In this document: positions 1 to 64,000 of the stretch, in pieces
How the letters are laid out: the number at the start of each line of letters is the position of its first letter
How positions within the stretch are numbered: position 1 is the first letter of the stretch
Assembly (NCBI RefSeq): GCF_003111685.1
Contig: NZ_CP022190.1
Coordinates: 1,264,001-1,328,000 of the forward strand
DNA length: 64,000 bases
From: Alloyangia pacifica
Lineage (GTDB): Bacteria > Pseudomonadota > Alphaproteobacteria > Rhodobacterales > Rhodobacteraceae
Direction of reading: 5' to 3'
Position numbers and translations under genes: made by a program
The notes under the pieces: model-generated
The model's database searches: none
What the model saw: only the letters and a program-made list of their open reading frames with translations
What the model was told of the DNA's origin: nothing

Positions 1-2
1 AT

Positions 3-641
3 TCCGTCGCATGGCCGGACGGGGGCAACCATCCCTTCCGAGGCGAGAAGGGTGTCGGTGGCTATGAGGGCGGCTTCAAGGTGCCGATGATGGTCAAGTG
101 GCCGGGCGTCATCCCCGAGGGAGAAAGTACGGGCGAGTTCATGTCGATGGAAGACTGGGTGCCGACGATCATGGCACAGCTCGGTCAGCCTGACTTAAAG
201 GAAGAGCTCCTGACCAGCTACACCGCTGGTGAAAAGACTTTCGAGAAAATCCACCTCGACGGCTACGACCAGAGCGCGCTGATCAAGGGCGAGGGCCCGA
301 CCCAGCGCAACGAGTTCTTTTACTTCACCGAGACCACCCTGAATGGTGTCCGCTACGGCGATTACAAGCTGTTGTTCAAAAGTCAGGATCGCTGGTTCAA
401 CGGCGTACGGCAGGACTATGTCATCCCGCAGCTGGTGAATCTCAAGCTCGACCCATTCGAGCGCTTCACCGAGGCCCGAGGCTACGAAGATTGGCTCGAA
501 GAGCGCTCATGGATCTTTACTCCGATGCTGGGTGTGGTCGGAGAACTGCTGGCGTCCCTACAAGAGTATCCGCCGCGGATGCAGAGCTTCGATTTCGACA
601 TCGACGAGATGGTCAAGGGGATTTCCCCGGCTCCGCACTGA
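3..641 (+). CDS. Sulfatase (arylsulfatase-type), C-terminal part, 5' end outside window
   Basis: The reading frame is open from base 3, so the start and the N-terminal catalytic (formylglycine) motif lie upstream of the window. The visible ~212 residues carry the alkaline-phosphatase-fold signature of type I sulfatases: a GNHPFRGEKG segment followed by GGYEGGFKVPMMVKWPG and a typical tail with KLDPFE. Such enzymes cleave sulfate esters. No activity can be judged without the missing half. The gene is followed by a strong hairpin terminator, so it ends a transcription unit. A DUF3604-PpiC pair, a frequent neighbour of such sulfatases, lies at 33740-36510 next to copies of the same dispersed repeat that follows this gene. 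Family call is firm, substrate unknown. Confidence 0.85.
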   Translation, partial: SVAWPDGGNHPFRGEKGVGGYEGGFKVPMMVKWPGVIPEGESTGEFMSMEDWVPTIMAQLGQPDLKEELLTSYTAGEKTFEKIHLDGYDQSALIKGEGPTQRNEFFYFTETTLNGVRYGDYKLLFKSQDRWFNGVRQDYVIPQLVNLKLDPFERFTEARGYEDWLEERSWIFTPMLGVVGELLASLQEYPPRMQSFDFDIDEMVKGISPAPH

Positions 642-662
642 TGGCGCATTGAAACACAACAT

Positions 663-690
663 GCCCCCGGCAGGTTTCGCCGGGGGCTTT
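663..690 (+). terminator. Intrinsic terminator after the sulfatase gene
   Basis: A perfect 9-bp stem (gcccccggc / gccgggggc, loop of 7) at 663-687 is followed by a short T run and sits 21 bases after the sulfatase stop codon. Confidence 0.8.
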
Positions 691-766
691 GCATTTCAAA
701 GCCTATCAGCTCCACACCCGTTTCATTTTTGCGTGGGCAGCGAAGAACCGCCGCCGGGCCCTCGCG

Positions 767-903
767 CGCCGACCTTTACAGATGCGGCGAACGGCAGGAA
801 GGTCCGCCCTGCCGACCTTCATCCTCCGAAAATGCTGCGCGATGGACGAATGGCCGGTCTGGTGAAGCTGCACCGCAGCGATCGGCCAGGGACTGAACGG
901 TAG
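767..903 (-). repeat. Dispersed intergenic repeat, copy A (cut by IS110)
   Basis: Read on the minus strand this segment matches 33398-33530 (copy B) and 36703-36813 (copy C) over about 110-130 bases with scattered mismatches. The most conserved part contains an inverted repeat, aaggtcggcagggcggacct-type, able to form a hairpin. Copies B and C have an extra conserved stretch upstream of the ccgttcag box. In copy A that stretch is replaced by the IS110 element, so the IS appears to have inserted at the edge of the repeat. Confidence 0.8.
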
Positions 904-904
904 G

Positions 905-2298
905 TAATGGGATGTGCCGGCTGCTTCCCCCACCGTTGGGTTATCCTGCATTGGGATCATCCGCGCCAAAGGAGAAGCAGCCATGTGTGCGAAGAAGACA
1001 GGAAGCATTGAAGACTTGGCGGTTGTCGGCATCGACATCGGCAAGGATACATTCCATCTGGTCGGTTTCGACTGCTCGGGTCAGCTGGTTTTGCGCAAGC
1101 AGATCAAGCGGCTTGCGCTGGAGGCAACGTTCGAGAAGTTGCCGCAATGTGTGGTCGGGATGGAGGCTTGCCTCAGCGCCCATTTTGTCAGCCGAACGCT
1201 GCGGCGGATGGGGTTCGAGCCACGGATCATCCCGGCGATTTACGTGAAGCCGTTCAACAAGGGTCAGAAGAACGATTACAACGACGCCGAGGGGATCGCC
1301 GAAGCCGCTCTGCGGCCGAACCTGCGGACGGTGACGGAGAAGAGCCAGGACCAGCTCGACCTTCAGGCCCTGCACCGGGTGCGCGCGCGGCTGGTGTCGC
1401 GGCGCACGGCGACCATCAACCAGATCCGGGCCTTCCTGATCGAGCGGGGCATCACCGTCAGGTCGGGGCTGCGGGCGCTGAAGAATTCCTTTGAGACGAT
1501 CCTCGAACAGCGGCGGGACGAGTTCTCGCCCCGGATGCGAGGTATCCTGATCGGGCTTTACGGCGACTGGCTCTGGCTGGACAAACGGATCGAGGATGTC
1601 TCCGACGAGATCGAAGGGATCAGCCGAACCGAAGAGAACTGCGCCAACATCATGACAATACCCGGCATCGGGCCAATGATCTCGACGGCGATGGTTGCGG
1701 CCGTCGGCAAAGGCGAGGCATTCGACCGGGGGCGCGATTTCGCCGCCTGGGTTGGCTTGGTGCCCCGACAGTTCAGCACCGGCGGGCGAACGATCCTCGG
1801 CCGGATCACCAAACGCGGCAGCCGCTATCTGAGGATGCTGTTCGTGCAAGCTGCGAAAGTGATCATGATGCGCCCTCACCGATGGTCCGACTTCAGTTTC
1901 GGCCCGTGGCTGACCGAGGCAGTCGCCCGTATGCCGCGAAACAAGGCGGCCATCGCGCTTGCCAACAAGCTGGCTCGGACCGCCTGGAGCCTTCTGCGGC
2001 ACGGCACCCGGTTCGACGCCTCACAAGACGCGGCGATGGAAGCGATTTGACGCCTTCCACAGCCACCAAGGAGTTCGCGATAGAGACGACAGCATGGAAC
2101 GGAGAAGATACGCCCCCAGAGTCTGACGGCCCAAATGGTCATTTTGGACCTTGCCGGTAATGAGACCACGGCGCGTGCGTAACCCCATCAAGGCCACGGC
2201 CCGCGAGCCGATCAACAGGCCGGATACATATGAGCGATTTCCGAAGTCGTGCCAAATTCTTGATTGCGAACAGCAGCCGGCACATACATCTGGGCCGA
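905..2298 (+). mobile_element. IS110-family element (IS1111 type), copy 1
   Basis: The 1394-base segment is shared almost exactly with 39158-40551 on the opposite strand. A 13-bp subterminal inverted repeat is visible: tgtgccggctgct at 913-925 and its exact complement at 2272-2284. Subterminal repeats that lie a few bases inside the ends are known for the IS1111 subgroup of IS110. Shared sequence extends 8 bases outside the left repeat and 14 bases outside the right one (one mismatch), so the true tips lie within these margins. No target duplication is seen, as expected for this family. At least three single-base differences separate the two copies. Confidence 0.9.
983..2050 (+). CDS. IS110/IS1111-family transposase (DEDD type)
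   Basis: 355 residues. The N-terminal RuvC-like part begins VVGIDIGKDTFHLV with the first catalytic Asp; the C-terminal Transposase_20 region has the PGIGPMISTAMVAAVG helix-hairpin-helix and the later AAWVGLVPRQFSTGG and KRGSRYLRMLFVQAA blocks. The ATG at 983 is preceded by AAAGGAG at the right spacing; a GTG in frame at 914 lies inside the left inverted repeat and is less likely. It should move this element and copy 2 at 39406-40473, from which it differs by G/A and F/I replacements. It looks intact. Confidence 0.93.
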   Translation: MCAKKTGSIEDLAVVGIDIGKDTFHLVGFDCSGQLVLRKQIKRLALEATFEKLPQCVVGMEACLSAHFVSRTLRRMGFEPRIIPAIYVKPFNKGQKNDYNDAEGIAEAALRPNLRTVTEKSQDQLDLQALHRVRARLVSRRTATINQIRAFLIERGITVRSGLRALKNSFETILEQRRDEFSPRMRGILIGLYGDWLWLDKRIEDVSDEIEGISRTEENCANIMTIPGIGPMISTAMVAAVGKGEAFDRGRDFAAWVGLVPRQFSTGGRTILGRITKRGSRYLRMLFVQAAKVIMMRPHRWSDFSFGPWLTEAVARMPRNKAAIALANKLARTAWSLLRHGTRFDASQDAAMEAI

Positions 2299-2341
2299 TC
2301 CCACTTGACCGGTGGCGCGACTTGAAGACTGCTAAAGAGCA

Positions 2342-3181
2342 TCAATGAACAGGCATAGGTCGCAGCATATCATCGGAGTCCAGGTGGAGTGCGCTGCGCC
2401 AGAGCGGCGTTTTGAACACATGACAGGCCTGTTTGCCGAGTGCATCTTCGCGGGTCTCTTTCAGAAATCCCGCCCATTCGAGCGGTCGCAGCACGCAGGA
2501 TGAGAACGCCGCCATTTCTCGCCACCCTGCAGTGTGCCAATCTTCGGGCTCGCCGTAGAAGATTTTGAACAAGGCAGCCTCGGTCGTGCCAAAATCTGCC
2601 TCGACGTTAATCACATTAATCCAGACATCCCATGTTCCGAACGGACGGTCCTCAAAGCGCGCATAGGATGAGTGATCCATCCGGAGCAGAAAGTATGGGA
2701 TCAGCTCAGAAAACAGTAGAGCCGGGGCTTGCGCCAGCTCTGTACCGCGCTTGGTCAGCCGAAACTCACCCTTGAAGTGACGGCCCAGGCGCAGAGAAAT
2801 CAGTAAGAAATGCAGAATCTCAAGCGGCGGAAACTCGTATTCATTGATCACCTTGTTGTAGCGAAACATCTCTTCGGCGGTTTTGCCTGGCCAGTCGAAA
2901 TTCTCGACGGCCCAGTGGACGAAGATGCGCTTGAAGGCCATGTTCTTGGTGAGGCCGATTGCCCCATGCGTGCGCGTATAATGTAGCGTCAGGAGAGCGC
3001 CACGGAGCAGTGGCGAATGCGCGAGATCGGGATGCCCGTCAGCAAGAGTGCGGAAATTGATCATGCCAGGATGCTGCCACAGACCGCTCTTGAACTCCAT
3101 GATCCCGCGCGTGCGCATTCTCTGCTTGGACAAGTTCGCGACCGCAGTGAATGGCCGGTTAGCTGGGCCCAAACTTAGCAT
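2342..3181 (-). CDS. Unknown conserved-looking protein, about 250-279 aa
   Basis: I do not recognise this protein. The frame gives 279 residues, but in-frame ATGs at 3118 and 3100 are equally possible starts and no clear ribosome binding site decides. The protein is soluble-looking, rich in aromatic residues, with no signal peptide or membrane segment. A central stretch (LRLGRHFKGEFRLTKRGTELA) resembles the end of a winged-helix fold, and codon composition is like real genes. It is placed between IS110 copy 1 and the transposon-end region, possibly the remnant cargo of a neighbouring element. A hairpin at 3389-3416 lies upstream of it. Confidence 0.55.
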   Translation of the reverse strand: MLSLGPANRPFTAVANLSKQRMRTRGIMEFKSGLWQHPGMINFRTLADGHPDLAHSPLLRGALLTLHYTRTHGAIGLTKNMAFKRIFVHWAVENFDWPGKTAEEMFRYNKVINEYEFPPLEILHFLLISLRLGRHFKGEFRLTKRGTELAQAPALLFSELIPYFLLRMDHSSYARFEDRPFGTWDVWINVINVEADFGTTEAALFKIFYGEPEDWHTAGWREMAAFSSCVLRPLEWAGFLKETREDALGKQACHVFKTPLWRSALHLDSDDMLRPMPVH

Positions 3182-3388
3182 GCCAACTTTTCGGGGAACG
3201 ACGGCTTAGGCCCGTCGCGTCCGGCACCGCGGGAGCGGAAGACCTGGGAGGTAGTGCCCGTCCCTATCGAATAAGAAGCGGTGCGACCGCCTAGAGTTTG
3301 GATAGACAACCCGCGAGGCAGTCCGACCGCCCCCATAGGGTGGCTTCGCCGATCATGAGCGGGACGCCACATGCAACCCCACAAAGGA

Positions 3389-3416
3389 AAACGGCGGAGC
3401 AAGAACTCCGCCGTTT
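3389..3416. terminator. Hairpin, possible bidirectional terminator
   Basis: Perfect 11-bp stem (aaacggcggag / ctccgccgttt, loop of 6) at 3389-3399 and 3406-3416. Read on the minus strand it is followed by a T-rich stretch. No gene on the plus strand directly precedes it, so it may be left over from a rearranged unit. Confidence 0.5.
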
Positions 3417-3466
3417 CTATAAATCGACCTGTGTCAGAAGTTAGCCTTTGGGGGAGTGATTTCCCC

Positions 3467-3531
3467 TTGACACCCTTTGCGCACGCTTATGCTTCGTTTT
3501 GCGCACTCATATGCTTGCTCTGACTCTGACA
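3467..3531 (-). repeat. Right-type transposon end with tandem 22-bp-period transposase sites
   Basis: Two tandem 19-mers, tttgcgcacgcttatgctt (3476-3494) and tttgcgcactcatatgctt (3498-3516), are spaced 22 bases apart after a ttgacaccc block. The same arrangement, with the same leading block, recurs at 43120-43169. Tandem closely spaced sites are what TnsB-type transposases bind in the right end of Tn7-like elements (family knowledge). The outer edge reads, on the minus strand, AGTCAGAGCAAGC. Its element would lie to the left. Exact tip not proven. Confidence 0.6.
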
Positions 3532-3671
3532 GTCAGAGAAAGCAGATGAATGCGCAAAATCAATCACTTCCGATTCGGCGCCAGGAATCCATAAACATTT
3601 TCAACAACTTGTCGGACGCGATTCCCAGAGTGAAAGCATATGCCTGCGCAGAAACCAAAAACCTGCGCAGC
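3532..3671 (+). repeat. Left-type end of the module 1 Tn7-like element
   Basis: Starting with agtcagagaaagc, this end holds sites in the orientation opposite to 3467-3531: aagcagatgaatgcgcaaa at 3540-3558, aagcatatgcctgcgcaga at 3634-3652 and a weaker one at 3653-3671. Widely spaced sites next to the tns genes resemble a Tn7-type left end. The first 27 bases match the complement of the right-type end at 43150-43178 almost perfectly, which supports one element spanning 3532 to 43178. Five bases (ctgac) separate it from the abutting right-type end. Confidence 0.6.
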
Positions 3672-3721
3672 TTCAGAGGGTTAGCTCATGCGGGCATCCG
3701 GACGCCAACTTCCAGGCATGA

Positions 3722-3748
3722 AAAAACCCGCGCCGAAGCGCGGGTTTC
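3722..3748 (-). terminator. Terminator of the tnsABC module 1 operon
   Basis: Stem aaacccgcgc / gcgcgggttt with a short ttcg-type loop; on the minus strand it ends in a run of six T residues, directly after the end of the frameshifted tnsC frame. Confidence 0.85.
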
Positions 3749-3773
3749 TCGAAGACCGAATTGTCCTGGAAGA

Positions 3774-4762
3774 TCAGGTGCCGATGGCGGCCCGGAACGG
3801 CTTGTCCCTCCGGAACATCCGCTCGTAGCTGTCATGGGTGAACGGTGTCGCCAGCTGGTTCATTCCGGTTTTCTCACACCAAGCCGCCACGAAATCCGAC
3901 CGTTCAACCATCCCTTCCCTCCTGGCAACGGCAAGTGCCACGGCATCGACGACCATGTCGATGACCAGCCCCACCTGAATGCGCCGGCGGTCGCAAGGCG
4001 GTGCAGGAAATCTCCCGTCGGTAGACTCGCATCGACATCGAGCCCCGCGCTGATCGCGTAGCTGCCGACGATCTCGTTGAGGGTTTCGTAGTCCTGTGCC
4101 GGATGCCCGGGTGCGCTGCTCAGATCGATTTCCTGAAACTCGATCCTGGTCATCAGCCGATCGAGCTGCGGCTCGCGTTGCACATAGCCTCCCAGTTCCG
4201 GAACACCCGAAAGGATCAACATGAGGGGCCAGTCATGTGACTTCATGAGCGTCTTGAAAGCATCCAGGACGCTCAGAACCTCGGCATCTGACTTTCCGCG
4301 CATGATATGCTGGGCTTCGTCGTAGTAGATCCCGACGACGCCCTGGAGCTTGGCCTGCTTGACGACCAGATCCCAGATCTCAAACTGGGTTTTGCGCGTC
4401 TTGTTCGTAATGGGATAGCCCAAGGCGTGCAGCGTCTTGCGACCAAGGTCCTTCCAACTCCCTTTCGCCTCCAGCACGCAGCTAGCAAACCGCGCATCCT
4501 TGCCGTCAGGCATGCGAACAGCGCTCTCGTTGAAGCGGTTCAGCATGTCCGAGATCTCGGCTGTCTTGCCAGAACCAGATCGCCCCGTCACAAGGAGGCT
4601 GCGTGCCTCGAAGCCCTTCCCGGACTGCAGACGCCCCAGGTGGCGACTGAAGAGCTGCGCGAAGGTCTGCTGAAGTTCCTCGCCCCTGGCGAGCGGGAAA
4701 TGACGCTGCGCCAGGTCCGCATTCAAGTTTGCCAACGAGGGAATGATGAAGGGGTTGGTCAC
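3774..4762 (-). pseudogene. tnsC: TnsC/TniB-type AAA+ ATPase of module 1, frameshifted
   Basis: The first ~255 residues read like a TniB/TnsC regulator: Walker A GRSGSGKT (residues 60-67), Walker B YYDEAQH (about 147-153) and a later LSGVPELG sensor block. The frame starting at 4762 then runs into a non-homologous tail and stops at 3860. The expected C-terminal part (GLVIDMVVDAVALAVARREG...) continues in another frame to a stop at 3774. The span of 989 bases is one short of a whole number of codons, so a single-base loss near 3980-4000, in a G/C-rich stretch, would explain it. The intact product would be 329 residues, like module 2 (319). It overlaps tnsB by 4 bases. A sequencing error or programmed frameshift is possible. 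Confidence 0.8.
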
Positions 4763-7002
4763 AGTTTGCTATCCTTGATGGGGAGGAAGGTCATGGTCTT
4801 GATGTCGTCAGGGCCTGGCGCCGAAGTGGCCCCCTTCTCTGGGGGTACATCCGTCGGTCCAGCGGACTGTGGCGGAGGTGCGCTTGCCCTGAGAGGCGTC
4901 GATGCGGACGGGGGCCTGAACGGTGCCGCACCGGCGGGGCGTGCCGGCACCACACCCGACGTGCGGCCCCTGCTCATGAGGTGCCCGGGTGCGGCAGTCG
5001 CACCGACATAGGCGGCGGGGCGCGCTTCGACCTGAAGCAGTTTGCTCGCGCGAGCCTCGAGCTGTGCGAGCGTCTGGTAGCTCGACGGATCGCGGGAATC
5101 GGGGAAGAAGCCGGATTCAAACGCGCGACGCTTCATCGCTTCGCCCAGGTGTCGATCATGGAGTTCCCGCAAGCTCGGATTGGACTTCGTCGCAGCCTCC
5201 ATGATTTCGATGGCTTCTTCGAGCGTCTGGTCCTTGAAGACGGTCATGCTAAGGCGGGCTTCAATCACGGCGTCTTCACCCTCGGCAGTGACATGGACCT
5301 TCCGCAGGTCGTCGGGATCGAGGTGAACGGTGACCCGCTTTGGGCTCCCCGCTGCAAAGCGTTGGAGTTCCGTAGAGTTGAACGGGATATTGAACGCCCT
5401 TACCCCTTCTGACGTCGTGGTTGCCTGGACCTTCGCGCCCAAATGCAGACACCGGTCGCGCTGCGACGGCGGTTCCATCGGGCCGTAAAGCTTCAGGGCC
5501 TCTTCCTGCTTCTGACGAGGGGTCGCACCGTACATCCCGGTGCCGCGATGCGGCCGGAAGGGATACTCATCGATGAAGTATCGTGTGAGGGTGCCATAGA
5601 GGTCGTCATGGCTGATTTCGGCCGAGGGCTTGGGCTCGTAGCCGGTCAGTTCGCCAGGGCGGCTACCAGTGTACCCTGGCCGGAAGTTCAGCACGTCCCA
5701 TTGCGTCGTGCCGAAAAGCCGCTCGACCATCTGCTTGTCCATTGGCTGGTGCGCGCGCGCCGTCATCACGGTCATGCCCATTCCGAGCTGACCCGCATAA
5801 ACGTCTGCATTCCGGGTGGCCGTGCCATTGTCCGCCAGCGCAAGTCCCAGGCGGACGGGCGGCACGGGATCCTGTTTGCAGCCGTATCGCACCTTCTCCT
5901 TCGTTTTGTCCCGCGTCGCCATGCGAAGCAGAGCCTTGCTGTGATCAGCATCGGCCGTTTCAGACATGACCCAGCCCAGCACCTCGCGGGTCGCGATATC
6001 AAGGATCACATGGAGCCAGCAGCGTCGGATCTCATTGTCCGCAAGCTCCTGCGGAGCTTCCTTGGGATCGATAACCTCAGCACGTACGACACCATCGCCG
6101 GAGGTGAAAATTGACAATAAGTATTGATCCGTTTCGAACTTCTCACCGAATCCCAGGGCGCGCACATCGGTAGAACCAGCTCCCTTGGTGTTGGTCCCAT
6201 GCCGCGCTCCTCCGCGACCGATCACGGTCACGACACCAGAAATCGCCTTCGCACGCGTGCGGATCGTCGTGATCGAGGGAAAGTTGATGACTTGCGCCAT
6301 CTCTCGGGGAGAGCGGTGAAAGACTTTTGTCGCCAGCTTGTAAACAGATGCCAATTTTGGCTGCTTAGGATCATGCCAACGGTTCAGGACGTAGTCGATG
6401 AACCGCTCTTGCCATTCGCAGAGCCTTGGCTCCCGACGCCCCTTCATGCGGTCACGATCCGCCAAGACGATTGGGTTCTGATCGAAGCGATGATAGACGT
6501 CGCGGTAGCTGGCTAGGGTCCGACCTTGCGGGACATCGAAGCCGCTTGCGAGCTTCCCGCCGCGGCGTGTCCCGAGAAAATTGTGCCCAGGCGCAAGCTT
6601 TTCCGCGCGGGTCAGTAGCAAACGGCGATGTGTACCGTCCTTGTTCATGCTGCGCTGGGTGAGCTTCACGCCCTCGGCGCGCAGCTCGTTCTGAGCGATA
6701 ACAAGGGCGAGGCGCGCCTGGACAATCCGCTGGTCTTTTTCCGAAAGCTGCTCAACGCACTCGAGGCCGTCGGTATGCTTGAGCAGGGCCTTCCGCTTTT
6801 CAACATCGGCCGGTTTGATGACCTCGCAATCCCGGTGTCGGATTGCAGTCTCCACCCGCTCAAGCGGCAGCGTGAAACACTCGCCGGTTTCCTTGCATTC
6901 CACCGCATAACCGCTCTCCTCGCGAACCGACACCGTCAGTTCGCGACCATCCAGCTTCAGGATGGATCCTTTGGGGATGTTGTAGAGCGGTTGCGAGGTC
7001 AT
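4759..7002 (-). CDS. tnsB: TnsB/TniA-type DDE transposase, module 1
   Basis: 747 residues. The rve-type catalytic core shows all three acidic residues: D292 (FETDQY), D391 (ALADNGTATR) and E427 (KQMVERLF). An N-terminal helical region with HTH-like segments precedes it, and a C-terminal ~85-residue Pro/Ala-rich tail ends in a short hydrophobic tip (MTFLPIKD), reminiscent of the TnsC-contacting hook described for TnsB. The protein cuts and joins the 3' ends of the element. Its ATG overlaps the tnsA stop by 4 bases and its stop overlaps the tnsC start, indicating one operon. It shares the family but little visible identity with the module 2 TnsB, so the two modules should recognise different ends. 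Confidence 0.92.
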   Translation of the reverse strand: MTSQPLYNIPKGSILKLDGRELTVSVREESGYAVECKETGECFTLPLERVETAIRHRDCEVIKPADVEKRKALLKHTDGLECVEQLSEKDQRIVQARLALVIAQNELRAEGVKLTQRSMNKDGTHRRLLLTRAEKLAPGHNFLGTRRGGKLASGFDVPQGRTLASYRDVYHRFDQNPIVLADRDRMKGRREPRLCEWQERFIDYVLNRWHDPKQPKLASVYKLATKVFHRSPREMAQVINFPSITTIRTRAKAISGVVTVIGRGGARHGTNTKGAGSTDVRALGFGEKFETDQYLLSIFTSGDGVVRAEVIDPKEAPQELADNEIRRCWLHVILDIATREVLGWVMSETADADHSKALLRMATRDKTKEKVRYGCKQDPVPPVRLGLALADNGTATRNADVYAGQLGMGMTVMTARAHQPMDKQMVERLFGTTQWDVLNFRPGYTGSRPGELTGYEPKPSAEISHDDLYGTLTRYFIDEYPFRPHRGTGMYGATPRQKQEEALKLYGPMEPPSQRDRCLHLGAKVQATTTSEGVRAFNIPFNSTELQRFAAGSPKRVTVHLDPDDLRKVHVTAEGEDAVIEARLSMTVFKDQTLEEAIEIMEAATKSNPSLRELHDRHLGEAMKRRAFESGFFPDSRDPSSYQTLAQLEARASKLLQVEARPAAYVGATAAPGHLMSRGRTSGVVPARPAGAAPFRPPSASTPLRASAPPPQSAGPTDVPPEKGATSAPGPDDIKTMTFLPIKDSKL

Positions 7003-7739
7003 GCGTTCAGCGCGACCCGGGAGGGGTAATCAATGACCCCATGCATGTCCGTCCAGAGCACATTCTGACCGATGAGCCGCATCGCCGCCTGGTAGCAGCG
7101 CCACGGCTCCATGTCGCAATTCGCGATCAGGTCGCTCAGGTACCAATAGCTGGTATTGCGTGCGGCTTCCTCGACGAGCGCATCCGCGTCATCGTCCGAC
7201 ACCTGCAGATAGTCCCAGATACGGCGAAGGTTGTCGCGATAGGCGCGCGTGTAGTCATCGGTGCAGACGACCATGCAGTCGTCAGCAAAGTCCTCGGTGA
7301 CCGCGGCGAAGATGTCGTCGATTTCGTCCTGGGTTTCGCGCCTCGCCAAGCTCGTCGCGTTGCGGACGAAGACCGCGCGCCGGTAACCGTCCCGGAAGGT
7401 CAGCCGCAAGTCGAAGTGATGGGGGTACACTCCCTTCTGGCGACGGCAATAGTAGTAAACAGGGGCAAGCTGCACTTCCAGTCCATAGAGTTCGGGGCTG
7501 CGAAGGGCATCCAGGGTGACGGCATATTCGGAATCGCCATCGAAATGGTAAACCTGCCGGATGCCGCCCGTCATCGGCGTTGCCAGAGCTGTCGACACCC
7601 GCTTGGCCGTGTCGCTGCGGTTCAGGGGATTAAGAGCACCTGCATAGGGGAGCACCCCGTGGATCGGTGCCACCACTAGGGCGGGCTGTTCCTTTTTGGG
7701 TGCCGGTTGGTCCTGCAACCAGTCTTCGTAATTCGACAT
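6999..7739 (-). CDS. tnsA: TnsA-like endonuclease subunit, module 1 (Lys replaced by Arg)
   Basis: 246 residues, first gene of the tnsABC operon. A TnsA-type PD-(D/E)XK core is suggested by the order E71 (DSEYAVTLDAL), D110 (HHFDLRLTF) and, 16 residues later, AVFVRN. In Tn7 TnsA the last motif carries the catalytic Lys132; here it is Arg126. TnsA normally cuts the 5' strands so that the element moves by cut-and-paste. With this change, cleavage may be lost or altered (inference). The call rests on position before tnsB, size and motif order; sequence similarity is weak by eye. The start is supported by GGAGA upstream. A hairpin lies immediately 5' of that site. Confidence 0.7.
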   Translation of the reverse strand: MSNYEDWLQDQPAPKKEQPALVVAPIHGVLPYAGALNPLNRSDTAKRVSTALATPMTGGIRQVYHFDGDSEYAVTLDALRSPELYGLEVQLAPVYYYCRRQKGVYPHHFDLRLTFRDGYRRAVFVRNATSLARRETQDEIDDIFAAVTEDFADDCMVVCTDDYTRAYRDNLRRIWDYLQVSDDDADALVEEAARNTSYWYLSDLIANCDMEPWRCYQAAMRLIGQNVLWTDMHGVIDYPSRVALNA

Positions 7740-7751
7740 GCCGTCTCCGTT

Positions 7752-7774
7752 CCCGGAAACGAGGCGTTTCCGGG
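7752..7774 (-). promoter_or_regulatory. Leader hairpin directly upstream of tnsA
   Basis: Perfect 9-bp stem (cccggaaac / gtttccggg, loop of 5) placed 12 bases from the tnsA start codon, next to its ribosome binding site. It could tune translation of the operon; it lacks a T run, so it is not a simple terminator. Confidence 0.45.
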
Positions 7775-7879
7775 GTAGTCATCTTTTCATCCTGGAGCTC
7801 AGACCGCGCTTGCCCGGACCGTTTTCGGCCTCTAGCTTGGCAAGTGATACACGGGCGATCTTTGCCCCAACTTCCAGGC

Positions 7880-7907
7880 GCGCACCCGAGGGTGCGCGTT
7901 TTCTTTT
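7880..7907 (+). terminator. Intrinsic terminator on the plus strand
   Basis: Stem gcgcaccc / gggtgcgc with a two-base loop, followed by gttttctttt. It would end plus-strand transcripts, yet no plus-strand gene precedes it within the tns module; it may shield tnsABC from cargo or be a relic. Confidence 0.6.
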
Positions 7908-7916
7908 GCGCAGGAC

Positions 7917-8366
7917 CTGGCCCTCGTGGACCGCCGACCTTGCACAAGGGGAAGGTCCGCGAATCCGCTGAAAATCCAAAACAGAAAAATGCGCCAGGCC
8001 TTGAAGGCTCTTGCTGAATTAGAGTCAACCTACTGAAAATGCGAAAAAATATCGTGTGTATTTTCTTGAAGTGGCCATGTCGAAGACCGCAGGCACAACG
8101 TTCTAGGAGCCGGCAGGACGATGGCGGACATGTTTTCGCAAGGCCATGCACAGAACATCGCGAGAAGAAAGTTGCAGCTCTCCCGCCGAGTGGTCATCTT
8201 TGACGGAAACAAAGTGGCAATTAGATCGCGCCCTGGTTGCGCGCCGCGCCGCTGTCGACGTTCCCGCAAAATCCGCGCAACTCGGGCGCCGGCGAAGGGC
8301 GAGCCGATGGGTGCAGATAGTCCGTCGGTTTGAAGATCGGCAAGTTTGTATCCTTGGCGGGAACAA
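7917..8366. repeat. Long direct repeat R, left of the opine cassette
   Basis: About 450 bases of non-coding sequence that reappear, same orientation, at 21706-22151 with roughly 75-80% identity by eye. Identity starts sharply at ctggccctcgtggaccgccg and fades after gggaacaa. It fills the gap between tnsA and the catabolic cassette. It contains an A/T-rich palindrome-like block (tgaaaatgcgaaaaaatat ... tattttc) and several small hairpins. Frames in it are not convincing as genes. Confidence 0.8.
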
Positions 8367-8484
8367 ACTCTAAAAGCGTTAAACCTCGGTCTCAATGCTT
8401 TGAAATGGAAGCCGCCCGGCCTCAGCTTTTCACTTCGCTATGGCAGGTATCCTGATGAGACAGCTTTGCTCCGCGCACATGCAG

Positions 8485-8550
8485 TATAACCCGCAGGAAT
8501 GCACCAGCAATAAATTTGCCTTTGAACTACTGATCGAGCACTCCGATAAA
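8485..8550 (+). promoter_or_regulatory. LysR box and promoter of the PrpD-family gene
   Basis: TATAACC...GGAATG at 8485-8501 matches the LysR boxes at 18863-18879 and 21510-21526. Exactly 20 bases later comes TTGAAC (8522-8527), then 17 bases and GATAAA (8545-8550), 38 bases before the start codon. The same geometry in all three places argues for activation by the LysR protein encoded at 18883. Confidence 0.75.
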
Positions 8551-8588
8551 CCTCTCGACATCAAGCAATCACTTAGAGGAACGACCCA

Positions 8589-9959
8589 TTGGACCAGGCC
8601 GCGACAGTGTCTTCCCGAGACTACCAAGCCCCATATGAGATTGTCGGAGAACTTGCGCGCTACGTAGTTCAAGCGCGTGACGCCGCAGTGCCCTCCGCGG
8701 CCAAGGATCCCGCGCTACAGTGTATATTTGATCTCATCGTGGCTTCCATCGTTGGATTTAGCGACCCGGGACCGACCTCACTTCGCCAAGCCGCCGTAGA
8801 GCTTTACGCACCCGGCCACGCTACGATCTGGTTCGCCGACCAGACCCGCAGCGCTATAGGTGCGGCCTGGGCCAACAGCAGCGCTGCGGCAGCCAAGGAT
8901 CTCGATGACGGCAACCGTTTTGCCGCCGGTCATCCGGGCGCCGCGATCATTCCCGCGGCCCTGGCTACCGCGCAGGAGGTCGGCGCAACGCTAGACCAGA
9001 CCCTCGCCGCTATTGTCCTCGGCTACGAGGTCGCGGTGACCGTCGGCTCGGCGCGCACGACCTACGGCAGCTCGGGAACTTGGACGCCGTTCGGTGTGGT
9101 GGCCACAGTCGCCGCGCTGCGCGGCACCCCACTTGGGGCCATTGAGCACGCGCTGGCGATCGTCGGCGAAAGCGCCCCTAACCAAAGCTTCGCAGGCGGA
9201 CCTTCGCCGCGCATCCCGCATCCCGAAGGGGCCTCCATCAAGGAAGGCATCCCCTGGGGCGTTGTCACAGGCATGACCGCAGTCGTCATGGCCGAAGCCG
9301 GCCACACCGGACCGCGCAACATTCTGGACAGCCGCCGCCACTACGTCTTCCCCGAGGACCTGCGCCTGGGCGCTGCACTGCACATTTGCCAGACTTACTT
9401 CAAGCCCTACGCATGCTGCCGCCACATCCACGCGCCGCTTGCCGCCTTGCATCAGGTGATGGCAGATCACGGGGTCAGCGGAGCGGAAATCGACGCGATC
9501 CACGTCGAAACCCATCCTCCTGCCTTGCGCATTTCGAATAAGGCCGATCCGGTGAACCTGGTCGACGTGCAGTACAGCATACCCTTCGACCTGGCGCTGT
9601 CCGCGTTGCACGGGCCAGAGATGCTTACACCGGTGACCGAGGCTTCCCTTTCGCTTCCGGGCGTCAGGGAGCTGGCCCGGAAGGTCACGCTGGAGGCGAG
9701 CGACGCATTCGCCGAGTCCTACCCCAACGAGATCCTTGGCCGCGTGACCCTGACCTGTGGGGACCGCGTTCTGACCTCGGCACCAACCCCGCCCGAGGGT
9801 GAGCCGCTGATGAGCTGGCAAGAACTGGACACCAAGTTCCGACGTGCCACCCGCCTGGCGCTTCAGATGGATCGGCAGCAGGCGATCTTGGGCGCAATAG
9901 CATCCCTCAAGGCCGGAGAGATGCGCCCGCTTCTGTCCCAGCTTTCCACACCGCTTTGA
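8589..9959 (+). CDS. MmgE/PrpD family protein
   Basis: 456 residues, full length for the MmgE/PrpD fold (2-methylcitrate dehydratase, cis-aconitate decarboxylase and isomerases of this class). Conserved-looking blocks are AAAKDLDDGNRFAAGHPGAAIIPAA, typical near the active site, and the TYFKPYACCRHIHAP stretch. A TTG start at 8589 follows AGAGGA with good spacing; no ATG fits better. The gene faces the opine transport operon and has its own LysR-type promoter. Its reaction here is unknown; it may act on a dicarboxylate or keto acid released from the opine. Family firm, substrate open. Confidence 0.88.
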   Translation: MDQAATVSSRDYQAPYEIVGELARYVVQARDAAVPSAAKDPALQCIFDLIVASIVGFSDPGPTSLRQAAVELYAPGHATIWFADQTRSAIGAAWANSSAAAAKDLDDGNRFAAGHPGAAIIPAALATAQEVGATLDQTLAAIVLGYEVAVTVGSARTTYGSSGTWTPFGVVATVAALRGTPLGAIEHALAIVGESAPNQSFAGGPSPRIPHPEGASIKEGIPWGVVTGMTAVVMAEAGHTGPRNILDSRRHYVFPEDLRLGAALHICQTYFKPYACCRHIHAPLAALHQVMADHGVSGAEIDAIHVETHPPALRISNKADPVNLVDVQYSIPFDLALSALHGPEMLTPVTEASLSLPGVRELARKVTLEASDAFAESYPNEILGRVTLTCGDRVLTSAPTPPEGEPLMSWQELDTKFRRATRLALQMDRQQAILGAIASLKAGEMRPLLSQLSTPL

Positions 9960-9965
9960 CCGGAA

Positions 9966-10004
9966 AACGCCGGCCCCTGTCTGGGACCGGCGTTCACCCT
10001 TTTT
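9966..10004. terminator. Bidirectional terminator between convergent genes
   Basis: Stem aacgccgg / ccggcgtt (9966-9973 and 9987-9994) with further pairing inside, then ttttt on the plus strand. It separates the PrpD-family gene from the opine dehydrogenase gene coming from the other side. Confidence 0.75.
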
Positions 10005-10023
10005 CGTGCGAGGCGCCTGCGCC

Positions 10024-11043
10024 CTACGCCAGACCAAGCAGCGCCCGAAGCCCCGATGCGCCCTCTCGCGGCAGCAGGTCGTTCAGGGCTCTGTAATTCC
10101 GGCCGTGGCAGGCGCCAAGGATCTTGATGCCACTTTCGTGCAGCGGCGCGGGAACGCCTGCCATCTCTGCAAGCATGACCAGCGGCACCAGGCCGAAAGG
10201 CACGTCTTCGGTGATGTAGCGGGTCTCGGGATCGACCGGCCCCAGAGGATCGGTTCCGGCCGCGACACGTGCGCGGAATACCGCGTCCAGCCCGCCCTCT
10301 GCCTGCGGCCTCACCCTGCGGCCAAAACCGCGAGCAATCGCCAGCCGCTCTGCATCCAGCCCTTCAAGGAAGCGGGCGACGGAAGGCGTCATCAGCGAGT
10401 TCTGATGCCACTGCTCCCCGGTCTCTATCCGGGTCAGGTTGCACAGAGCCATGGCCAGGTGAGTCTGCGGGTTGAGGTTGCTGAGGGCGTTGTCCAGAAG
10501 GTCGCCGCCATGTTGGAACCGCGGACCAAAGAGCGCCTCGCAAAGCGCCAGGGCGCCGGCGATGTCGCCCCCCGGCAAAGTGCAGATCTCTACCCGCTTG
10601 CGCAGCGCCCCCACTCGGATCGCCGGAGGTTCGGGGCTCTTGCAGGTCATGGCGGTGGTGTTCCAGCAGATCACCGGCAGGGACAGGCCCCGCGCGTGCA
10701 ACGCTTGCCCGAGGTGCAGCGCCGCAAAGGACAGGTGGGCGCTTACGATGATGCTCTGCCCGTCGCGCAGATGCGGCAACAGCGCGTCCAGCACGGCGCG
10801 GTGGCCAGTGGCCGGCAAGGCCAGGATGAGGACTTCTGCCTGGGCCAGCTCTGCGATATCCGCGGCCAGCTTGGGTGCGAAACGCTCCTCGACAGCGCCT
10901 GAAACGACAAGTTCAGTTACCACCCGCAATTCTGCACCGGAAACGCCGCGCGGCGACCACATCCGGGGGCAGTGACCCGCGTTGGAGAGATAGGCGAAGT
11001 AGGCGCGAGCGATATTGCCCGCGCCGACGATACCGACGTTCAT
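10024..11043 (-). CDS. NAD/NADP octopine/nopaline dehydrogenase family protein
   Basis: 339 residues from the ATG at 11043, which follows GAAGGAAG. The N-terminal Rossmann motif GIVGAGNIARA sits at residues 4-14; the C-terminal half has the helical octopine-dehydrogenase domain with NLNPQTHLAMALCNLTRIETG and a later ESGIKILGA stretch. Family members reversibly join or split an amino acid and a 2-keto acid. It lies 62 bases after the last ABC ATPase gene on the same strand and is probably the last gene of that operon. Together with a transporter and flavoenzyme genes it suggests use of an opine-like compound. The exact substrate cannot be read from sequence. Confidence 0.85.
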   Translation of the reverse strand: MNVGIVGAGNIARAYFAYLSNAGHCPRMWSPRGVSGAELRVVTELVVSGAVEERFAPKLAADIAELAQAEVLILALPATGHRAVLDALLPHLRDGQSIIVSAHLSFAALHLGQALHARGLSLPVICWNTTAMTCKSPEPPAIRVGALRKRVEICTLPGGDIAGALALCEALFGPRFQHGGDLLDNALSNLNPQTHLAMALCNLTRIETGEQWHQNSLMTPSVARFLEGLDAERLAIARGFGRRVRPQAEGGLDAVFRARVAAGTDPLGPVDPETRYITEDVPFGLVPLVMLAEMAGVPAPLHESGIKILGACHGRNYRALNDLLPREGASGLRALLGLA

Positions 11044-11105
11044 GGAGCTTCCTTCGGGTGCGTGCGCCGCTCCCAAGGGAACGACGCGCTGGCGTTTGCT
11101 TATGT

Positions 11106-12065
11106 TCAGAAGAGGTGACAGGCGACCTGCCGTCCCGGCGCGATCTCCTTCGTGGCGGGCATGCTTTCTCGGCACGCCGCGATAGCGCGCGGGCAGCGGG
11201 TGTGGAACGGACAGCCCGAGGGCGGGTTGGCCGGTGACGGGATCTCGCCCGCGATGCGCGGCGGCTTCACCCGGTTCGCCGGGTCCGGGATGGGGGAGCT
11301 TTGCCGCAACAGCACCGTGTAGGGGTGCGCGGGATCATCCATGATCTCCTGCGTCGGCCCGCTTTCCACCACATGGCCCAGGTACATCACGCAGGTCGTG
11401 TCGCAGAAGTGCCGGATCACGCCAAGGTCATGTGACACGAAGAGGAAGGACAGCGTCCGCTTTTCGCGCAGGTCGTCCAGCAGCCGCAGGATCTGCGCCT
11501 GAACCGATACGTCCAGCGCCGAGACCGGTTCATCCGCAACCACCAGGTCCGGTTCCAGCACAAGCGCACGCGCGATGCCGATCCGCTGGCGCTGCCCGCC
11601 CGAAAATTCGTGCGGGAAGCGGTCCATCGCATCGCGCGGCAGCCCGACTTCGGACAGGATCGCCTCGGCCCGGGCTCGGCGATCGGCCGAATCCCCGATG
11701 CCATGCACTTTAAGCGGCTCTTCCAGCGTCTTGCGGATACTCCGGCGGCTGTTCAACGAGGCATAGGGGTCCTGGAAGATGAACTGCATGCGTTGGCGCA
11801 GGCGGCGCATTTCGGCCGGCGAGGCAGAAGCCACATCGATGCCGTCGAAGGTGACGCGGCCGGCGGTCGGTTCCTCCAGCCGCAGGATGGCGCGGGAAGC
11901 GGTGGACTTGCCGCAGCCGGATTCCCCTACCAGCCCGACGCTGGAACCGGGAGCGACCGAAAGGCTGACGTTTTCTACTGCGCGCACCGTACGGGCCTTG
12001 CCGCCCAGGAACCCGCCCCCGATGGTGAAGTGCTTTTTCAGACCCTCGACTTGCAGACCGCTCAT
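11106..12065 (-). CDS. Oligopeptide/opine ABC transporter ATP-binding protein (DppF/OppF type)
   Basis: 319 residues. Walker A GESGCGKST, signature FSGGQRQR, Walker B LVVADEP and the C-terminal oligopeptide-type CPFHTRCP motif are present. It energises import with the second ATPase (12062-13054) and the two permeases upstream. The ATG at 12065 overlaps the upstream stop by 4 bases (ATGA). Long frames upstream of that ATG are in the previous gene and are not used. Confidence 0.93.
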   Translation of the reverse strand: MSGLQVEGLKKHFTIGGGFLGGKARTVRAVENVSLSVAPGSSVGLVGESGCGKSTASRAILRLEEPTAGRVTFDGIDVASASPAEMRRLRQRMQFIFQDPYASLNSRRSIRKTLEEPLKVHGIGDSADRRARAEAILSEVGLPRDAMDRFPHEFSGGQRQRIGIARALVLEPDLVVADEPVSALDVSVQAQILRLLDDLREKRTLSFLFVSHDLGVIRHFCDTTCVMYLGHVVESGPTQEIMDDPAHPYTVLLRQSSPIPDPANRVKPPRIAGEIPSPANPPSGCPFHTRCPRAIAACRESMPATKEIAPGRQVACHLF

Positions 12066-13054
12066 GCTGCTACCTCCGCCTTTGCGCGCAGGATGCAGCG
12101 CGCCTGGTGATCGGAGCCACCTGCCCCGCTGATAGGCCCGAGAGCCGGGTGACGGCCGCACTCCGGCCGGGCATAGCCGCAGCGCGGCGCGAAGTGGCAG
12201 CCTGCAGGCCGCGCGGTGATTGAGGGCACCGAACCGGGGATAGGCTCCAGCGTGTCGGCCCGCCGGTCCACACGCGGCATCGCCCGCAGGAGTGCCTCCG
12301 TGTAGGGATGGGCCGGGTTCGCGAAGAGCTGCTCGCAGTCCGCCGTCTCGACGATTTCGCCTGCGTACATCACTGCGACGCGGTCCGCGATCTGGGCCAC
12401 GACACCGAGGTTGTGGGTGATGAAGATCACCCCCATGCCGCGTTCGCGCTTCAGATCATCCAGCAGGGTCAGCACCTGGTGCTGCACCGTCACGTCCAGC
12501 GCAGTAGTGGGTTCATCGGCCAGCAACACCTTCGGGCGACAGGCCAGCGCGATGGCGATCATCGCCCGCTGTCGCATCCCGCCCGAGAACTGGTGCGGAT
12601 ATTCGGTGATCCGCCGGCCCGGGTCAGGCACGCGCACTTCGTCCAGCAGATCACGCGCTTCCTTCAGCGCCGCGCCATGGCTCATGCCACGGTGGATCGT
12701 CAGGACCTCGGCAATCTGGTCACCCACGGTCATCGTGGGGTTCAGCGATGTCATCGGCTCCTGAAAAATCATCGCGATCTCGTTGCCGCGGATCTGGGCC
12801 ATCTGCCGTTCGGACAGCTTTGCCAGGTCGCGTCCTTCGAAAAGGATTTCGCCGCGACCGATCCGGGCGCCCGCCTGTGGCAGCAGCCGCAGAGCCGACA
12901 GCGCAGTAACGCTCTTGCCGGAACCGCTTTCGCCCACCACTGCCAAGGTTTCATTGGCGGCAAGCGACAGGTCCACATCCTGGATGGCGGCATGCCAGCG
13001 GCCGTTCACCCGGAATTCCGTGGTCAGGCCGTGAATGTCGAGAAGAGCAGTCAT
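12062..13054 (-). CDS. Oligopeptide/opine ABC transporter ATP-binding protein (DppD/OppD type)
   Basis: 330 residues with Walker A GESGSGKSV, signature FSGGMRQR, Walker B VLLADEPT and the C-terminal CHFAPRCGYA oligopeptide motif. It pairs with the DppF-type ATPase. Its start overlaps the permease stop by 4 bases, so both are translated in one operon. Confidence 0.93.
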   Translation of the reverse strand: MTALLDIHGLTTEFRVNGRWHAAIQDVDLSLAANETLAVVGESGSGKSVTALSALRLLPQAGARIGRGEILFEGRDLAKLSERQMAQIRGNEIAMIFQEPMTSLNPTMTVGDQIAEVLTIHRGMSHGAALKEARDLLDEVRVPDPGRRITEYPHQFSGGMRQRAMIAIALACRPKVLLADEPTTALDVTVQHQVLTLLDDLKRERGMGVIFITHNLGVVAQIADRVAVMYAGEIVETADCEQLFANPAHPYTEALLRAMPRVDRRADTLEPIPGSVPSITARPAGCHFAPRCGYARPECGRHPALGPISGAGGSDHQARCILRAKAEVAA

Positions 13055-13923
13055 GACTCACCTTTCAGTTTCGGGTCGATGGCGTCTCGCAGGGCGTCAC
13101 CCAGGATGTTTAGCGCCAGCACGGTCAGCAGGATCGCCAGAGACGGGAAGACCACCAGCCACCAGGACGACAGGATGTTCTCGAAGCCTTCGCGGATCAT
13201 CCCGCCCCAAGTGGCAGTCGGCGGCTGCACCCCCAAGCCGATGAAGGACAGCGAGGCTTCGGTGCGGATCGCGCTGGCCATCCAGAGCGAGGCGACGACG
13301 ACGATGTCAGACAGGATGTTGGGCAGGATATGCACGCCCATGATCCGCAGGGGAGAGAAGCCGAGCGCCCGGCCCGCTTCCACGTATTCCTTCCGCTTGG
13401 CCGAGATAGTCGGCGCTCGGGCGATGCGCACGAAAGGCGCGGTTTCGGTAATCGCGATGGCGATGATCAGGTTTTCCAGGCTCGCCCCCAGCATCGCCGC
13501 GACCATGAGGCCCAGCAGCAGTGTCGGGAAGGACAGCATCACGTCGACAATGCCCATGATCACCTGGTCGACCATGCCGCCGACATAGCCCGCGAAGATC
13601 CCGATGGCAGAGCCCACCGTCATCGCGATCAGCACCGACAGGAACCCCACGGCGAGCGAGATGCGGGTGCCGTACAGCAGGCGCGAGAGCACATCGCGTC
13701 CATAGCTGTCGGTGCCAAGCCAGAATTCCGGTGACGGACCTTCCAGGCGATGCAGAATGTTCTGTTGCAGCGGATCATGCGGCGCCAGAAGCGGCGCGAA
13801 TATTGCCGAGAGCAGGATCAGCGCCAACAGCCCGACACCCACCCAGGACAGGCGATTGCGGTTCAGGGTCTGCAGCACGACATTGGGTTTGCGGACGGGG
13901 ATGGTTTCAGTCACGGCGGTCAT
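13051..13923 (-). CDS. ABC transporter permease (DppC/OppC type)
   Basis: 290 residues, six hydrophobic segments, an extended N-terminal cytoplasmic arm (VRKPNVVLQTLNRNRLSWVG) typical of DppC, the HPLQ-N loop with LGTDSYGRDVLSRLLYGTRISL, and the EAA-type loop EYVEAGRALGFSPLRIMGVHILPN. It forms the channel with the DppB-type permease, whose gene ends at its first base. Confidence 0.93.
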   Translation of the reverse strand: MTAVTETIPVRKPNVVLQTLNRNRLSWVGVGLLALILLSAIFAPLLAPHDPLQQNILHRLEGPSPEFWLGTDSYGRDVLSRLLYGTRISLAVGFLSVLIAMTVGSAIGIFAGYVGGMVDQVIMGIVDVMLSFPTLLLGLMVAAMLGASLENLIIAIAITETAPFVRIARAPTISAKRKEYVEAGRALGFSPLRIMGVHILPNILSDIVVVASLWMASAIRTEASLSFIGLGVQPPTATWGGMIREGFENILSSWWLVVFPSLAILLTVLALNILGDALRDAIDPKLKGES

Positions 13924-14861
13924 CAGGAATAGCTCACTCTGGGATCGACGACCGCGTAGATCAGGTCGGTCAGGATGTTCACGAGGATCACGAAGCTGGC
14001 GAAGATCACCATCAGCCCCTGCAGCAGCGTGTAATCACGTGCCTGCAATGCACCCAGGATCAGCTTGCCCAGGCCCGGACGGGTGAAGACCATTTCCACC
14101 AGCACCGAATTGCCGATCAGCGTGCCGAAGTAGAGGCCAACAACAGTGACCACGGGGATGAGCGCGTTGCGCAGACCGTGCCGCATAATCAGGCGACGCG
14201 GCGGCACGCCCTTGGCACGGGCGGTGCGGATGAAATCCTCCCCCAACACGTTCAGCATCGACGAGCGCGTCACGCGGGTGATGTAGGCCGTCATGATCAG
14301 GCCAAGGTTCAGCGCCGGCAGAGTCAGGTTGCGGATATGATCCCCGAAGCTGTCGGACGCGGTCGACATGACCGGGAACCAGCGCAGGTAGACCGCGAAG
14401 GCCAGCAGCATCAGAATACCAGACACGAAGCCCGGGAAGGAAAGGCCGGTCAGCGACAGGATCCGCGACAGGTAGTCCGGCCAGGCATTGCGGCGCAGCG
14501 CCGCCACCATGCCAAGCGGCAGACCGAAGATGGCACCGATGATGACCGCCGCCGCTGTCAGCTCCAGCGTATAGGGCAGCACGCGGGCGACCTCTTCCAG
14601 CACCGGCCGCCCGCTGCTCATCGAGACGCCGAAGTTGCCGCCCAGCATGTCCCGCAGGAAAGCCAGGTACTGCACGCCAATCGGCTGATCGAGCCCCAGC
14701 TTGGCGCGCAGCGCCGCCAGCGACGCTTCGCTTGCCTGGTCGCCCAGCATGGCCATGGCCGCATCGCCCGGCACCAACCGGACCAGTACGAAGACCATGG
14801 TCAACATGGCCAGAAGTGTCGGGATCGCGGCCAGCAATCTCCTTAAGATGTATCTTGTCAT
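13923..14861 (-). CDS. ABC transporter permease (DppB/OppB type)
   Basis: 312 residues, starting MTRYILRRLLAAIPTLLAML as DppB proteins do; EAA loop DFIRTARAKGVPPRRLIMRHGLRNALIP near residue 210-240. The start codon overlaps the stop of the FAD oxidoreductase gene by 4 bases, linking transport and oxidation genes in one operon. Confidence 0.93.
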   Translation of the reverse strand: MTRYILRRLLAAIPTLLAMLTMVFVLVRLVPGDAAMAMLGDQASEASLAALRAKLGLDQPIGVQYLAFLRDMLGGNFGVSMSSGRPVLEEVARVLPYTLELTAAAVIIGAIFGLPLGMVAALRRNAWPDYLSRILSLTGLSFPGFVSGILMLLAFAVYLRWFPVMSTASDSFGDHIRNLTLPALNLGLIMTAYITRVTRSSMLNVLGEDFIRTARAKGVPPRRLIMRHGLRNALIPVVTVVGLYFGTLIGNSVLVEMVFTRPGLGKLILGALQARDYTLLQGLMVIFASFVILVNILTDLIYAVVDPRVSYS

Positions 14862-15985
14862 GCGGCTTTCCTGTTGGTTGCCAGCCGGCCCGGATCAAAG
14901 GCCGACAGTTCGGTTCTTGTACGCCCGGTCTCTGCCAGGTCTGCGATCACCCGTCCGACGGACGGGACCAATTGGAATCCGTGCCCGGAGAATCCGAAGA
15001 CATGAATCAGCCCCGGGGCCCGACGGGACGGTCCTATGACGGGCAGCAGGTCGGCGGTGGCCGCCTCCATGCCGGCCCAGGCCCGGACAAGGCGCAGGTC
15101 CGCGACCCAGGGGAAGAGGGCCAGGGTCGTGGACATGGCCCCCGAAAGCGCGCCGAAGTCCACCGAGGCCGAACCACCGCCGGGGCGCAACCGTCCTTGG
15201 ACCCCACCGCCGATCAGAAAAGTGCCATCCGCGGTCTGCTTGAACGACAGCTTGCGGTTCTGCGCCGAGATGACCGGGCCAAGGCAGGGTTCGCAGCGCT
15301 CGGTCACGATCATCATCGAATTCTTGATGCCAACGTCCAGCGGATCGCCGGCCAACTTGGCGATCTGGCGCCCCCAGGCTCCGGCGGCATTGACGACCGT
15401 AGGGGCGACATGGGTGATGCCGCCCGCCACGACGGTCCAGCGCGTTTCTTCACGGGCCAGCCAGGTGACGGTGTGGTTTTCAAGGATCTCCACGCCGGTG
15501 TCTAGGCAGGCCGCGCGAAAGGCCCGGATGGTGCGATGCGGGTCGGCAGAGCCATCACGCGCGACATAGGCCGCGCCAAGCGCGCCGGGCTGCATGACCG
15601 GCACCAGTTCAGCCAGGCGGTCCGGGCCGATCCAGCACTCGTGGTGCATCCCCAGGGCCTCCAGCCGCGCGATACGGGCCTTGATCCGGGCCTCGGCATC
15701 CGCATCCATGGCCACCTGCACCTGTCCACCCGCGTGAAAGCCGCAGTCGTCGCCCACGAGGGTTGTCATGTCCTCCCACTGGGCCTGGGCCTCAAGGCTC
15801 AGCGGCAACTCTTCTACTGCACGATTGAGGCTGCGCACGCCGGCAGCCGTCGCGCCCGAGGCATGACGCCCGGTGAAGGCGCCCTCCAGCAGGACCACGC
15901 GCAGCCCGCGCCGGGCAGATTGCAGCGCCGCAGAGAGCCCATGCAGTCCGCCACCGATCACGATGAGGTCGGTGCGTGCCTTCAT
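14858..15985 (-). CDS. FAD-dependent oxidoreductase, beta-subunit type (opine oxidase B / sarcosine oxidase beta-like)
   Basis: 375 residues of the DAO family. The FAD-binding motif IVIGGGLHGLSAALQSARRG starts at residue 9 and the C-terminal GFSGHGFQLVPSVGRVIADL motif closes the fold. With the 470-aa Fe-S flavoprotein (15982-17394) and the 98-aa 2Fe-2S protein (17391-17687) it makes a three-part enzyme like Agrobacterium opine oxidases (OoxA/OoxB) or D-hydroxyproline dehydrogenase. This subunit would carry out the amine oxidation. It overlaps its neighbours by 4 bases on both sides. Confidence 0.85.
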   Translation of the reverse strand: MKARTDLIVIGGGLHGLSAALQSARRGLRVVLLEGAFTGRHASGATAAGVRSLNRAVEELPLSLEAQAQWEDMTTLVGDDCGFHAGGQVQVAMDADAEARIKARIARLEALGMHHECWIGPDRLAELVPVMQPGALGAAYVARDGSADPHRTIRAFRAACLDTGVEILENHTVTWLAREETRWTVVAGGITHVAPTVVNAAGAWGRQIAKLAGDPLDVGIKNSMMIVTERCEPCLGPVISAQNRKLSFKQTADGTFLIGGGVQGRLRPGGGSASVDFGALSGAMSTTLALFPWVADLRLVRAWAGMEAATADLLPVIGPSRRAPGLIHVFGFSGHGFQLVPSVGRVIADLAETGRTRTELSAFDPGRLATNRKAA

Positions 15986-17394
15986 GTCTTGGCCTTCCCG
16001 AGGGACGCCAGTTCGCCCAGCGTCACGGGCTTCAACGGCGGGCGGATGTTGTGGAAGCCAACCTCGGCGCGCGGGAGGTCATGCGCCTCGGCGATCAGCC
16101 GCGCGACAGTATAGCCACACTGGCGGCCCTGGCAGGGCCCCATGCCGGCGCGGGTTTCGGCCTTCACCCGGTTGGGATCTGCCGCGCCACGGCGGGCTGC
16201 GGCGCGGATCTGGCCCGCGGTCAGCTCCTCGCAGCGGCAAACGATGGTGTCGTCGCTGATCTTGCCCTCGGGCGCGGGATAGAGGCTATCGAGCAGCGGC
16301 CGCGCAGCGCGTGCCTTCGACAGGGCGCGATCGCCCGCCGCCCGGGCTTGCCGCGCCTTTGTGTCCTCTAGAACACCCAGCGACCGGGCAATGCCGATGG
16401 CTGCCAGCGTCCCCTTGGCCAGCGCCGCCTTGGCCCCGTCGATCCCCGCCGCGTCGCCCGCGACGAACAGCCCGCTGCGCGTGGTTTCCCCCCAGGCATC
16501 CAGCACGGGCCGCAGCGATTTCTGCGTGTCGGACCAGGCGTGCTCACACTGCAGGGAAAGGGTCGGGTGAACCGAAGGCACCAACCCCTCGTGGATCAGC
16601 AGCACCCCTGCGGCGGCCGATTTCTCGCCTTCGGGGGTCTGCCAGCGGATACGTTCGAGGCGCTCGCCGCCCTCGGCGCGAAGCTGCGTGACCCCGGTTT
16701 CGCGGCGCAGCCCCGACAGCCGTATCCCGGCCTGCCAGCCCAGACCCTTTACCAGGCTCTTCCAGTCGCGCAGGGCACCGTTCAGATGCGGCAGCCCCCG
16801 GCGCAGCGTGTCGCGCGGGGCGGTATCGAGAAAGCCTTCGATCTGGCCGCCCAGCTTACGGAGCTGGTGGGCGTAAAGCAAAGGCAACGGGCCCGCGCCA
16901 GAAATCCAGACCGGTCCTTCAGGCAGCAGACCGCCGGATTTCAGAAGGATCTGCGCCGCGCCAACGGTCATCACACCGGGCCGGGTCCAGCCCGGGAAGG
17001 GCACGGGCCGCTCCTGTGCGCCGATGGCCAGAAGGACGCGCCGCGCCTCGATGACCTCGGCCTGACCCTCGCGGGTCACGAAGACCTGCCAGCTTTGCGT
17101 CGTGGCCTCCTTGCCGCTTTCCTCGATCTGCCAAACCCGTGACAGGGGGCGGTAGTCGGCCCCGGAGGCCCGGAAGGAACGGGCAACGTCGGCCCCTTGG
17201 CGGTACTCGGCGCCAAGCCCCTGCGCCAGGTGCGATCCGGGTTGGCAATTGCGCTCGACCCCGCGCCAGATCTGACCACCGGGAGCGGGCTGTTCATCCA
17301 GCACGACAACGGACAGGTCGCGCGCGCGAAGGTCACAGGCGGCCTGCATCCCGGCGGGGCCGGCACCGATGATGGCAACGTCGAAGGTCATCAT
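15982..17394 (-). CDS. FAD/NAD-binding oxidoreductase with C-terminal [2Fe-2S] domain, alpha-subunit type
   Basis: 470 residues. A pyridine-nucleotide-disulfide-type flavoprotein with IIGAGPAGMQAACDLRARD near the N-terminus, and a C-terminal BFD-like [2Fe-2S] domain with CRCEEL and, about 30 residues later, GMGPCQGRQC. It matches the OoxA/HcnB class that partners a DAO-type subunit. The first of two adjacent ATGs (17394) overlaps the upstream stop as ATGATG and is preceded by GGTGGG; the second (17391) would shorten the protein by one residue. Electron transfer from the beta subunit is its likely role. Confidence 0.85.
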   Translation of the reverse strand: MMTFDVAIIGAGPAGMQAACDLRARDLSVVVLDEQPAPGGQIWRGVERNCQPGSHLAQGLGAEYRQGADVARSFRASGADYRPLSRVWQIEESGKEATTQSWQVFVTREGQAEVIEARRVLLAIGAQERPVPFPGWTRPGVMTVGAAQILLKSGGLLPEGPVWISGAGPLPLLYAHQLRKLGGQIEGFLDTAPRDTLRRGLPHLNGALRDWKSLVKGLGWQAGIRLSGLRRETGVTQLRAEGGERLERIRWQTPEGEKSAAAGVLLIHEGLVPSVHPTLSLQCEHAWSDTQKSLRPVLDAWGETTRSGLFVAGDAAGIDGAKAALAKGTLAAIGIARSLGVLEDTKARQARAAGDRALSKARAARPLLDSLYPAPEGKISDDTIVCRCEELTAGQIRAAARRGAADPNRVKAETRAGMGPCQGRQCGYTVARLIAEAHDLPRAEVGFHNIRPPLKPVTLGELASLGKAKT

Positions 17395-17687
17395 CCCACC
17401 ACCTTCCGCGCGCCCATCTGGCGGGCAATGGTCATGCCTTCGCGCACCGGCACGAGGCAGCTTTGCGTCGATCCCTTGCCGTCGATCTCGGCCAGGCAAT
17501 CGAAGCAACAGCCCATCATGCAGAAGGGCGCGCGCGGACTTTCGCTGACCGGGGTGATGCGCGCGGACCCGAGATGGCGCAACAGTACGCTGGCCGCAGT
17601 CTCTCCGTCGCGTGCCTCGACCGGCTGCCCTTCGACGAACACGGTCACGGTTGGCCCAGTCGGGCGGTCAGGCAGGGGTCGGAACAT
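17391..17687 (-). CDS. (2Fe-2S)-binding protein, gamma-subunit type
   Basis: 98 residues with the ferredoxin-like ligand pattern CMMGCCFDCLAEIDG followed by QSCLVPV. Proteins of this size accompany opine oxidase, cyanide synthase and D-hydroxyproline dehydrogenase complexes. It overlaps the alpha-subunit gene by 4 bases and the upstream FAD oxidase gene by 20 bases, so it belongs to the same operon. Confidence 0.85.
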   Translation of the reverse strand: MFRPLPDRPTGPTVTVFVEGQPVEARDGETAASVLLRHLGSARITPVSESPRAPFCMMGCCFDCLAEIDGKGSTQSCLVPVREGMTIARQMGARKVVG

Positions 17688-18786
17688 GGAAACGGTCCTC
17701 TGAGAAGTGACGGGTATCGCCGGTCAAAGCACCGGCAAGGATCTGTTCGGCCAACCGCTCGGCATGCACGGCGGCCAGGGTGACGCCGGAATGGCAACTG
17801 ACGGTCCAGAGGCCAGGATAGTCCTCGGGCTGGGTGTAAAGCGGCCCGCCGTCGGGCGAGAGGACCCGCAGCCCCGACCATTGCCGCACGATGCGCGCAC
17901 CCGCGAGCGCGGGCAGGATGCGAAGGGCGCGCTCTGCCAGCAATGTGGCGGAGGCCTGGGTTGTGCCAGTGTCTAGGCCGACATCTTCGTGCGTGGCCCC
18001 GATCATCACGGTGCCATCCGCCGTCTGACGCAACCCGCTGCAGGGCATGGGCAACATCGGCGCTATCCGTTCAGTGACCAGCAACTGCCCGCGCTGCGGA
18101 CGCAGCGGCAGGTCGATCCCCAAGGGCGCGACGATGTCTGAGGTGGCCAGCCCTGCCGCCACGATCACCTTCGGCGCCCGAAGCGTCGCACCGTCGGGGC
18201 CGGTCAGCTCGTAGCCCTGTCCGGTGGTACGCAAGGTCCGAACCGGCCAGTCCCAAAGGATCTCTCCGCCAAGTTCCAACAGGCCCTGCTGCAGCGCCGC
18301 CAGAAGCTTGAGCGGGTTCACGTGACCGTCACTGGTGCCATAGCTGGCGCCCGCGACGTCAGGCCCCAGGGTTGCATCGGGCAGCCGGGCCTGAAGCGCG
18401 TCCCGGTCCAGCATCTCCACACCCTGTGGCAAGGCACCGCCGCCGATCTTCTCCAGCAACAACTGGCGGTCCTTCAATGCCTGCTGAGAAAGGACAAAGG
18501 CCAGTCCCCCGGGTTTCTGATAATCCAAGCCAATGCCGCTACATTGCTCCAGCGCATCGCGGAACCCCGGCCACAGCGCCGCGCTTTCGGCCGTCCAGCG
18601 GGCATAGGCGGGCAGGTTCCCACCCTTGCCCTGCACCCAGACCAGGCCGAAATTCGCCCGCGCCGCGCGAAAGTCGCGCGCGCCGCCATCAACCACGCAG
18701 ACCGATTGCCCGCGCTTCTGCAACCCGTAAGCAAGAGAGACGCCCACGGTGCCTGCGCCGATCACAATGTAGTCTGGCTGTGCCAC
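17668..18786 (-). CDS. FAD-dependent oxidoreductase (D-amino-acid-dehydrogenase/DAO type)
   Basis: 372 residues with YIVIGAGTVGVSLAYGLQKRG at the start and a DAO C-terminal region (CHSGVTLAAVHAERLAEQIL). It is the first gene of the minus-strand operon that runs to the opine dehydrogenase. It differs from the beta-subunit oxidase at 14858 and could handle a second step, such as oxidation of the freed D- or N-methylated amino acid. A LysR-type promoter lies directly upstream. Substrate unknown. Confidence 0.85.
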   Translation of the reverse strand: MAQPDYIVIGAGTVGVSLAYGLQKRGQSVCVVDGGARDFRAARANFGLVWVQGKGGNLPAYARWTAESAALWPGFRDALEQCSGIGLDYQKPGGLAFVLSQQALKDRQLLLEKIGGGALPQGVEMLDRDALQARLPDATLGPDVAGASYGTSDGHVNPLKLLAALQQGLLELGGEILWDWPVRTLRTTGQGYELTGPDGATLRAPKVIVAAGLATSDIVAPLGIDLPLRPQRGQLLVTERIAPMLPMPCSGLRQTADGTVMIGATHEDVGLDTGTTQASATLLAERALRILPALAGARIVRQWSGLRVLSPDGGPLYTQPEDYPGLWTVSCHSGVTLAAVHAERLAEQILAGALTGDTRHFSEDRFHVPTPA

Positions 18787-18813
18787 GCTGGATTACCTCG
18801 CTTGTTGTTGATT

Positions 18814-18879
18814 TTTATCCAAATCGGAGGGTAGAAAGTCAAAATCGAAAATTTGCCAGAATTATTCCGTTAGGTTATA
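18814..18879 (-). promoter_or_regulatory. LysR box and promoter of the opine operon
   Basis: On the minus strand: TAT-N11-ATA box at 18863-18879, then exactly 20 bases, TTGACT (18837-18842), a 17-base spacer and GATAAA (18814-18819), 28 bases before the operon's first start codon. The box ends 4 bases before the divergent lysR start, so the regulator may also control itself. Confidence 0.8.
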
Positions 18880-18882
18880 CCC

Positions 18883-19800
18883 ATGCGTGAACCCAGCCTC
18901 AGACAATTCGAAGCGCTCATGGCCGTGGTCGAGGCCGGCAGCGTCAGCCGCGCCGCGGAACGGCTGTCAATCTCGCAGCCCGCTGCCAGCAAGTTGATCG
19001 CGACGCTGGAAGACGACACCGAAATGCAGCTCTTCGACCGTGCCAGCGGCCGTCTGGTCGCCACCGAACAGGGAATGCGCCTTTACCACGAGGCCAACCG
19101 GGTCTTTGGCGGCGTGGGCCAGCTGATCCGCGCTGTCGAAGCCATCCGGCGTGAAAATCGTGGGCAACTGCGCGTCGGCGTCATGCCGGGCCTGTCGGGC
19201 GGGTTCATCGTCCGTGCGGTCCGCGCCTTCCGGGAGCGCTTCCCCGACGCCTTCATCTCTGTCGATACGCGCAGTTCGCAATTTCTGGCGGATTGGATGG
19301 TATCTGGCCGGCTGGACGTGGCGATCCTAGTGACGCGGCTGGATCACCCCACGATATCTACACGGCCGGTGCATTCCAAACCGATGGTTTGCCTGCTCCC
19401 CATCGGGCATCCGCTTGCCGCGAAGGCGAGGATCACCCCCAAAGACCTAGACGGGGAGCCCTTCATCGCCTTTGCCCGCGCAAGCCTGACGCGCAACCGC
19501 GTCGATGCAGTTTTTGAACGGGCCGGCCTTCGGCCCGATATCCGGATTGAGGCCGCCACTGCCCCGAACGTCTGCGAATTCGTCGCCGGCGGCATGGGGG
19601 TGACGGTGGTCGATCCGCTGGTATCGGAAGGAGTCAAAGGCCGGGTCGAGATGCGCCCCTTCGACCCGGCAACCAGCTTCGAGTTCCACACCAGCTGGCC
19701 GTCGCACAGCCGCAACTCGAAGCTGGTCAGCGCCTTCGTCGAAGAGGTCACCCGAGCTGCCGCGATTTCTGCTTGGGAAGAAGACAGCTACCGGCTCTAA
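18883..19800 (+). CDS. LysR family transcriptional regulator of the opine cassette
   Basis: 305 residues. The N-terminal winged helix (LRQFEALMAVVEAGSVSRAAERLSISQPAASKLIATLE) is typical of LysR proteins, followed by a periplasmic-binding-like effector domain. It is divergent from the operon starting at 18786. The three identical-geometry LysR boxes at 8485, 18863 and 21510 are best explained as its operators, so it should activate the PrpD-family gene, the operon and the solute-binding protein gene. A likely inducer is the imported opine or its breakdown product. Confidence 0.92.
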   Translation: MREPSLRQFEALMAVVEAGSVSRAAERLSISQPAASKLIATLEDDTEMQLFDRASGRLVATEQGMRLYHEANRVFGGVGQLIRAVEAIRRENRGQLRVGVMPGLSGGFIVRAVRAFRERFPDAFISVDTRSSQFLADWMVSGRLDVAILVTRLDHPTISTRPVHSKPMVCLLPIGHPLAAKARITPKDLDGEPFIAFARASLTRNRVDAVFERAGLRPDIRIEAATAPNVCEFVAGGMGVTVVDPLVSEGVKGRVEMRPFDPATSFEFHTSWPSHSRNSKLVSAFVEEVTRAAAISAWEEDSYRL

Positions 19801-19810
19801 GCAAACGTCA

Positions 19811-19836
19811 AGACGGCGCCCAATAGGGCGCCGTCT
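19811..19836. terminator. Hairpin between lysR and the solute-binding protein gene
   Basis: Perfect 11-bp stem (agacggcgccc / gggcgccgtct) with loop aata between two convergent genes. No clear T run, but strong enough to act as a bidirectional terminator. Confidence 0.65.
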
Positions 19837-19867
19837 GCAAGCTTCAGAAAAGTATTGAAAGCTCTGC

Positions 19868-21430
19868 TCACTCCGCAAGCGCGGTGTTTTCGGTGATCGA
19901 GGGCGCCAGGTTCAGGTTGCCCGTCAGCTCGTACCCGTAGTCTAGCTTTTCGCTGCGCGCCCAGACCTGCATCAGGCTGAACAGGGGGACGGCACAGACG
20001 TCATCGTGGATCAGCTTCTGCGCCTCGGCCCAGAGCTGCATCTGCGTTTCCGGATTGGTCTCAACACGTGCCGCGTCGATCTGCGCGTCCGCCACTTTGC
20101 AATGCGAGAAGTTGGTCACGGCTGTGGGCGTGCCGACGATCGCCTGCGAATGGTAGAATTGGCTCAGGTAGCTGTCGGCCACAGGGAAGCGCGCGGCACC
20201 GTAGAAGACCAAGTCGCTCAGGTCCTGACGTATCTGCTGGTGATAGGTCGGGTGATCGACGACGTTCATCTCCATCTTGATGCCGGCCTGGGCCAGCTGC
20301 GCCTGGATCACTTCCATGATCGGCTTCTGCGACGAGCTGGAGGAAACGACCGCGGTCAGCGTGATCCCGTCGGGGAAGCCCGCCTCCGCCAGCAGCGACT
20401 TGGCCAACTCCGGGTCATGGCTGAAGATGCCTGCATCGCAGCTCTCGCCAAGGTAGCCTGGGGGCACCGCAGAGCAGCCGCGCGGACCGACATCTTCCCC
20501 CACGAAGGCCGAGATCTCGTCCACGTTGATGGCATGAGCCACGGCTTCGCGAACGTTGATGTTGTCCAGTGGCGCATGCGTTTCGTTCAGATAGAGGGTG
20601 CGGTATTCGCCGGGCGCGAAGATATCGACAATTATGTTCTCGTTGCGACTGACTTGGTCGACCCAACGCTGTTCGCGCTTGCCGTAGATCAAGTCCAGCT
20701 CGCCAGACATCAAGGCCAGTTCACGGCTGGAGTCTGAAGGGATTATCTGCAGGCGGATACCGTCCAGCTCGGGGGCGCCGCGGTAGTAATCGGGGTTCGC
20801 CACCAGATCGACGTGCTGCTGGGTCACGGCCTCTTGGAACTCGAACGGGCCGGTGCCGACGGGATCACCATTGAACGCATCGCCCTTTTCCTCGGCGGCC
20901 TTGCGGCTGACGACCATGCCACCGTGGTAGTTGGCGACCAGACCAAGGAAGCCCGGAACCGGCGCGCTGAGCTTGATCTGAACGGTTTCCGGATCAAGCG
21001 CCTCGACGCTCTCGAAGGCGGCGTAGTCATTCGCGAAGGACGACCGTTCCGGATCGGCCGCTCGCTCTAGGGAATAGACGACGTCATTGGCGGTCAATGG
21101 GCCGTAGCCCCGCTGGAACTCTACACCGTCGCGCAGGTGGAACGTCCAAGTCAGCCCGTCTTCGGAAGTTTCCCAGCTGGTCGCTAGGTCCGGCTCGATG
21201 GAAGCCGGGTCGGCACTGCCCGGTGCGAACCGTACCAGACCATTGAACATCCAGCCCGCCAGCGCGACATCGGTGGTCGCGGTTGCACGATGCGGATCGA
21301 GGTTGGTGGCATCCATGTTGATGCCAACATTCAGCGTGGCGGCAATCGCGGCCGCACTGGTCATCGACACCCCGGAAGCCACGGCCAGCCCCAGCATGCG
21401 CCTCAGATTTGTCACTGCGTTTCCAGACAT
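19868..21430 (-). CDS. ABC transporter substrate-binding protein, family 5
   Basis: 520 residues from the ATG at 21430, preceded by AGGGAAA. A signal peptide (LRRMLGLAVASGVSMTSAAAIAA) leads a family-5 extracellular solute-binding fold: LDPHRATATTDVALAGWMFNGLVRF, the EFQRGYGPLTANDVVYSLERA block and ALNVREAV-like NINVREAVAHAINVDEI. It delivers the ligand to the DppBCDF-type importer at 11106-14861. It is transcribed from its own LysR-type promoter (21461-21526) rather than from the operon, allowing higher expression of the binding protein. Confidence 0.92.
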   Translation of the reverse strand: MSGNAVTNLRRMLGLAVASGVSMTSAAAIAATLNVGINMDATNLDPHRATATTDVALAGWMFNGLVRFAPGSADPASIEPDLATSWETSEDGLTWTFHLRDGVEFQRGYGPLTANDVVYSLERAADPERSSFANDYAAFESVEALDPETVQIKLSAPVPGFLGLVANYHGGMVVSRKAAEEKGDAFNGDPVGTGPFEFQEAVTQQHVDLVANPDYYRGAPELDGIRLQIIPSDSSRELALMSGELDLIYGKREQRWVDQVSRNENIIVDIFAPGEYRTLYLNETHAPLDNINVREAVAHAINVDEISAFVGEDVGPRGCSAVPPGYLGESCDAGIFSHDPELAKSLLAEAGFPDGITLTAVVSSSSSQKPIMEVIQAQLAQAGIKMEMNVVDHPTYHQQIRQDLSDLVFYGAARFPVADSYLSQFYHSQAIVGTPTAVTNFSHCKVADAQIDAARVETNPETQMQLWAEAQKLIHDDVCAVPLFSLMQVWARSEKLDYGYELTGNLNLAPSITENTALAE

Positions 21431-21460
21431 GATCGTTTCCCTGTTGTTTTGATATGGCCG

Positions 21461-21526
21461 ACTATGGGAACCCACCCATATGTCGTCAAAATCGAAAATG
21501 TTCGACCCATATTCCATCAGGTTATA
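21461..21526 (-). promoter_or_regulatory. LysR box and promoter of the solute-binding protein gene
   Basis: On the minus strand: TAT-N11-ATA at 21510-21526, 20 bases, TTGACG (21484-21489), 17 bases, CATAGT (21461-21466). The stretch from the box to the -35 is close to that at 18837-18879, including the attttcgattttgac block. Confidence 0.8.
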
Positions 21527-21705
21527 CTCATGCAAATCAGCGACCTCCCCTCGAGGCGTGTCGCAGATATGTGCGAGGAGGACTCACTTGCGAGTTCTGG
21601 CTGTTCGACGGGGTCTCATGTCGAAGATTGATGCCCCCTGCCGATGTACGACGAAAGGCGCGGAATACGCCAAGTCCTCCATAGCCCCGCGACCCGCAGG
21701 CTGGG

Positions 21706-22151
21706 CTGGCCCTCGTGGACCGCCGACCTTCCACAAGGGGAAGGTCCGCGAATCCGCTGAAAATCCAAAACAGAAAAATGCGCCCGGCCTTGAAGGCTCT
21801 GGCCAGAAATGAGTCAATCCCCTGAAAATTCGAAAAAATATTCTCTGAATTTTCTTCAGATGACCACTTCAAGGGCCATCGGCGCCACGTTTCCGGGGCC
21901 GGCGCGACGATGGCGGACATGTTCTCGCACGGTGATGATCAGGGCATCGCGAGAAAAAAGTTGCCACGCTTCTTGGAGTGATCACCCCCTGAGGTAACGT
22001 GGTTTCCACAAGCTCGCCCCAGAGCTGCACAGCATGTACCGGCCGCCGCCTCTGCACCGATGCCCAGACCTCGGCGGCTAGGGGCGTGTCGATGGGAGAC
22101 GCTGTTACGGCGGTTTGGAGATCGGCGAGTTTGTTCCCTTGGTGGGGACAA
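21706..22151. repeat. Long direct repeat R', right of the opine cassette
   Basis: Diverged copy of 7917-8366 in the same orientation. It begins at the same sharp boundary (ctggccctcgtggac) and contains a perfect hairpin gaccttcc / ggaaggtc. The interval 21540-22378 holds no convincing gene apart from this repeat and the leader of the helicase gene. Confidence 0.8.
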
Positions 22152-22378
22152 TCCAGCCAAATCGCAAACCTCGACATCCGGCCGCATAGAGAAAGGTGGC
22201 CGGGACCTTGGGACCCGCGCCCTTTAGCGCGCTACCACCGCATCCGGACACTGGACGCTTAAGAACAAAGGTATGTCGCCGAAGTGACGTACAGTATTCC
22301 AGTCGATAAGCACTCGGAACCAGTCAATGCCACCTGGATGAGAAGGCTTCCCACCTGGGGAGCGTCTGGTATTTCAGA

Positions 22379-25303
22379 ATGGAACTCGACGTCTGGATTT
22401 CGATGAAACTTGTATCGCGCCCACTGCCCGCCTTCCTGTTCGACCCCTTCCGCAAGCACCCGCGAGCGCTGGTACTTCAGGACGACACCATTGCGGCGTC
22501 CGGCGGCACGCATGCCAGGATCCACCTCTCGGAGATCGCGGCAAGTCCCGTGGTGCGGCGTGGCCGTGTCTCCGCCCGCCTCACCCTGGATCTCGGCAAC
22601 CAGTCCTGCGTCCTGCTGCCCGGGGTCCAGGAGGCACCCGCCAGAGCATTCGCGCAAGCTGTCGAGACAGCCTGGTCAGGCTACAATCTTGCCCAGTTTT
22701 CTAGGGAAGACGACGCGATTGCGGCCCTGCTGACGGCGGTTGAGGGATTGAAGGCACCGGCGAGCTATCCCGCCGCCTGCCTGGTAGACCCGGTCGCAAG
22801 CCAGGCCGCCGACCTCGACGCTCGCGTTCTGAAGAAGCTCAACCCAGCAGCCATAGGTGAGGAAACGATGGCGCGGCTGGCTCCGATCATGGAGCTCGCG
22901 CGCAATCCAGAGCAACTCCGCGATGCGGCGATCGCCGCCTTCGTCGATCGGCAGCTGGCGGACTGGAAAGAGTTCTTCGATACCGTCGAGTCCATGCCAC
23001 TGACGCCGGCGCAGCGGCTGTCCGTCGTGGTCGATGAGGATGCGACGCTGGTCCTCGCCGGCGCAGGCTCGGGCAAGACCTCGGTCATCACCGCCAAGGC
23101 CGCCTATCTGGTGAAGGCCGGTATCCGGCAGCCGCATGAGCTTCTGCTTCTGGCCTTTGCCAAGGATGCCGCCACCGAGATGTCCGAGCGCATTGAGGCG
23201 CGGTGCGGCGTGCCGATCATGGCGCGCACCTTTCACGCCCTGGCCTATGAGATCATCGGCACGGTCGAAGGCGAAAAGCCGCCCCTCGCATCGACGGCCA
23301 CCGACGACAAGGCCTTCCTCCAGTTGATCAAGGACATCCTGCGCGACATCGTGAGCCGGATGGCCGACATCGCCGGAACCGTGGTAGGTTGGTTCGCCGG
23401 CTTCTTCGAAGATATCCCCAACGCATGGGACTACGACTCTGCCCACAAGTGGTATTCCGAGGTTGAAAGCCGGAACCTGCGAAGCCTGAAGGGCGACACC
23501 GTCGCCAGCTTCGAGGAGCTGATGATCGCCAACTGGCTGTACCTGAACGGTATCGCCTACGAATACGAGCCGACCTACGAGCACAAGCTGACCGGGACCG
23601 GCAGGCGCGCCTACACACCGGACTTCCGGCTCACCGAGAGCGGCGTCTATCTCGAGCATTTCGGCGTCCGCAAGACGACGCGGAAGGACGGTACAGAGGA
23701 GCTGACGACCGCCCCCTTCATCGATCGCGACGCCTACCTGGAGAGCATGGCGTGGAAACGCCAGGTCCATGCCGAACACGGCACGACCCTGATCGAAACC
23801 TATAGCTGGGAGAACGAGGAAGGTCGCCTGCTCGAAGCGCTGGCAGAGAAGGTCGCGCCGCATGTCACGCTCCGCCCGCGCCCTGCCCTCGAGATCTACG
23901 ACAGCGTGACATCCCTTGGTGTCGTCGACGGCTTCACGTCACTGATCGCGACCTTCCTGCGGCACTTCAAGAATGGTGGGTATCGCCTGGATGATTGCGA
24001 AACGAAGGCCACGACCCTGAAGATGGGCAAACGCGGCGCGGCCTTTCTCAAGATCTTCGGGGCGGTGTACCGCGAATATCAGGACAGGCTGGGCGAGCGC
24101 ATCGATTTCGAGGACATGGTGAACCGCGCGACCGCGCTGGTGGAAAGCGGGCGCTACGACAGCCCATTCCGCCATATTCTTGTCGACGAATTCCAGGACA
24201 TCTCGACCGGCCGGGCGCGGCTGATCCAGGCGCTCAAGAACCAGCATCCGGAGGCGAGGATATTTGCGGTCGGCGACGACTGGCAGTCCATCTACCGGTT
24301 CGCTGGATCCGACATCCACATCATGCGCAACTTCGGTCGCGAGTTCGGCGGCGTCTTCGCGGGCCACACCGGTGTCCACCGCACGGTCGACCTCGGACGG
24401 ACGTTTCGGTCGGTCGACAAAATCGCCTTGGCTGCCCGGCGCTTCGTGCTGTGCAACCCGGCGCAGATCACCAAGACGGTTGTTCCTGCTGGCGAAGCAG
24501 AGCATCCCGCGATCCGGATTGCCTGGACCCGGCGCGAGACCGGCGATCAGGTGCTGGACGACACCCTGAAAGCTCTGAAGGCAGAGCCTGCTCCTCCCGG
24601 TCGCAAGGCCACGGTGCTCTTGCTGGGCCGGTATCGCTTTATCGAGCCCGACATGCGCAGCCTCCGTCGACGGCATCCGAACCTGACAATCACCTTCAAG
24701 ACCATCCATGCCTCAAAGGGCCTGGAGGCCGACCACGTTGTCCTGCTCGGCGCCGATCGCGCACGCATGGGCTTTCCATCGATGATCGTCGACGACCCGC
24801 TTCTCGCCCTTGTCTCGCCCGAAGCGGAACCCTTTGCCAACGCGGAAGAGCGCCGCGTGATGTATGTCGCCATGACCCGGGCACGACGAACGGTGACGAT
24901 CCTGGCGTCCGAGGCCCGCCCTTCAGCTTTCGTCACGGAGTTGCTGAAAGATCCCGCCTATGACGTAGCCAGCCCACGCGAAGCCCAGGAGCGCACCCAT
25001 ACATGCGAGCAATGTGGTGGGCGCCTGCTGTTCATGCCCGGCGGCGACGGCCCAGGCTGGTACCGTTGCGAGCACATCAAGCACTGCGGCAATCGCATGC
25101 CCGCCTGTCCCGCTTGCGGCACCGGGCTTCCGGTTCGCAAGGAACCGCAAGGCGAGAAGATTTGCGCGGAGTGTGGAGCCGTCCAGGAGCCGTGTCCGAA
25201 ATGCACCGACGGCTGGCTCGTGGAACGGAGGGGAAGATACGGGGCTTTCCTGGGCTGCGTACGTTTCCCTGATTGCGCAGGAAAGTCGAAGTTAGGTCGT
25301 TAA
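22379..25303 (+). CDS. UvrD/Rep-type superfamily 1 helicase with embedded nuclease-like domain and zinc-ribbon tail
   Basis: 974 residues. SF1 motifs: Walker A GAGSGKT (about 228-234), Walker B ILVDEFQDIS (about 605), GDDWQSIYRF, and motif VI VMYVAMTRARR. Inserted between helicase halves at about 376-430 is a PD-(D/E)XK-like segment: SFEELMIANWLYLNGI, then YTPDFRL and VYLEHFG. The C-terminus (about 885-970) holds several CxxC pairs of topoisomerase-type zinc ribbons. The protein likely unwinds and processes DNA; similar helicases occur in repair and in phage defence. Start at 22379 or the in-frame ATG at 22403; no strong ribosome binding site decides. It is the first gene right of repeat R'. 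Confidence 0.88.
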   Translation: MELDVWISMKLVSRPLPAFLFDPFRKHPRALVLQDDTIAASGGTHARIHLSEIAASPVVRRGRVSARLTLDLGNQSCVLLPGVQEAPARAFAQAVETAWSGYNLAQFSREDDAIAALLTAVEGLKAPASYPAACLVDPVASQAADLDARVLKKLNPAAIGEETMARLAPIMELARNPEQLRDAAIAAFVDRQLADWKEFFDTVESMPLTPAQRLSVVVDEDATLVLAGAGSGKTSVITAKAAYLVKAGIRQPHELLLLAFAKDAATEMSERIEARCGVPIMARTFHALAYEIIGTVEGEKPPLASTATDDKAFLQLIKDILRDIVSRMADIAGTVVGWFAGFFEDIPNAWDYDSAHKWYSEVESRNLRSLKGDTVASFEELMIANWLYLNGIAYEYEPTYEHKLTGTGRRAYTPDFRLTESGVYLEHFGVRKTTRKDGTEELTTAPFIDRDAYLESMAWKRQVHAEHGTTLIETYSWENEEGRLLEALAEKVAPHVTLRPRPALEIYDSVTSLGVVDGFTSLIATFLRHFKNGGYRLDDCETKATTLKMGKRGAAFLKIFGAVYREYQDRLGERIDFEDMVNRATALVESGRYDSPFRHILVDEFQDISTGRARLIQALKNQHPEARIFAVGDDWQSIYRFAGSDIHIMRNFGREFGGVFAGHTGVHRTVDLGRTFRSVDKIALAARRFVLCNPAQITKTVVPAGEAEHPAIRIAWTRRETGDQVLDDTLKALKAEPAPPGRKATVLLLGRYRFIEPDMRSLRRRHPNLTITFKTIHASKGLEADHVVLLGADRARMGFPSMIVDDPLLALVSPEAEPFANAEERRVMYVAMTRARRTVTILASEARPSAFVTELLKDPAYDVASPREAQERTHTCEQCGGRLLFMPGGDGPGWYRCEHIKHCGNRMPACPACGTGLPVRKEPQGEKICAECGAVQEPCPKCTDGWLVERRGRYGAFLGCVRFPDCAGKSKLGR

Positions 25304-25698
25304 GCAGGCAAGCGAACAGGTGGCTAAATAGGTGCCGGAAAGCGGCAGCGCCAATTGGACAAGCCAGGCCGAAGATAGCGATCATACGCGGTTCAAGGGC
25401 CAAGGTAGCAACGACATGGGCGGGGAGCCGCCCTTCGCTGCACTCCGTACGAATGTCGGCACCGCGTAGGGGGGGTGCCGGTCCGAGTCCCGACCTAGCC
25501 TACACTTCTGGCCTGGAAGGGGCTTCCCTTACCGTTTCGCTACAAAGAGGTTCGCATGCAGCTCACGAGGTGTGCCGTCATGGTCTACTGTTCTGCTACA
25601 AACGAGGCCAACTTGAGATTGAAGTCGTCTTATGCTTTTACCTATCGGAGTTGCTCCCTCTCCAAAGAGTGCGCATCACATCCCAAGAGGTAAACAAA
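25304..25698. other. Intergenic stretch, no gene recognised
   Basis: 395 bases between the helicase gene and the membrane protein gene. A frame is open through it, but codon use and the lack of similarity argue against coding. I see no repeats or strong hairpins. Confidence 0.5.
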
Positions 25699-26418
25699 GT
25701 GCGCAGACGTCCGCTATTTCGACTAATTTTGCTATTAGATATCGGCTTGTTCGGACTATCTAGCTATGGCGCAAACTACCTTTTGAGCTACGAAGAAGTT
25801 GAAGGGCAAACCTACCTAATCGTCATGGCGATCGCGGTAGCTATTTATGTCGCGGTTCGTGTCATCGGCACATCAAGGGATAGAGTGGAGCTATTGGCTC
25901 ACTCAACCCTCTCAGATCGCATTGCTGATTCATTGATTTCATATGGATTGGAAGAAACATATAATATGCAGAGCCGGGCAGATAAAAGTCGGAGAAATTC
26001 CGACACCCAGGAGACGATTGAAGAAGCCCAGACTCTCAAGTTAGCCGCCAACTCCGGCGCCTCATACTTGTCTCGAGGAGTGAACCGCCATTGGAAGTAT
26101 TTTCAGGATCGCCTCGACAAGCGAGTACCTGCCAAGATCATTCTCCTTGATCCAAATTCTTCAGAAAAGCAGTTCAGAAACAAATTGAACAACGGAAAAG
26201 AAGGGGTGGATAGTAAATTGCCTCTAGCGGACATCATTCGAACCGCGCAGACATATCCTGACTTCCAAGTTCGCTTTGCTCGCACTGGAATGAGCTGTAC
26301 AGTATTCTTATCTCATGACGCCGCTTATTTCGACCCTTACCATGTCGCGATGGATGGAGGAAGGATTCCAAACCTTTTCCTTTGCATGAAATGGCGTTGT
26401 TGCAGAACGGCGTCCTGA
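25699..26418 (+). pseudogene. Membrane-anchored PLD/DUF5919-like protein, C-terminus cut by IS5-family element
   Basis: 239 residues remain. The GTG at 25699 follows AAGAGG by 8 bases. Two membrane segments (RLILLLDIGLFGLSSYGANYLL and TYLIVMAIAVAIYVAVRVIG) lead into a cytoplasmic region with NSGASYLSRGVNRHWKYF and AKIILLDPNSSEKQFRNKL, which resembles the phospholipase-D-like DUF5919 group. The native sequence stops at 26392, the IS edge; the last residues are read from the IS. The gene is clearly more A/T-rich than its neighbours, a sign of transfer. Membrane-bound PLD-like proteins are common in defence islands, but its role is not established. Confidence 0.65.
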
Positions 26419-27457
26419 GGCGTGGGGGGCCCTTTCCCCGTCAGGTTCAGGTCACGCGGACGATCTCGGCTGTGCCGAGGGCGTTGAAGCGGTTCATGAG
26501 GGCGACGCGGATGTGGATTTCGGCAGTCTGGCGGTCGGGGTCTCTGGCGGCGATGCGCTCGCCGAAGGCCTTCAGGCATCGCATCCTGGCCTCGGCGCGG
26601 CTGCGGATATGGTATCCGGTCCACCGCTTCCAGAACGCCCTGCTATAGTGACGTGTGGCGCGCAGGGTTTCGTTGCGCGCCCGGGAAGCTGGGCAGTCGC
26701 CTTTCCATGGCCAACCGTTCTTGCGGATCGGGATGATCGCAGTGCCACCGTGTGCGATGATGGCGCTATGGCAGCGGCGGGTGTCGTAGGCGCCGTCTGC
26801 GGTCACGGTGCCGATGTCTTCGTCGTCCGGGATCTGGTCCAGCAGGTCTGGCAGGACGGGGCTGTCGCCTTCCCGGCTGGGGGTAAACTCGACCGCGCGG
26901 ATGTCGGAAGTGGCGGTGTCCATGGCCAGATGGACCTTGCGCCATTGGCGACGGCCTTGCAAACCGTGCTTCCGGGCCTGCCATTCGCCATCGCCGAGGA
27001 ACTTGATGCCGGTGCTGTCCACCAGCAGGTTCAGCGGCCCGCCGGCACGGCGATAGGGGATCTGCACCTTAAGAGTCTTCTGCCGGCGGCACAGCGTGGA
27101 GAAGTCTGGAACGGGCCAGTCCAGCCCGGCGAGGCGCAGGAGGCTTGCGACCATCCCGGCAGTCTGCCTGAGCGGCAGCTTCAATAGCACCTTGATCGAC
27201 AGGCAGAACTGGATCGCCGCATCCGAGAAGACTGGCGGGCGTCCGGGGCGGCCCTCATGCGGCGCGTGCCAAGCCATCTCCTTGTCCAGCCAGATCAGCA
27301 GAGACCCGCGCTTCGTCAGCGCAGCGTTGTAGGCGGACCAGTTCGTCGTGCGGTAGCGGGCGGGCTTGGGCTTGGGCTTGGGCTTGCTCATGACGCCCGT
27401 CTAACCGCTTGGATTCGTGATGTGAATCTTTCACGATGAGATTTCTGCAACAACGCC
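26393..27457 (-). mobile_element. IS5-family insertion sequence, 1065 bp
   Basis: Terminal inverted repeats GGCGTTGTTGCAGAA at both edges (26393-26407 and complement 27443-27457) enclose one transposase gene. The flanking bases differ (aat on the left, ggg on the right), so no target duplication is visible. It lies between two converging genes that both lose their 3' ends here. Confidence 0.92.
26447..27391 (-). CDS. IS5-family transposase
   Basis: 314 residues. DDE residues are visible in LLVDSTGIKF, TADGAYDTR and a downstream Glu-containing block near RSRAEARMRCLKAFGERIAA. The N-terminus has a KPKPKPKP basic repeat, and PVPDFSTLCRRQKTL is typical of the family. The frame is intact, so the element may be active. 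Confidence 0.93.
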   Translation of the reverse strand: MSKPKPKPKPARYRTTNWSAYNAALTKRGSLLIWLDKEMAWHAPHEGRPGRPPVFSDAAIQFCLSIKVLLKLPLRQTAGMVASLLRLAGLDWPVPDFSTLCRRQKTLKVQIPYRRAGGPLNLLVDSTGIKFLGDGEWQARKHGLQGRRQWRKVHLAMDTATSDIRAVEFTPSREGDSPVLPDLLDQIPDDEDIGTVTADGAYDTRRCHSAIIAHGGTAIIPIRKNGWPWKGDCPASRARNETLRATRHYSRAFWKRWTGYHIRSRAEARMRCLKAFGERIAARDPDRQTAEIHIRVALMNRFNALGTAEIVRVT

Positions 27458-28045
27458 GGGTTCAACCGGGGGCGCGTCGGTCTCCCCGTCGGACTGTTCC
27501 TCTTCCTCGATGACGGTCAGTGGCTCGGTGTCTTCAGCGAACTTCTCCGCCCAGTAGGGATTCACGAGGAAACGCGCGATGTCCTGGTCCTTCCCCTCGA
27601 AGGTGAAGGCCACCAGTTGCCGCGCCATGTCGTCATCCTCGAAGCGCGCCCGGGCCACGGTCGTGCGGTAAGTGTATAAGAACCACTCCCGCGGCGGATC
27701 GACCTCTTCCCAAGCGACGTCGACGGTCTTCCCATCCCCGCGATTGCCGGTGATCGTCCCGACCGCCTTGATGCGCATGGCGCTTACCGTGCGCCCCCGG
27801 TTCTCGAACGGGACATCATGCTTGCGGGTGTAGGCCGCCTTGATCGCGATCCGATCGCCCTGCTTCATCTGACGCACGAGATGAGAAAACTTGTCGTCGT
27901 AGCCATTTTGCCAGATGCGGTCGGCAAGAAAGCGCGGGGTCTGATCGCCTTCGTTCCACGCAGCGCCAACGAACCAGTAGTTGACGCCTTCCGCAACGAT
28001 TGCGCCCTCCGGCGCCTGATCTTCTACCTCATCGCCTTTCAGCAT
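27458..28045 (-). pseudogene. McrB-type N-terminal domain, ATPase part lost to IS5-family element
   Basis: About 196 native residues remain, followed by a few read from the IS to a stop at 27431. The NYWFVGAAWNEGDQTPRFLADRIWQNGY segment, the GDRIAIKAAYTRKHDVPFENRG block and the PREWFLYTYRTTVARA block match what I know of the N-terminal recognition domain of McrB-like AAA proteins (type IV restriction of modified DNA). The GTPase/AAA part and any mcrC are absent; they were presumably deleted with the IS event. Start ATG at 28045; a good promoter lies at 28236-28264. Confidence 0.7.
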
Positions 28046-28235
28046 GGAGCGCGCACCACATCAAGAATCTGCTCAAAATCGCTGAAGAATTGCAGAGCGC
28101 CTGTATATGTCTGGTCGAAAAGTCTCACGCCTACCCCAAATTTTTCAGGAAATTCCTGACATTCAACCCGATCATTGCAACCTTTGCAATCAGGCCAATC
28201 TTTTCCAGGTTTCGAGTGCCTTTTCGTCGACACGA

Positions 28236-28264
28236 ATTATACCGAACAGATTTAATGGCAGCAA
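28236..28264 (-). promoter_or_regulatory. Promoter of the McrB-type gene
   Basis: TTGCTG (28259-28264), a 17-base spacer and a perfect TATAAT (28236-28241) on the minus strand. The transcript would have a leader of about 185 bases before the ATG at 28045. Confidence 0.65.
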
Positions 28265-28830
28265 AGCGGGCTGCAACTGTAGCATCTTGACCGGCCGATA
28301 AACGGCAGCTCTGGGCCGGCCCCACCTGCCGGGCCTCGATGAGGTTGAGGTTGCCTCCGCCCTGGCACACCCCGCATCCTTGGCGGCGTGGCTATCCAAA
28401 GGCGATCCAAGCTGCTGGTGGTCGAGGATATCTCCGAATGCCGTCTGATCACGCTTTTCACCGATGCCTGCTGACGCCCCGTCGTAGACCCCGATGCTGT
28501 ACCGGATACGGACTGCCGGATTGCGGCGGCCTGCAGTTTTCCTCGGCTGGATAGGCCCCAAACTAGGGTCACAACCAGGCAGGCGTGACGACCAAATGAA
28601 GGTCGTTTGCGAAAAAGAAACCTGTCGACGCCTTAAGTCCAGCGAATCCAGGGGCTTGAGGCTGCCAGAATTTTTGCGAAAACCCTTTATTTCCAATTGC
28701 TTGCAATCCGTACCGCCGGAGGGCACTTTGCCCTCGTCTGAGCGAGGCGAGCATTCCAACTCCTCCCGATCAGCCGTGACGCGGCCTGCCCTCCCTGTGG
28801 GTCAAAACTCGCTCGAATTCATCGGAGGCT
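28265..28830. other. Intergenic stretch with two TTTGCGAAAA-type motifs
   Basis: No convincing gene. It separates the divergent McrB-type and metallophosphoesterase genes. Motifs gtttgcgaaaaa (28605-28616) and the perfect-core ttttgcgaaaa (28672-28682) recall similar motifs upstream of both tnsA genes. Confidence 0.4.
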
Positions 28831-29979
28831 ATGTTGGCCGCCCCTACCGTTATCGAAATCCCGGACAATGGCGGGGCGGTCGCAGTAATGGCCGACCTTC
28901 ACCTCAAGTCCTATTTTTGGCATGGAAGTAACCCGCTCGAGTTTCATGGCCTCGAAGATCGGCTCCTCGGGGAAAACGTCGATGCCTTGATCGTCGCGGG
29001 TGACCTGTCTGACAGTTTCGGCCCGTCACTGCAGGACGCGCTCGCATATCTGAGCCGCTATGTTCCCGCCGATCGCATCCACCTCCTCCCCGGAAACCAT
29101 GACTACTATTCTGGGCGGCTTGACGACGAGAACCGGCTCCGTGACCTGATTCACGCCAGCGGGAGTTGGTTCGCGCAGAAGACCGAACTCCGCCATCGCA
29201 GCGACCGGTATCTCTGCGCCACGTTGTGGACGGACTTCGACCTACTGGGGGATCAGGAGGCTGCCAAGAACTTCGCCCGCCGATTCATGCGCGACTTCGA
29301 CATGATCTTCATCCAAGCGCCCGGTCATGTGTGGCTCGACCCGGACCAGGTGCTGCCGCGCCGCATAGTCCCGGTTACGCCTGAGGATATAATCGCCGTG
29401 CATCGGGAACACCGCGCTTGGCTGGAAGAACGACTGGCGACCCCACATTTCGCCGGTAGTGGCAGGACCTTTGTTGTCACGCACCACGGTCCGCACCCGT
29501 CCGCCGCAGGGCCAATCGAGGGCCTCACGCCAGCCTTCCACTCAAACCTGACCGAAGCCCTCGAGCGGAGCGACATCGACACCTGGTTCTTCGGACATTC
29601 GCACCGGCGGCTGTCCTGCACAGTCGCAGGGACACGTATCCAGAATGTTTCAATCGGCTATCCGGACGAAGATCACGGTGACGACGAGGATGACCTGGCG
29701 GAGGTCTGCTTCATTGCGGCGGCGCTGAACACGCAGTCCTCGAATGAGGTTGGGGAGCTGCCGGCCGACCGACAGGCACTCGAGCAGGACTTCGAGTACG
29801 CGCTTCGGTGCAGCGAAACCGGCATTCCTGTCCTCGTGGACAAGGTCACACCCGAAACGCGCACCTTTCTGCACCATGCGTTGAGGGGATGCGCCTGCCC
29901 TGTCGTGCCGGAAGGAGACGCGTACTACGCGACCGATGTCATCGTCGCGTTCGGCCAGACACGGCCAGGTTCTGAATGA
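28831..29979 (+). CDS. Calcineurin-like metallophosphoesterase, in operon with tniQ
   Basis: 382 residues. The metal-binding motifs appear in order: DLHLKSY (D-x-H), GDLSDS, GNHDYYSG, VTHHGPHPS and FGHSHRRL, so a di-metal phosphoesterase or nuclease is expected. The C-terminal ~90 residues are acidic and not recognised. A GGAGG lies only 2 bases before the ATG at 28831; the adjacent TTG at 28834 would be better spaced, so the start could be one codon later. Its stop overlaps the small membrane protein gene by 4 bases, and that gene overlaps tniQ by 4 bases, so the three are translationally coupled. This pairing with a transposon target selector is unexpected. Confidence 0.88.
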   Translation: MLAAPTVIEIPDNGGAVAVMADLHLKSYFWHGSNPLEFHGLEDRLLGENVDALIVAGDLSDSFGPSLQDALAYLSRYVPADRIHLLPGNHDYYSGRLDDENRLRDLIHASGSWFAQKTELRHRSDRYLCATLWTDFDLLGDQEAAKNFARRFMRDFDMIFIQAPGHVWLDPDQVLPRRIVPVTPEDIIAVHREHRAWLEERLATPHFAGSGRTFVVTHHGPHPSAAGPIEGLTPAFHSNLTEALERSDIDTWFFGHSHRRLSCTVAGTRIQNVSIGYPDEDHGDDEDDLAEVCFIAAALNTQSSNEVGELPADRQALEQDFEYALRCSETGIPVLVDKVTPETRTFLHHALRGCACPVVPEGDAYYATDVIVAFGQTRPGSE

Positions 29980-30242
29980 TGCCCTTTGATGCGATCATTT
30001 CGATCTCGGGGATACTGGTCTGTCTGGTTGGCCTTGTTCATGTCGTCATCGCCTACCGGCAGACCACGCGCTCGGCTGAACCTGATCCGCAGCGCGTAAA
30101 ACGCTTCGTCGAAAGCGCCGCGCCGATCCCCGGCCACCTGCTTTACGCTCATCAGGATCGATGCCCCACAGCGAGGCCCTCTCGCGCGCAAAAGGCCGAG
30201 CCTGCTGAGGAAGACTCAAAAGACCACGAGGCGCCGCGTTGA
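29976..30242 (+). CDS. Small one-helix membrane protein, tniQ operon member
   Basis: 88 residues. One N-terminal membrane segment (ISISGILVCLVGLVHVVIAY) is followed by a conserved DPQRVKRFVESAAP block and a variable hydrophilic tail. Two shorter relatives lie at 50487-50708 and 58394-58615; these share the helix and the DPERVRRFVESAPL block but add a C-terminal CxCCG motif that this copy lacks. It is wedged between the phosphoesterase and tniQ genes with 4-base overlaps on both sides. Function unknown. Confidence 0.75.
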   Translation: MMPFDAIISISGILVCLVGLVHVVIAYRQTTRSAEPDPQRVKRFVESAAPIPGHLLYAHQDRCPTARPSRAQKAEPAEEDSKDHEAPR

Positions 30243-32074
30243 CCACACCACTCCCCCTCGCGCCCGATCTCCAGGATCGGGAAACTGCCTTCTCCTTCGC
30301 ATCGCGCCTCGCCGCGATGAACGGCGTGGATACTGCGGGCTTCTGCACCGACATGGGGCTGTCCTTCAGCAAGGTGATCGACGGCAATCCTGAGGCCCTG
30401 GCCCGTCTGGCAGATCTCAGCGCGGCTGACGTCGAGGACCTGCGGCGCTGGTCGCCCCTCTACCTGGGCAACCGAGAGCACGAGTTCCGCGGCAATCGCT
30501 TTCATGCCAAGGCCATCAAGGAAAGCACCGTCCGGGGCTGTCCTGCCTGTCTGCGGGAGGATGCGGAAGCCGCCCCAGACAGTTTTGAAGGCGACATGTA
30601 CATCAGGGGCCACTGGCTCTTCCGGCCTGTGACACTCTGCCTGAAGCATCACCATCCTCTCGTTCCGCTATGGGCCGAGGCCAATGTCAGCCGGCGCTAC
30701 GACGCTGCCGCTCGCTTGGCCGAGATCGCGCCCGGCGTATGGGCCGGAAAACTGGACAAGGAGCCTCGCGCCCCCAACCCGTTCGATGAATGGATCGAAG
30801 CGCGCCTCGCGGGCACCCCCACGGAGAGCTGGCTGGATCAGTTCGACCTCTACGCCGCAGCACATTTCTGCGAGTTGCTCGGCCGCGCCATCTGGGCGGT
30901 CAGATACCCAAAGTGGAAAAAGTTCGGCCCGGAGCGTGCCTGGATGTCCTTCGAGATGGGCTTCCGCTTCGCGACCGAAGGGGAAGCGACGGTCCGCGAT
31001 ACCCTGATGCAGCTGCAGGAGACCATTGGCGAGCCGACCGACGGCCCCAAGAAGAAGTACGGCGCGCTGTACGACAGGCTCGCGTTCGACCTCCTGGGCG
31101 AGGCCTACGCTCCCTTCCGGGAGCTTCTCCGCGACCACATTGCGAGTACCTGGCCGTTAGGTCCGGGCGACGACCTCATGGGAGAGCCGGTGCTAGAGCG
31201 AAAGGTCCACTCGGTCCGCACCGCCGCGCGCGAGCTCGGCATAGATCCCCGGCGCCTGCGCAAGTTGCTGGTCGATATCGATCTCGTCCGGCCCGCCGAG
31301 ACCGGCCGCGATGACCAGTGGGAGCTGTTCGATGCCAGGGCAGCGCAGCCACATCTCGACCGGATCAACACCCTGGTGTCCGCAAAGGACTTCCAGGAAG
31401 CATTGAACATGTCCCGCTCGCAGTTCGAGCTTTTGCGAAAAGAGGGCCATTTCCCGCCCACAATCGACGGCGGAGATCACAAGCCACTCTGGGACGTCCG
31501 TGCTGCCTACCAGTATCTGGAACGTCTTTTGACCGGGGCTGAGCCGATCTACGTGAGCATGCACGGCTGGGATGACATCCCGACGACCGCGCAATGCCTC
31601 AAGGTCTCCCCCGGCACGGTCCTGAAGCTGCTCGAGGGCGGCAGGGTTCAGCGGATCGGTCGGCACACCAACCGTGATGGCTACGCCAGCATCGTGGTCA
31701 CGAAAGGCGAGATCGAGCGTCTTCTGGATCGCCCCGAGGCGCCGGGTCTCAGCATCGATGTCTTTGCCCGCCAGTGCGGTCTGACCCGCTCAGCCGCTAT
31801 GCGGCTGGTGCGGGAGGGGCACGTCCCGTCCACAGAGGGCCGACACCCCAAGACCAATGCGCGGCAGCGCTTCCTGGCGCCAGGTGACCTGGCAGTTTTC
31901 CATGGGCGGTTCGTGACCCTGCGCGGTCTGGCCGTCGAGCTTGGCATGCCCTGGCAAGCACTCCGGCCCAAGCTGGCGGCTGCGGGTCTAGCGCCCTTCA
32001 GTCCGGACGGGCAGGACTACGGCGCGGTTTTCGAGCGCTCTGCCATTCAGGATCATCCTGGTAATTTCACCTGA
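30239..32074 (+). CDS. tniQ: TniQ-family target-selection protein, copy 1
   Basis: 611 residues. The N-terminal TniQ domain is recognised by its zinc site: C101-x2-C104 and C134-x2-H137, with the same spacing as in the module 2 protein, plus WLFRPVTLCLKHHHPLVPLW. The remaining ~450 residues are helical with repeated HTH-like segments (ARELGIDPRRLRKLLVD; ARQCGLTRSAAMRLVREG), as in long TniQ/TnsD proteins that read a fixed DNA site. It lies ~22.5 kb from tnsABC module 1, which has no tniQ of its own, and on the other strand. A GTG/TTG-type start is used; the 4-base overlap with the preceding gene fixes it. Confidence 0.88.
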   Translation: MTTPLPLAPDLQDRETAFSFASRLAAMNGVDTAGFCTDMGLSFSKVIDGNPEALARLADLSAADVEDLRRWSPLYLGNREHEFRGNRFHAKAIKESTVRGCPACLREDAEAAPDSFEGDMYIRGHWLFRPVTLCLKHHHPLVPLWAEANVSRRYDAAARLAEIAPGVWAGKLDKEPRAPNPFDEWIEARLAGTPTESWLDQFDLYAAAHFCELLGRAIWAVRYPKWKKFGPERAWMSFEMGFRFATEGEATVRDTLMQLQETIGEPTDGPKKKYGALYDRLAFDLLGEAYAPFRELLRDHIASTWPLGPGDDLMGEPVLERKVHSVRTAARELGIDPRRLRKLLVDIDLVRPAETGRDDQWELFDARAAQPHLDRINTLVSAKDFQEALNMSRSQFELLRKEGHFPPTIDGGDHKPLWDVRAAYQYLERLLTGAEPIYVSMHGWDDIPTTAQCLKVSPGTVLKLLEGGRVQRIGRHTNRDGYASIVVTKGEIERLLDRPEAPGLSIDVFARQCGLTRSAAMRLVREGHVPSTEGRHPKTNARQRFLAPGDLAVFHGRFVTLRGLAVELGMPWQALRPKLAAAGLAPFSPDGQDYGAVFERSAIQDHPGNFT

Positions 32075-32123
32075 GCCTGCGGCTCTGTGGACGCCTCCTC
32101 ACTCTCCATCAAAAGGAAAAAAG

Positions 32124-32498
32124 ATGAAATACCTATTCGCGCATCGAGAAGACGCAGAGGCAATCAACGCCTACGCCAATTCGTGCAGGGCACATAAAAC
32201 CATTTGGGTCACTTGCCTTTACCGACGGACACTCGCCGACGTAGTGTATGATTGGAAGCCTCTGTGCAAAGCAGATGAAGATAACCTGTGTGCGCACAAG
32301 CAGCAGGTTGTAGATTTGTTTGAAAGGCTACTATCTCGTCAAGAAGCTGGCACCGTCTACAAATATGCTGCCCCTGAAAGGTTCGAGCTAAAGAACATGC
32401 CGATACCCCAAGCGAAAGCCGCTGCAGAAGAGCTTCACATGCTTATGACCCAACTGATCGAAGAACTGCGTGGCGGGCCAGTCCCCTTGGCCAACTGA
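32124..32498 (+). CDS. Unknown small protein, 124 aa
   Basis: I do not recognise it. The ATG at 32124 has a strong AAAAGGAAAAAAG upstream, and codon composition is more A/T-rich than the neighbours. The protein is soluble, Cys-containing and mostly helical (EQAKAAAEELHMLMTQLIEEL at the end). It lies 49 bases after tniQ and could be cargo. Confidence 0.65.
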   Translation: MKYLFAHREDAEAINAYANSCRAHKTIWVTCLYRRTLADVVYDWKPLCKADEDNLCAHKQQVVDLFERLLSRQEAGTVYKYAAPERFELKNMPIPQAKAAAEELHMLMTQLIEELRGGPVPLAN

Positions 32499-32551
32499 AA
32501 TATCATTGAGCACCCACAACGGATCGTACCTACACGTCGAAATCGAGAAGG

Positions 32552-32962
32552 TTGCTATCCCGGAGCCTGCGCCACGCACCTGGACTTGTGGGGCTTAACC
32601 TTGCCGAAGGCGGCTGGGTCCTGGTGGATGACCTTTTGCGCGCAGTGAAAATGGCCGGCCATCGGATCACTGCCGACACCCTCTGCCAGATCGTAGGGGA
32701 GAAGGACAATCAACGCTTCACCCTCTCGGGGGACGGGCGTCGGAACCGGGTTACCCAAGGGCACAGCATCGCGGTCGATCTGAAACTGGTTCCCGTAGAG
32801 CCCCCGGCCATCCTGTTTCACGGCACGACGAGCGCAAACCCCGATGAAATCCTTGTATTGGGCTTCCACCCTGGTCAGCGGTGTCACGCCCCCAAATACC
32901 GCACCACCGCAAGCAAACTATGGACACGACGCAAATGGAATATTCACCTGAAGACTGGGTAA
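32552..32962 (+). pseudogene. kptA: Truncated RNA 2'-phosphotransferase (KptA/Tpt1 family)
   Basis: The first ~110 residues match KptA: LSRSLRHAPGLVGLNLAEGGWVLVDDLL, RFTLSGDGRRNRVTQGHS and VEPPAILFHGT. The family then continues to a second half with an RQHVHLS-type motif and NAD-binding residues; here the frame runs into unrelated sequence after HPGQR. The N-terminus is also damaged: coding similarity extends upstream of the TTG at 32552 (TSKSRRLL) but no ATG, GTG or earlier start precedes it before a stop. The protein should be inactive. Confidence 0.75.
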
Positions 32963-33309
32963 TTCTGAAAGTTTTATTTAAGATGCAGGACAGAACTTTC
33001 ACTCAGCTCAGAGTGTTGGGCGGCTGGCGCGGAGGGTATCTCAATGGGGATGCGTGGCGCATAAACTCCGGCATTCAAGCCATTCATGCGGACGACCTCG
33101 AATACCGTTTCCTCGGTCGATCAGGTTCCGTCTATCTATGCCGACGCGGCGAATATCGCATGTCACGCATCATGGCGTCTGGCCTGGGAGAGCTGAAGCG
33201 TCAGCCGACCGTTGTCGATGCAGAGGTTCTGGAAGACCGGAATTGGCTTGAACCAGGGCTCCTTGAAGCACTTCTCTCGACAGCGGCTGACGATACATCG
33301 GCGAGGTAA
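32920..33309 (+). CDS. Unknown protein, about 129 aa
   Basis: Not recognised. The frame starts at an ATG at 32920, inside the end of the kptA remnant; an ATG at 32935 is also possible. The middle reads like a wing or a beta-rich repair fold (GGWRGGYLNGDAWRINSGI, YRFLGRSGSVYLCRRGEYRMS), which suggests a small DNA-binding protein, but this is a guess. It is followed by dispersed repeat copy B. Confidence 0.5.
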   Translation: MDTTQMEYSPEDWVILKVLFKMQDRTFTQLRVLGGWRGGYLNGDAWRINSGIQAIHADDLEYRFLGRSGSVYLCRRGEYRMSRIMASGLGELKRQPTVVDAEVLEDRNWLEPGLLEALLSTAADDTSAR

Positions 33310-33397
33310 CTTCGCCTCGAGACCTGCGTGCGTCAGCGAAGGCCTGATTGATGCGCAGGTGGGAGACCTCAGCCGGAAGTGCCGCTGCTTCCGGCCC

Positions 33398-33530
33398 TGA
33401 CCTGCCGTTCAGTCCCTTGCCGATCGCCGCGGTCCAGCTTCACTAGACCGGCCATTCGTCCATCGCGCAGCATCATCGGAGGATGAAGGTCGGCAGGGCG
33501 GACCTTGCTGCCGTTCGCTGCAGTCGCGAA
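33398..33530 (+). repeat. Dispersed intergenic repeat, copy B
   Basis: Matches copy A (767-903, opposite strand) and copy C (36703-36813, same strand). It sits upstream of the DUF3604 gene. The rest of 33310-33739 shows a small hairpin (tgaagcc / ggcttca at 33681-33697) in the presumed leader and nothing else. Confidence 0.8.
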
Positions 33531-33739
33531 AGATGTGGAATTGAGATCTCATGCCCAGACCGATTTCACGTGGTCCGTACCTACGCCACGAGCGTTTTTG
33601 GTTCGGGCTCAGCCGGGATCATTCTGAGGCAACAAAGAGTCCTCACCGGGAACTTATCCATGTTAACATATTGGGATTCGTGAAGCCTTTGGCTTCATGA
33701 GATTTGATTGTGTCTGAGATATTTACCGAGGAGATTGGA

Positions 33740-35545
33740 ATGAAACGTGTTTTCGTCACCTCTTCGGTGCTCACACTTTGCGCTGCGAGCACCGCGTTGT
33801 CACAGGATGTACCGGTCAACCCCCTGCGCGAAGCCTATTTTGGCAACCTACATGTTCACACGGCGTGGTCTTTCGATGCCAATATCAACGGCGCGATCTC
33901 CGGCCCCGACGAAGCCTACCGGTGGGCAAGGGGCGAGGCGATCCCGGGAGGCGGAGGTGGGCCAGACCTGAAGATTCTGCGACCGCTCGACTGGTATTCT
34001 GTCGGCGATCACGCCGAGTACCTTGGAGCGCTTCCGCTCATGGCCGACCCGGAAAGCCCGGTCAGCAAGCACCCGCTCGCCGCGGCGATCAGCGGCGACG
34101 ATGCCACCGCCTCCTTTGCCGCCTACACCGAGATCCTCGATGGCATCTCTAACCGCAGGAACGACCCAATTCTCGGTGACCCGGTTCTTCTGGCCAGCGT
34201 GTGGGAGAAGATCATCGACATCGCTGACCAGCACTACAAGCCGGGCGAATTCACGACCTTTGCCGGGTTTGAATGGACGTCCAACCCGGGCTGGCGCAAC
34301 CTCCACCGGGTCGTCATTTTCCGCGACACAGAGAACGTGTCCGATCACGCCTTCTCGGCGATCGAGTCCGACCGGGAGGAAGACCTCTGGGCCTGGATGG
34401 ACCTTCAGCGCGTGCAAGGTGCAGAGCTCCTCGCCGTGCCTCACAATGGCAATGCCAGTGACGGACTCATGTTCCCGATCGGGACGAGCTATGGCGGCAG
34501 CGATATCGACAGCGCCTACGCCGAGACGCGGATGCGCAATGAGCCGCTGTATGAGCTGACGCAGATCAAGGGCACATCGGAAGTGCATCCGTCGATCAGC
34601 CCGAACGATGAATTCGCCAATTTCGAACTCTGGGACTACACGCTGGAGTCAACCGCCTCGCCGCCGGAACACAAGGTCGGCGGCTACATGCGCGAGGCGC
34701 TGATCCGCGGCATGGCCCTCGAGGCCGAGGGCAAGGGCAACCCGTTCAAATACGGCTTCATTGGCGATAGCGACACCCACAATGCGGCCTCGACGATCGA
34801 GGAGAACAACTACACTGGCAAGTTCGGGTTCGAGAACAATCCGGAACACCGGCTCGAAGGGCCTCCCGGCGTGAGCGAAGCCGCCGCGCAGCAGGTCCGT
34901 GAGTTCAGCTCGGGTGGTCTGGCCGGGGTCTGGGCGGAGTCGAACACGCGCGAGGCGATCTTCGACGCCATGGTCCGCAAGGAGACCTTTGCCACCTCCG
35001 GCGTGCGCATGCGTGTCCGGATGTTCGGAGGCTATGACTACGCCGAAGACATGATGGAAAGCGCCGACTGGCTGCAGGCGGCCTATGACGGTGGCGTGCC
35101 CATGGGCGGAGACCTTGCTGCAGCGCCAGAGGGCACGGCCCCGACCTTCCTCATCGCCGCCATGAAGGAGGCGGACGGTGCCAATCTCGACCGTATTCAG
35201 GTCATCAAGGGATGGGTCGAGAACGGCGAACAGAAGGAACAAATCTATGATGTCGCGCTCTCAGGCGGTCGCACCGACGGAAGCGAGCCGGTTGGCAACA
35301 CGGTCGACGTGGCCGATGCCAGCTACACCAACGATATTGGTGCTGCGGACCTGACGGCTGCCTGGACCGATCCCGACTTCGACCCGGCGGTCCCCGCCGT
35401 CTACTATGCGCGGGTTCTGCAAATTCCGACACCGCGGTGGTCGACCTATGATGCCAAGGCGCTTGGCGTCGATGTTCCCGACGGTCTGCCGACGTCCATC
35501 CAGGAACGCGCATGGACCTCGCCGATCTGGTACGCGCCCGAATGA
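33740..35545 (+). CDS. DUF3604 family secreted protein
   Basis: 601 residues from the ATG at 33740, which follows GAGGAG. A signal peptide (KRVFVTSSVLTLCAASTALSQ) precedes a DUF3604 fold related to PHP-type metal hydrolases: YFGNLHVHTAWSFDANI holds the HxH metal pair, YSVGDHAEYLG the next ligands, and GFIGDSDTHNAASTIEENNYTG the C-terminal pair. The family is found beside arylsulfatases and PpiC proteins; its reaction is not established. It is followed by a strong hairpin and the PpiC gene. Confidence 0.9.
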   Translation: MKRVFVTSSVLTLCAASTALSQDVPVNPLREAYFGNLHVHTAWSFDANINGAISGPDEAYRWARGEAIPGGGGGPDLKILRPLDWYSVGDHAEYLGALPLMADPESPVSKHPLAAAISGDDATASFAAYTEILDGISNRRNDPILGDPVLLASVWEKIIDIADQHYKPGEFTTFAGFEWTSNPGWRNLHRVVIFRDTENVSDHAFSAIESDREEDLWAWMDLQRVQGAELLAVPHNGNASDGLMFPIGTSYGGSDIDSAYAETRMRNEPLYELTQIKGTSEVHPSISPNDEFANFELWDYTLESTASPPEHKVGGYMREALIRGMALEAEGKGNPFKYGFIGDSDTHNAASTIEENNYTGKFGFENNPEHRLEGPPGVSEAAAQQVREFSSGGLAGVWAESNTREAIFDAMVRKETFATSGVRMRVRMFGGYDYAEDMMESADWLQAAYDGGVPMGGDLAAAPEGTAPTFLIAAMKEADGANLDRIQVIKGWVENGEQKEQIYDVALSGGRTDGSEPVGNTVDVADASYTNDIGAADLTAAWTDPDFDPAVPAVYYARVLQIPTPRWSTYDAKALGVDVPDGLPTSIQERAWTSPIWYAPE

Positions 35546-35554
35546 TCTGAGCGC

Positions 35555-35587
35555 TGCGCCCCACCAAGATTGCGCCGGTGGGGCGCA
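35555..35587 (+). terminator. Hairpin after the DUF3604 gene
   Basis: Perfect 11-bp stem (tgcgccccacc / ggtggggcgca) 10 bases after the stop codon; only a weak T stretch follows. It may partly end transcription or stabilise the upstream message. Confidence 0.6.
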
Positions 35588-35676
35588 ACGCTTTGGTCCC
35601 GAACTGCTGCACGGGGCCAATACTGGAAATGCCTGCATGGTGAGCCACTCTGCCCAAGGAAGACCGGACGTTCTTG

Positions 35677-36510
35677 ATGACTGCACGCACCATTCTTTCG
35701 TCTCCGCTCCTGCATTTCTTCGTTTTGGGTGGCCTCGTGTTTGCGATCTACGGGCTCGTGAACGACAGCCCGACAGTCGCTGATCCTGAAGCCATCACCT
35801 TGCAGCCTGCCGAGGCGGGCCAACTGGTCGCCCGGTTCACAGCGACCTGGGACCGTCCGCCCACGGAGGTTGAACTCGAGGGGCTGATGCGGGCCTGGGC
35901 CTTGGAAGAAGCGCAGTATCGCGAGGCCGTCGCGCTCGGCCTCGATCAGGATGACTCGGTGATCCGAATGCGCCTCAGCCAGAAGATGGAATTCATATCA
36001 GAGGCCGGGGCGGCGACACTGGAGGCCGATGACGCGGTGCTGCAGGCCCACCTTGAAGCCCATGCCGAACGGTTCGCCGAGCCCACGAAGCTGGCATTCG
36101 AGCAGGTTCTCCTTCCGGCAGATGCCGGCGATGCCGATGCTATGCGACGTGCCCTCGAACAGGGCGCTGATCCGGCAACACTCAGCCGCGGCAGCCTGCT
36201 GCCTACCCGTCTGCCTCTGAGTGCCGAAACCGCGATCGACAGGCTGTTTGGCGGCGGCTTCGCCAGGACCATCTCTGAACTCGCCGGTTCCGGCTGGTCC
36301 GGTCCGGTCCAGAGCACTTACGGTCATCATCTTGTCCGCGTCATCGAACTCCGCCCTGCGGTCTTGCCCCCTCTTGAAGCAATCCGACCGAAGGTCGAGC
36401 AGGACTGGCGCAGCACCCGCGCGAGGGAGATGCGCGAGGAATTCGGCAAGGCGCTCCTTGAGCGCTACGACGTCACGCTTCCGTCCGCGGGTGAAATCCT
36501 GGCCAAATAG
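35677..36510 (+). CDS. PpiC-type peptidyl-prolyl isomerase, membrane-anchored
   Basis: 277 residues from the ATG at 35677. An N-terminal anchor (LLHFFVLGGLVFAIYGLV) is followed by a SurA/PpiC-like helical region and a parvulin-type C-terminal domain (SGWSGPVQSTYGHHLVRVIEL). Such proteins help fold secreted proteins and commonly follow DUF3604 genes, probably assisting that neighbour. The Shine-Dalgarno signal is weak, and the intergenic gap is 131 bases with a hairpin. Confidence 0.88.
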   Translation: MTARTILSSPLLHFFVLGGLVFAIYGLVNDSPTVADPEAITLQPAEAGQLVARFTATWDRPPTEVELEGLMRAWALEEAQYREAVALGLDQDDSVIRMRLSQKMEFISEAGAATLEADDAVLQAHLEAHAERFAEPTKLAFEQVLLPADAGDADAMRRALEQGADPATLSRGSLLPTRLPLSAETAIDRLFGGGFARTISELAGSGWSGPVQSTYGHHLVRVIELRPAVLPPLEAIRPKVEQDWRSTRAREMREEFGKALLERYDVTLPSAGEILAK

Positions 36511-36702
36511 TGCTGCGACTTTCGATCGTGGCGCGCTGATGCTCTCGGTGAAGGCTCGGGCGAGGTGAACCGCTATCCCCGCTGCATCGCAGAATGATGG
36601 ACACAACAAGTCATGATACCTACGGCTGGTTTGGGCTCGAAGCGGACTTCGGCCGCGCAGCGGGTCGTGCGCCTCGCAGGCAGCGGCGGCCGTCGCTCCC
36701 GG

Positions 36703-36813
36703 CCCAGACCTGCCGTTCAGCCCCTGGCCGATCGCCGCGGTGCAGCTTCAGCAGAACGGTCATTCGTCCATCGCGCAGCATTTTCGGAGGATGAAGGTCG
36801 GCAGGGCGGACTA
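36703..36813 (+). repeat. Dispersed intergenic repeat, copy C
   Basis: Same strand and content as copy B. It closes the DUF3604-PpiC pair on the right. The interval 36511-36823 holds nothing else recognisable. Confidence 0.8.
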
Positions 36814-36823
36814 AAGCGACCAG

Positions 36824-37249
36824 TCACTTCTGGGTTTTGCGTCCGGCTGCCGACGGCGCACACGTTCCTGCAGGGCCCTGGAAAACTGCCTCAACGTTGT
36901 TTCCGGCGGGGTCGATGACGAAAGCGGCATAGTAGGCTTTATGATATTTCGGCCGTATGCCCGGGGCGCCGTTTTCCGCTCCACCAGCGGCTAGGGCGGC
37001 GGCGTGAAAGGCATCCACCTCTTCGCGGGTCCTGGCGCAAAAGGCCATGTGAACCGGAGTGGGCTCTGGTCCCCGCATTGCGCCAATGAAGAGATCGACT
37101 CCGTGGCGCCCGAAGCCCGCAACACCACCCTCGGCGCGCTCGACATAGAACTTCTTGTCTATTCCCAAGGGCGCGAGGGCGGCTTCGTAGAACCGCTGTG
37201 TCTCTTCCAGACGGGTCGTTTTGAGGCTGACATGATCGAAGATGCTCAT
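36824..37249 (-). CDS. VOC (glyoxalase/dioxygenase) family protein
   Basis: 141 residues with the VOC pattern: FDHVSLKTTRLEETQRFYEAAL at the start, a central VHMAFCARTREEVDAFHAAAL block and FVIDPAGNNVEAVF with the metal-binding Glu near the end. Metal-dependent lyase, isomerase or dioxygenase activity on a small molecule is expected; substrate unknown. It runs in the same direction as the SDR gene upstream, 44 bases away, likely in one operon. Confidence 0.88.
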   Translation of the reverse strand: MSIFDHVSLKTTRLEETQRFYEAALAPLGIDKKFYVERAEGGVAGFGRHGVDLFIGAMRGPEPTPVHMAFCARTREEVDAFHAAALAAGGAENGAPGIRPKYHKAYYAAFVIDPAGNNVEAVFQGPAGTCAPSAAGRKTQK

Positions 37250-37293
37250 TCGCGTGACCTTTCATTAATGTCTTGGTTGCCTGTGGGCGTGTG

Positions 37294-38100
37294 TCAGATG
37301 GTTGGAAGCATCCCCCCATCAAGGCGAAGGTTCGAGCCGGTGATATAAGAGGCCCGCGGACTGGCAAGGAAGGCAACGGCATCCGCGATCTCCTCCAACG
37401 TGCCAACCCGCCCGATCGGGACGCTCGCGAAGAGAGGAAGGACTTCTGCTTCCACTTCCTCCCACGGCGCATCCGGCGCGAGAGCCTTTTGCTTCGCGAC
37501 CTCACGGAACTTGCGTTCGAGCTTCTCGCTGCGGATCGTCCCGGGAGATACCGTGTTCACTGTCACCCCCTCGGCCGCAACAGCCTTGGCCATGGATGCG
37601 GACATCGCCAGCATCGCGGCCTTGGCGGCCGAATAGTCGGGGTTGCCTGCGGGGGGCATCAGAGCGGCGAGGCTGGAGATGTTGATAATCCGTCCCCACC
37701 CGGCATGGCGCATCTGCGGCAGGACTGCCTTCGACATACGCATGGCCGCCAGCACGTTGGCATCATAGGTCGATGCCCATACGCCAGCTTCTGTCGTGCT
37801 CCAGTCCGAGCCGACACCTGAGCCGCCCGCGTTGTTGACGAGGATATCGACATCTCCGACGGTGCGTACGTCGTTCAACAGCGCATCGACCTCTGTTTCG
37901 TCTGTCAGATCCCCAGTCACGACATGGGCCGTCCCGCCGTCGAGCTGGATTTGCCGCACCACGGCAGTGGCCTGATCCCGGTTGCGCCCGTGGACCATCA
38001 CCACCGCGCCTTCGCGTGCCAGCCCGCGTGCGATACCGGCGCCGATGCCCTTGCTGCTTCCGGTCACAAGGGCAATCTTGCCGTGAAGATGTAGATTCAT
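37294..38100 (-). CDS. SDR family oxidoreductase
   Basis: 268 residues from the ATG at 38100. NAD(P)-binding TGSSKGIGAGIA, the NNAG motif, the catalytic Ser (INISS) and YSAAKAA Tyr-Lys pair, and the C-terminal GSNLRLDGGM are all present. A longer upstream frame overlaps the divergent HxlR gene and is not used. HxlR proteins often control an adjacent reductase gene of this kind. Substrate unknown. Confidence 0.92.
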   Translation of the reverse strand: MNLHLHGKIALVTGSSKGIGAGIARGLAREGAVVMVHGRNRDQATAVVRQIQLDGGTAHVVTGDLTDETEVDALLNDVRTVGDVDILVNNAGGSGVGSDWSTTEAGVWASTYDANVLAAMRMSKAVLPQMRHAGWGRIINISSLAALMPPAGNPDYSAAKAAMLAMSASMAKAVAAEGVTVNTVSPGTIRSEKLERKFREVAKQKALAPDAPWEEVEAEVLPLFASVPIGRVGTLEEIADAVAFLASPRASYITGSNLRLDGGMLPTI

Positions 38101-38142
38101 GGTCGGGCTCCTTTTATGGTGAAGCCGTGATGTAGGAGCGAC

Positions 38143-38526
38143 ATGATGGACCCCGCAAGAACGCACAAAAAGGTGCCTGTAGCCGAGCTCGACCGGAGTG
38201 TCTGCCTCGGACCGGACGGCGCGGTGGCTCAGGTCACCCGGTGCCTGAAGATGATCAGCGGGCGATGGAAACTGCCTATCCTGTTCCGACTTTATGCAGA
38301 CGGGATGCAGCGCAGCTCCCTGCTCCTGCGCGACATCCCCGATGTTTCGCAGAAGATGCTGACCCAACATCTGCGCGAGCTTGAGGCCGACAGGCTGATC
38401 CGGAGGACGGATTTCGGTGAAAAGCCACCTCGGGTGGAGTATCGCCTGACTGACCGCGGCGAAGCACTGATGCCGGTGCTGCTTGCTGCACGCCAGTTTT
38501 CGGAGGATCATGATCGAGTTGCCTGA
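38143..38526 (+). CDS. HxlR family transcriptional regulator
   Basis: 127 residues. The winged-helix HxlR fold is clear: CLKMISGRWKLPILFRL, LRDIPDVSQKMLTQHLRELEADRLIRR and EYRLTDRGEALMPVL. A Cys at residue 21 (RSVCLGPDG), as in redox/aldehyde-sensing members, may be the sensor. It is divergent from the SDR gene with 42 bases between starts, so it probably represses SDR-VOC and itself. ATGs at 38143 and 38146 are both possible, with AGGAG upstream. Confidence 0.9.
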   Translation: MMDPARTHKKVPVAELDRSVCLGPDGAVAQVTRCLKMISGRWKLPILFRLYADGMQRSSLLLRDIPDVSQKMLTQHLRELEADRLIRRTDFGEKPPRVEYRLTDRGEALMPVLLAARQFSEDHDRVA

Positions 38527-38875
38527 TAGCGTGGCGTGATCTCTCGCGCGGATCAAAAGTCGTCTGGGCTCCCATGGATCAACGCTGCGCTGCGAGGGGG
38601 CACCTGACAATGTCAGCATCGGGCTCGAAGTAGCCATGCGGCGGTGCGGCAGTCTGGGCAAGCCTCCAGGACGGGACATATGGCGCTCGCGGCCCTCTCC
38701 GGACATTCGTGGCAGGTGCCGCGGATGACTGGTCACACGGGCTAACACGATGTGGGCTCAAGCATCGCCACAGCCTCCGGCGCTCTAGAATACCCTTACA
38801 AGTCATCTAGCCATGGCTACCTGTCCTCTAGAAATGCGTTAGGCTGCTGGGAAACGCAGCAAACTTGAGGTGCAT
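38527..38875. other. Intergenic stretch without recognised gene
   Basis: 349 bases between the HxlR and KTSC genes. I see only a repeated ctctagaa motif (near 38780 and 38824); no convincing frame, repeat family member or terminator. Confidence 0.5.
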
Positions 38876-39058
38876 ATGCCATACGTAAGATCTTCCGCCA
38901 TTTCTCGCATCGAGTGGACTAGCGGAACCCTTTCGATCTGGTTTCATGAAACCGGAAGATACGACTATTACGGCGTCCCCGAGAGTGTTTTTCACGAATT
39001 CTTAGCTGCCAGGTCAAAGGGGTCATTTTACAATATGTACATCAAGGATCGTTATTAG
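38876..39058 (+). CDS. KTSC domain protein, 60 aa
   Basis: A complete single KTSC domain: SSAISRIEWTSGTLSIWFHETGRYDYYGVPESVFHEFLAA followed by a SKGSFYNMYIKDRY-type end. In larger proteins KTSC sits at the C-terminus of lysyl-tRNA-synthetase-like proteins; alone its role is unknown. The ATG at 38876 follows TTGAGG closely; a GTG 6 bases earlier is the alternative. Confidence 0.75.
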   Translation: MPYVRSSAISRIEWTSGTLSIWFHETGRYDYYGVPESVFHEFLAARSKGSFYNMYIKDRY

Positions 39059-39134
39059 CGACCTGGCTAGATCACCTCGGTCGATCCAAGAAACCATGCT
39101 TCTGGCGCCTGGCAGCCCAATCCTGCCGCTCATG

Positions 39135-39155
39135 CCAGGCGCTGCTAGCGCCTGG
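39135..39155. repeat. Perfect 9-bp hairpin next to the IS110 copy 2 end
   Basis: ccaggcgct and agcgcctgg with a 3-base loop, 2 bases from the shared IS sequence. IS1111-type elements are known to choose hairpin (REP- or attC-like) targets, so this may be part of the target site. Confidence 0.6.
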
Positions 39156-39157
39156 TG

Positions 39158-40551
39158 TCGGCCCAAATGTATGTGCCGGCTGCTGTTCGCAATCAAGAAT
39201 TTGGCACGACTTCGGAAATCGCTCATATGTATCCGGCCTGTTGATCGGCTCGCGGGCCGTGGCCTTGATGGGGTTACGCACGCGCCGTGGTCTCATTACC
39301 GGCAAGGTCCAAAATGACCATTTGGGCCGTCAGACTCTGGGGGCGTATCTTCTCCGTTCCATGCTGTCGTCTCTATCGCGAACTCCTTGGTGGCTGTGGA
39401 AGGCGTCAAATCGCTTCCATCGCCGCGTCTTGTGAGGCGTCGAACCGGGTGCCGTGCCGCAGAAGGCTCCAGGCGGTCCGAGCCAGCTTGTTGGCAAGCG
39501 CGATGGCCGCCTTGTTTCGCGGCATACGGGCGACTGCCTCGGTCAGCCACGGGCCGAAACTGAAGTCGGACCATCGGTGAGGGCGCATCATGATCACTTT
39601 CGCAGCTTGCACGAACAGCATCCTCAGATAGCGGCTGCCGCGTTTGGTGATCCGGCCGAGGATCGTTCGCCCGCCGGTGCTGAACTGTCGGGGCACCAAG
39701 CCAACCCAGGCGGCGAAATCGCGCCCCCGGTCGAATGCCTCGCCTTTGCCGACGGCCGCAACCATCGCCGTCGAGATCATTGGCCCGATGCCGGGTATTG
39801 TCATGATGTTGGCGCAGTTCTCTTCGGTTCGGCTGATCCCTTCGATCTCGTCGGAGACATCCTCGATCCGTTTGTCCAGCCAGAGCCAGTCGCCGTAAAG
39901 CCCGATCAGGATACCTCGCATCCGGGGCGAGATCTCGTCCCGCCGCTGTTCGAGGATCGTCTCAAAGGAATTCTTCAGCGCCCGCAGCCCCGACCTGACG
40001 GTGATGCCCCGCTCGATCAGGAAGGCCCGGATCTGGTTGATGGTCGCCGTGCGCCGCGACACCAGCCGCGCGCGCACCCGGTGCAGGGCCTGAAGGTCGA
40101 GCTGGTCCTGGCTCTTCTCCGTCACCGTCCGCAGGTTCGGCCGCAGAGCGGCTTCGGCGATCGCCTCGGCGTCGTTGTAATCGTTCTTCTGACCCTTGTT
40201 GAACGGCTTCACGTAAATCGCCGGGATGATCCGTGGCTCGAACCCCATCCGCCGCAGCGTTCGGCTGACAAAATGGGCGCTGAGGCAAGCCTCCATCCCG
40301 ACCACACATTGCGGCAACTTCTCGAACGTTGCCTCCAGCGCAAGCCGCTTGATCTGCTTGCGCAAAACCAGCTGACCCGAGCAGTCGAAACCGACCAGAT
40401 GGAATGTATCCTTGCCGATGTCGATGCCGACAACCGCCAAGTCTTCAATGCTTCCTGTCTTCTTCGCACACATGGCTGCTTCTCCTTTGGCGCGGATGAT
40501 CCCAATGCAGGATAACCCAACGGTGGGGGAAGCAGCCGGCACATCCCATTA
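39158..40551 (-). mobile_element. IS110-family element (IS1111 type), copy 2
   Basis: Inverted copy of 905-2298, same 1394-base length, with the 13-bp subterminal repeats at 39172-39184 and 40531-40543. The two copies enclose about 37 kb in inverted orientation. The 198 bases to the right of it (40552-40749) hold no gene. Confidence 0.9.
39406..40473 (-). CDS. IS110/IS1111-family transposase, copy 2
   Basis: 355 residues from the ATG at 40473, identical to the copy 1 protein except for Ala instead of Gly after DYNDAE and Ile instead of Phe in RRDEISPRM. The catalytic region is intact. Confidence 0.93.
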   Translation of the reverse strand: MCAKKTGSIEDLAVVGIDIGKDTFHLVGFDCSGQLVLRKQIKRLALEATFEKLPQCVVGMEACLSAHFVSRTLRRMGFEPRIIPAIYVKPFNKGQKNDYNDAEAIAEAALRPNLRTVTEKSQDQLDLQALHRVRARLVSRRTATINQIRAFLIERGITVRSGLRALKNSFETILEQRRDEISPRMRGILIGLYGDWLWLDKRIEDVSDEIEGISRTEENCANIMTIPGIGPMISTAMVAAVGKGEAFDRGRDFAAWVGLVPRQFSTGGRTILGRITKRGSRYLRMLFVQAAKVIMMRPHRWSDFSFGPWLTEAVARMPRNKAAIALANKLARTAWSLLRHGTRFDASQDAAMEAI

Positions 40552-40749
40552 GCAGCCATCCATCAATCCTTTTATGCTGCGGCGCGGAACCAAGGTTTTG
40601 AATATCAACTTCACCTCATCCGATATCTGACACCCCGCCATGCACGGCGCCTTTGCACCGTTACCCGCCTCTACAGCGCTTCTGGGGCCTTGCAGCGGAT
40701 TTCGTGGTGTGCCAGTCTAATCTGTGCAAAACGAAGAAGGTATTCTACT

Positions 40750-42444
40750 TTGAAAGTGACGAAGATCAATATTTCTAACTTCAAAAGGATTTCTGAGGTT
40801 GAGATCTCCCTATCGAAGGTGAATTACCTTGTTGGTGGGAATAACTCCGGAAAAAGCAGCGTACTCCAGGCAATTCATATGGCGGCATCATGTGCGAAGC
40901 TTTCTTTGGAAAGAAAAGAGCAGGTCCTTCCTGAGTCTGAGCTAAGATACTCCCCTACTTCCGAATTCACTTTGCTTGGACATCATGCACCATATGAAAA
41001 TAAGGCTACTGGTTCACGAGGGCGCATAGAATTTACGGGGGAGGCAAATGATGATACAGTAGCAAGTTATCGGGTTGAGATATATAAAGGTCGAAACTAT
41101 GGAAGCGTAGGGGTGGACAGGAGCGGAACGTATCCTGGGTTTGGGGCGGAAATTTGCGACCCAAAAAGTATGTTTTCTGTATTCGTTCCCGGAATATCTG
41201 GAATTCCCCACAGGGAAGAGCACAAGAATTACGCATCAGTCTTTCTGAAGGCCGCCGGAGGAGAGGCAAACCTGGTATTTCGAAATATCATTCGAATACT
41301 CAAAGAGTCAGATAAAATACCGGAAGTCGAGAACATCCTTGAGGATATCATAGGTCCTTGCGAAATCGGAATTAAGCATGACGCGGAAAGGGACCTCTTC
41401 GTTGATGTGGAGTTTTCCCAAGCAGGAGGTAAAAGCGTCCCAATTGATCTGACTGGCACTGGTATCCTCCAGCTCGTTCAGATTGTTGCCTATGTATGCC
41501 TCTTCGAACCTAAGTTTCTGTTGGTCGACGAGCCAGACAATCACCTTCACCCATCTCGCCAAGCCTTACTAGCTAAGACCTTCGACAAGCTTTCGGAATT
41601 GTATGGCTCGACAATTGTCGTCACCACTCACAGTCGACACTTGGTCGCTGCCGCATCAGCTACCGCTAAAATAGTATGGATGAAGGATGGTAAGATTGAG
41701 TCTGATGAGTGCAAAGATTTGGCCAGCGTTCTTATGGATATTGGCGCCTTGGATCAACTTGATTCCCAAGGTGCAGACTGCATTATTTGCACCGAGGACA
41801 AGGGCAAAAAAGCACTCGAGAAGTGCGTTGATGGCCTGGGCCTGTCGGAGCGTGTTAAAGTGATTTCGTACAACGGAATCAACAATGCAGCTTCTTCCAT
41901 AGCAATCAAGGCGATGGTCGAACTTTATAACAACAATCCGATCATCATTATCCATCGAGACCGCGATTTCATGACAGACGGCGAAGTGTCTGTATGGGGT
42001 TCGGAGTATATTAATCGAGATATGGTGGTTTTCTCGCCCCCACTTTGCGATATCGAATCATATCACTGCACGCCAAATCACGTTTCTGCAGTATATGAGA
42101 TGGACGCTGCAGAAGGTGAACAGCTTGTGCAGGCTGAAATTGATCGCAGCGCAGAAGAGTTTCGAAACAAGTTCCGGAAAAAGCGCCAAGAGGCAAACCA
42201 AAAATTCTGGAAGGACGGCGGCAGCCCTAATACAAATGATCTTTGGCCAGAAAACGAGGGGGCGAATATAGAGAGAGCATATGGTAAAAAGTTGTTATCG
42301 AATTTGAACGATCGCCTTTCTAATCAGCCAGGCGGCAGGAGAAATCTCGAAGCGCACGTAAGTCAGGATCTTATGTCTCTCCTTAAGGACTGTTTGCATG
42401 ATGCCGGATTCTTCAATGTGGAACACGACGAGCATGCCAGGTAA
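40750..42444 (+). CDS. OLD-family ATPase with TOPRIM nuclease domain
   Basis: 564 residues from a TTG at 40750, which follows GAAGAAGG by 9 bases. The ABC-type ATPase half has Walker A GGNNSGKSS (29-37), LTGTGILQLVQIV as signature-like block, Walker B FLLVDEPDNHLHP and a VVTTHSRHLVAA switch. The C-terminal TOPRIM half shows IICTEDKGKKALEKC and the DxD-type IIIHRDRDFM. OLD nucleases (for example the Gabija GajA type) act in anti-phage defence; no GajB-like helicase is adjacent, so it may work alone. The gene is much more A/T-rich than its surroundings, a strong sign of transfer. It is the last cargo gene before the right-type end at 43120. Confidence 0.88.
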   Translation: MKVTKINISNFKRISEVEISLSKVNYLVGGNNSGKSSVLQAIHMAASCAKLSLERKEQVLPESELRYSPTSEFTLLGHHAPYENKATGSRGRIEFTGEANDDTVASYRVEIYKGRNYGSVGVDRSGTYPGFGAEICDPKSMFSVFVPGISGIPHREEHKNYASVFLKAAGGEANLVFRNIIRILKESDKIPEVENILEDIIGPCEIGIKHDAERDLFVDVEFSQAGGKSVPIDLTGTGILQLVQIVAYVCLFEPKFLLVDEPDNHLHPSRQALLAKTFDKLSELYGSTIVVTTHSRHLVAAASATAKIVWMKDGKIESDECKDLASVLMDIGALDQLDSQGADCIICTEDKGKKALEKCVDGLGLSERVKVISYNGINNAASSIAIKAMVELYNNNPIIIIHRDRDFMTDGEVSVWGSEYINRDMVVFSPPLCDIESYHCTPNHVSAVYEMDAAEGEQLVQAEIDRSAEEFRNKFRKKRQEANQKFWKDGGSPNTNDLWPENEGANIERAYGKKLLSNLNDRLSNQPGGRRNLEAHVSQDLMSLLKDCLHDAGFFNVEHDEHAR

Positions 42445-42642
42445 CGCTTAGCTGCGCTGCTAGCTGCGCTGCGGCTAAAGACCGCTTCCCGCCCTTCGAG
42501 CCAGGTCAGTTCGCCTTCCTGCGCCGGACGTGAGCGGTGTCTACGGGCCGGTTGAAGCCATCACTTTGTTCCCAGAGCCGCGACGCTCAGTGTCTTCCTG
42601 GGTAGCGTTGTGTCAACTGGCCCAGGAAGCCCTCGCGAGGCG

Positions 42643-42903
42643 TCACTCAGGTCTAATCTCGCGCTGGTGGCGGCCAAGGAGGGCGACCAGTCTTCGGCCA
42701 GAAATTACCTTCTGACGCTTGAGGTGGATAAGGCCTCGTTCGACCGGGTCAAGGTCAACTTCTTCTCCACAGACGCGCGCAATGCCGTCGGCATAGACAT
42801 CGGTTGCCGTGATGGGCACCTGACAATTTCTCCGACGCTGATATCGGTTCAGGATCGTAGCGACAGTTTGCGTCTGCATCATAGTCTTCGTCAGAGCTTC
42901 CAC
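42643..42903 (-). CDS. Possible small protein, 86 aa
   Basis: Not recognised with certainty. The sequence QTQTVATILNRYQRRRN, DVYADGIARV, EEVDLDPVERGLIHLK and VISGRRLVALLGRHQREI looks like a real compact helical protein rather than a shadow, and no better frame competes. A GTG at 42903 or an ATG at 42879 could be the start. The rest of 42445-43119 holds no gene I can support. Confidence 0.4.
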   Translation of the reverse strand: MEALTKTMMQTQTVATILNRYQRRRNCQVPITATDVYADGIARVCGEEVDLDPVERGLIHLKRQKVISGRRLVALLGRHQREIRPE

Positions 42904-43119
42904 CGTTTCAAAGCAACCTTGTGTTCAGGGTCTCACCATCGCGAGCGCCGCTGCGCCGTGCTCAGGAGCGCATAGCGACGGCACGACGGCCCTCCGCGAC
43001 TTCATATCACGAACCGCACATCCCCTTCATACGCGAAAGGCGCCGGAGCGTCTGCTCCAGCGCCTCTATCACCGTCCGTCAGAGAGCAGCCGAAGGGCAC
43101 GAGGCGGTACGTTTCGCCC

Positions 43120-43182
43120 TTGACACCCCTTGCGCAGACTTATGCTTCCGTTTGCGCATTCGTCTGCTTTCTCTGACTTGTA
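43120..43182 (-). repeat. Right-type end of the module 1 element
   Basis: A ttgacacccc block leads two tandem sites, cttgcgcagacttatgctt (43129-43147) and tttgcgcattcgtctgctt (43151-43169), period 22, as at 3476-3516. The outer edge ctctgact (43171-43178) is the complement of the first bases of the left-type end at 3532, and the match continues through the first site. The next five bases (tgtag) do not equal the ctgac left of 3532, so a simple target duplication is not visible. A TGT at 43179 may start the module 2 element. Confidence 0.6.
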
Positions 43183-43327
43183 GGACCCACCTAAAAAACG
43201 CCATTGGGGTCACTCGACATACCCGTAACTCATTGAAATAAATCACTGCAAGAAATCCCCTTCGCACCGGCGGCGGCCAGTTTGTCCTTTTGGCACAGGA
43301 TTAATGTCCATCGATTTTCCAAGAAAA

Positions 43328-43353
43328 ATGCCGCCTTTCGGCGGCATCCAATT
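43328..43353 (-). terminator. Terminator of the module 2 tns operon
   Basis: Stem atgccgcc / ggcggcat (43328-43347) followed on the minus strand by ttttttc-like sequence, just after the tniQ stop. The interval 43183-43327 should hold the left end of the module 2 element, but I could not pick out its transposase sites. Confidence 0.8.
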
Positions 43354-43373
43354 CAAAGTCGTCGGCGTCCGGA

Positions 43374-45191
43374 TCAAACCTTGGGCAGGTCTGCCTTCTC
43401 ATAGATAGCAGCACCGAACTCCCTTGGGTCCCAGATCGGCTTGACCCCGCGTTCACGAAGCAACTTCTCGATGGCGAGCGGTCTTGCACCCATGACCAGA
43501 GGCAGCCTCTTCTTGGTCACGTATTTCTGCCGGAAGTTCTCGAGCGCCGCGGGCGAAACCCAGACGTCCTCGCCATAAGGCTCGGATGCGATCAGCGGTG
43601 CCGCTTCGGGATGGCAGAACACGCGACGGCCTCGGGAGGGATCGAACCCGAGAATGATGAGCGCCAACTCCCCGCTCATCCCGGGACGGGGAAGCGCAAG
43701 CTTCGACTTGATCTCCTGAGGATCCACGAGAACGGCCGCCAGGCCAGCGGCACCGGCCAAACGGCATGCACGCAGCAAGCGCCCCTGCAGCAACATCGAT
43801 AGAATGACGGACATCTTCACCCTCCCCTTCTCTGCAGCCTTGGCGAGCGTCACCATGGTCGTCGGCTTCTCCGCGACTTCGGGAAGGCGCACCTGCATCC
43901 GCTCCAGGAAAGCCGCCATTTCCAGCCCATCGACTGCCTTGCTCATTTTGCTGGAAGCCGCCTCGACCCCCGTAAGCCGCGTGAGCGCCCCGATCTCAAG
44001 AAGGGCTGCGACCATAGGGCGTGATGCTCCCAGAAACTCCGGCAAGCGGCTGACCGGCACAGCATGCTTCAGCATCCGAATGGACGGGCGCGCGGCGTCG
44101 TAGCGCAGAAAGATATGACCGCACGGGGCCTCCCGGTCAGAGGCGGAAATGGCCCCTTGGTCGGCGAGCAGGTTCCGGAGCGTCATCGGATGTACGAGTT
44201 CTCCGGCCGCGATCTTGGCCACACTGCTGACACGGGGGACCTCAACAGGGCTGCCCAAGAGGATTTGCCCTTTTGTCAGGGGCACCGTGTCGAGGATGTG
44301 CTCCCGCAGAAGAGGGCGGATGGCCCCGGGATCCTTTGTCAGCCGCGATGCGGACATCCAAGCATAGAGCATGCCATAAGCAGTCTTGGGATGCATGGAG
44401 CCGGTGTTGGTCTCGGAACGCTTCAACAGATCCATAAAGGTGGTACGGATCGCCGCCTCCCCCTCGCTCATCACCGGCCACCCCGCGCGGCCGGCTTCAT
44501 CCCACATGCTCTCGGTCATGTTGGAGGCCTTCTGCCCAGCTCCGAACGCGATGACCGCACCCAGCATTTCGGTGGCACGGACGCCCTGCTCGATCCCCTG
44601 GCCATCAAGCCATGCGGGGCCGGAAGCGCCCGCCAGCCTCGCGACGACATAGTCCTGCAGCGGCGAAGGCCGCAGCGAGGCGTTAGGTCCGACCGCCAGC
44701 GCTTCTTTCTCCCAAGGCAACGCCTGAAGTTCATGCGCTCCGTCGTCCCATTTCCCGCCGCGGCGGCTGAGCAACGGGATCTGATGCACGGGACATACCC
44801 TGACCACGGACAGGGACCAGATCAAACGATGCCGCCACCTGGTGGCGGGGCGCGCAGCACCCGCGGCATCCTCGGCCAAGCAGGAGGGGCAGAAGCGGGT
44901 GACGGGCCCAGTCAGGAACTCCGCAGCGAAGCGCTCACCGCGGAGGGCATATTGCCGATCGCCGAGCGCTGTCACAGCGTTATGCGCGACTGATGCGCGC
45001 TCCTGCCCCGAGATCGAACACAGCCGCGCAAGCGCACACTCTTCGCCACGCTTCAAGGACCAGAGGTCGATGCCAAGGTCGTTCAAAAACGGCACAAGGC
45101 GCCCACCCGTGTGAAAGGCCGCGCTACGCGCGGCCCAGGAGAGCGGAGTTTCATCCGGATGAAACGGCAGGTGGGGGAAAAGCATCGCCAT
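43374..45191 (-). CDS. tniQ: TniQ-family target-selection protein, module 2
   Basis: 605 residues. The N-terminal TniQ domain begins FPHLPFHPDETPLSWAARSAA; zinc ligands C101-x2-C104 and C133-x2-H136 match the spacing of the first TniQ. The long C-terminal part has HTH-like segments (LPEFLGASRPMVAALLEIG; VTLAKAAEKGRVKMSVILSMLLQG) that may read a DNA target. It is the last gene of the operon, 3 bases after tnsC. Length is like TnsD-type selectors, larger than TniQ of CRISPR-associated elements. Confidence 0.9.
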   Translation of the reverse strand: MAMLFPHLPFHPDETPLSWAARSAAFHTGGRLVPFLNDLGIDLWSLKRGEECALARLCSISGQERASVAHNAVTALGDRQYALRGERFAAEFLTGPVTRFCPSCLAEDAAGAARPATRWRHRLIWSLSVVRVCPVHQIPLLSRRGGKWDDGAHELQALPWEKEALAVGPNASLRPSPLQDYVVARLAGASGPAWLDGQGIEQGVRATEMLGAVIAFGAGQKASNMTESMWDEAGRAGWPVMSEGEAAIRTTFMDLLKRSETNTGSMHPKTAYGMLYAWMSASRLTKDPGAIRPLLREHILDTVPLTKGQILLGSPVEVPRVSSVAKIAAGELVHPMTLRNLLADQGAISASDREAPCGHIFLRYDAARPSIRMLKHAVPVSRLPEFLGASRPMVAALLEIGALTRLTGVEAASSKMSKAVDGLEMAAFLERMQVRLPEVAEKPTTMVTLAKAAEKGRVKMSVILSMLLQGRLLRACRLAGAAGLAAVLVDPQEIKSKLALPRPGMSGELALIILGFDPSRGRRVFCHPEAAPLIASEPYGEDVWVSPAALENFRQKYVTKKRLPLVMGARPLAIEKLLRERGVKPIWDPREFGAAIYEKADLPKV

Positions 45192-45194
45192 GAC

Positions 45195-46154
45195 TCAGCC
45201 CCTCCGCCGCGTCGAGACACGCGGTGCCACCTCGGAGGCCTGATCGAGGCGCAGAAGCCGATACTGCTCGGCATAGAACACGTTCTGGTCGGCAGGACAC
45301 CCTTCATGCATGGCCCAGGCACGGGCGAAGTGATCGATCGTCAGATCGCAGGCCTCCGCGTAGAGGGCCACCTCGATCGCGCGCACGATCAGTTCGATCG
45401 CCCTGCCGAACCGGTAGCGCGCCCCATGGAAGACCCGCCCGACAAGGTCGGCCTCGACCGGCGCACCAAGGCCAGCCCGATGGCAGTAGTCACCGACGAT
45501 TTGCTGGAAGAGGTCACCGTGCAATTCGGGAACCAACGCCGCAAAAGCGACCGTCGAGAAGCGCCGCTGAACCTGGGGGTCCGTCCGGATAACCTGCGCA
45601 AGCTCCTCGGTGCCGGAGAGGACAACGATCACGGCATCATCCCCCTGCATCAGGGACTTCAACGCGCGCAGAATGAGGTTTCTGTCCGCGCAAAACAGGT
45701 CGTGGGCCTCGTCGATCCACAGGACAACAGTACCCGTCACGCGCATGCGCTCGCGAAGGATCTGGACAAGCGACCAGACCTGCCGGGTCGGCGACACAGT
45801 TCCGTAGCCACTCTTCTCGAGCATCTCCAGCACCATGCTCTTGAGGGTTGCCGGGCTCGGTACGGAGCATTCCAGGAACCTCGGGCGGCCGTACTCCCCC
45901 TCTGCCAGGACAGGAAACTTCATGAGGGCGCGATGAACGAGGTGGGACTTGCCGCTGCCGGCGCCGCCCACGACCATGATACCGCGCGTTTCATTGGTCC
46001 GGGTAAAGCGGATCGGCTCGGGGGAGAGTTCCCCCTCGTCGTCCCGTTTCAGGAGGCGCGCGAGTTGGCCCGTCAGCTCGGTATCCATATCGGAGCCAAC
46101 GTGGAGGCTCCGAAGATGTTCGAGCGCACGTGCGGTTTGAGCGAGATGCGACAT
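45195..46154 (-). CDS. tnsC: TnsC/TniB-type AAA+ ATPase, module 2
   Basis: 319 residues, intact. Walker A GGAGSGKS (63-70), Walker B VVLWIDEAHDL (about 143-153), sensor VVLSGTEELAQ and an arginine-rich end. It would pass the target signal from TniQ to TnsA/TnsB. The start follows GAAGAGGA, 2 bases after the tnsB stop. It gives the reference length (319) that shows module 1 tnsC is broken. Confidence 0.92.
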   Translation of the reverse strand: MSHLAQTARALEHLRSLHVGSDMDTELTGQLARLLKRDDEGELSPEPIRFTRTNETRGIMVVGGAGSGKSHLVHRALMKFPVLAEGEYGRPRFLECSVPSPATLKSMVLEMLEKSGYGTVSPTRQVWSLVQILRERMRVTGTVVLWIDEAHDLFCADRNLILRALKSLMQGDDAVIVVLSGTEELAQVIRTDPQVQRRFSTVAFAALVPELHGDLFQQIVGDYCHRAGLGAPVEADLVGRVFHGARYRFGRAIELIVRAIEVALYAEACDLTIDHFARAWAMHEGCPADQNVFYAEQYRLLRLDQASEVAPRVSTRRRG

Positions 46155-46156
46155 GA

Positions 46157-48310
46157 TCAGTCCTCTTCGATGTTCAGGGTCGTCTGGGTCTTGGGCGCGC
46201 TGCCGGCACGTTTCGCCGCGTTGCGCTGCACCGGAGGCGCGGCATCGGCGGGCTCGACGTGATCGCGAATGGCACGGCCCAGCTCGCTGTCGTTCTGCGG
46301 GCTGGAGGCGCGCTCGTGGAATTCCACACCCGCGAGCACTTTCCTTTCCGCACGTTCGATGGCGTCGCCAGACCAGTCCTCGAGGTTCAGGCTCGCCGCA
46401 ACCATGGCTGCCTCGTTGCGCTCTTCGATCGCCTTGATGGCCTGACGGACCGCCGGCAGATCCAGCCGGTTCGACTTCGGGTTGCCGGCACGAACCGTGC
46501 GGGTTGCCGTCAGCCAGGTTTGTGCGGAGACCCCTTCGAGGCTGGCGTCAACAGACGGCACCTCATGCCACCGATCTCCCAGCTGAACCGAAACGGCTCC
46601 GATATCCTTGGGATGCCAGCGGACATTGACGGTGCAGCTGTCCTCACGACGGAGCCACGTCGCCAGTTTCTCGGAGTGATAGCGGACCTTGAGGATGGTG
46701 ATCCCGGTCTTATCCAGCGTAGCGGTCTTATGCTGGCCGAACACGGTGCGCGCAGTGTGCATGTCCGGCGGCGGCATCACACCCCATTGCGTGCTCAGAC
46801 GACGCCAGCAGGCGATGGGCGTCTCTCCGTCCAGCCCACGGTGAGGCGTGTTGTGGTAGATGTCGACGACCCAGCGAACCAGCGCAAAGGTCAGATCATC
46901 TACGGTCAGCGCAGCGCGTTTGGTGGGGTCAGAGTCGCCTTTCTCCAGAATGTTGGAGAAGGTACGGCCAGACAGGCGCGGCATCAGATCCAGGACGAAG
47001 GTCTTGAACACACGTTCGATGGTCCCGCGAACTTCCGGAACGCCGTTGATGGCGATTTCCGTAGCGATCGCCAGATCAGCACATGCGAACCGAAAGCGTT
47101 CGGACTTGAACGCGAGGCCTCCGTCGGTGACGATCAATTCGGGCCGACCATGCATGTCCCAGGCGGTGAGCGCGCCGACGGCGTCTGCCCACTTGCCCTT
47201 GTTCGTCATGATCATCTGCACCGCCTGGGTAGCGGCCTCGCCCCCGGGCTCCCGGCTCAGGACCATGGAGAGGATGCAGCGCGTGGTGCAGCAGATCGCT
47301 GCGGTGATCCACCAGCGCGCCTTCTTTTTGTCGAGCCCCATGGCAGTCCTCTCCTCGTCCGTCAGGAGATCGAACATGCCGGAGTCCTTCATGAGGGTGA
47401 TCAGGTCGACTTGCCATTCGTCGATTTCCACCCGCTGAAGCGGCCGGGTGAGATCCAGGCCGTTGAGCACCGGGCGGTACTTCTTCCGCGCCGCGGCCTC
47501 GCCTTCCCGGGCCAAGGTCACTTGGAAGGGATCGAGTTCGCGCACAGCGCGGCGGACCGTCTCACGGCTTGGCGTGGTCAACACACCCAGCCCAACTTTC
47601 ACCCGTTCGGCATTACGCTTGGCGAAGGCGATTTGGACGCCTTCATGGATCATCTTGATCGTCGGCTTCTCGGGCGAAAGATACTTCCGCACCTCGGTCA
47701 TGAGCAGGCCGATTTCTTCAGGGCCCATCACCCGGGTACGATTGCCGCGACGATGCATGACATCGGCCAGCCCGATCAGCCCAAGCTCTTCCTTCGCGAC
47801 CAGCCAACGGCGCAACGTACGGGGAGAAGGCGCTTCGCCGAAGTTCCGCGAGATGTCGAGCCTGTGGTCGCCAGCGCGGGTATCCTTCCCCGCATACTCC
47901 AAGGCCTTGCCCTTGATCAGCACCATGTTGGCGCCAAGGCTTTCATCCGTCATCTTGATCAGGCCATCGCGGCGCAGTTCCAGCAGCGCCTCGCAATAGG
48001 CGTCCTTCTTCGAAAGGCGCGCATGGCTCTTGAACGGCAGATCGTTCACGAAACCCGCGGACTGAACCAAGCGCTTGCGAGCAGAGGCGACATCGTAATA
48101 GCCCATCTCGACCCGGATACGACCCTGCGCGCCCAAGCGGCTCAGCTGTCCATGCGTATACCCTTGGGCGAGACCGACACTGTCATCGGCACCGAAGACA
48201 TACCCGTCTTCGGATTGGTGAATGACCTTGCAGGCCATCCCGTTGATATGCACCCGGTCGAACTTTCCGAAGGCATAGCGTGCGTTGTCGATATCGAAGT
48301 TGAGTTCCAT
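46157..48310 (-). CDS. tnsB: TnsB/TniA-type DDE transposase, module 2
   Basis: 717 residues. Catalytic acids D297 (VEIDEWQVDL), D396 (LIVTDGGLAF) and E432 (GTIERVF) are in place. The N-terminal ~280 residues contain HTH-like helices (PSPRTLRRWLVAKEELG). The C-terminus is shorter and less Pro-rich than in module 1. The start follows GAGGAAA. It is 132 bases downstream of tnsA, so unlike module 1 the two genes do not overlap. Confidence 0.92.
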   Translation of the reverse strand: MELNFDIDNARYAFGKFDRVHINGMACKVIHQSEDGYVFGADDSVGLAQGYTHGQLSRLGAQGRIRVEMGYYDVASARKRLVQSAGFVNDLPFKSHARLSKKDAYCEALLELRRDGLIKMTDESLGANMVLIKGKALEYAGKDTRAGDHRLDISRNFGEAPSPRTLRRWLVAKEELGLIGLADVMHRRGNRTRVMGPEEIGLLMTEVRKYLSPEKPTIKMIHEGVQIAFAKRNAERVKVGLGVLTTPSRETVRRAVRELDPFQVTLAREGEAAARKKYRPVLNGLDLTRPLQRVEIDEWQVDLITLMKDSGMFDLLTDEERTAMGLDKKKARWWITAAICCTTRCILSMVLSREPGGEAATQAVQMIMTNKGKWADAVGALTAWDMHGRPELIVTDGGLAFKSERFRFACADLAIATEIAINGVPEVRGTIERVFKTFVLDLMPRLSGRTFSNILEKGDSDPTKRAALTVDDLTFALVRWVVDIYHNTPHRGLDGETPIACWRRLSTQWGVMPPPDMHTARTVFGQHKTATLDKTGITILKVRYHSEKLATWLRREDSCTVNVRWHPKDIGAVSVQLGDRWHEVPSVDASLEGVSAQTWLTATRTVRAGNPKSNRLDLPAVRQAIKAIEERNEAAMVAASLNLEDWSGDAIERAERKVLAGVEFHERASSPQNDSELGRAIRDHVEPADAAPPVQRNAAKRAGSAPKTQTTLNIEED

Positions 48311-48442
48311 TTTCTTTCCTCTGGAAGTGTCCGGTCGTTCCGGAATTTGAGCGCGCGGAGAGAACCCACTGCCGATGTGCAGTCGGGCCGCCGCAGCGGT
48401 TGATGGGGGATGATTGGTAGAGGGACTGAGACAGAGCTGCGG

Positions 48443-49123
48443 TTAGTGCAGCGCCATCACCCTGATGACCTGGGAGGTTTCGCTGATCTTCTCCCGGCGC
48501 AGGAGCTGGAGGTGCCCCGATCCGATGTGACGGACCACGGCGCGCAAGCCGGTACCCTCCATCCCGATCCGGTCGCGCAGGACCCCGATCGTCTCGACGC
48601 CGCGCATCATACCGATCACCTCGGCAGCTGCCTGATCTGCGTCAGGCTCCGCGATGCGTACCGAGTGAAGGTGCGTGGCGTTGTGAAGAGCGACAGGGCA
48701 GACATCCCGTTCGGTGAAGAGGCGAAAGTCATCGAACACGCCCTGGGAGAGCGACTGGTGCTTGACCCTGGCCAGCTCGTCCTCGTACCCGGCGCTGACA
48801 CGATGGATCGGACGCACCGCGTAGCCGATACGACGGCCGTCACGGAGCCGGCAGACCAGGTCGACATAGTGGGTGTAGTACTCGCCATCGGCGTCATACC
48901 AGTCAAAGGCCTGCTGCTCGACGAGATCGACCGTGGTCGGCGCATAGCGGAGGATGAGCGCCACCTTCTTCTCAAGGTTGCTTTCCAGGCCGACGCCGCG
49001 CCCGTGGCCTTCGCCAAAAGTGATATGTCCCGTGAAATGGGACTTCGATGCGACTTGAGTGCTGCGGTTACCAGCGCTCACCTCGGGCAAGCGAATACCG
49101 CCCGGCAGAAAGGGATAAGACAT
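48443..49123 (-). CDS. tnsA: TnsA-like endonuclease subunit, module 2 (Lys replaced by Arg)
   Basis: 226 residues from the ATG at 49123 (GGGAGA upstream); a longer Cys-rich extension upstream is not convincing. The order LESNLEKKVALILRY (E47/E51), THYVDLVCRL (D88) and GYAVRP (R104, 16 residues later) resembles the TnsA PD-(D/E)XK core, where the last residue is normally Lys. The same Asp-to-Arg spacing occurs in the module 1 protein. Expected partner of TnsB in cutting the 5' strands; activity uncertain because of the Arg. Confidence 0.72.
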   Translation of the reverse strand: MSYPFLPGGIRLPEVSAGNRSTQVASKSHFTGHITFGEGHGRGVGLESNLEKKVALILRYAPTTVDLVEQQAFDWYDADGEYYTHYVDLVCRLRDGRRIGYAVRPIHRVSAGYEDELARVKHQSLSQGVFDDFRLFTERDVCPVALHNATHLHSVRIAEPDADQAAAEVIGMMRGVETIGVLRDRIGMEGTGLRAVVRHIGSGHLQLLRREKISETSQVIRVMALH

Positions 49124-49375
49124 GATTTCTCCCGCCCCGAGAAATTGACATTCTCGGGCTATGACGATCTTAGAAATGCGCGGAGAGCCGTCCTTGTCCT
49201 GGCGACAGCAACATGCTAATCGGCAGGTGCAACACAGGGATCGGGCTTTCGCACGGTTCATTCGGGCGCCAAGCGCCTATATCTGGTTTTGGGTGTTTGA
49301 GCCTCTTTGGACAGTTTCTTCCGATGAGCGCCTGTAACCTGACTGGAACTGAGAGATCAGAACCGTGTCAGGAGA
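49124..49375. other. Leader region upstream of tnsA module 2, no gene recognised
   Basis: Frames here are poor. The wider stretch 49124-49745 is A/T-richer than average and should contain the tns operon promoter. Confidence 0.4.
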
Positions 49376-49615
49376 TCAGCCGCATATTCGGGAATTGCCC
49401 ATAGAAGACGAACGTTCCCCATGTCCAGCCCGCCGGGAGTGCGGGGTTTTGGGGACCGAATTTTCGCAAATTCCGGCCTCAAGATCGGAAAGGCACATGC
49501 CTCCGATTTTCAGATCATCCAGCAGATTTTGCGAAAAGATGACCGAAAGTTCTTCAGCACCGCCCGAAACACGGGCGCTGTGAGCCTCAGAAATTTTTTG
49601 AATGGTCATTTTCAT
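49376..49615 (-). CDS. Possible small protein, 79 aa (weak)
   Basis: An ATG at 49615 opens a frame whose first half (MTIQKISEAHSARVSGGAEE, LSVIFSQNLLDDLKIGG) looks protein-like, but no ribosome binding site is seen and the second half is low quality. The region also contains ttttgcgaaaa (49527-49537) and ttttcgcaaa (49461-49470), so it may be regulatory instead. Confidence 0.25.
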   Translation of the reverse strand: MKMTIQKISEAHSARVSGGAEELSVIFSQNLLDDLKIGGMCLSDLEAGICENSVPKTPHSRRAGHGERSSSMGNSRICG

Positions 49616-49745
49616 CGGGATAACTCTGTGGATAGTTGAGAATGCACGCCAATTCGGCGGCGCACATCATGCAATCACTCCGATTTCGCGAATCGAATTC
49701 GACAAATCATTCGGCTCTCCGCGCCAGGAAGGCGCCGGGATTCGG

Positions 49746-50372
49746 TCAGGACGCGCCGCTGCGGGCGAGCTGCGACAGCCGCCGGAAGAGCTTGTCGGAC
49801 AGGATCGTCCGCCGCTCCCACTCCGGTGTTTTCAGCTCCCTGGCAGCATCCCCAAACCAGAGCTTCAAACTGCCCTGGTCGGATCGGTGCGAGAAAACGG
49901 CATGCGGCCCGTTTGAACTGACCTCGACAGAGACCGGGGCAGAGTTGAACCCTTCGTCGGCATCCTCGAACCACTCCTCGAGCCAGTGGCCGCAGAATGC
50001 GCCAAAGGTACGGTGCAGCTGCAGGCCAGCGACAGGCAGCCGGTTCAGGACATCGAGCAGCTTGCTCTCTCCTCCCGCATCGCAGTTGGCTTCCCATTGG
50101 ATATGGCCGTCAAGAAACAGGTTCCCGCGCACAAGCCGAAGCTGCGAGAGTTCCCGCACGGCCTCAGGCGCATCCTTGGTCTCCAGCCCCAGGGCCAGAG
50201 GGAGCGTTAGATGAAAGACGTCGGCACCCTGCATATCAGTTGCGGCCCGCCCCCGCCCTCCGGGCGTGAGGAGACCTGCACGCCCCATTTCGCGCGCCAT
50301 CGCGTCGACCTTGTTGGGGTTCAGGTCGAACCGCTGGGCAAGCGCCCGCACCATTTCCCCTTTCGTCGCCAT
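49746..50372 (-). CDS. Unknown protein with N-terminal winged-helix-like domain, 208 aa
   Basis: The first ~50 residues (GEMVRALAQRFDLNPNKVDAMAREMGRAGLLTPGGRGRAATDM) look like a winged-helix or HTH domain followed by a glycine-rich wing. The rest is an acidic alpha/beta region that I do not recognise. It lies between the small membrane protein gene and the tns module 2 operon, all on the minus strand, and could be a regulator of either. The start ATG at 50372 follows AAGGACAG. Confidence 0.65.
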   Translation of the reverse strand: MATKGEMVRALAQRFDLNPNKVDAMAREMGRAGLLTPGGRGRAATDMQGADVFHLTLPLALGLETKDAPEAVRELSQLRLVRGNLFLDGHIQWEANCDAGGESKLLDVLNRLPVAGLQLHRTFGAFCGHWLEEWFEDADEGFNSAPVSVEVSSNGPHAVFSHRSDQGSLKLWFGDAARELKTPEWERRTILSDKLFRRLSQLARSGAS

Positions 50373-50427
50373 GAAAGCTGTCCTTGCGATGTGTCGTTGG
50401 GAGCCTTATGCCACCCGGCACTTCATC

Positions 50428-50742
50428 CGTCAATTTATAAGAAAAAGTTTTTACGATAAATATTCGCATAAAGGCAAGGCCGACGGTTACTGTTCTCGCA
50501 GCCGGAGCGGCGCACCGCAGCATTCACACACCGGGCGCTTCGCCTTTAGCTCCTCCAAGCGGTGTAGCGGCGCGCTTTCCACAAAGCGCCGGACCCGCTC
50601 AGGATCGACGCCGGCACTCCGCGCAGAGTCCCGGTAGACCAGCCAGCAGTGGGCTGACCCCACGACGCTGATCACCATGCCAGCTATGCAGATCAACGGA
50701 CCAATCATGAGCTTCTTTTTCTGAAGGTCATCTTGGATGAGC
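50428..50742. repeat. Direct repeat S, left of the IclR-TRAP cassette
   Basis: About 315 bases repeated at 58331-58643 in the same orientation, roughly 80% identical by eye. It consists of a small membrane protein gene plus an A/T-rich downstream box (aagtttttacgataaat). Confidence 0.8.
50487..50708 (-). CDS. Small one-helix membrane protein with C-terminal CxCCG motif, copy 2
   Basis: 73 residues: a membrane helix (IGPLICIAGMVISVVGSAHCWLVY), the family block VDPERVRRFVESAPLHRLEELK and a C-terminal VCECCGAP that could bind zinc. Nearly identical to copy 3 (58394) and related to the longer copy in the tniQ operon (29976). Upstream of the winged-helix gene in the same direction. Role unknown; all three copies lie near Tn7-like modules or their cargo. 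Confidence 0.78.
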   Translation of the reverse strand: MIGPLICIAGMVISVVGSAHCWLVYRDSARSAGVDPERVRRFVESAPLHRLEELKAKRPVCECCGAPLRLREQ

Positions 50743-50911
50743 CCTCAAGAGATCTTCCCTGGTGCCTCCCTACCGTTCCGCAAAAGGATCACCCCATCAA
50801 GTGGCGAAGCAAACATTGGGCAGCGCCTACGTCACCACCGCGATATCGCGGAAGTCCGGGCCGCCATCACGGGAGCTCTCGCAGCAGCCCGCCAGCTTTA
50901 ATGCTCTTCTC

Positions 50912-50973
50912 TTGACAACAAAACGTCGCCCCAATACTTCCTGTATATGGAGAATACTTCGCATTTGTGAAGT
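50912..50973 (+). promoter_or_regulatory. Promoter and possible IclR operator
   Basis: TTGACA (50912-50917), 17 bases, TACTTC (50935-50940). Downstream lies a palindrome acttc-N8-gaagt (50956-50973), and the 8-mer aatacttc occurs twice, 20 bases apart. This fits self-control by the IclR regulator that follows. Confidence 0.55.
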
Positions 50974-51020
50974 TGAGTCGCGGTTCTTTGAAGATGATCC
51001 GCGATGGAGGGAGGAAATCG

Positions 51021-51776
51021 ATGACCGTACGTCAGGCGGATAACGTCCTGCGGTTTTTTGAGTATTTTGCCGCATCGCAGAGGCCGGCCACGCTCACGCA
51101 ACTGTCAGAAACGCTGGAGCTACCGCTGTCGAGCACCAGCAACCTAGTCTCGACCCTGCGCGAGCGCGGGTTCCTGTTCGAGGTCCGAAAACGCGGCGGG
51201 TTCTACCCGACCCGCCGCATGCATGATCTGACCCTATCGATCCTCGACGGCGACCCGGTGCTCGGGCTCGTGCGCGAGCACATGGAAGCGCTGCGCGAGG
51301 AGACCGGAGAGACCATCCTGCTCGCCGCCCGCGAGGGCGATCACGCGATCTATCTCGAGGCGCTCGAGTCCCGCAAAGGCGTGCGCTACTCGGCGAAAGC
51401 GGGCGAGACCCGGCCGATCTACGCGATCTCCTCGGGCAAGGCGATCCTCTCGGCGTTCGACGACGCGGCGCTGCGGCGCGAACTGGCGGGGCTCGACTAT
51501 TCCGAGGCGGCGGAGACCTCGATCACCGATCCCGACGCGCTCTTCGACAACATCGTCGCCGGGCGCGAGCGCGGCTGGTTCCTGAACGCCACCGAATTCA
51601 CCCCCGAGGTTTCGGGCGCGGGGGTGCTGCTCGACATTGCCGACCAGAAATATGGGCTGTCCGTGGCGGGGCCGAACTACCGCATGCAGGGCCGCTACGA
51701 CGAGCTCGGCGCGGCGCTCGCACGGGTCGTCGCGGCCATCAAGAGCCAGATCCACGAAAGCGGAGACGGCCGATGA
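51021..51776 (+). CDS. IclR family transcriptional regulator
   Basis: 251 residues from the ATG at 51021, with GGAGGAAA at ideal spacing. N-terminal winged helix (QADNVLRFFEYFAASQRPATLTQLSETLELPLSSTSNLVSTL) and C-terminal IclR effector domain (LAAREGDHAIYLEALESRKGVRYSAKAGETRPIYAISSGKAIL). It overlaps the TRAP dctQ gene by 4 bases, so it is part of the operon it probably controls. Confidence 0.93.
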   Translation: MTVRQADNVLRFFEYFAASQRPATLTQLSETLELPLSSTSNLVSTLRERGFLFEVRKRGGFYPTRRMHDLTLSILDGDPVLGLVREHMEALREETGETILLAAREGDHAIYLEALESRKGVRYSAKAGETRPIYAISSGKAILSAFDDAALRRELAGLDYSEAAETSITDPDALFDNIVAGRERGWFLNATEFTPEVSGAGVLLDIADQKYGLSVAGPNYRMQGRYDELGAALARVVAAIKSQIHESGDGR

Positions 51777-52282
51777 TCCGGAAATACATGGCGATCATCG
51801 ACCACACCTTCACCGCGGTTGCGGTCTTTGCGCTGGCCTTCATGACGCTGCTGATCGTCGCCGACGTGGCGCTGCGCTACGGCGCCGGGACGCCGATCTT
51901 CTTTGCCCATGACCTCGTCGTGCTCTACCTCACGCCCGCGGTCTTCTTCTTCGGCTTCGGCCCGACCTACTGGCGCGCCGAGCACCTCTCGGTCGACCTG
52001 CTTACGCTCAACCTGCCGCACCGCCTGCGCGAGCTCACCGACGTGGTGTCGAGCGCCATCGGGCTCTGGGTCTTCGGCCTGCTGACCTGGGTCGCCTGGG
52101 AGCGCGCCGCCAAGAGCTTTGCCAACAACGAGGTGATCGCGAGCATCGTGCCGTGGCCGGCATGGGCGAGCTACGCGCTCGTGCCCATCGGCTCCGCCGC
52201 GATGGTGCTGGTCTGTGCCGCGCGCATCGTGATTTCCCTCAACAAGGCCTTTGGCCGTGCGACCGGGGAGGCCGCGCAATGA
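51773..52282 (+). CDS. dctQ: TRAP transporter small permease (DctQ)
   Basis: 169 residues, four hydrophobic segments, and the DctQ-type PTYWRAEHLSVDLLTLNLPHRLREL loop. It pairs with the large permease (52279-53565) and binding protein (54042-55076) to import an organic acid using the sodium gradient. Overlaps neighbours by 4 bases on both sides. Confidence 0.92.
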   Translation: MIRKYMAIIDHTFTAVAVFALAFMTLLIVADVALRYGAGTPIFFAHDLVVLYLTPAVFFFGFGPTYWRAEHLSVDLLTLNLPHRLRELTDVVSSAIGLWVFGLLTWVAWERAAKSFANNEVIASIVPWPAWASYALVPIGSAAMVLVCAARIVISLNKAFGRATGEAAQ

Positions 52283-53565
52283 CCTCGCTGCTTGTCGTGA
52301 TCGGACTGCTTGTCCTGCTGCTGATCGGCGTTCCCGTGGGCTTCGCGCTGGCCTTCACCGGCCTTGTCGGGCTGATGACCATCGTAGGCTTCGAGAGCGC
52401 GCTCTCGGTGCTCTCGACCACGCCGCTGTCGACCACCAACGGCTTCGAACTGATTGCCGTGCCGCTCTTCATCCTGATGGCCGAGTTCGTCATCGTCAGC
52501 GGCATTGCCGACCGGATGTTCAAGGCGATCACCATCTGGGTGGGCCGCCTTCCGGGCGGGCTCGCCGTCGCCACCGCGCTTGCGGGCGCAGGCTTCGGGG
52601 CCATCTCGGGCTCGTCCACCGCGGCCGCGGCTGCGCTGTCCTCGACCTCCATTCCCGCAATGCGCAGAGCGGGTTACGAGGTGAAGTTCGCGTCTGGTGT
52701 CGTGGCCGTCTCGGGCACGCTCGCCATGCTCATCCCGCCGTCGATCGCGCTGGTGCTCTACGGCATCATCGTCGAGGTCAACATCGCGTCCCTGCTGATC
52801 GGAGGGGTCATCCCCGGAATCATCGTGACGCTGGCGATCATCGTGACGATCTACGTGCTGATGGCCCGCGACCCGTCCATCGCGCCGGCGGCACGGCCCT
52901 GGCCGATGCGCGACAAGATCCGCGCCCTGCGGGACATCGGGCCGATGCTGCTGCTGCTGCTCTGTGTCACGGGCTCGATCTACCTCGGTATCGCGACGCC
53001 CACCGAGGCGGCCGGCCTCGGCGCCTTCGGAGCCTTCGTCATCGCCGCGGCGTTCCGAACGCTCACCTGGAAGACGACCTGGGGGGCGCTGGCGCGGGCG
53101 GTCCGCGCGACCTGCATGATCTTCATGATCATCATCGGCGCGCACATCTTCGGCTACGTGCTGACGCTGGGCCAGATCACCCCGGGCTTCGTCAACTGGA
53201 TCACCGGGCTTGACGTGTCGCCCTACGTGGTGATGGCGGGGATCATCGTCTTCTACCTGATCATGGGCTGTTTCATGGACCAGATGGCGATCCTCATCCT
53301 CACCGTCCCGGTGATGGTGCCCGCGATCACCAGCCTCGGCTTCGACCCGGTGTGGTTCGGCGTGCTGGTCGTGGTCGCGGCCGAGGTCGGCATGATCACC
53401 CCGCCGCTGGGCATGAACATCTTCGTGGTCTCTCGCTACGCCGAGCGGCCGCTCTCCGAGATCTTCCGCGGTGTCGCACCGCATGTCGTCTCGCACATCA
53501 TCGTTCTCGCGTTGCTCGTCGCGTTCCCGCAGCTGGTGCTGTGGCTGCCCGGCACGACGCAATAA
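52279..53565 (+). CDS. dctM: TRAP transporter large permease (DctM)
   Basis: 428 residues with about twelve hydrophobic segments. Typical blocks: GVPVGFALAFTGLVGL, GFGAISGSSTAAAAALSSTSIPAMRRAGYEVKFASGVVAVSGTLAMLIPPSIALVLYG and GCFMDQMAILILTVPVMVP. The ATG at 52279 overlaps the dctQ stop. Forms the ion-driven transport core. Confidence 0.95.
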   Translation: MTSLLVVIGLLVLLLIGVPVGFALAFTGLVGLMTIVGFESALSVLSTTPLSTTNGFELIAVPLFILMAEFVIVSGIADRMFKAITIWVGRLPGGLAVATALAGAGFGAISGSSTAAAAALSSTSIPAMRRAGYEVKFASGVVAVSGTLAMLIPPSIALVLYGIIVEVNIASLLIGGVIPGIIVTLAIIVTIYVLMARDPSIAPAARPWPMRDKIRALRDIGPMLLLLLCVTGSIYLGIATPTEAAGLGAFGAFVIAAAFRTLTWKTTWGALARAVRATCMIFMIIIGAHIFGYVLTLGQITPGFVNWITGLDVSPYVVMAGIIVFYLIMGCFMDQMAILILTVPVMVPAITSLGFDPVWFGVLVVVAAEVGMITPPLGMNIFVVSRYAERPLSEIFRGVAPHVVSHIIVLALLVAFPQLVLWLPGTTQ

Positions 53566-53597
53566 TCCGGACGCAATAATCCAAGGGAGGAGCCACC

Positions 53598-53993
53598 ATG
53601 TCGACCGCAAAGACCGACATCGACCCCAAGATGTATTTCATGACCGAGTCCAGGGCCGCGGCCTACCAGCCGCGCGGCCACAGCGGGACGGTGAACCGCC
53701 GGCTGGTGTCGCCAGAGACCGGCGCCACCCAGATGGAAGTGCTGATCGGCCGCATCGAGCCCGGCGAGGGCGCCAGCGCCCACTTCCACCCTGGCATCGA
53801 CCAGTTCTGCTGGATGCTCGAGGGCCATGCCCGGGTCGAGGTCGGCGGCCTCACCCAGGAGATCGGGCCGGAGGAGAGCGTCTTCTTCCCCGCCGACATG
53901 CCCCACACCTTCACCGCCATCGGCGACACGCCGGTCCGCGTCCTGATCTGCTACGGCCCGCCCTACGGCGAAGGCGCCCGCGTCGAGTGCTGA
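53598..53993 (+). CDS. Cupin domain protein
   Basis: 131 residues with the cupin motifs GEGASAHFHPGIDQFCWMLEG and PADMPHTFTAIGDTPVRVL, which include the usual His/Glu metal ligands. It sits within the TRAP operon, 32 bases after dctM, after GGGAGGAG. It may be an isomerase, an oxygenase or a sensor for the imported compound. Confidence 0.9.
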   Translation: MSTAKTDIDPKMYFMTESRAAAYQPRGHSGTVNRRLVSPETGATQMEVLIGRIEPGEGASAHFHPGIDQFCWMLEGHARVEVGGLTQEIGPEESVFFPADMPHTFTAIGDTPVRVLICYGPPYGEGARVEC

Positions 53994-54041
53994 GCACCCG
54001 CACCCCCTGACACGTCTTTGGTCCATCGGAGGAGAACGACC

Positions 54042-55076
54042 ATGAAACCCACCATCAGTATCCTGGCGGTCTGCGCCGCAGTCGCTGCGGCCCCCGTCGC
54101 CGCACAGGAAGTGACGATCAAGATCGCTGACAGCCTGCCGGCCGATCACATCATCACCAAGAACACCACCGACGTGTTCACCGCGCGCCTCAAGGAAGAG
54201 CTCGGCGACCGCATCGCCATCGAGCACTACCCGGCCCAGCAGCTCGCCAAGGCCAAGGACATCCTGTCGATCACCCAGGCCGGTATCGCCGACATCGGCT
54301 ACATCGTGCCGTCCTACGTCTCCGAGAAGATGCCGCTCGGCGGCGTGGTCGAGCTGCCGGGCGAGATCTCGTCGTCCTGCGAGGGCTCGCTGGCCTTCGA
54401 GAAGCTGATCCAGCCGGGCGGCAAGCTCGACCAGCTCGAGTTCCAGCCCAACGGCGTGCGGGTGCTCTACAACGTGGCGCTCTCGCCCTACCAGGCGATC
54501 TTCTCGAAGCGCGCGGACGTGACCTCGCTCGAGGACTTCAAGGGCATGAAGATGCGCTCGAACCCCGGCGCCATGGAGCTGTCGTTGCAATCCGCGGGCG
54601 CGACCCCGGTGCGCATGACCCCGCCCGAGATCTTCGACGCGATGACCAAGGGCACCGTGGACGGCGCGCTGCTGCCCTTCACCTCGACCTTCTCCTACGG
54701 GCTCGACCAGATCGTGGGCTCGGCGACCGCCAACGCCAACTTCGGCTCGGTGGGGATCACCTACGCGATCTCGCAGCGCAAGTGGGACAGCCTGCCCGCC
54801 GACATCCAGGAAGCCATGACCCGCATCGGCCACGAAGTGACCGCGAGCGCCTGCAAGGCCTTCGACGCGGCCGAGGTCGAGCTGACCGCCAAGCTGGCCG
54901 ATGAGGGCGCCACCGTCATCATGCTGAATGACGAAGAGACCGCGACGCTCACCGCGGATTTCGCCAGCGTCGCCGATGACTGGGCCGCCGCCCTCGACAA
55001 GCGCGGCAAGAAGGGGACCGAGATCCTCTCCGACTTCCGCGCCGAGGTCCAAGCGCTCCGCGAGAGCGGCATCTGA
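54042..55076 (+). CDS. dctP: TRAP transporter substrate-binding protein (DctP)
   Basis: 344 residues from the ATG at 54042 (GGAGGAG upstream). Signal peptide PTISILAVCAAVAAAPVAAQ. DctP blocks: VFTARLKEELGDRIAIEHYPAQQL, GMKMRSNPGAMELSLQSAGATPVRMTPPEIFDAM with the carboxylate-binding Arg, and ITYAISQRKWDSLPADIQEAM. Delivers a carboxylic acid to DctQM. Confidence 0.93.
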   Translation: MKPTISILAVCAAVAAAPVAAQEVTIKIADSLPADHIITKNTTDVFTARLKEELGDRIAIEHYPAQQLAKAKDILSITQAGIADIGYIVPSYVSEKMPLGGVVELPGEISSSCEGSLAFEKLIQPGGKLDQLEFQPNGVRVLYNVALSPYQAIFSKRADVTSLEDFKGMKMRSNPGAMELSLQSAGATPVRMTPPEIFDAMTKGTVDGALLPFTSTFSYGLDQIVGSATANANFGSVGITYAISQRKWDSLPADIQEAMTRIGHEVTASACKAFDAAEVELTAKLADEGATVIMLNDEETATLTADFASVADDWAAALDKRGKKGTEILSDFRAEVQALRESGI

Positions 55077-55086
55077 ACCGAGACCA

Positions 55087-55112
55087 GGGGCGGCCGCCTG
55101 TCCGGCCGCCCC
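55087..55112 (+). terminator. Hairpin after dctP
   Basis: 9-bp stem ggggcggcc / ggccgcccc 11 bases after the dctP stop, without a T run. Probably an mRNA-stabilising or attenuating hairpin that raises dctP expression relative to the genes downstream. Confidence 0.5.
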
Positions 55113-55132
55113 GCAACGAAAAGGAGAGGCGC

Positions 55133-56344
55133 GTGCTTGATCTTTTGAAGGGTGTCCGGGTCGTCGAGCTGACGACGATCGTGCTCGGCCCCATGGCCGG
55201 CCAGATGCTGGGCGATTTCGGTGCGGAGGTCGTCAAGGTCGAGGCGCCGAACGGGGATCTGGCGCGCTACGTCGATCCGCGCTCGAAGGCGGGCGCAAGC
55301 TCGATGTTCGCCAACAACAACCGGAACAAGAAGAGCATCGCGCTGGATCTGAAGACCGAGGAAGGCCGCGCCATCCTGCTGAAGCTGGTCGATGGCGCCG
55401 ACGTCTTCCTGCACAACATGCGCCTGCAGGCGGTCGAGCGTCTTGGCTTCGGCCCGGCGGCGCTTCGGGCCCGCAACCCCAAGCTGGTCTACTGCTCGGC
55501 CATCGGCTTCGGAAGCGATGGCCCCTACGCGGCGCGCCCCGCCTATGACGACGTGATCCAGGCCGCCTCAGGCATCGCCAAGCTGCCGACCTACACCGGC
55601 AACGATCCGTCCTACGTGCCCGGCGTGATCGCCGACAAGATCGCGGCGCTCTACGCCGCCAACGCCATCTCGGCCGCCCTCGTCGGGCGCGAGCGGACCG
55701 GCACGGGCTGCGAGATCGAGGTGCCGATGTTCGAGGTCATGACCTCGTTCGTGATGACCGAGCACATGGCCGCCGCCAGCTTCGACGAGGCCGCGCCCGC
55801 GGGCTACCAGCGGCTGCTGAACCGTCATCGCCGGCCCTTCCCGACCAGCGACGGCTGGATCGCCGTGCTGCCCTATACCGAGCGCCACTGGCGCAAGACC
55901 TTCGAGGAGCTCGGCCGCGCCGACGTGGTGACGCAGCCGTGGTTCGACGACGCCACCGACCGCTCGCGCCATGTGGGGGAGATGTATGAGGTGCTCGGGC
56001 AGGAGATGCCGAAGCGCTCGACCGGGGACTGGATCGCCACCTTCGAGCGGCTCGACGTGCCGCATTCGCGGGTCAGCGGGCTCGACGACCTGCTGAACGA
56101 CCCGCACCTGCAGGCGGTGGGCTTCTTCGAGCCGACCGACGATCTCGAGAGCCGGGTGCGCTCGGTACCGCAGCCGGTGCGCTTTCGCGCCTCGCCCTCC
56201 GAGCCCGACCGCCGCGCTCCCGAGCTGGGCGAGGATGGTCCGGCGCTGCTTGCCGAGCTTGGCTACGGCGCCGAAGCGATCCGCGAGCTAGAGGACCGTG
56301 GTGTCCTCGGGCGCGGAACGCACTACCAGACGGAGGACGTCTGA
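55133..56344 (+). CDS. CaiB/BaiF family CoA-transferase
   Basis: 403 residues from a GTG at 55133 after AAAGGAGAG. Class III CoA-transferase features: [65 protein letters not shown] and [10 protein letters not shown] with the catalytic Asp. It would activate the imported acid as a CoA ester, using succinyl-CoA or a similar donor, for the MaoC and CitE steps that follow. Confidence 0.93.
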
Positions 56345-56345
56345 C

Positions 56346-56810
56346 ATGGCCGGACGCTGGCTCGAAGAATTCCGCGAGGGCGAGGTCATCCGACACGCGA
56401 TCACCCGCACGGTGACCGAGTCCGACAACGTCAGCTTCTCGGTGCAGACCATGAACCCGCAGCCGCTGCATATCGACCGGCATTTCTCAGCCGCGACCGA
56501 GTGGGGACAGCCGCTGGTGAACTCGTTGCTGACGCTGGGCATCATGATCGGCATTTCGGTCCACGAGACCACGCTCGGCACTACGCTCGGCAATCTTGGT
56601 ATGAGCGACGTCGCCTTCCCCGCGCCTGTGTTTCACGGCGACACGCTGCGGGTCGAAACTGAGGTGGTCTCGGCGCGCCCCTCGCGGTCCCGGCCCGGAC
56701 AGGGCATCGTCGCCTTTGAACACCGGGCATACAATCAGGATGGCACGCTTGTGGCGCGGTGCCGCCGCGCGGCACTAGTGATGTCGGATAGCTACCGGGA
56801 AGCTATTTGA
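56346..56810 (+). CDS. MaoC-family dehydratase (enoyl-CoA hydratase type), first copy
   Basis: 154 residues, ATG at 56346 directly after the CoA-transferase stop. Hot-dog fold with [31 protein letters not shown], where the Asp-His dyad of MaoC hydratases lies. Members such as mesaconyl-CoA hydratase add water to an unsaturated C5 CoA ester. Its TGA overlaps the next ATG (TGATG). Confidence 0.9.
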
Positions 56811-57658
56811 TGCGGTCTTGGCTCTTCGTTCCGGGCAACCGGCCCGCCATGATCGCCAAGGCGCGTGGCGTCGGGGCCGACGTGCTGATCCTCGATCTCG
56901 AGGATTCCGTCGCCCCCACCGAGAAGCAAGCCGCGCGCGCCTGTGTCCTCGCGGCCCTTGCGGAGTATCGTGGCAGGAGCCGCCTCTGGATCCGGGTAAA
57001 CCCCCTTGCCTCGCCCGAGATCGCTGAGGACCTCGATACGGCCCTCGTGGGCGGTGCCGACGGTCTGGTCCTGCCCAAGGCCGAGAGCGGCGCCTGCGTC
57101 CGCGCCCTGCGGGCCGCCTGCGACGCGCGCGGCAAGCCCTGCCCGCCGGTGCTCGCCATCGCGACCGAGACGGCGCAGGCGATCTTCGGGCTCGGCAGCT
57201 ATTCCGGCCTCGCACCGGATCTCGCGGGGCTAACATGGGGCGCCGAGGATCTCTCTGCCGCATTGGGCAGCGCCAGCGCGCGCGACGACGCCGGTGCGCT
57301 CACCGGCCCCTACGCCATGGCCCGCAACCTTACTATCGTTGGCGCGATGGCGGCCGAGGTGCAGCCGGTCGACGCGGTCTGGACCGATACCCGCGACCTC
57401 GACGGGCTCGAGGCCGAGTGTCTGGCGGCAGTGCGCGATGGCTTCACCGGCAAGCTCGCGATCCATCCGGCGCAGGTGCCAGTGATCAACCGCTGCTTCC
57501 AGCCCTCCGACGAGCAGGTCAGCATCGCGCGTCGCATCGTCGAGGCCTTCGCGGCGGACCCGGCGGCGGGCGTTGTCGCCATTGATGGCAAGATGATCGA
57601 CATGCCGCACCTGAAGCGGTCACGACTTATTCTTCAGAGAGCGGGGATTCCGGCATGA
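56810..57658 (+). CDS. HpcH/HpaI (CitE-like) CoA lyase
   Basis: 282 residues. CitE-like TIM barrel: RSWLFVPGNRPAMIAKARGVGADVLILDLEDSVAPTEK, VLPKAESG, a central IATETAQAIFGLGSY with the metal-binding Glu, and KLAIHPAQVPVIN. Such enzymes split malyl-CoA or citramalyl-CoA into acetyl-CoA and glyoxylate or pyruvate. With the CoA-transferase and MaoC hydratases this fits a mesaconate/itaconate/citramalate-type route (inference). Confidence 0.92.
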   Translation: MRSWLFVPGNRPAMIAKARGVGADVLILDLEDSVAPTEKQAARACVLAALAEYRGRSRLWIRVNPLASPEIAEDLDTALVGGADGLVLPKAESGACVRALRAACDARGKPCPPVLAIATETAQAIFGLGSYSGLAPDLAGLTWGAEDLSAALGSASARDDAGALTGPYAMARNLTIVGAMAAEVQPVDAVWTDTRDLDGLEAECLAAVRDGFTGKLAIHPAQVPVINRCFQPSDEQVSIARRIVEAFAADPAAGVVAIDGKMIDMPHLKRSRLILQRAGIPA

Positions 57659-58128
57659 ATAACGAACCTGTGCTTCTTGGACGGGGCTTCTACTGGCAGG
57701 ATCTCACGGTAGGTGACCGCTACCGGACCTACGGCCGCACCGTTACACCGTCCGACATCTCGGCCTTCGTCAACTTGGCGGGGATGATCGAGGTGCTCTT
57801 CACCAACGCCGAGTACCGCCGCACCGAGGCCGCCATCAAGGGCAACCCCTCGCCCGGCGCGCTGGTCTTCGCACTGGCCGAGGGGCTCTCGCTCAATGCC
57901 ACCGCGCAGGAGACGGGGCTGGCCTTCCTTGGGACAACCATGAGCATCAAGGGGCCGGTGGTCGAGGGCGACACGATCACGGTGGAAATCGAAGTGCTGG
58001 AGGTTCGGCAGGAAAGCAAGGGCGACCGGGGGCTGGTGAAGACCCGCAACACCGTGCGCAACCAGCGCGGCGAGTCGGTCATGGTCTATGAGCCGCTGCG
58101 CCTAATGCTGGGCCGCCCCGAGAGCTGA
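57655..58128 (+). CDS. MaoC-family dehydratase, second copy
   Basis: 157 residues, overlapping the CitE-like gene by 4 bases. Typical block GRGFYWQDLTVGDRYRTYGRTVTPSDISAFVNLAGMIEVLFTN and a downstream GALVFALAEGLSLN. Differs clearly from the first MaoC protein, so the two may act on different intermediates or form a hetero-oligomer. Last gene of the operon. Confidence 0.9.
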   Translation: MNNEPVLLGRGFYWQDLTVGDRYRTYGRTVTPSDISAFVNLAGMIEVLFTNAEYRRTEAAIKGNPSPGALVFALAEGLSLNATAQETGLAFLGTTMSIKGPVVEGDTITVEIEVLEVRQESKGDRGLVKTRNTVRNQRGESVMVYEPLRLMLGRPES

Positions 58129-58174
58129 AACTCGAACTGCTGCGGCGGGGCCCAATGCCTTCCGAGGTGAACGA

Positions 58175-58208
58175 CCAGGCCGGTTTGCAATTGTGCCAAC
58201 TGGCCTGG
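58175..58208 (+). terminator. Hairpin after the catabolic operon
   Basis: Arms ccaggccggtt / aactggcctgg (one G-T pair) around an A/T-rich loop, 46 bases after the last stop. Probable operon terminator. Confidence 0.6.
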
Positions 58209-58330
58209 TCCTAGCTTATTCCTTGTGTATGACTTGATGGCCCTGTCGGACAAATCAGCTTGCGAGCGCATGTCCCCCTTTTCCTAGACACATTTATCCC
58301 GGAGCCATGGGCATCGGGATCCGACGGACC

Positions 58331-58643
58331 TTGCGTCAAGTTTACGGTAAAGGTTTTTACGTAAAATATACAGGCCATCCCAGCAGCCTGAATTTACGCC
58401 CCGCGCGCCTCGAGCGGCGAACCGCAGCACTGACACACCGGGCGCTTCGCCTTCAGCTCCTCAAGGCGGTGCAGCGGCGCGCTCTCCACAAAGCGCCGGA
58501 CCCTCTCAGGGTCGACGCGGACACTCCGCGCAGACTCCCGGTAGACCAGCCAGCAATGGACTGACCCCACGACGCTGATCACCATACCAGCTATGCAGAT
58601 CAACGGACCAATCATGGGCTTCCCTTTCTGGAGCTCATCCTGA
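58331..58643. repeat. Direct repeat S', right of the IclR-TRAP cassette
   Basis: Diverged copy of 50428-50742 in the same orientation, including the A/T-rich box and the small membrane protein gene. The cassette of 51021-58128 lies exactly between the two copies. Confidence 0.8.
58394..58615 (-). CDS. Small one-helix membrane protein with C-terminal CxCCG motif, copy 3
   Basis: 73 residues, close to copy 2 at 50487: same membrane helix, VDPERVRRFVESAPLHRLEELK block and a VCQCCGSP end. Differences are mostly conservative, which suggests both copies stayed under selection after duplication. Confidence 0.78.
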   Translation of the reverse strand: MIGPLICIAGMVISVVGSVHCWLVYRESARSVRVDPERVRRFVESAPLHRLEELKAKRPVCQCCGSPLEARGA

Positions 58644-58721
58644 GCACAATCAAATGGCGCCCGCCCTCAAGAGGCTGCACCCTGACCGATGGCGTGTCAA
58701 ACCCGCGGAGGCATGGTCGCG

Positions 58722-59969
58722 TCATAGCGCCAGTGCGCGCTGCAGATCTTCATGCTCGAAGGCGCTGGCCATGCGGTTGATCTCAACCGAACGCGCACCG
58801 ACCGACCTCGCGGCCTCGCGCCAGGTGGCGGTGACCGTGGCCACCTCCTTGATGATTGCGCGCGCTTGCGCGAGCGTCAGGGCGAAGTATTCTGAAGCCT
58901 CTTCCAGCAGGTCGAGCGAACAGGTGCCCTCGTCGAGATCGATATTGGTGGTCAACACCCTCGCCTTGATGTCGGTCGGCACCGGATTGAGATCGTAGGC
59001 CGGCGACAGCGACCATCCCGCCTTGCCACGCCAGAGGAAGCCGTGGTTGCGCAGATGATCGTCGACATTGGAGATCAGCACGCTGAAAACGACACGGCGA
59101 TACAGGGCCTGGGCATCGGTCTTGCCCTGTGCGCCATGCTCAGCCAGAGCGTCGACGATCTCGGGATAGCTCCCGCGCTCGCCATCCTTGGCGCCCATCA
59201 TCGCCATCGCTGACAGGAACGGGATCCGCACGGTGCCCTCGCGATCGAACCGCCGCGACAGCATGACCTTCTTGCCCGCCACATCGATGAGTTCGTGGTG
59301 CGGCGTGACGATACCAGCCTGGCCAGCCAGTCGCAGAGCGACCTCCTCCCATGTCTCCATGCAGTATTCATCGGTTTCCTTCGGAAACTTGGCAATGGAG
59401 AGATGACCATGCTGATCGACGACCGAGGCCTTCGGACGCGCGCCGCCGAGCGATGAGCCAGGCGCAAAGATGAGCTGGAGGTCCTCGTCGGTCTCCTCAT
59501 CCCGCAGGATCCGTTCGGTGACCTGCAGGAGGCGTCCGAGCTCGATCAGGGCGGGAACCCCCGCGCGGATCGGTGCCAGGAACGGTTCCTCGCCCACCCG
59601 CCGAAATCGCAGCGCGCCAAGCCGGGTCTCGTCAGCGACACCCAGGAGATAATCGCTTTCGGTCAACGTGCGCACCGCACGGCGATCCCGTCCGGCGCTG
59701 CGTCGTTCCGCGCGCTGCATGAGGCGGCGTCCCCAGGTGTCGGGCGCGGAGTCGCCAATCGAGCCAAAGGTCGACAGCCCTGCCGGTGGAGCAAAGGCGC
59801 CACGCGTAGTGGGGAGAGCAGGCTCAAGCGAGAACCGCTCCGCATCCTTGAGCCAGGCAGGATCGTATTCGAACAGGATGGTCTCACCACCGCGGACACG
59901 GTTGCTGTGCGCCAGTCCGACAGGGTGAAGGCGGCCATTCAGATCGACGTGAACTTCGAAGTCAACCAT
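58722..59969 (-). CDS. hipA: HipA-family toxin kinase
   Basis: 415 residues from the ATG at 59969; a GTG at 60005 in frame is the longer option. HipA features: LPTTRGAFAPPAGLSTFGSIGDSAPDTWGRRL at the N-terminus, SSLGGARPKASVVDQHGHLSIAKFP, and the catalytic NVDDHLRNHGFL plus LSPAYDLNPVP with the metal-binding Asp. HipA kinases slow growth by modifying a translation factor. It overlaps the antitoxin gene by 8 bases. Confidence 0.92.
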   Translation of the reverse strand: MVDFEVHVDLNGRLHPVGLAHSNRVRGGETILFEYDPAWLKDAERFSLEPALPTTRGAFAPPAGLSTFGSIGDSAPDTWGRRLMQRAERRSAGRDRRAVRTLTESDYLLGVADETRLGALRFRRVGEEPFLAPIRAGVPALIELGRLLQVTERILRDEETDEDLQLIFAPGSSLGGARPKASVVDQHGHLSIAKFPKETDEYCMETWEEVALRLAGQAGIVTPHHELIDVAGKKVMLSRRFDREGTVRIPFLSAMAMMGAKDGERGSYPEIVDALAEHGAQGKTDAQALYRRVVFSVLISNVDDHLRNHGFLWRGKAGWSLSPAYDLNPVPTDIKARVLTTNIDLDEGTCSLDLLEEASEYFALTLAQARAIIKEVATVTATWREAARSVGARSVEINRMASAFEHEDLQRALAL

Positions 59970-60297
59970 CGCGCGACGGTCCCGCTGGCCGCTTGAGGTG
60001 GACACTCTTCGGCAAGTCGGCGCTAGCCAGCGCCTGGCCGACGCTGTCGTTGGCGATATCCGCCACCTGGCTTAGCCCATCCAGCAGCCCAAGCGCCTGG
60101 AGGACGCTGGCATAGATGCCGATGCTGACACTGGTGTCTCCGGCCTCGATCTTCTGGAGTGTCGACCTCGACGTGAAGGCTCGCTCCGCCACGACTGCCA
60201 TCGGCAACCGCCGACGCCGCCGGGCGTCCTGGATGTCCGCGCCGAGCTTGCGCAGCGCGCGCCGCACTGCGGCCGGAGGATTGTGAGGTGTCGGCAT
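59962..60297 (-). CDS. hipB: XRE-family antitoxin (HipB-like)
   Basis: 111 residues from the ATG at 60297. HTH_XRE region RKLGADIQDARRRRRLPMAVVAERAFTSRSTLQKIEAGDTSVSIGIYASVLQALG. It should bind and neutralise the HipA protein and repress the operon through the palindrome at 60312-60334. Confidence 0.9.
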   Translation of the reverse strand: MPTPHNPPAAVRRALRKLGADIQDARRRRRLPMAVVAERAFTSRSTLQKIEAGDTSVSIGIYASVLQALGLLDGLSQVADIANDSVGQALASADLPKSVHLKRPAGPSRDG

Positions 60298-60311
60298 TTG
60301 TCGTCTTCGCA

Positions 60312-60334
60312 CTACATAATGGGGAAATATGTAG
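60312..60334 (-). promoter_or_regulatory. Operator palindrome upstream of hipB
   Basis: ctacat-N11-atgtag, 15-37 bases before the hipB start, inside the likely promoter. Fits a HipB-type dimer operator. Confidence 0.6.
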
Positions 60335-60422
60335 CACGAAGATAGCATTTTTGAAGAGGATTTGTGATTTGCCGTGTCGCCGATCGACTTAGATGTGCGC
60401 CCTGAGCAGCCTGTTAGTGTTT

Positions 60423-60461
60423 CACAGAGTTTACACTAGAGGTCAAAATGTAAACTGTGTG
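60423..60461. repeat. Long palindrome between hipB and the small gene
   Basis: Arms cacagagtttaca and tgtaaactgtgtg (one mismatch) around a 13-base centre. It lies 18 bases past the stop of the 77-aa gene and could be a terminator or a protein-binding site. Confidence 0.55.
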
Positions 60462-60478
60462 GAGCAATGCCCCAGTGG

Positions 60479-60712
60479 CTAGCGAGCCAGCACTCCCGAC
60501 ATCGGCAGGACCAACGAAAGCGGTAGGGTGAAGGCAACTGTACAAAGCACGGCCACGACGATCGAGCGCAGGGGAATGGAGCGCGGCAGCCAGCGCGGGA
60601 CCGGATCGGAGCGCACGCCCGCGTCGAGCAGCATGGGCTCGGCGGCAAAAGCGCGGCGGATCAAGGCGGCACCGCAAAGCGTCTGGGCGAGAAGGTACCT
60701 GCGCAAGGTCAT
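60479..60712 (-). CDS. Small protein with one membrane segment, 77 aa
   Basis: Not recognised. Its ATG shares a base with the stop codon of the upstream epimerase-like gene (TGATG), pointing to translational coupling. A basic N-terminus (TLRRYLLAQTLCGAALIRRAF) is followed by a membrane helix (IVVAVLCTVAFTLPLSLVLP). It could also be the truncated end of a longer protein, because the frame remains open upstream. Confidence 0.45.
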   Translation of the reverse strand: MTLRRYLLAQTLCGAALIRRAFAAEPMLLDAGVRSDPVPRWLPRSIPLRSIVVAVLCTVAFTLPLSLVLPMSGVLAR

Positions 60713-61788
60713 CAAGGCGTCCTTGATCGAGGGTCTGCCTTCAAGTGATGCGATTTGCTTGAAAGGTACAATGCGCAGGTGTGGCTGGGTGCCGCTGTTG
60801 CATCGGGAAGGCAGCCGATGTCGGCCAGAGACTGCTCGATGGCGAGAGAGAGCGGTGTCCGTGGTTCCGCGCCGAGCAGTTCGACAAGCCGAGTGTTGTC
60901 GAGGCGCATGGGATGCCGCCAGACCGGCTCGATCTCGATGGCCTCCCTTGGAAAGCCGCCGAACGGCGCAGCCAGACGCATGAGCCACCAGGGGAACGAC
61001 CTCTCTGGAACAGAGCGCCCGACGACACCCCGGATCGTCTCAACCAGCGTCCGGCCATCCGCGTCCCACAGCCCCTCAAACTGGAGGCATTCGTGCGGCA
61101 ACAGGCGGTCCGGGCTATCAAGCAGTTGCGCGAAGGCTTCGGCGAGATCGGGCAGATATGCGTAGGCATGCGGCACGCCCTTGGCCATGGTAGTGATTTT
61201 CCGAACCGGCGCGCCGGCGGTCAGCATCGCCTGCGAGACCCAGCTCGACCGGGCACCCGGGCCTAAGAAGTCACCGGCCCGTAGGATCAGGCTAGGGACG
61301 TCCGGCGCGGCATCCGCAAGGCGTTGCTCCAGTGCGACGCGGATGCGTCCCTTGCGGGTTTTCGCCGTCTGAGGCGTCGCTGCTGAGATCGCCGGAGTTA
61401 CGGCCGGGTCGTAATTGTAAACCGTGCCCGGCAGGACGACGCGCGCGCCGTCTACCGCGCGGGCGGCGGCGATCGTGTTGTCGATCATCGGCAGGACGAG
61501 CTTATCCCAATCGCGGTAGCCCGGCGGGTTGACTGCATGGACGATGATCTCTGCCGGTCTGCCCTGCCTCGCCGCGCGGATGACGTCTTCGCGGACCATG
61601 GCGTCGCCCGAGACGAAGTCCGGTGTCAGGCGTGCGGCGGGCCAGCCTACACTGGCTCTCGCCGGGTCGCGCACCATGGCGCGGACGGACCAGCCGTGAT
61701 CGGCCAGCGCGCGGGCGATGGCCCCGCCGACGCCTCCGGTCGCACCGAGAACCAGTGCGGTCCGTGAGCTACGTGATAGTTCGGTCAT
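60712..61788 (-). CDS. NAD(P)-dependent epimerase / NmrA-type oxidoreductase
   Basis: 358 residues. Rossmann motif LVLGATGGVGGAIARALADHG at residues 13-33, an extended-SDR layout with VVLPGTVYNYDP and LRAGDFLGPGA, and AYLPDLAEAFAQLLD. The last ~25 residues (SHTCALYLSS...) look appended. It is divergent from a LysR gene whose start is 91 bases away, which probably controls it. Substrate unknown. Confidence 0.85.
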   Translation of the reverse strand: MTELSRSSRTALVLGATGGVGGAIARALADHGWSVRAMVRDPARASVGWPAARLTPDFVSGDAMVREDVIRAARQGRPAEIIVHAVNPPGYRDWDKLVLPMIDNTIAAARAVDGARVVLPGTVYNYDPAVTPAISAATPQTAKTRKGRIRVALEQRLADAAPDVPSLILRAGDFLGPGARSSWVSQAMLTAGAPVRKITTMAKGVPHAYAYLPDLAEAFAQLLDSPDRLLPHECLQFEGLWDADGRTLVETIRGVVGRSVPERSFPWWLMRLAAPFGGFPREAIEIEPVWRHPMRLDNTRLVELLGAEPRTPLSLAIEQSLADIGCLPDATAAPSHTCALYLSSKSHHLKADPRSRTP

Positions 61789-61878
61789 GGCGCTCTCCTT
61801 GGGTTGATCCTGCCAAGATGGCGCGTCGAGAGGTCACAAGGAATTGTCAGAAACATCCAGACTGCTTACAAGAAATCT

Positions 61879-62781
61879 ATGAGCATATCAGAGCGCCCTG
61901 ATGTTGGCTGGGACGACCAGCGCGCATTTCTCGCCGTCATCGATGGTGGTAGCCTGTCGGAGGCGGCACGCAGGCTCGGCCTGTCGCAACCGACGGTTCG
62001 CGCCCGCATTGCCTGCCTGGAGAAGGCCCTGGGCAGCGCGCTTTTCACGCGCGCGGTCAACGGGATGGTCCCGACGAAACAGGCGCTCGCGCTCGCCATG
62101 CATGTCCGGGCGATGCAGCGCGCCTCGGATGCACTGGTGCGTGCCGCCTCAGCCCCTTCAGATGCGATAGCCGGCGTTGTGCGTCTGAGCGTGTCTGAGG
62201 TCGTCGGCATGGAGGTGATGCCTTCGATGCTGGCGTCGCTCCGCGCAGTGCATCCGGAGCTTCGCGTCGAACTCATTCTGTCGAACACCAGCGCAAACCT
62301 TCTGGAACAGGAGGTCGACGTTGCCATTCGCATGACGCCGCCCAAACAGAAGGCGCTGGTCGCACGCAAGGTCGCGACGATCCCACTGGGTTTCTACGCG
62401 CACCGTCGCTATCTCGAAGCCCGTGGTGTGCCGGCCACGATCGCGGAGTTTTCCACTCACGACCTGATCGGCCCTGATCGGTCTCGGAGGGATCTTCTCT
62501 TCGCCTCGCAGATCTTTCCCGAGTTGCCGCCAGAGCGCTTCGTTCTCAGAACCGATAGCCATCCCGCGCACCTTGCCGCTGCCCGCGCCGGCCTCGGCAT
62601 CGCCGTGGCGCAGGTCCCGTTGGCCCGGAGATACGACGATCTCGTCCGCGTCCTTCCGGACCTCCAGGTCGCGGCCCTAGAGACGTGGATCGTCCTGCAT
62701 GAGGACTTGAGAGACACCCCGCGCGTGCGCGCGCTGAGAGACCATCTTGCCGCCGCATTCGTGGATTTTGGCCGTGGCTGA
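61879..62781 (+). CDS. LysR family transcriptional regulator
   Basis: 300 residues from the ATG at 61879; an upstream ATG at 61804 is unlikely. HTH: DDQRAFLAVIDGGSLSEAARRLGLSQPTVRARIACLE. Effector domain includes VRLSVSEVVGMEVMPSMLASLRAVHPELRVELILS, as in regulators of small dehydrogenase genes. Divergent from the epimerase-like gene. Confidence 0.92.
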   Translation: MSISERPDVGWDDQRAFLAVIDGGSLSEAARRLGLSQPTVRARIACLEKALGSALFTRAVNGMVPTKQALALAMHVRAMQRASDALVRAASAPSDAIAGVVRLSVSEVVGMEVMPSMLASLRAVHPELRVELILSNTSANLLEQEVDVAIRMTPPKQKALVARKVATIPLGFYAHRRYLEARGVPATIAEFSTHDLIGPDRSRRDLLFASQIFPELPPERFVLRTDSHPAHLAAARAGLGIAVAQVPLARRYDDLVRVLPDLQVAALETWIVLHEDLRDTPRVRALRDHLAAAFVDFGRG

Positions 62782-62805
62782 GGCTGAGGCTGAGGCTGAG
62801 GCTGG
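62776..62805 (+). repeat. Tandem hexamer repeat at the end of the lysR gene
   Basis: ggctga repeated four times then ggctgg; the first unit contains the lysR stop codon. Slippage here could change the C-terminus only by shifting the stop. Confidence 0.8.
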
Positions 62806-62936
62806 CGTGTGACAGATTGGCCGCGCGGGTCACAGGTTCACTTAGGAGTTTTTTAACACAATCCGGACAAAGCTGCCGTACGGATGGCCGCACATTCTCT
62901 ACACTGCTGCCGACAGGACGGCTTGGTGCTACGGCC

Positions 62937-64000
62937 CTACACCTTGCCTCCTACGTCAGAAGCGCACTCCGCGTATCCGCCACATTTGCGACTGACCCCG
63001 GTGAGAGTGAGAATGAAAACGGCCGTAGGTAAGAACACCATGGCGACACCGCCAACGGCATCCGAGAGCAAGCCCCCCAGGAGCGGCAATGCGAATGCGA
63101 CGAGGTAGCCCACAAAGGTGATCCCGCCGGTCAGGCGCGCGACATTCGACTCCGCGGTCACGACGGGCGGCAGCGACATAATCAGAATGAGTTGCAGTGA
63201 TGCGGCAAAGCCAGCGACGAGGGCGCAGAGATAGCCGACCGGGCCGGGCACGAAGCCGAAACCGATCATGCCGGCAGCAGCGACGATGCCAGTCATGACG
63301 ACCGGGCGGCGGCGACCGATCCACGCCGCCTTCCACCAGAGCATGGCTAGGGACGCCAGCAACGCCGTGGCGTTATAGGCAACGATCAGGACTCCGAGCC
63401 ACGCGGCGTCCCCCCGCGCAGAAAGGGTCACGTCCATGTAGGCGTTGATACTAAAGAACACGGCAATCGACCCGGCCAGCCAGAGACCAAGCTCCCATGT
63501 CCGGCCGTCCGGCCAGTCTGGCGCAACTGGAGTAGGACCGCCGGGCTTGGCCTTCTCCCCGGTAAGCAGGATGAGCAGCGCGATCACCGCGGCCGGTATT
63601 GCCCAGAGCGCCAAGGCCATGCGCCAGTCCTGCCCGGCCAGAGGCACCACGACTGGCAATGTCGCCCCGGCCCCTAGAAGCTCACCGACCATCATCCCGT
63701 TCAGATAAACCGCGCTTCCCATGGCCGCCTGTGCAGGAAGCCAGCCCCGCACGGCGCTCGGCAGGGCTGTCTGAAACATCGCAATTCCGATTCCCATGCC
63801 AATGGTGGCCGCAAACAGTAGTACCGCTGACGAGGTCCATCCGCGAGAGGCCGACAGCACGGCACTGAGGAGGAGGCCGACTGCAATCGTCCGGGCAGGA
63901 CCGATCCGCGCTATGGCCCATACGGCAAGCGGCGCAGCCAAAGCGAGAACCACAACCGGAACGATGGTCAGGGCGCCCGTGCCGGTGGTCGACAGCTTCA
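62937..64000 (-). CDS. MFS transporter, N-terminus outside window
   Basis: The frame is open to the right edge, so at least 354 residues are visible and the start is missing. Ten or so hydrophobic segments with MFS-like loops (IARIGPARTIAVGLLLSAV; FQTALPSAVRGWLPAQAAMGSAVYLNGMMVGELLG) suggest the CynX/NimT-type group of small-anion or drug transporters. It ends with a Cys-containing tail. It converges with the LysR gene. Confidence 0.88.
   Translation of the reverse strand, partial: KLSTTGTGALTIVPVVVLALAAPLAVWAIARIGPARTIAVGLLLSAVLSASRGWTSSAVLLFAATIGMGIGIAMFQTALPSAVRGWLPAQAAMGSAVYLNGMMVGELLGAGATLPVVVPLAGQDWRMALALWAIPAAVIALLILLTGEKAKPGGPTPVAPDWPDGRTWELGLWLAGSIAVFFSINAYMDVTLSARGDAAWLGVLIVAYNATALLASLAMLWWKAAWIGRRRPVVMTGIVAAAGMIGFGFVPGPVGYLCALVAGFAASLQLILIMSLPPVVTAESNVARLTGGITFVGYLVAFALPLLGGLLSDAVGGVAMVFLPTAVFILTLTGVSRKCGGYAECASDVGGKV

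Follow-up and report, generated by a model that had tools for sequence, protein, structure and literature searches.

The window analysed here is a stretch of 64,000 nt of Alloyangia pacifica (GCF_003111685.1, contig NZ_CP022190.1, positions 1,264,001-1,328,000; genome G000 in our set), within an island that extends beyond it. Two sets of tnsA-tnsB-tnsC genes are present, with one tniQ each, as the original prediction had it; Pfam matches and coordinates bore this out. For the first set, placed at 3774-7739, the minus-strand tnsA-B-C order stood, but tnsC-1 ends at 3860 and not at 3774. This gene (3860-4762, minus strand) encodes an AAA+ ATPase with AAA_22 and TniB above the Pfam cut-off, and its C-terminus is frameshifted after residue 265, the last 35 residues being out of frame compared to 8 aligned relatives. 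The transposase gene tnsB-1 (4759-7002, minus strand, 747 aa) matched Mu-transpos_C above and rve below cut-off, and D292, D391 and E427 were read from alignments as its catalytic triad. The predicted endonuclease gene tnsA-1 (6999-7739, minus strand) was recognised with a structure model and Foldseek, as its product had no match in Pfam or NCBIfam. The AlphaFold model (mean pLDDT 86) had as best PDB matches the Tn7 TnsA structures 1t0f and 1f1z (E 6e-8 to 2e-7, Foldseek probability 1.00), with low TM-scores of 0.38-0.43. On this model, TnsA-1 qualifies as the TnsA endonuclease of a Tn7-like transposon. The tniQ-1 gene (30239-32074, plus strand, 611 aa, PF06527), a putative target selector of TnsD size, lies 22 kb away from tnsABC-1 on the opposite strand; in three related genomes (G067, G162, G160), tniQ is likewise separated from tnsABC by a gap and lies on the opposite strand.

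The second set is compact and entirely on the minus strand: tniQ-2 (43374-45191, TniQ domain), tnsC-2 (45195-46154, TniB and AAA_22 above the Pfam cut-off), tnsB-2 (46157-48310, 717 aa, Pfam and PDB matches, with D297, D396 and E432 read from alignments as the triad) and tnsA-2 (48443-49261). The latter is a TnsA candidate by its position in the operon and by an NCBIfam TnsA-like match (E 6e-6) that is below the cut-off of that model. Both modules therefore encode a DDE-type TnsB (Pfam and PDB matches) and an AAA+ TnsC (Pfam), and the TniQ domain PF06527 is strong in both selectors (E 1e-21 and 4e-19). The proteins of the two sets are distant, as had been guessed from the two TnsB lengths and their little likeness: TnsB-1 and TnsB-2 share 22% identity over 475 aa, the two TniQs 28%, and trees of TnsB and of TniQ each separate 1 from 2 (support 100/98). 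The TnsB-1 and TnsB-2 clades are each spread over other genera.

Element 1 extends from 3531 to 43178, with the terminal repeat AGTCAGAG and sites of the form TGCGCA-N4-TATGCTT. Its L end, on the tnsC side (3531-3670, minus strand, terminus AGTCAGAG), has sites at 3540-3557, 3634-3651 and 3653-3670, the last with 3 mismatches; two L-end sites spaced 94-96 bp were also seen at L118-L123, L125, L126 and L128. Its R end, proximal to the attachment site (43112-43178, plus strand), has sites at 43130-43147 and 43152-43169 and terminates in CTCTGACT at 43178. The two ends are thus unlike, with two close putative TnsB sites at R and spaced ones at L. The termini are AG/CT; AG was found in every copy of its clade compared, and TG in G067, G050 and G094. 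Element 1 therefore does not have the TGT...ACA termini that PMC11406308 gives as typical of Tn7-like transposons, with known exceptions, while element 2 has TGT; such termini are typical, not obligatory.

Upstream from tnsA-1 lies a conserved stretch, core B (7740-8370). Thirteen loci were searched for it, of which 11 matched (L125 and L155 being one contig), and in 8 of them the homology ends at 8368-8370. Core B is followed by cargo assigned to an element 1a (8371-21705), which includes MmgE/PrpD, an octopine-type dehydrogenase, an oligopeptide ABC transporter, FAD oxidoreductases and a LysR regulator. A second tnsA-upstream region without tnsA, core B' (21706-22151), would be the remnant of an element 1b, and has next to it a UvrD-like helicase gene (22379-25303, plus strand) as cargo. 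Further on the plus strand are a metallophosphoesterase gene adjoining tniQ-1 (28831-29979), with relatives at 88.7-89.5% that adjoin tniQ-1 in G088, G162 and G160 and a tniQ-1 fragment in G094, a gene for an OLD/AriA-like AAA ATPase (40690-42444) that is possibly defence cargo, and a 121-aa ORF adjoining the R end (42610-42975), which adjoins R ends of element 1 in several further genomes too. Inversion by way of the pair of IS110 copies (905-2298 and 39158-40551) was considered as the origin of the order of ends, and became unneeded once R- and L-type ends were distinguished.

Element 2 begins at 43179 with the terminal repeat TGTAGGACCC; its L end covers 43179-43310 (terminus TGTAGGACCCACC). 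Its part in the window (43179-64000) continues to C2:1350393 and C2:1-28243, which on a circular replicon adds up to 71,458 bp. The C2 join is spanned, at residue 485, by a 542-aa frame for a solute-binding protein; the match of this protein to a paralogue (56%, residues 57-535) carries on across the join, so we take C2 to be circular, with nrdJ facing element 2. The nrdJ gene (B12-type ribonucleotide reductase, with a TSCPD domain in Pfam) has its stop codon at C2:28265-28267, and across the join the R end of element 2 lies 21 bp behind this stop. Termini are present at both ends, with putative TnsB sites judged by eye and regex. A 208-aa gene upstream from tnsA-2 on the same strand (49746-50372, minus) is possibly a regulator; among 149 genomes of the family, G000 itself, G088 and G094 gave a strong match, and all three have a TnsB-2 relative; 3 further genomes matched at E 1e-4 only. 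It is also present in G155. An end of element 2 near this gene was ruled out when the R end was found behind nrdJ.

Target duplications place both elements at nrdJ. Element 1 is flanked at 3526-3530 by the 5 bp CTGAC, and the same motif on the other strand, GTCAG, is found across element 2, 16 bp behind nrdJ (C2:28249-28253), so that this duplication is now split by element 2. The 5 bp duplication of element 2, AGTCA, consists of the first five element-1 bases. The R terminus of element 2 is shown to lie behind nrdJ at +21, and that of element 1 lay at +16 before element 2 arrived. On the other side of element 1, at 3460-3525 (plus strand), a relic R end of the same family (element 0) was detected, with sites at 3477-3494 and 3499-3516 (0 mismatches in both) and a terminus ending in CTCTGACT at 3525; it is 85% identical to 43112-43178. 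A 279-aa gene (2342-3181, minus strand), without match in Pfam or NCBIfam, is remnant content of element 0: its homologue in the G067 element (73% identical over residues 32-279) sits between tniQ and the R end. A search of the 60 kb to the left of the window did not reveal the outer limit of the island on that side; the nrdJ-downstream stretches of G153, G156 and G150 had no match there, and that of G152 gave end and IS-like matches only.

Two tandem elements, 1a and 1b, have probably fused into element 1, as B and B' come from different lineages and G149 has UvrD-B'-tnsABC intact, as one piece. B' is 83% alike to 7917-8175, and the region 21707-22400 is 92% alike to G149, where tnsA follows and where the UvrD protein (94%) neighbours B' and tnsABC. 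In a tree, B groups with Alloyangia mangrovi and B' with G149 (supports 0.999 and 1.0). A single unbroken element with an internal duplication would explain that the outer ends share GTCAG and that G162 and G160 each carry tnsABC-1 and tniQ-1 on a single element. Stacked elements would also carry identical duplications, so the shared GTCAG does not discriminate, and an internal duplication fits poorly with B and B' being 73% alike over the aligned region with different closest relatives, and with B' running into UvrD exactly as in G149. We consider an unbroken element unlikely, and a fusion better suited to the data.

The use of nrdJ was then compared across genomes. In G152, G160, G154 and Pseudooceanicola spongiae, nrdJ is followed immediately by an element-1 R end, without an intervening element 2; this end is at +16 in three of these relatives (P. 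spongiae included) and at +21 in G154. The G160 element at +16 contains tniQ-1 (96.8% identical TniQ), the metallophosphoesterase gene and tnsABC-1, with tnsB in two frames. Of 20 Salipiger genomes scored downstream from nrdJ, 3 have an element-1 R end (+16, +16, +21), 12 a TGT terminus and 5 neither; TGT termini with TGRCCAT-like sites lie ∼17-24 bp behind nrdJ in 11 other Salipiger, although the TGT criterion alone cannot separate relatives of element 2 from other Tn7-like families. As a control, nrdJ loci from other genera were scored in about the same way, with slightly broader criteria for element-1 ends; the 28 loci that matched best gave 4 TGT, 23 none and 1 unscored.

In four genomes, an element of type 2 with matching duplications lies between nrdJ and an element-1 end: AGTCA in G000, GAGTC in G162, TAGAG in G155 (ends on two contigs) and GTCAG in G165. 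These insertions are probably separate, since the four duplications differ. Overall, matching duplications were found in 7 of the 11 element instances, including, for the family of element 1, GTCAG in G000 and CTTAT and CGACA in the tRNA-Arg relatives G067 and G050. None was found for G088 element 2 (ends on two contigs, possibly two elements), G162 element 1 (flanks GGATG vs ATGAG), G160 element 1 and the P. spongiae relic.

The gene nrdJ is not the sole site, since in G000 (C2:694.6k), G151 and Chachezhania, R ends of the element-1 type also occur in a conserved stretch close to uvrB and to the gene of an ETC complex I subunit. The ETC gene is present in 20 of 20 Salipiger genomes; beyond G000, its flanking segment was matched only in G151 and Chachezhania L129. 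As to tRNA-Arg(CCT), a search allowing up to 2 mismatches showed no site of element 1 in the 20 kb around its gene at C1:565391, and this gene was rejected as a target here. Behind nrdJ at L209 (G013, another genus), the inner R-end site resembles by eye that of the tRNA-type G050 element, so nrdJ use may predate the split of the lineages.

We conclude that the island is, with high probability, a stack of Tn7-like transposons, in which both families home to nrdJ at its 3′ end, with the newest element nearest the gene. The order outward from nrdJ is element 2, element 1 (1a and 1b) and the relic element 0. Ends, 5 bp duplications and a common attachment site support distinct Tn7-like elements in tandem, as originally proposed; both modules have bounding ends, and the border expected near 43179 falls between the last base of element 1 (43178) and the terminus of element 2. 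The two-element picture was incomplete, as it did not have the third end of the same family, the fusion-like nature of element 1, or the greater share of element 2, which lies beyond the window. Both families insert in a single orientation, R end facing nrdJ, and nrdJ stays intact each time, leaving the site reusable for a later element that enters between the gene and the earlier one. In A. pacifica, element 1 sat at nrdJ +16 before element 2 arrived; because element 2 landed 5 bp further out, the end of element 1 was kept whole, with AGTCA taken from its first five bases. TniQ may bind where the coding sequence of nrdJ ends, in the way that TnsD binds at glmS, a link suggested by position. 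Immunity would be specific to each TnsB family, so that neither would exclude the other; TnsA with TnsB would allow cut-and-paste transposition, and the tnsC-1 frameshift may have stranded element 1.

One element could instead home to the end of the other transposon. This was first suspected from the abutting ends: element-1 R ends and element-2 L ends are -1 to 4 bp apart in G000, G162, G088, G155 and G165 (by eye), and element-2 duplications are partly composed of element-1 terminal bases. It was rejected on finding both element-2 ends and the nrdJ flanks, and is now very improbable, as nrdJ accounts for all positions: those of the four element-1 R ends without element 2 reported above, and those of the four element-2 insertions with matching duplications, whose R ends are 20-23 bp from nrdJ. 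The idea that the two modules are alleles of one island joined by homologous recombination is weaker still, and hardly tenable given the low identity of the TnsBs with separate clades in other genera, the different end sequences and sites and the separate duplication of each element, even if the module-2 flanks in S. bermudensis (G088), 84-95% alike around an interior with only pieces at 65-74%, indicate that module 2 was exchanged by recombination at some time.

A wider reading of the stack is possible rather than probable: nrdJ docking would have been adopted independently by two Tn7-like lineages (TniQ-1 from a group otherwise known at tRNA-Arg, TniQ-2 from a clade of its own), with offsets that differ by a few bases, family-specific immunity permitting mutual landing without end damage, stacking leading to islands well over 100 kb in Salipiger, and element 1 moving with AG/CT termini. 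What is new is nrdJ as a site, its use by two families and the AG/CT instead of TG/CA termini; tandem islands are already known. Literature searches, which reached few subscription papers, gave no paper linking Tn7-like elements to nrdJ, or to ribonucleotide reductase and TnsD. For Salipiger with Tn7, nothing related was found, judged by title and start of abstract; Tn7 with Rhodobacteraceae and TniQ gave a tools review only, Roseobacter island with ribonucleotide reductase and transposon gave cobamide work only, and a six-term combination on immunity gave none. Stacking at nrdJ lets catabolic and defence-like genes accumulate at a docking site, and a conserved ribonucleotide reductase gene extends the short list of Tn7-like attachment sites. 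Two distantly related selectors at the same gene are a natural test of how TniQ reads DNA, and might be the origin of safe-site insertion tools for marine alphaproteobacteria. With base-exact junctions in several genomes, insertion order is readable and target immunity between families directly testable.

Among known systems, Tn7 inserts at a set distance just behind the stop of glmS, with a 5 bp target duplication. The elements described here share with it the tnsA-B-C operon, a TniQ/TnsD-family selector, and an R end toward a conserved gene, just behind its stop, that is left intact. They differ from it by their target, by the position and strand of tniQ-1 relative to tnsABC-1 and by the element-1 ends; no TnsE match was found among the 56 ORFs of the window (Pfam). 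The tRNA-homing CASTs Tn7744 (I-B2) and Tn7575/Tn7745 (I-D) also come to mind, as the TnsB-1 relatives in G067 and G050 lie at tRNA-Arg(CCT) and have in common with element 1 the motif of their sites, the layout of their ends and the placement of tniQ. Element 1 itself is at nrdJ, and of the 7 nearest TniQ relatives in the tree, the 2 that were placed are both at tRNA-Arg. The closest solved relatives of TnsB-2 and TnsB-1 are, respectively, TnsB of the type I-F3 CAST Tn6677 (9y7b, E 3e-33) and PseTnsAB (30jv, E 1e-10); unlike these, both elements have a separate tnsA gene, a TnsD-sized TniQ and no CRISPR-Cas among the window ORFs (no Cas match in Pfam among 56 ORFs, 46 searched at E 0.001 and 10 at 0.1; no Rfam match in the window). 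Both TniQs match the PADLOC model of CAST-associated TniQ, as any TniQ might. Tandem Tn7-like islands were reportedly treated by Peters in 2014 and by Parks and Peters in 2009. According to PMC8649781, they arise by insertion within or adjacent to an existing element, which leaves multiple left and right ends. As in those islands, several elements are gathered here at one site; unlike them, this stack brings together two families that are distant from each other, and several genomes give junctions exact to the base, with duplications.

Two tnsABC sets, each with a tniQ, had been proposed for this island, and both were found in the window (C2:1264001-1328000), whose DNA has its nearest relatives in Salipiger and Alloyangia. 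The modules are also distinct, as the original prediction had it: TnsB-1 and TnsB-2 share 22% identity, and a midpoint-rooted tree of 32 proteins puts them in different clades, with 100/98 support for the split; a tree of 29 TniQ proteins gives the same two-way split.

The end types of element 1, the Tn7-like element carrying TnsB-1, were assigned from the elements of two relatives, G067 and G050, where exact ends with duplications were found (CTTAT and CGACA, respectively). In both, tRNA-Arg(CCT) directly precedes the R end; ARAGORN identified the gene in G050, and in G067, where it is truncated by the edge of the locus, it was recognised from its sequence. On this basis an R end is a pair of close sites and lies on the side to which tniQ is directed; an L end has spaced sites and follows tnsC. 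Within the window, the motif TGCGCA-N4-TATGCTT is present at 3477, 3499, 43130 and 43152 on the plus strand and at 3540, 3634 and 3653 on the minus strand; a scan allowing up to 3 mismatches gave 12 matches, versus 4.2 expected. This places the L end of element 1 at 3531, and R ends of its type at 3525 and 43178. The motif also marks the ends of TnsB-1-carrying relatives in 12 of the 13 named loci (L127 is the sole one without it); G067 and G050 also have it, with a higher number of mismatches. Termini of the element-1 clade are AG in every copy compared, AGTCAGAG in most and AGTCAGGG or AGCCAAAG in one locus each, whereas those of G067, G050 and G094 are TG.

The border predicted near 43179 is precise: the R end of element 1 stops at 43178, and element 2 starts at 43179 with the terminus TGTAGGACCCACC, to which TGTAGAACC in G088 (S. 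bermudensis) and TGTGGGACT in G094 are related. The two ends abut, with a spacing, read by eye, of -1 to 4 bp, in the window's genome and in G162, G088, G155 and G165. In G162 the other element-2 terminus, 18.4 kb away, adjoins the C-terminal end of a ribonucleotide reductase gene, by which the attachment site was recognised. In P. spongiae the product of this gene combines the ribonucleotide reductase barrel and all-alpha domains with a TSCPD domain; from these domains and the C-terminal motif we take the gene to be nrdJ (B12-dependent class II). Where the two ends of C2, the replicon carrying the window, are joined, a solute-binding-protein frame of 542 codons stays open, and its 56% paralogue match continues over the join. 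On these sequence grounds C2 is circular, and element 2 therefore measures 43,215 + 28,243 = 71,458 bp. Its far terminus, at C2:28243, is preceded by nrdJ (C2:28268-28804, minus strand, stop at 28265-28267), 16 bp and AGTCA.

Target duplications matched in 7 of 11 element instances tested, the exceptions being element 2 of G088, element 1 of G162 and of G160, and the P. spongiae relic. Here, AGTCA flanks element 2 on both sides; at the L end, element 1's first five bases make up the copy. Element 1 is flanked by GTCAG, with one copy on the minus strand at 3526-3530 and the other 16 bp beyond nrdJ, and element 2 now parts the two. Relatives have element-2-type duplications GAGTC (G162), TAGAG (G155, read from ends on two contigs) and GTCAG (G165). 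In all four genomes the duplication includes terminal bases of the resident element-1-family R end, so element 2 is the later arrival each time.

All 20 Salipiger genomes searched carry nrdJ. What immediately follows its stop is an element-1 R end in 3 of them (G152 and G160 at +16, G154 at +21) and a TGT terminus accompanied by TGRCCAT-like sites in 12, and the other 5 fit neither description; in P. spongiae the element-1 R end lies at +16. In the wider family the nrdJ query matched 132 of 149 genomes. Of the 28 loci left from the best 30 once the window's genome and G088 are set aside, 4 had a TGT terminus by nearly identical criteria, 23 had none and 1 was not scored. By eye, L207, L209 and L226 seem to have other termini behind nrdJ.

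Element 1 itself is probably a fusion. The 260-bp stretch 7917-8175, part of the core upstream of tnsA-1 (B), recurs at 21706-21964 (B') with 83% identity. Of 13 loci searched, 11 matched the core, and in 8, two of which are a single contig, the homology ends at 8368-8370. Because in G149 the B' neighbourhood, including UvrD (94%), is continuous with tnsABC, and because B and B' fall with different relatives, Alloyangia mangrovi and G149 respectively, 3531-21705 and 21706-43178 probably derive from two elements whose intervening parts were lost. In G162 and G160, tniQ-1, the metallophosphoesterase and tnsABC-1 lie on one element, although tnsB of G160 is split between two frames. The window's tnsC-1 (3860-4100 region) departs from the reading frame of eight aligned relatives beyond residue 265, so element 1 may no longer be mobile on its own. 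The tnsC of L118 has its own early stop slightly beyond that position.

The metallophosphoesterase (28831-29979) adjoins tniQ-1 here and in four other genomes (88.7-89.5% identity), in one of which, G094, its neighbour is a tniQ-1 fragment; it may have a transposition role or be linked cargo. Shortly behind tniQ-1 is an RNA 2'-phosphotransferase (Tpt1/KptA, 32552-32962, E 1e-20). The cargo includes a full-length DUF3604 protein (33704-35545, E 6e-211). The G067 element contains a tmRNA-like gene (L065 5410-5588, ARAGORN). Inverted IS110 copies (905-2298 and 39158-40551, 99.8% identical over 1.4 kb) could in principle invert most of element 1. A dispersed repeat of ~100-190 bp (783-905, 33387-33521, 36630-36811; also in L004; 82-98% in most pairs) has several copies in the window and others up to 8 kb past its right edge. 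Direct repeats at 50505-50735 and 58412-58642 (90% identical) flank a 7.7-kb block (IclR, TRAP transporter, CoA transferase, HpcH aldolase, MaoC) missing from this place in S. bermudensis, where the preceding gene and the HipA gene are adjacent.

The island's outer left end was not reached within 60 kb left of the window. Elsewhere in the genome, a solitary element-1-type R end (C2:694544-694595) is cut by an IS5-like gene. It and those of L148 (G151) and L129 (Chachezhania) adjoin one conserved segment, which follows an ETC complex I subunit gene neighbouring uvrB and may be a second target.

Positions, ends, duplications and order of the elements are observations; TniQ would, by analogy, recognise the end of nrdJ as TnsD does glmS. 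Immunity may be specific to each family. Seven proteins form the sister group of TniQ-1; the site is known for two of them, in both cases tRNA-Arg(CCT), which favours, short of proof, that the two families came to use nrdJ independently. An older link to nrdJ is what L209, from another genus (G013), speaks for: by eye, its end-like sequence behind nrdJ resembles the inner site in the R end of the G050 element, which is of the tRNA type. No paper joining nrdJ or ribonucleotide reductase to Tn7-like elements was found in the literature searched, and the texts of PMC10293859 and PMC8649781 contain no word starting with "nrd"; known sites named in PMC11406308 include tRNA, glmS, comM, parE, guaC, yciA, ffs, rsmJ and yhiN. 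Tandem or adjacent insertions are already known (PMC8649781). According to the review PMC11406308, insertion preserves the recognised target, a second insertion close by is strongly inhibited by Tn7, and the end whose sites overlap seems to lie closest to the att site; the review describes TGT ends as typical, though not without known exceptions. Element 1 conforms to the close-site rule, and its AG termini are one more exception. TnsA-1 is unmatched in the family libraries searched (Pfam, NCBIfam); the PDB structure closest to its predicted model (36 sequences, mean pLDDT 86) is Tn7 TnsA.
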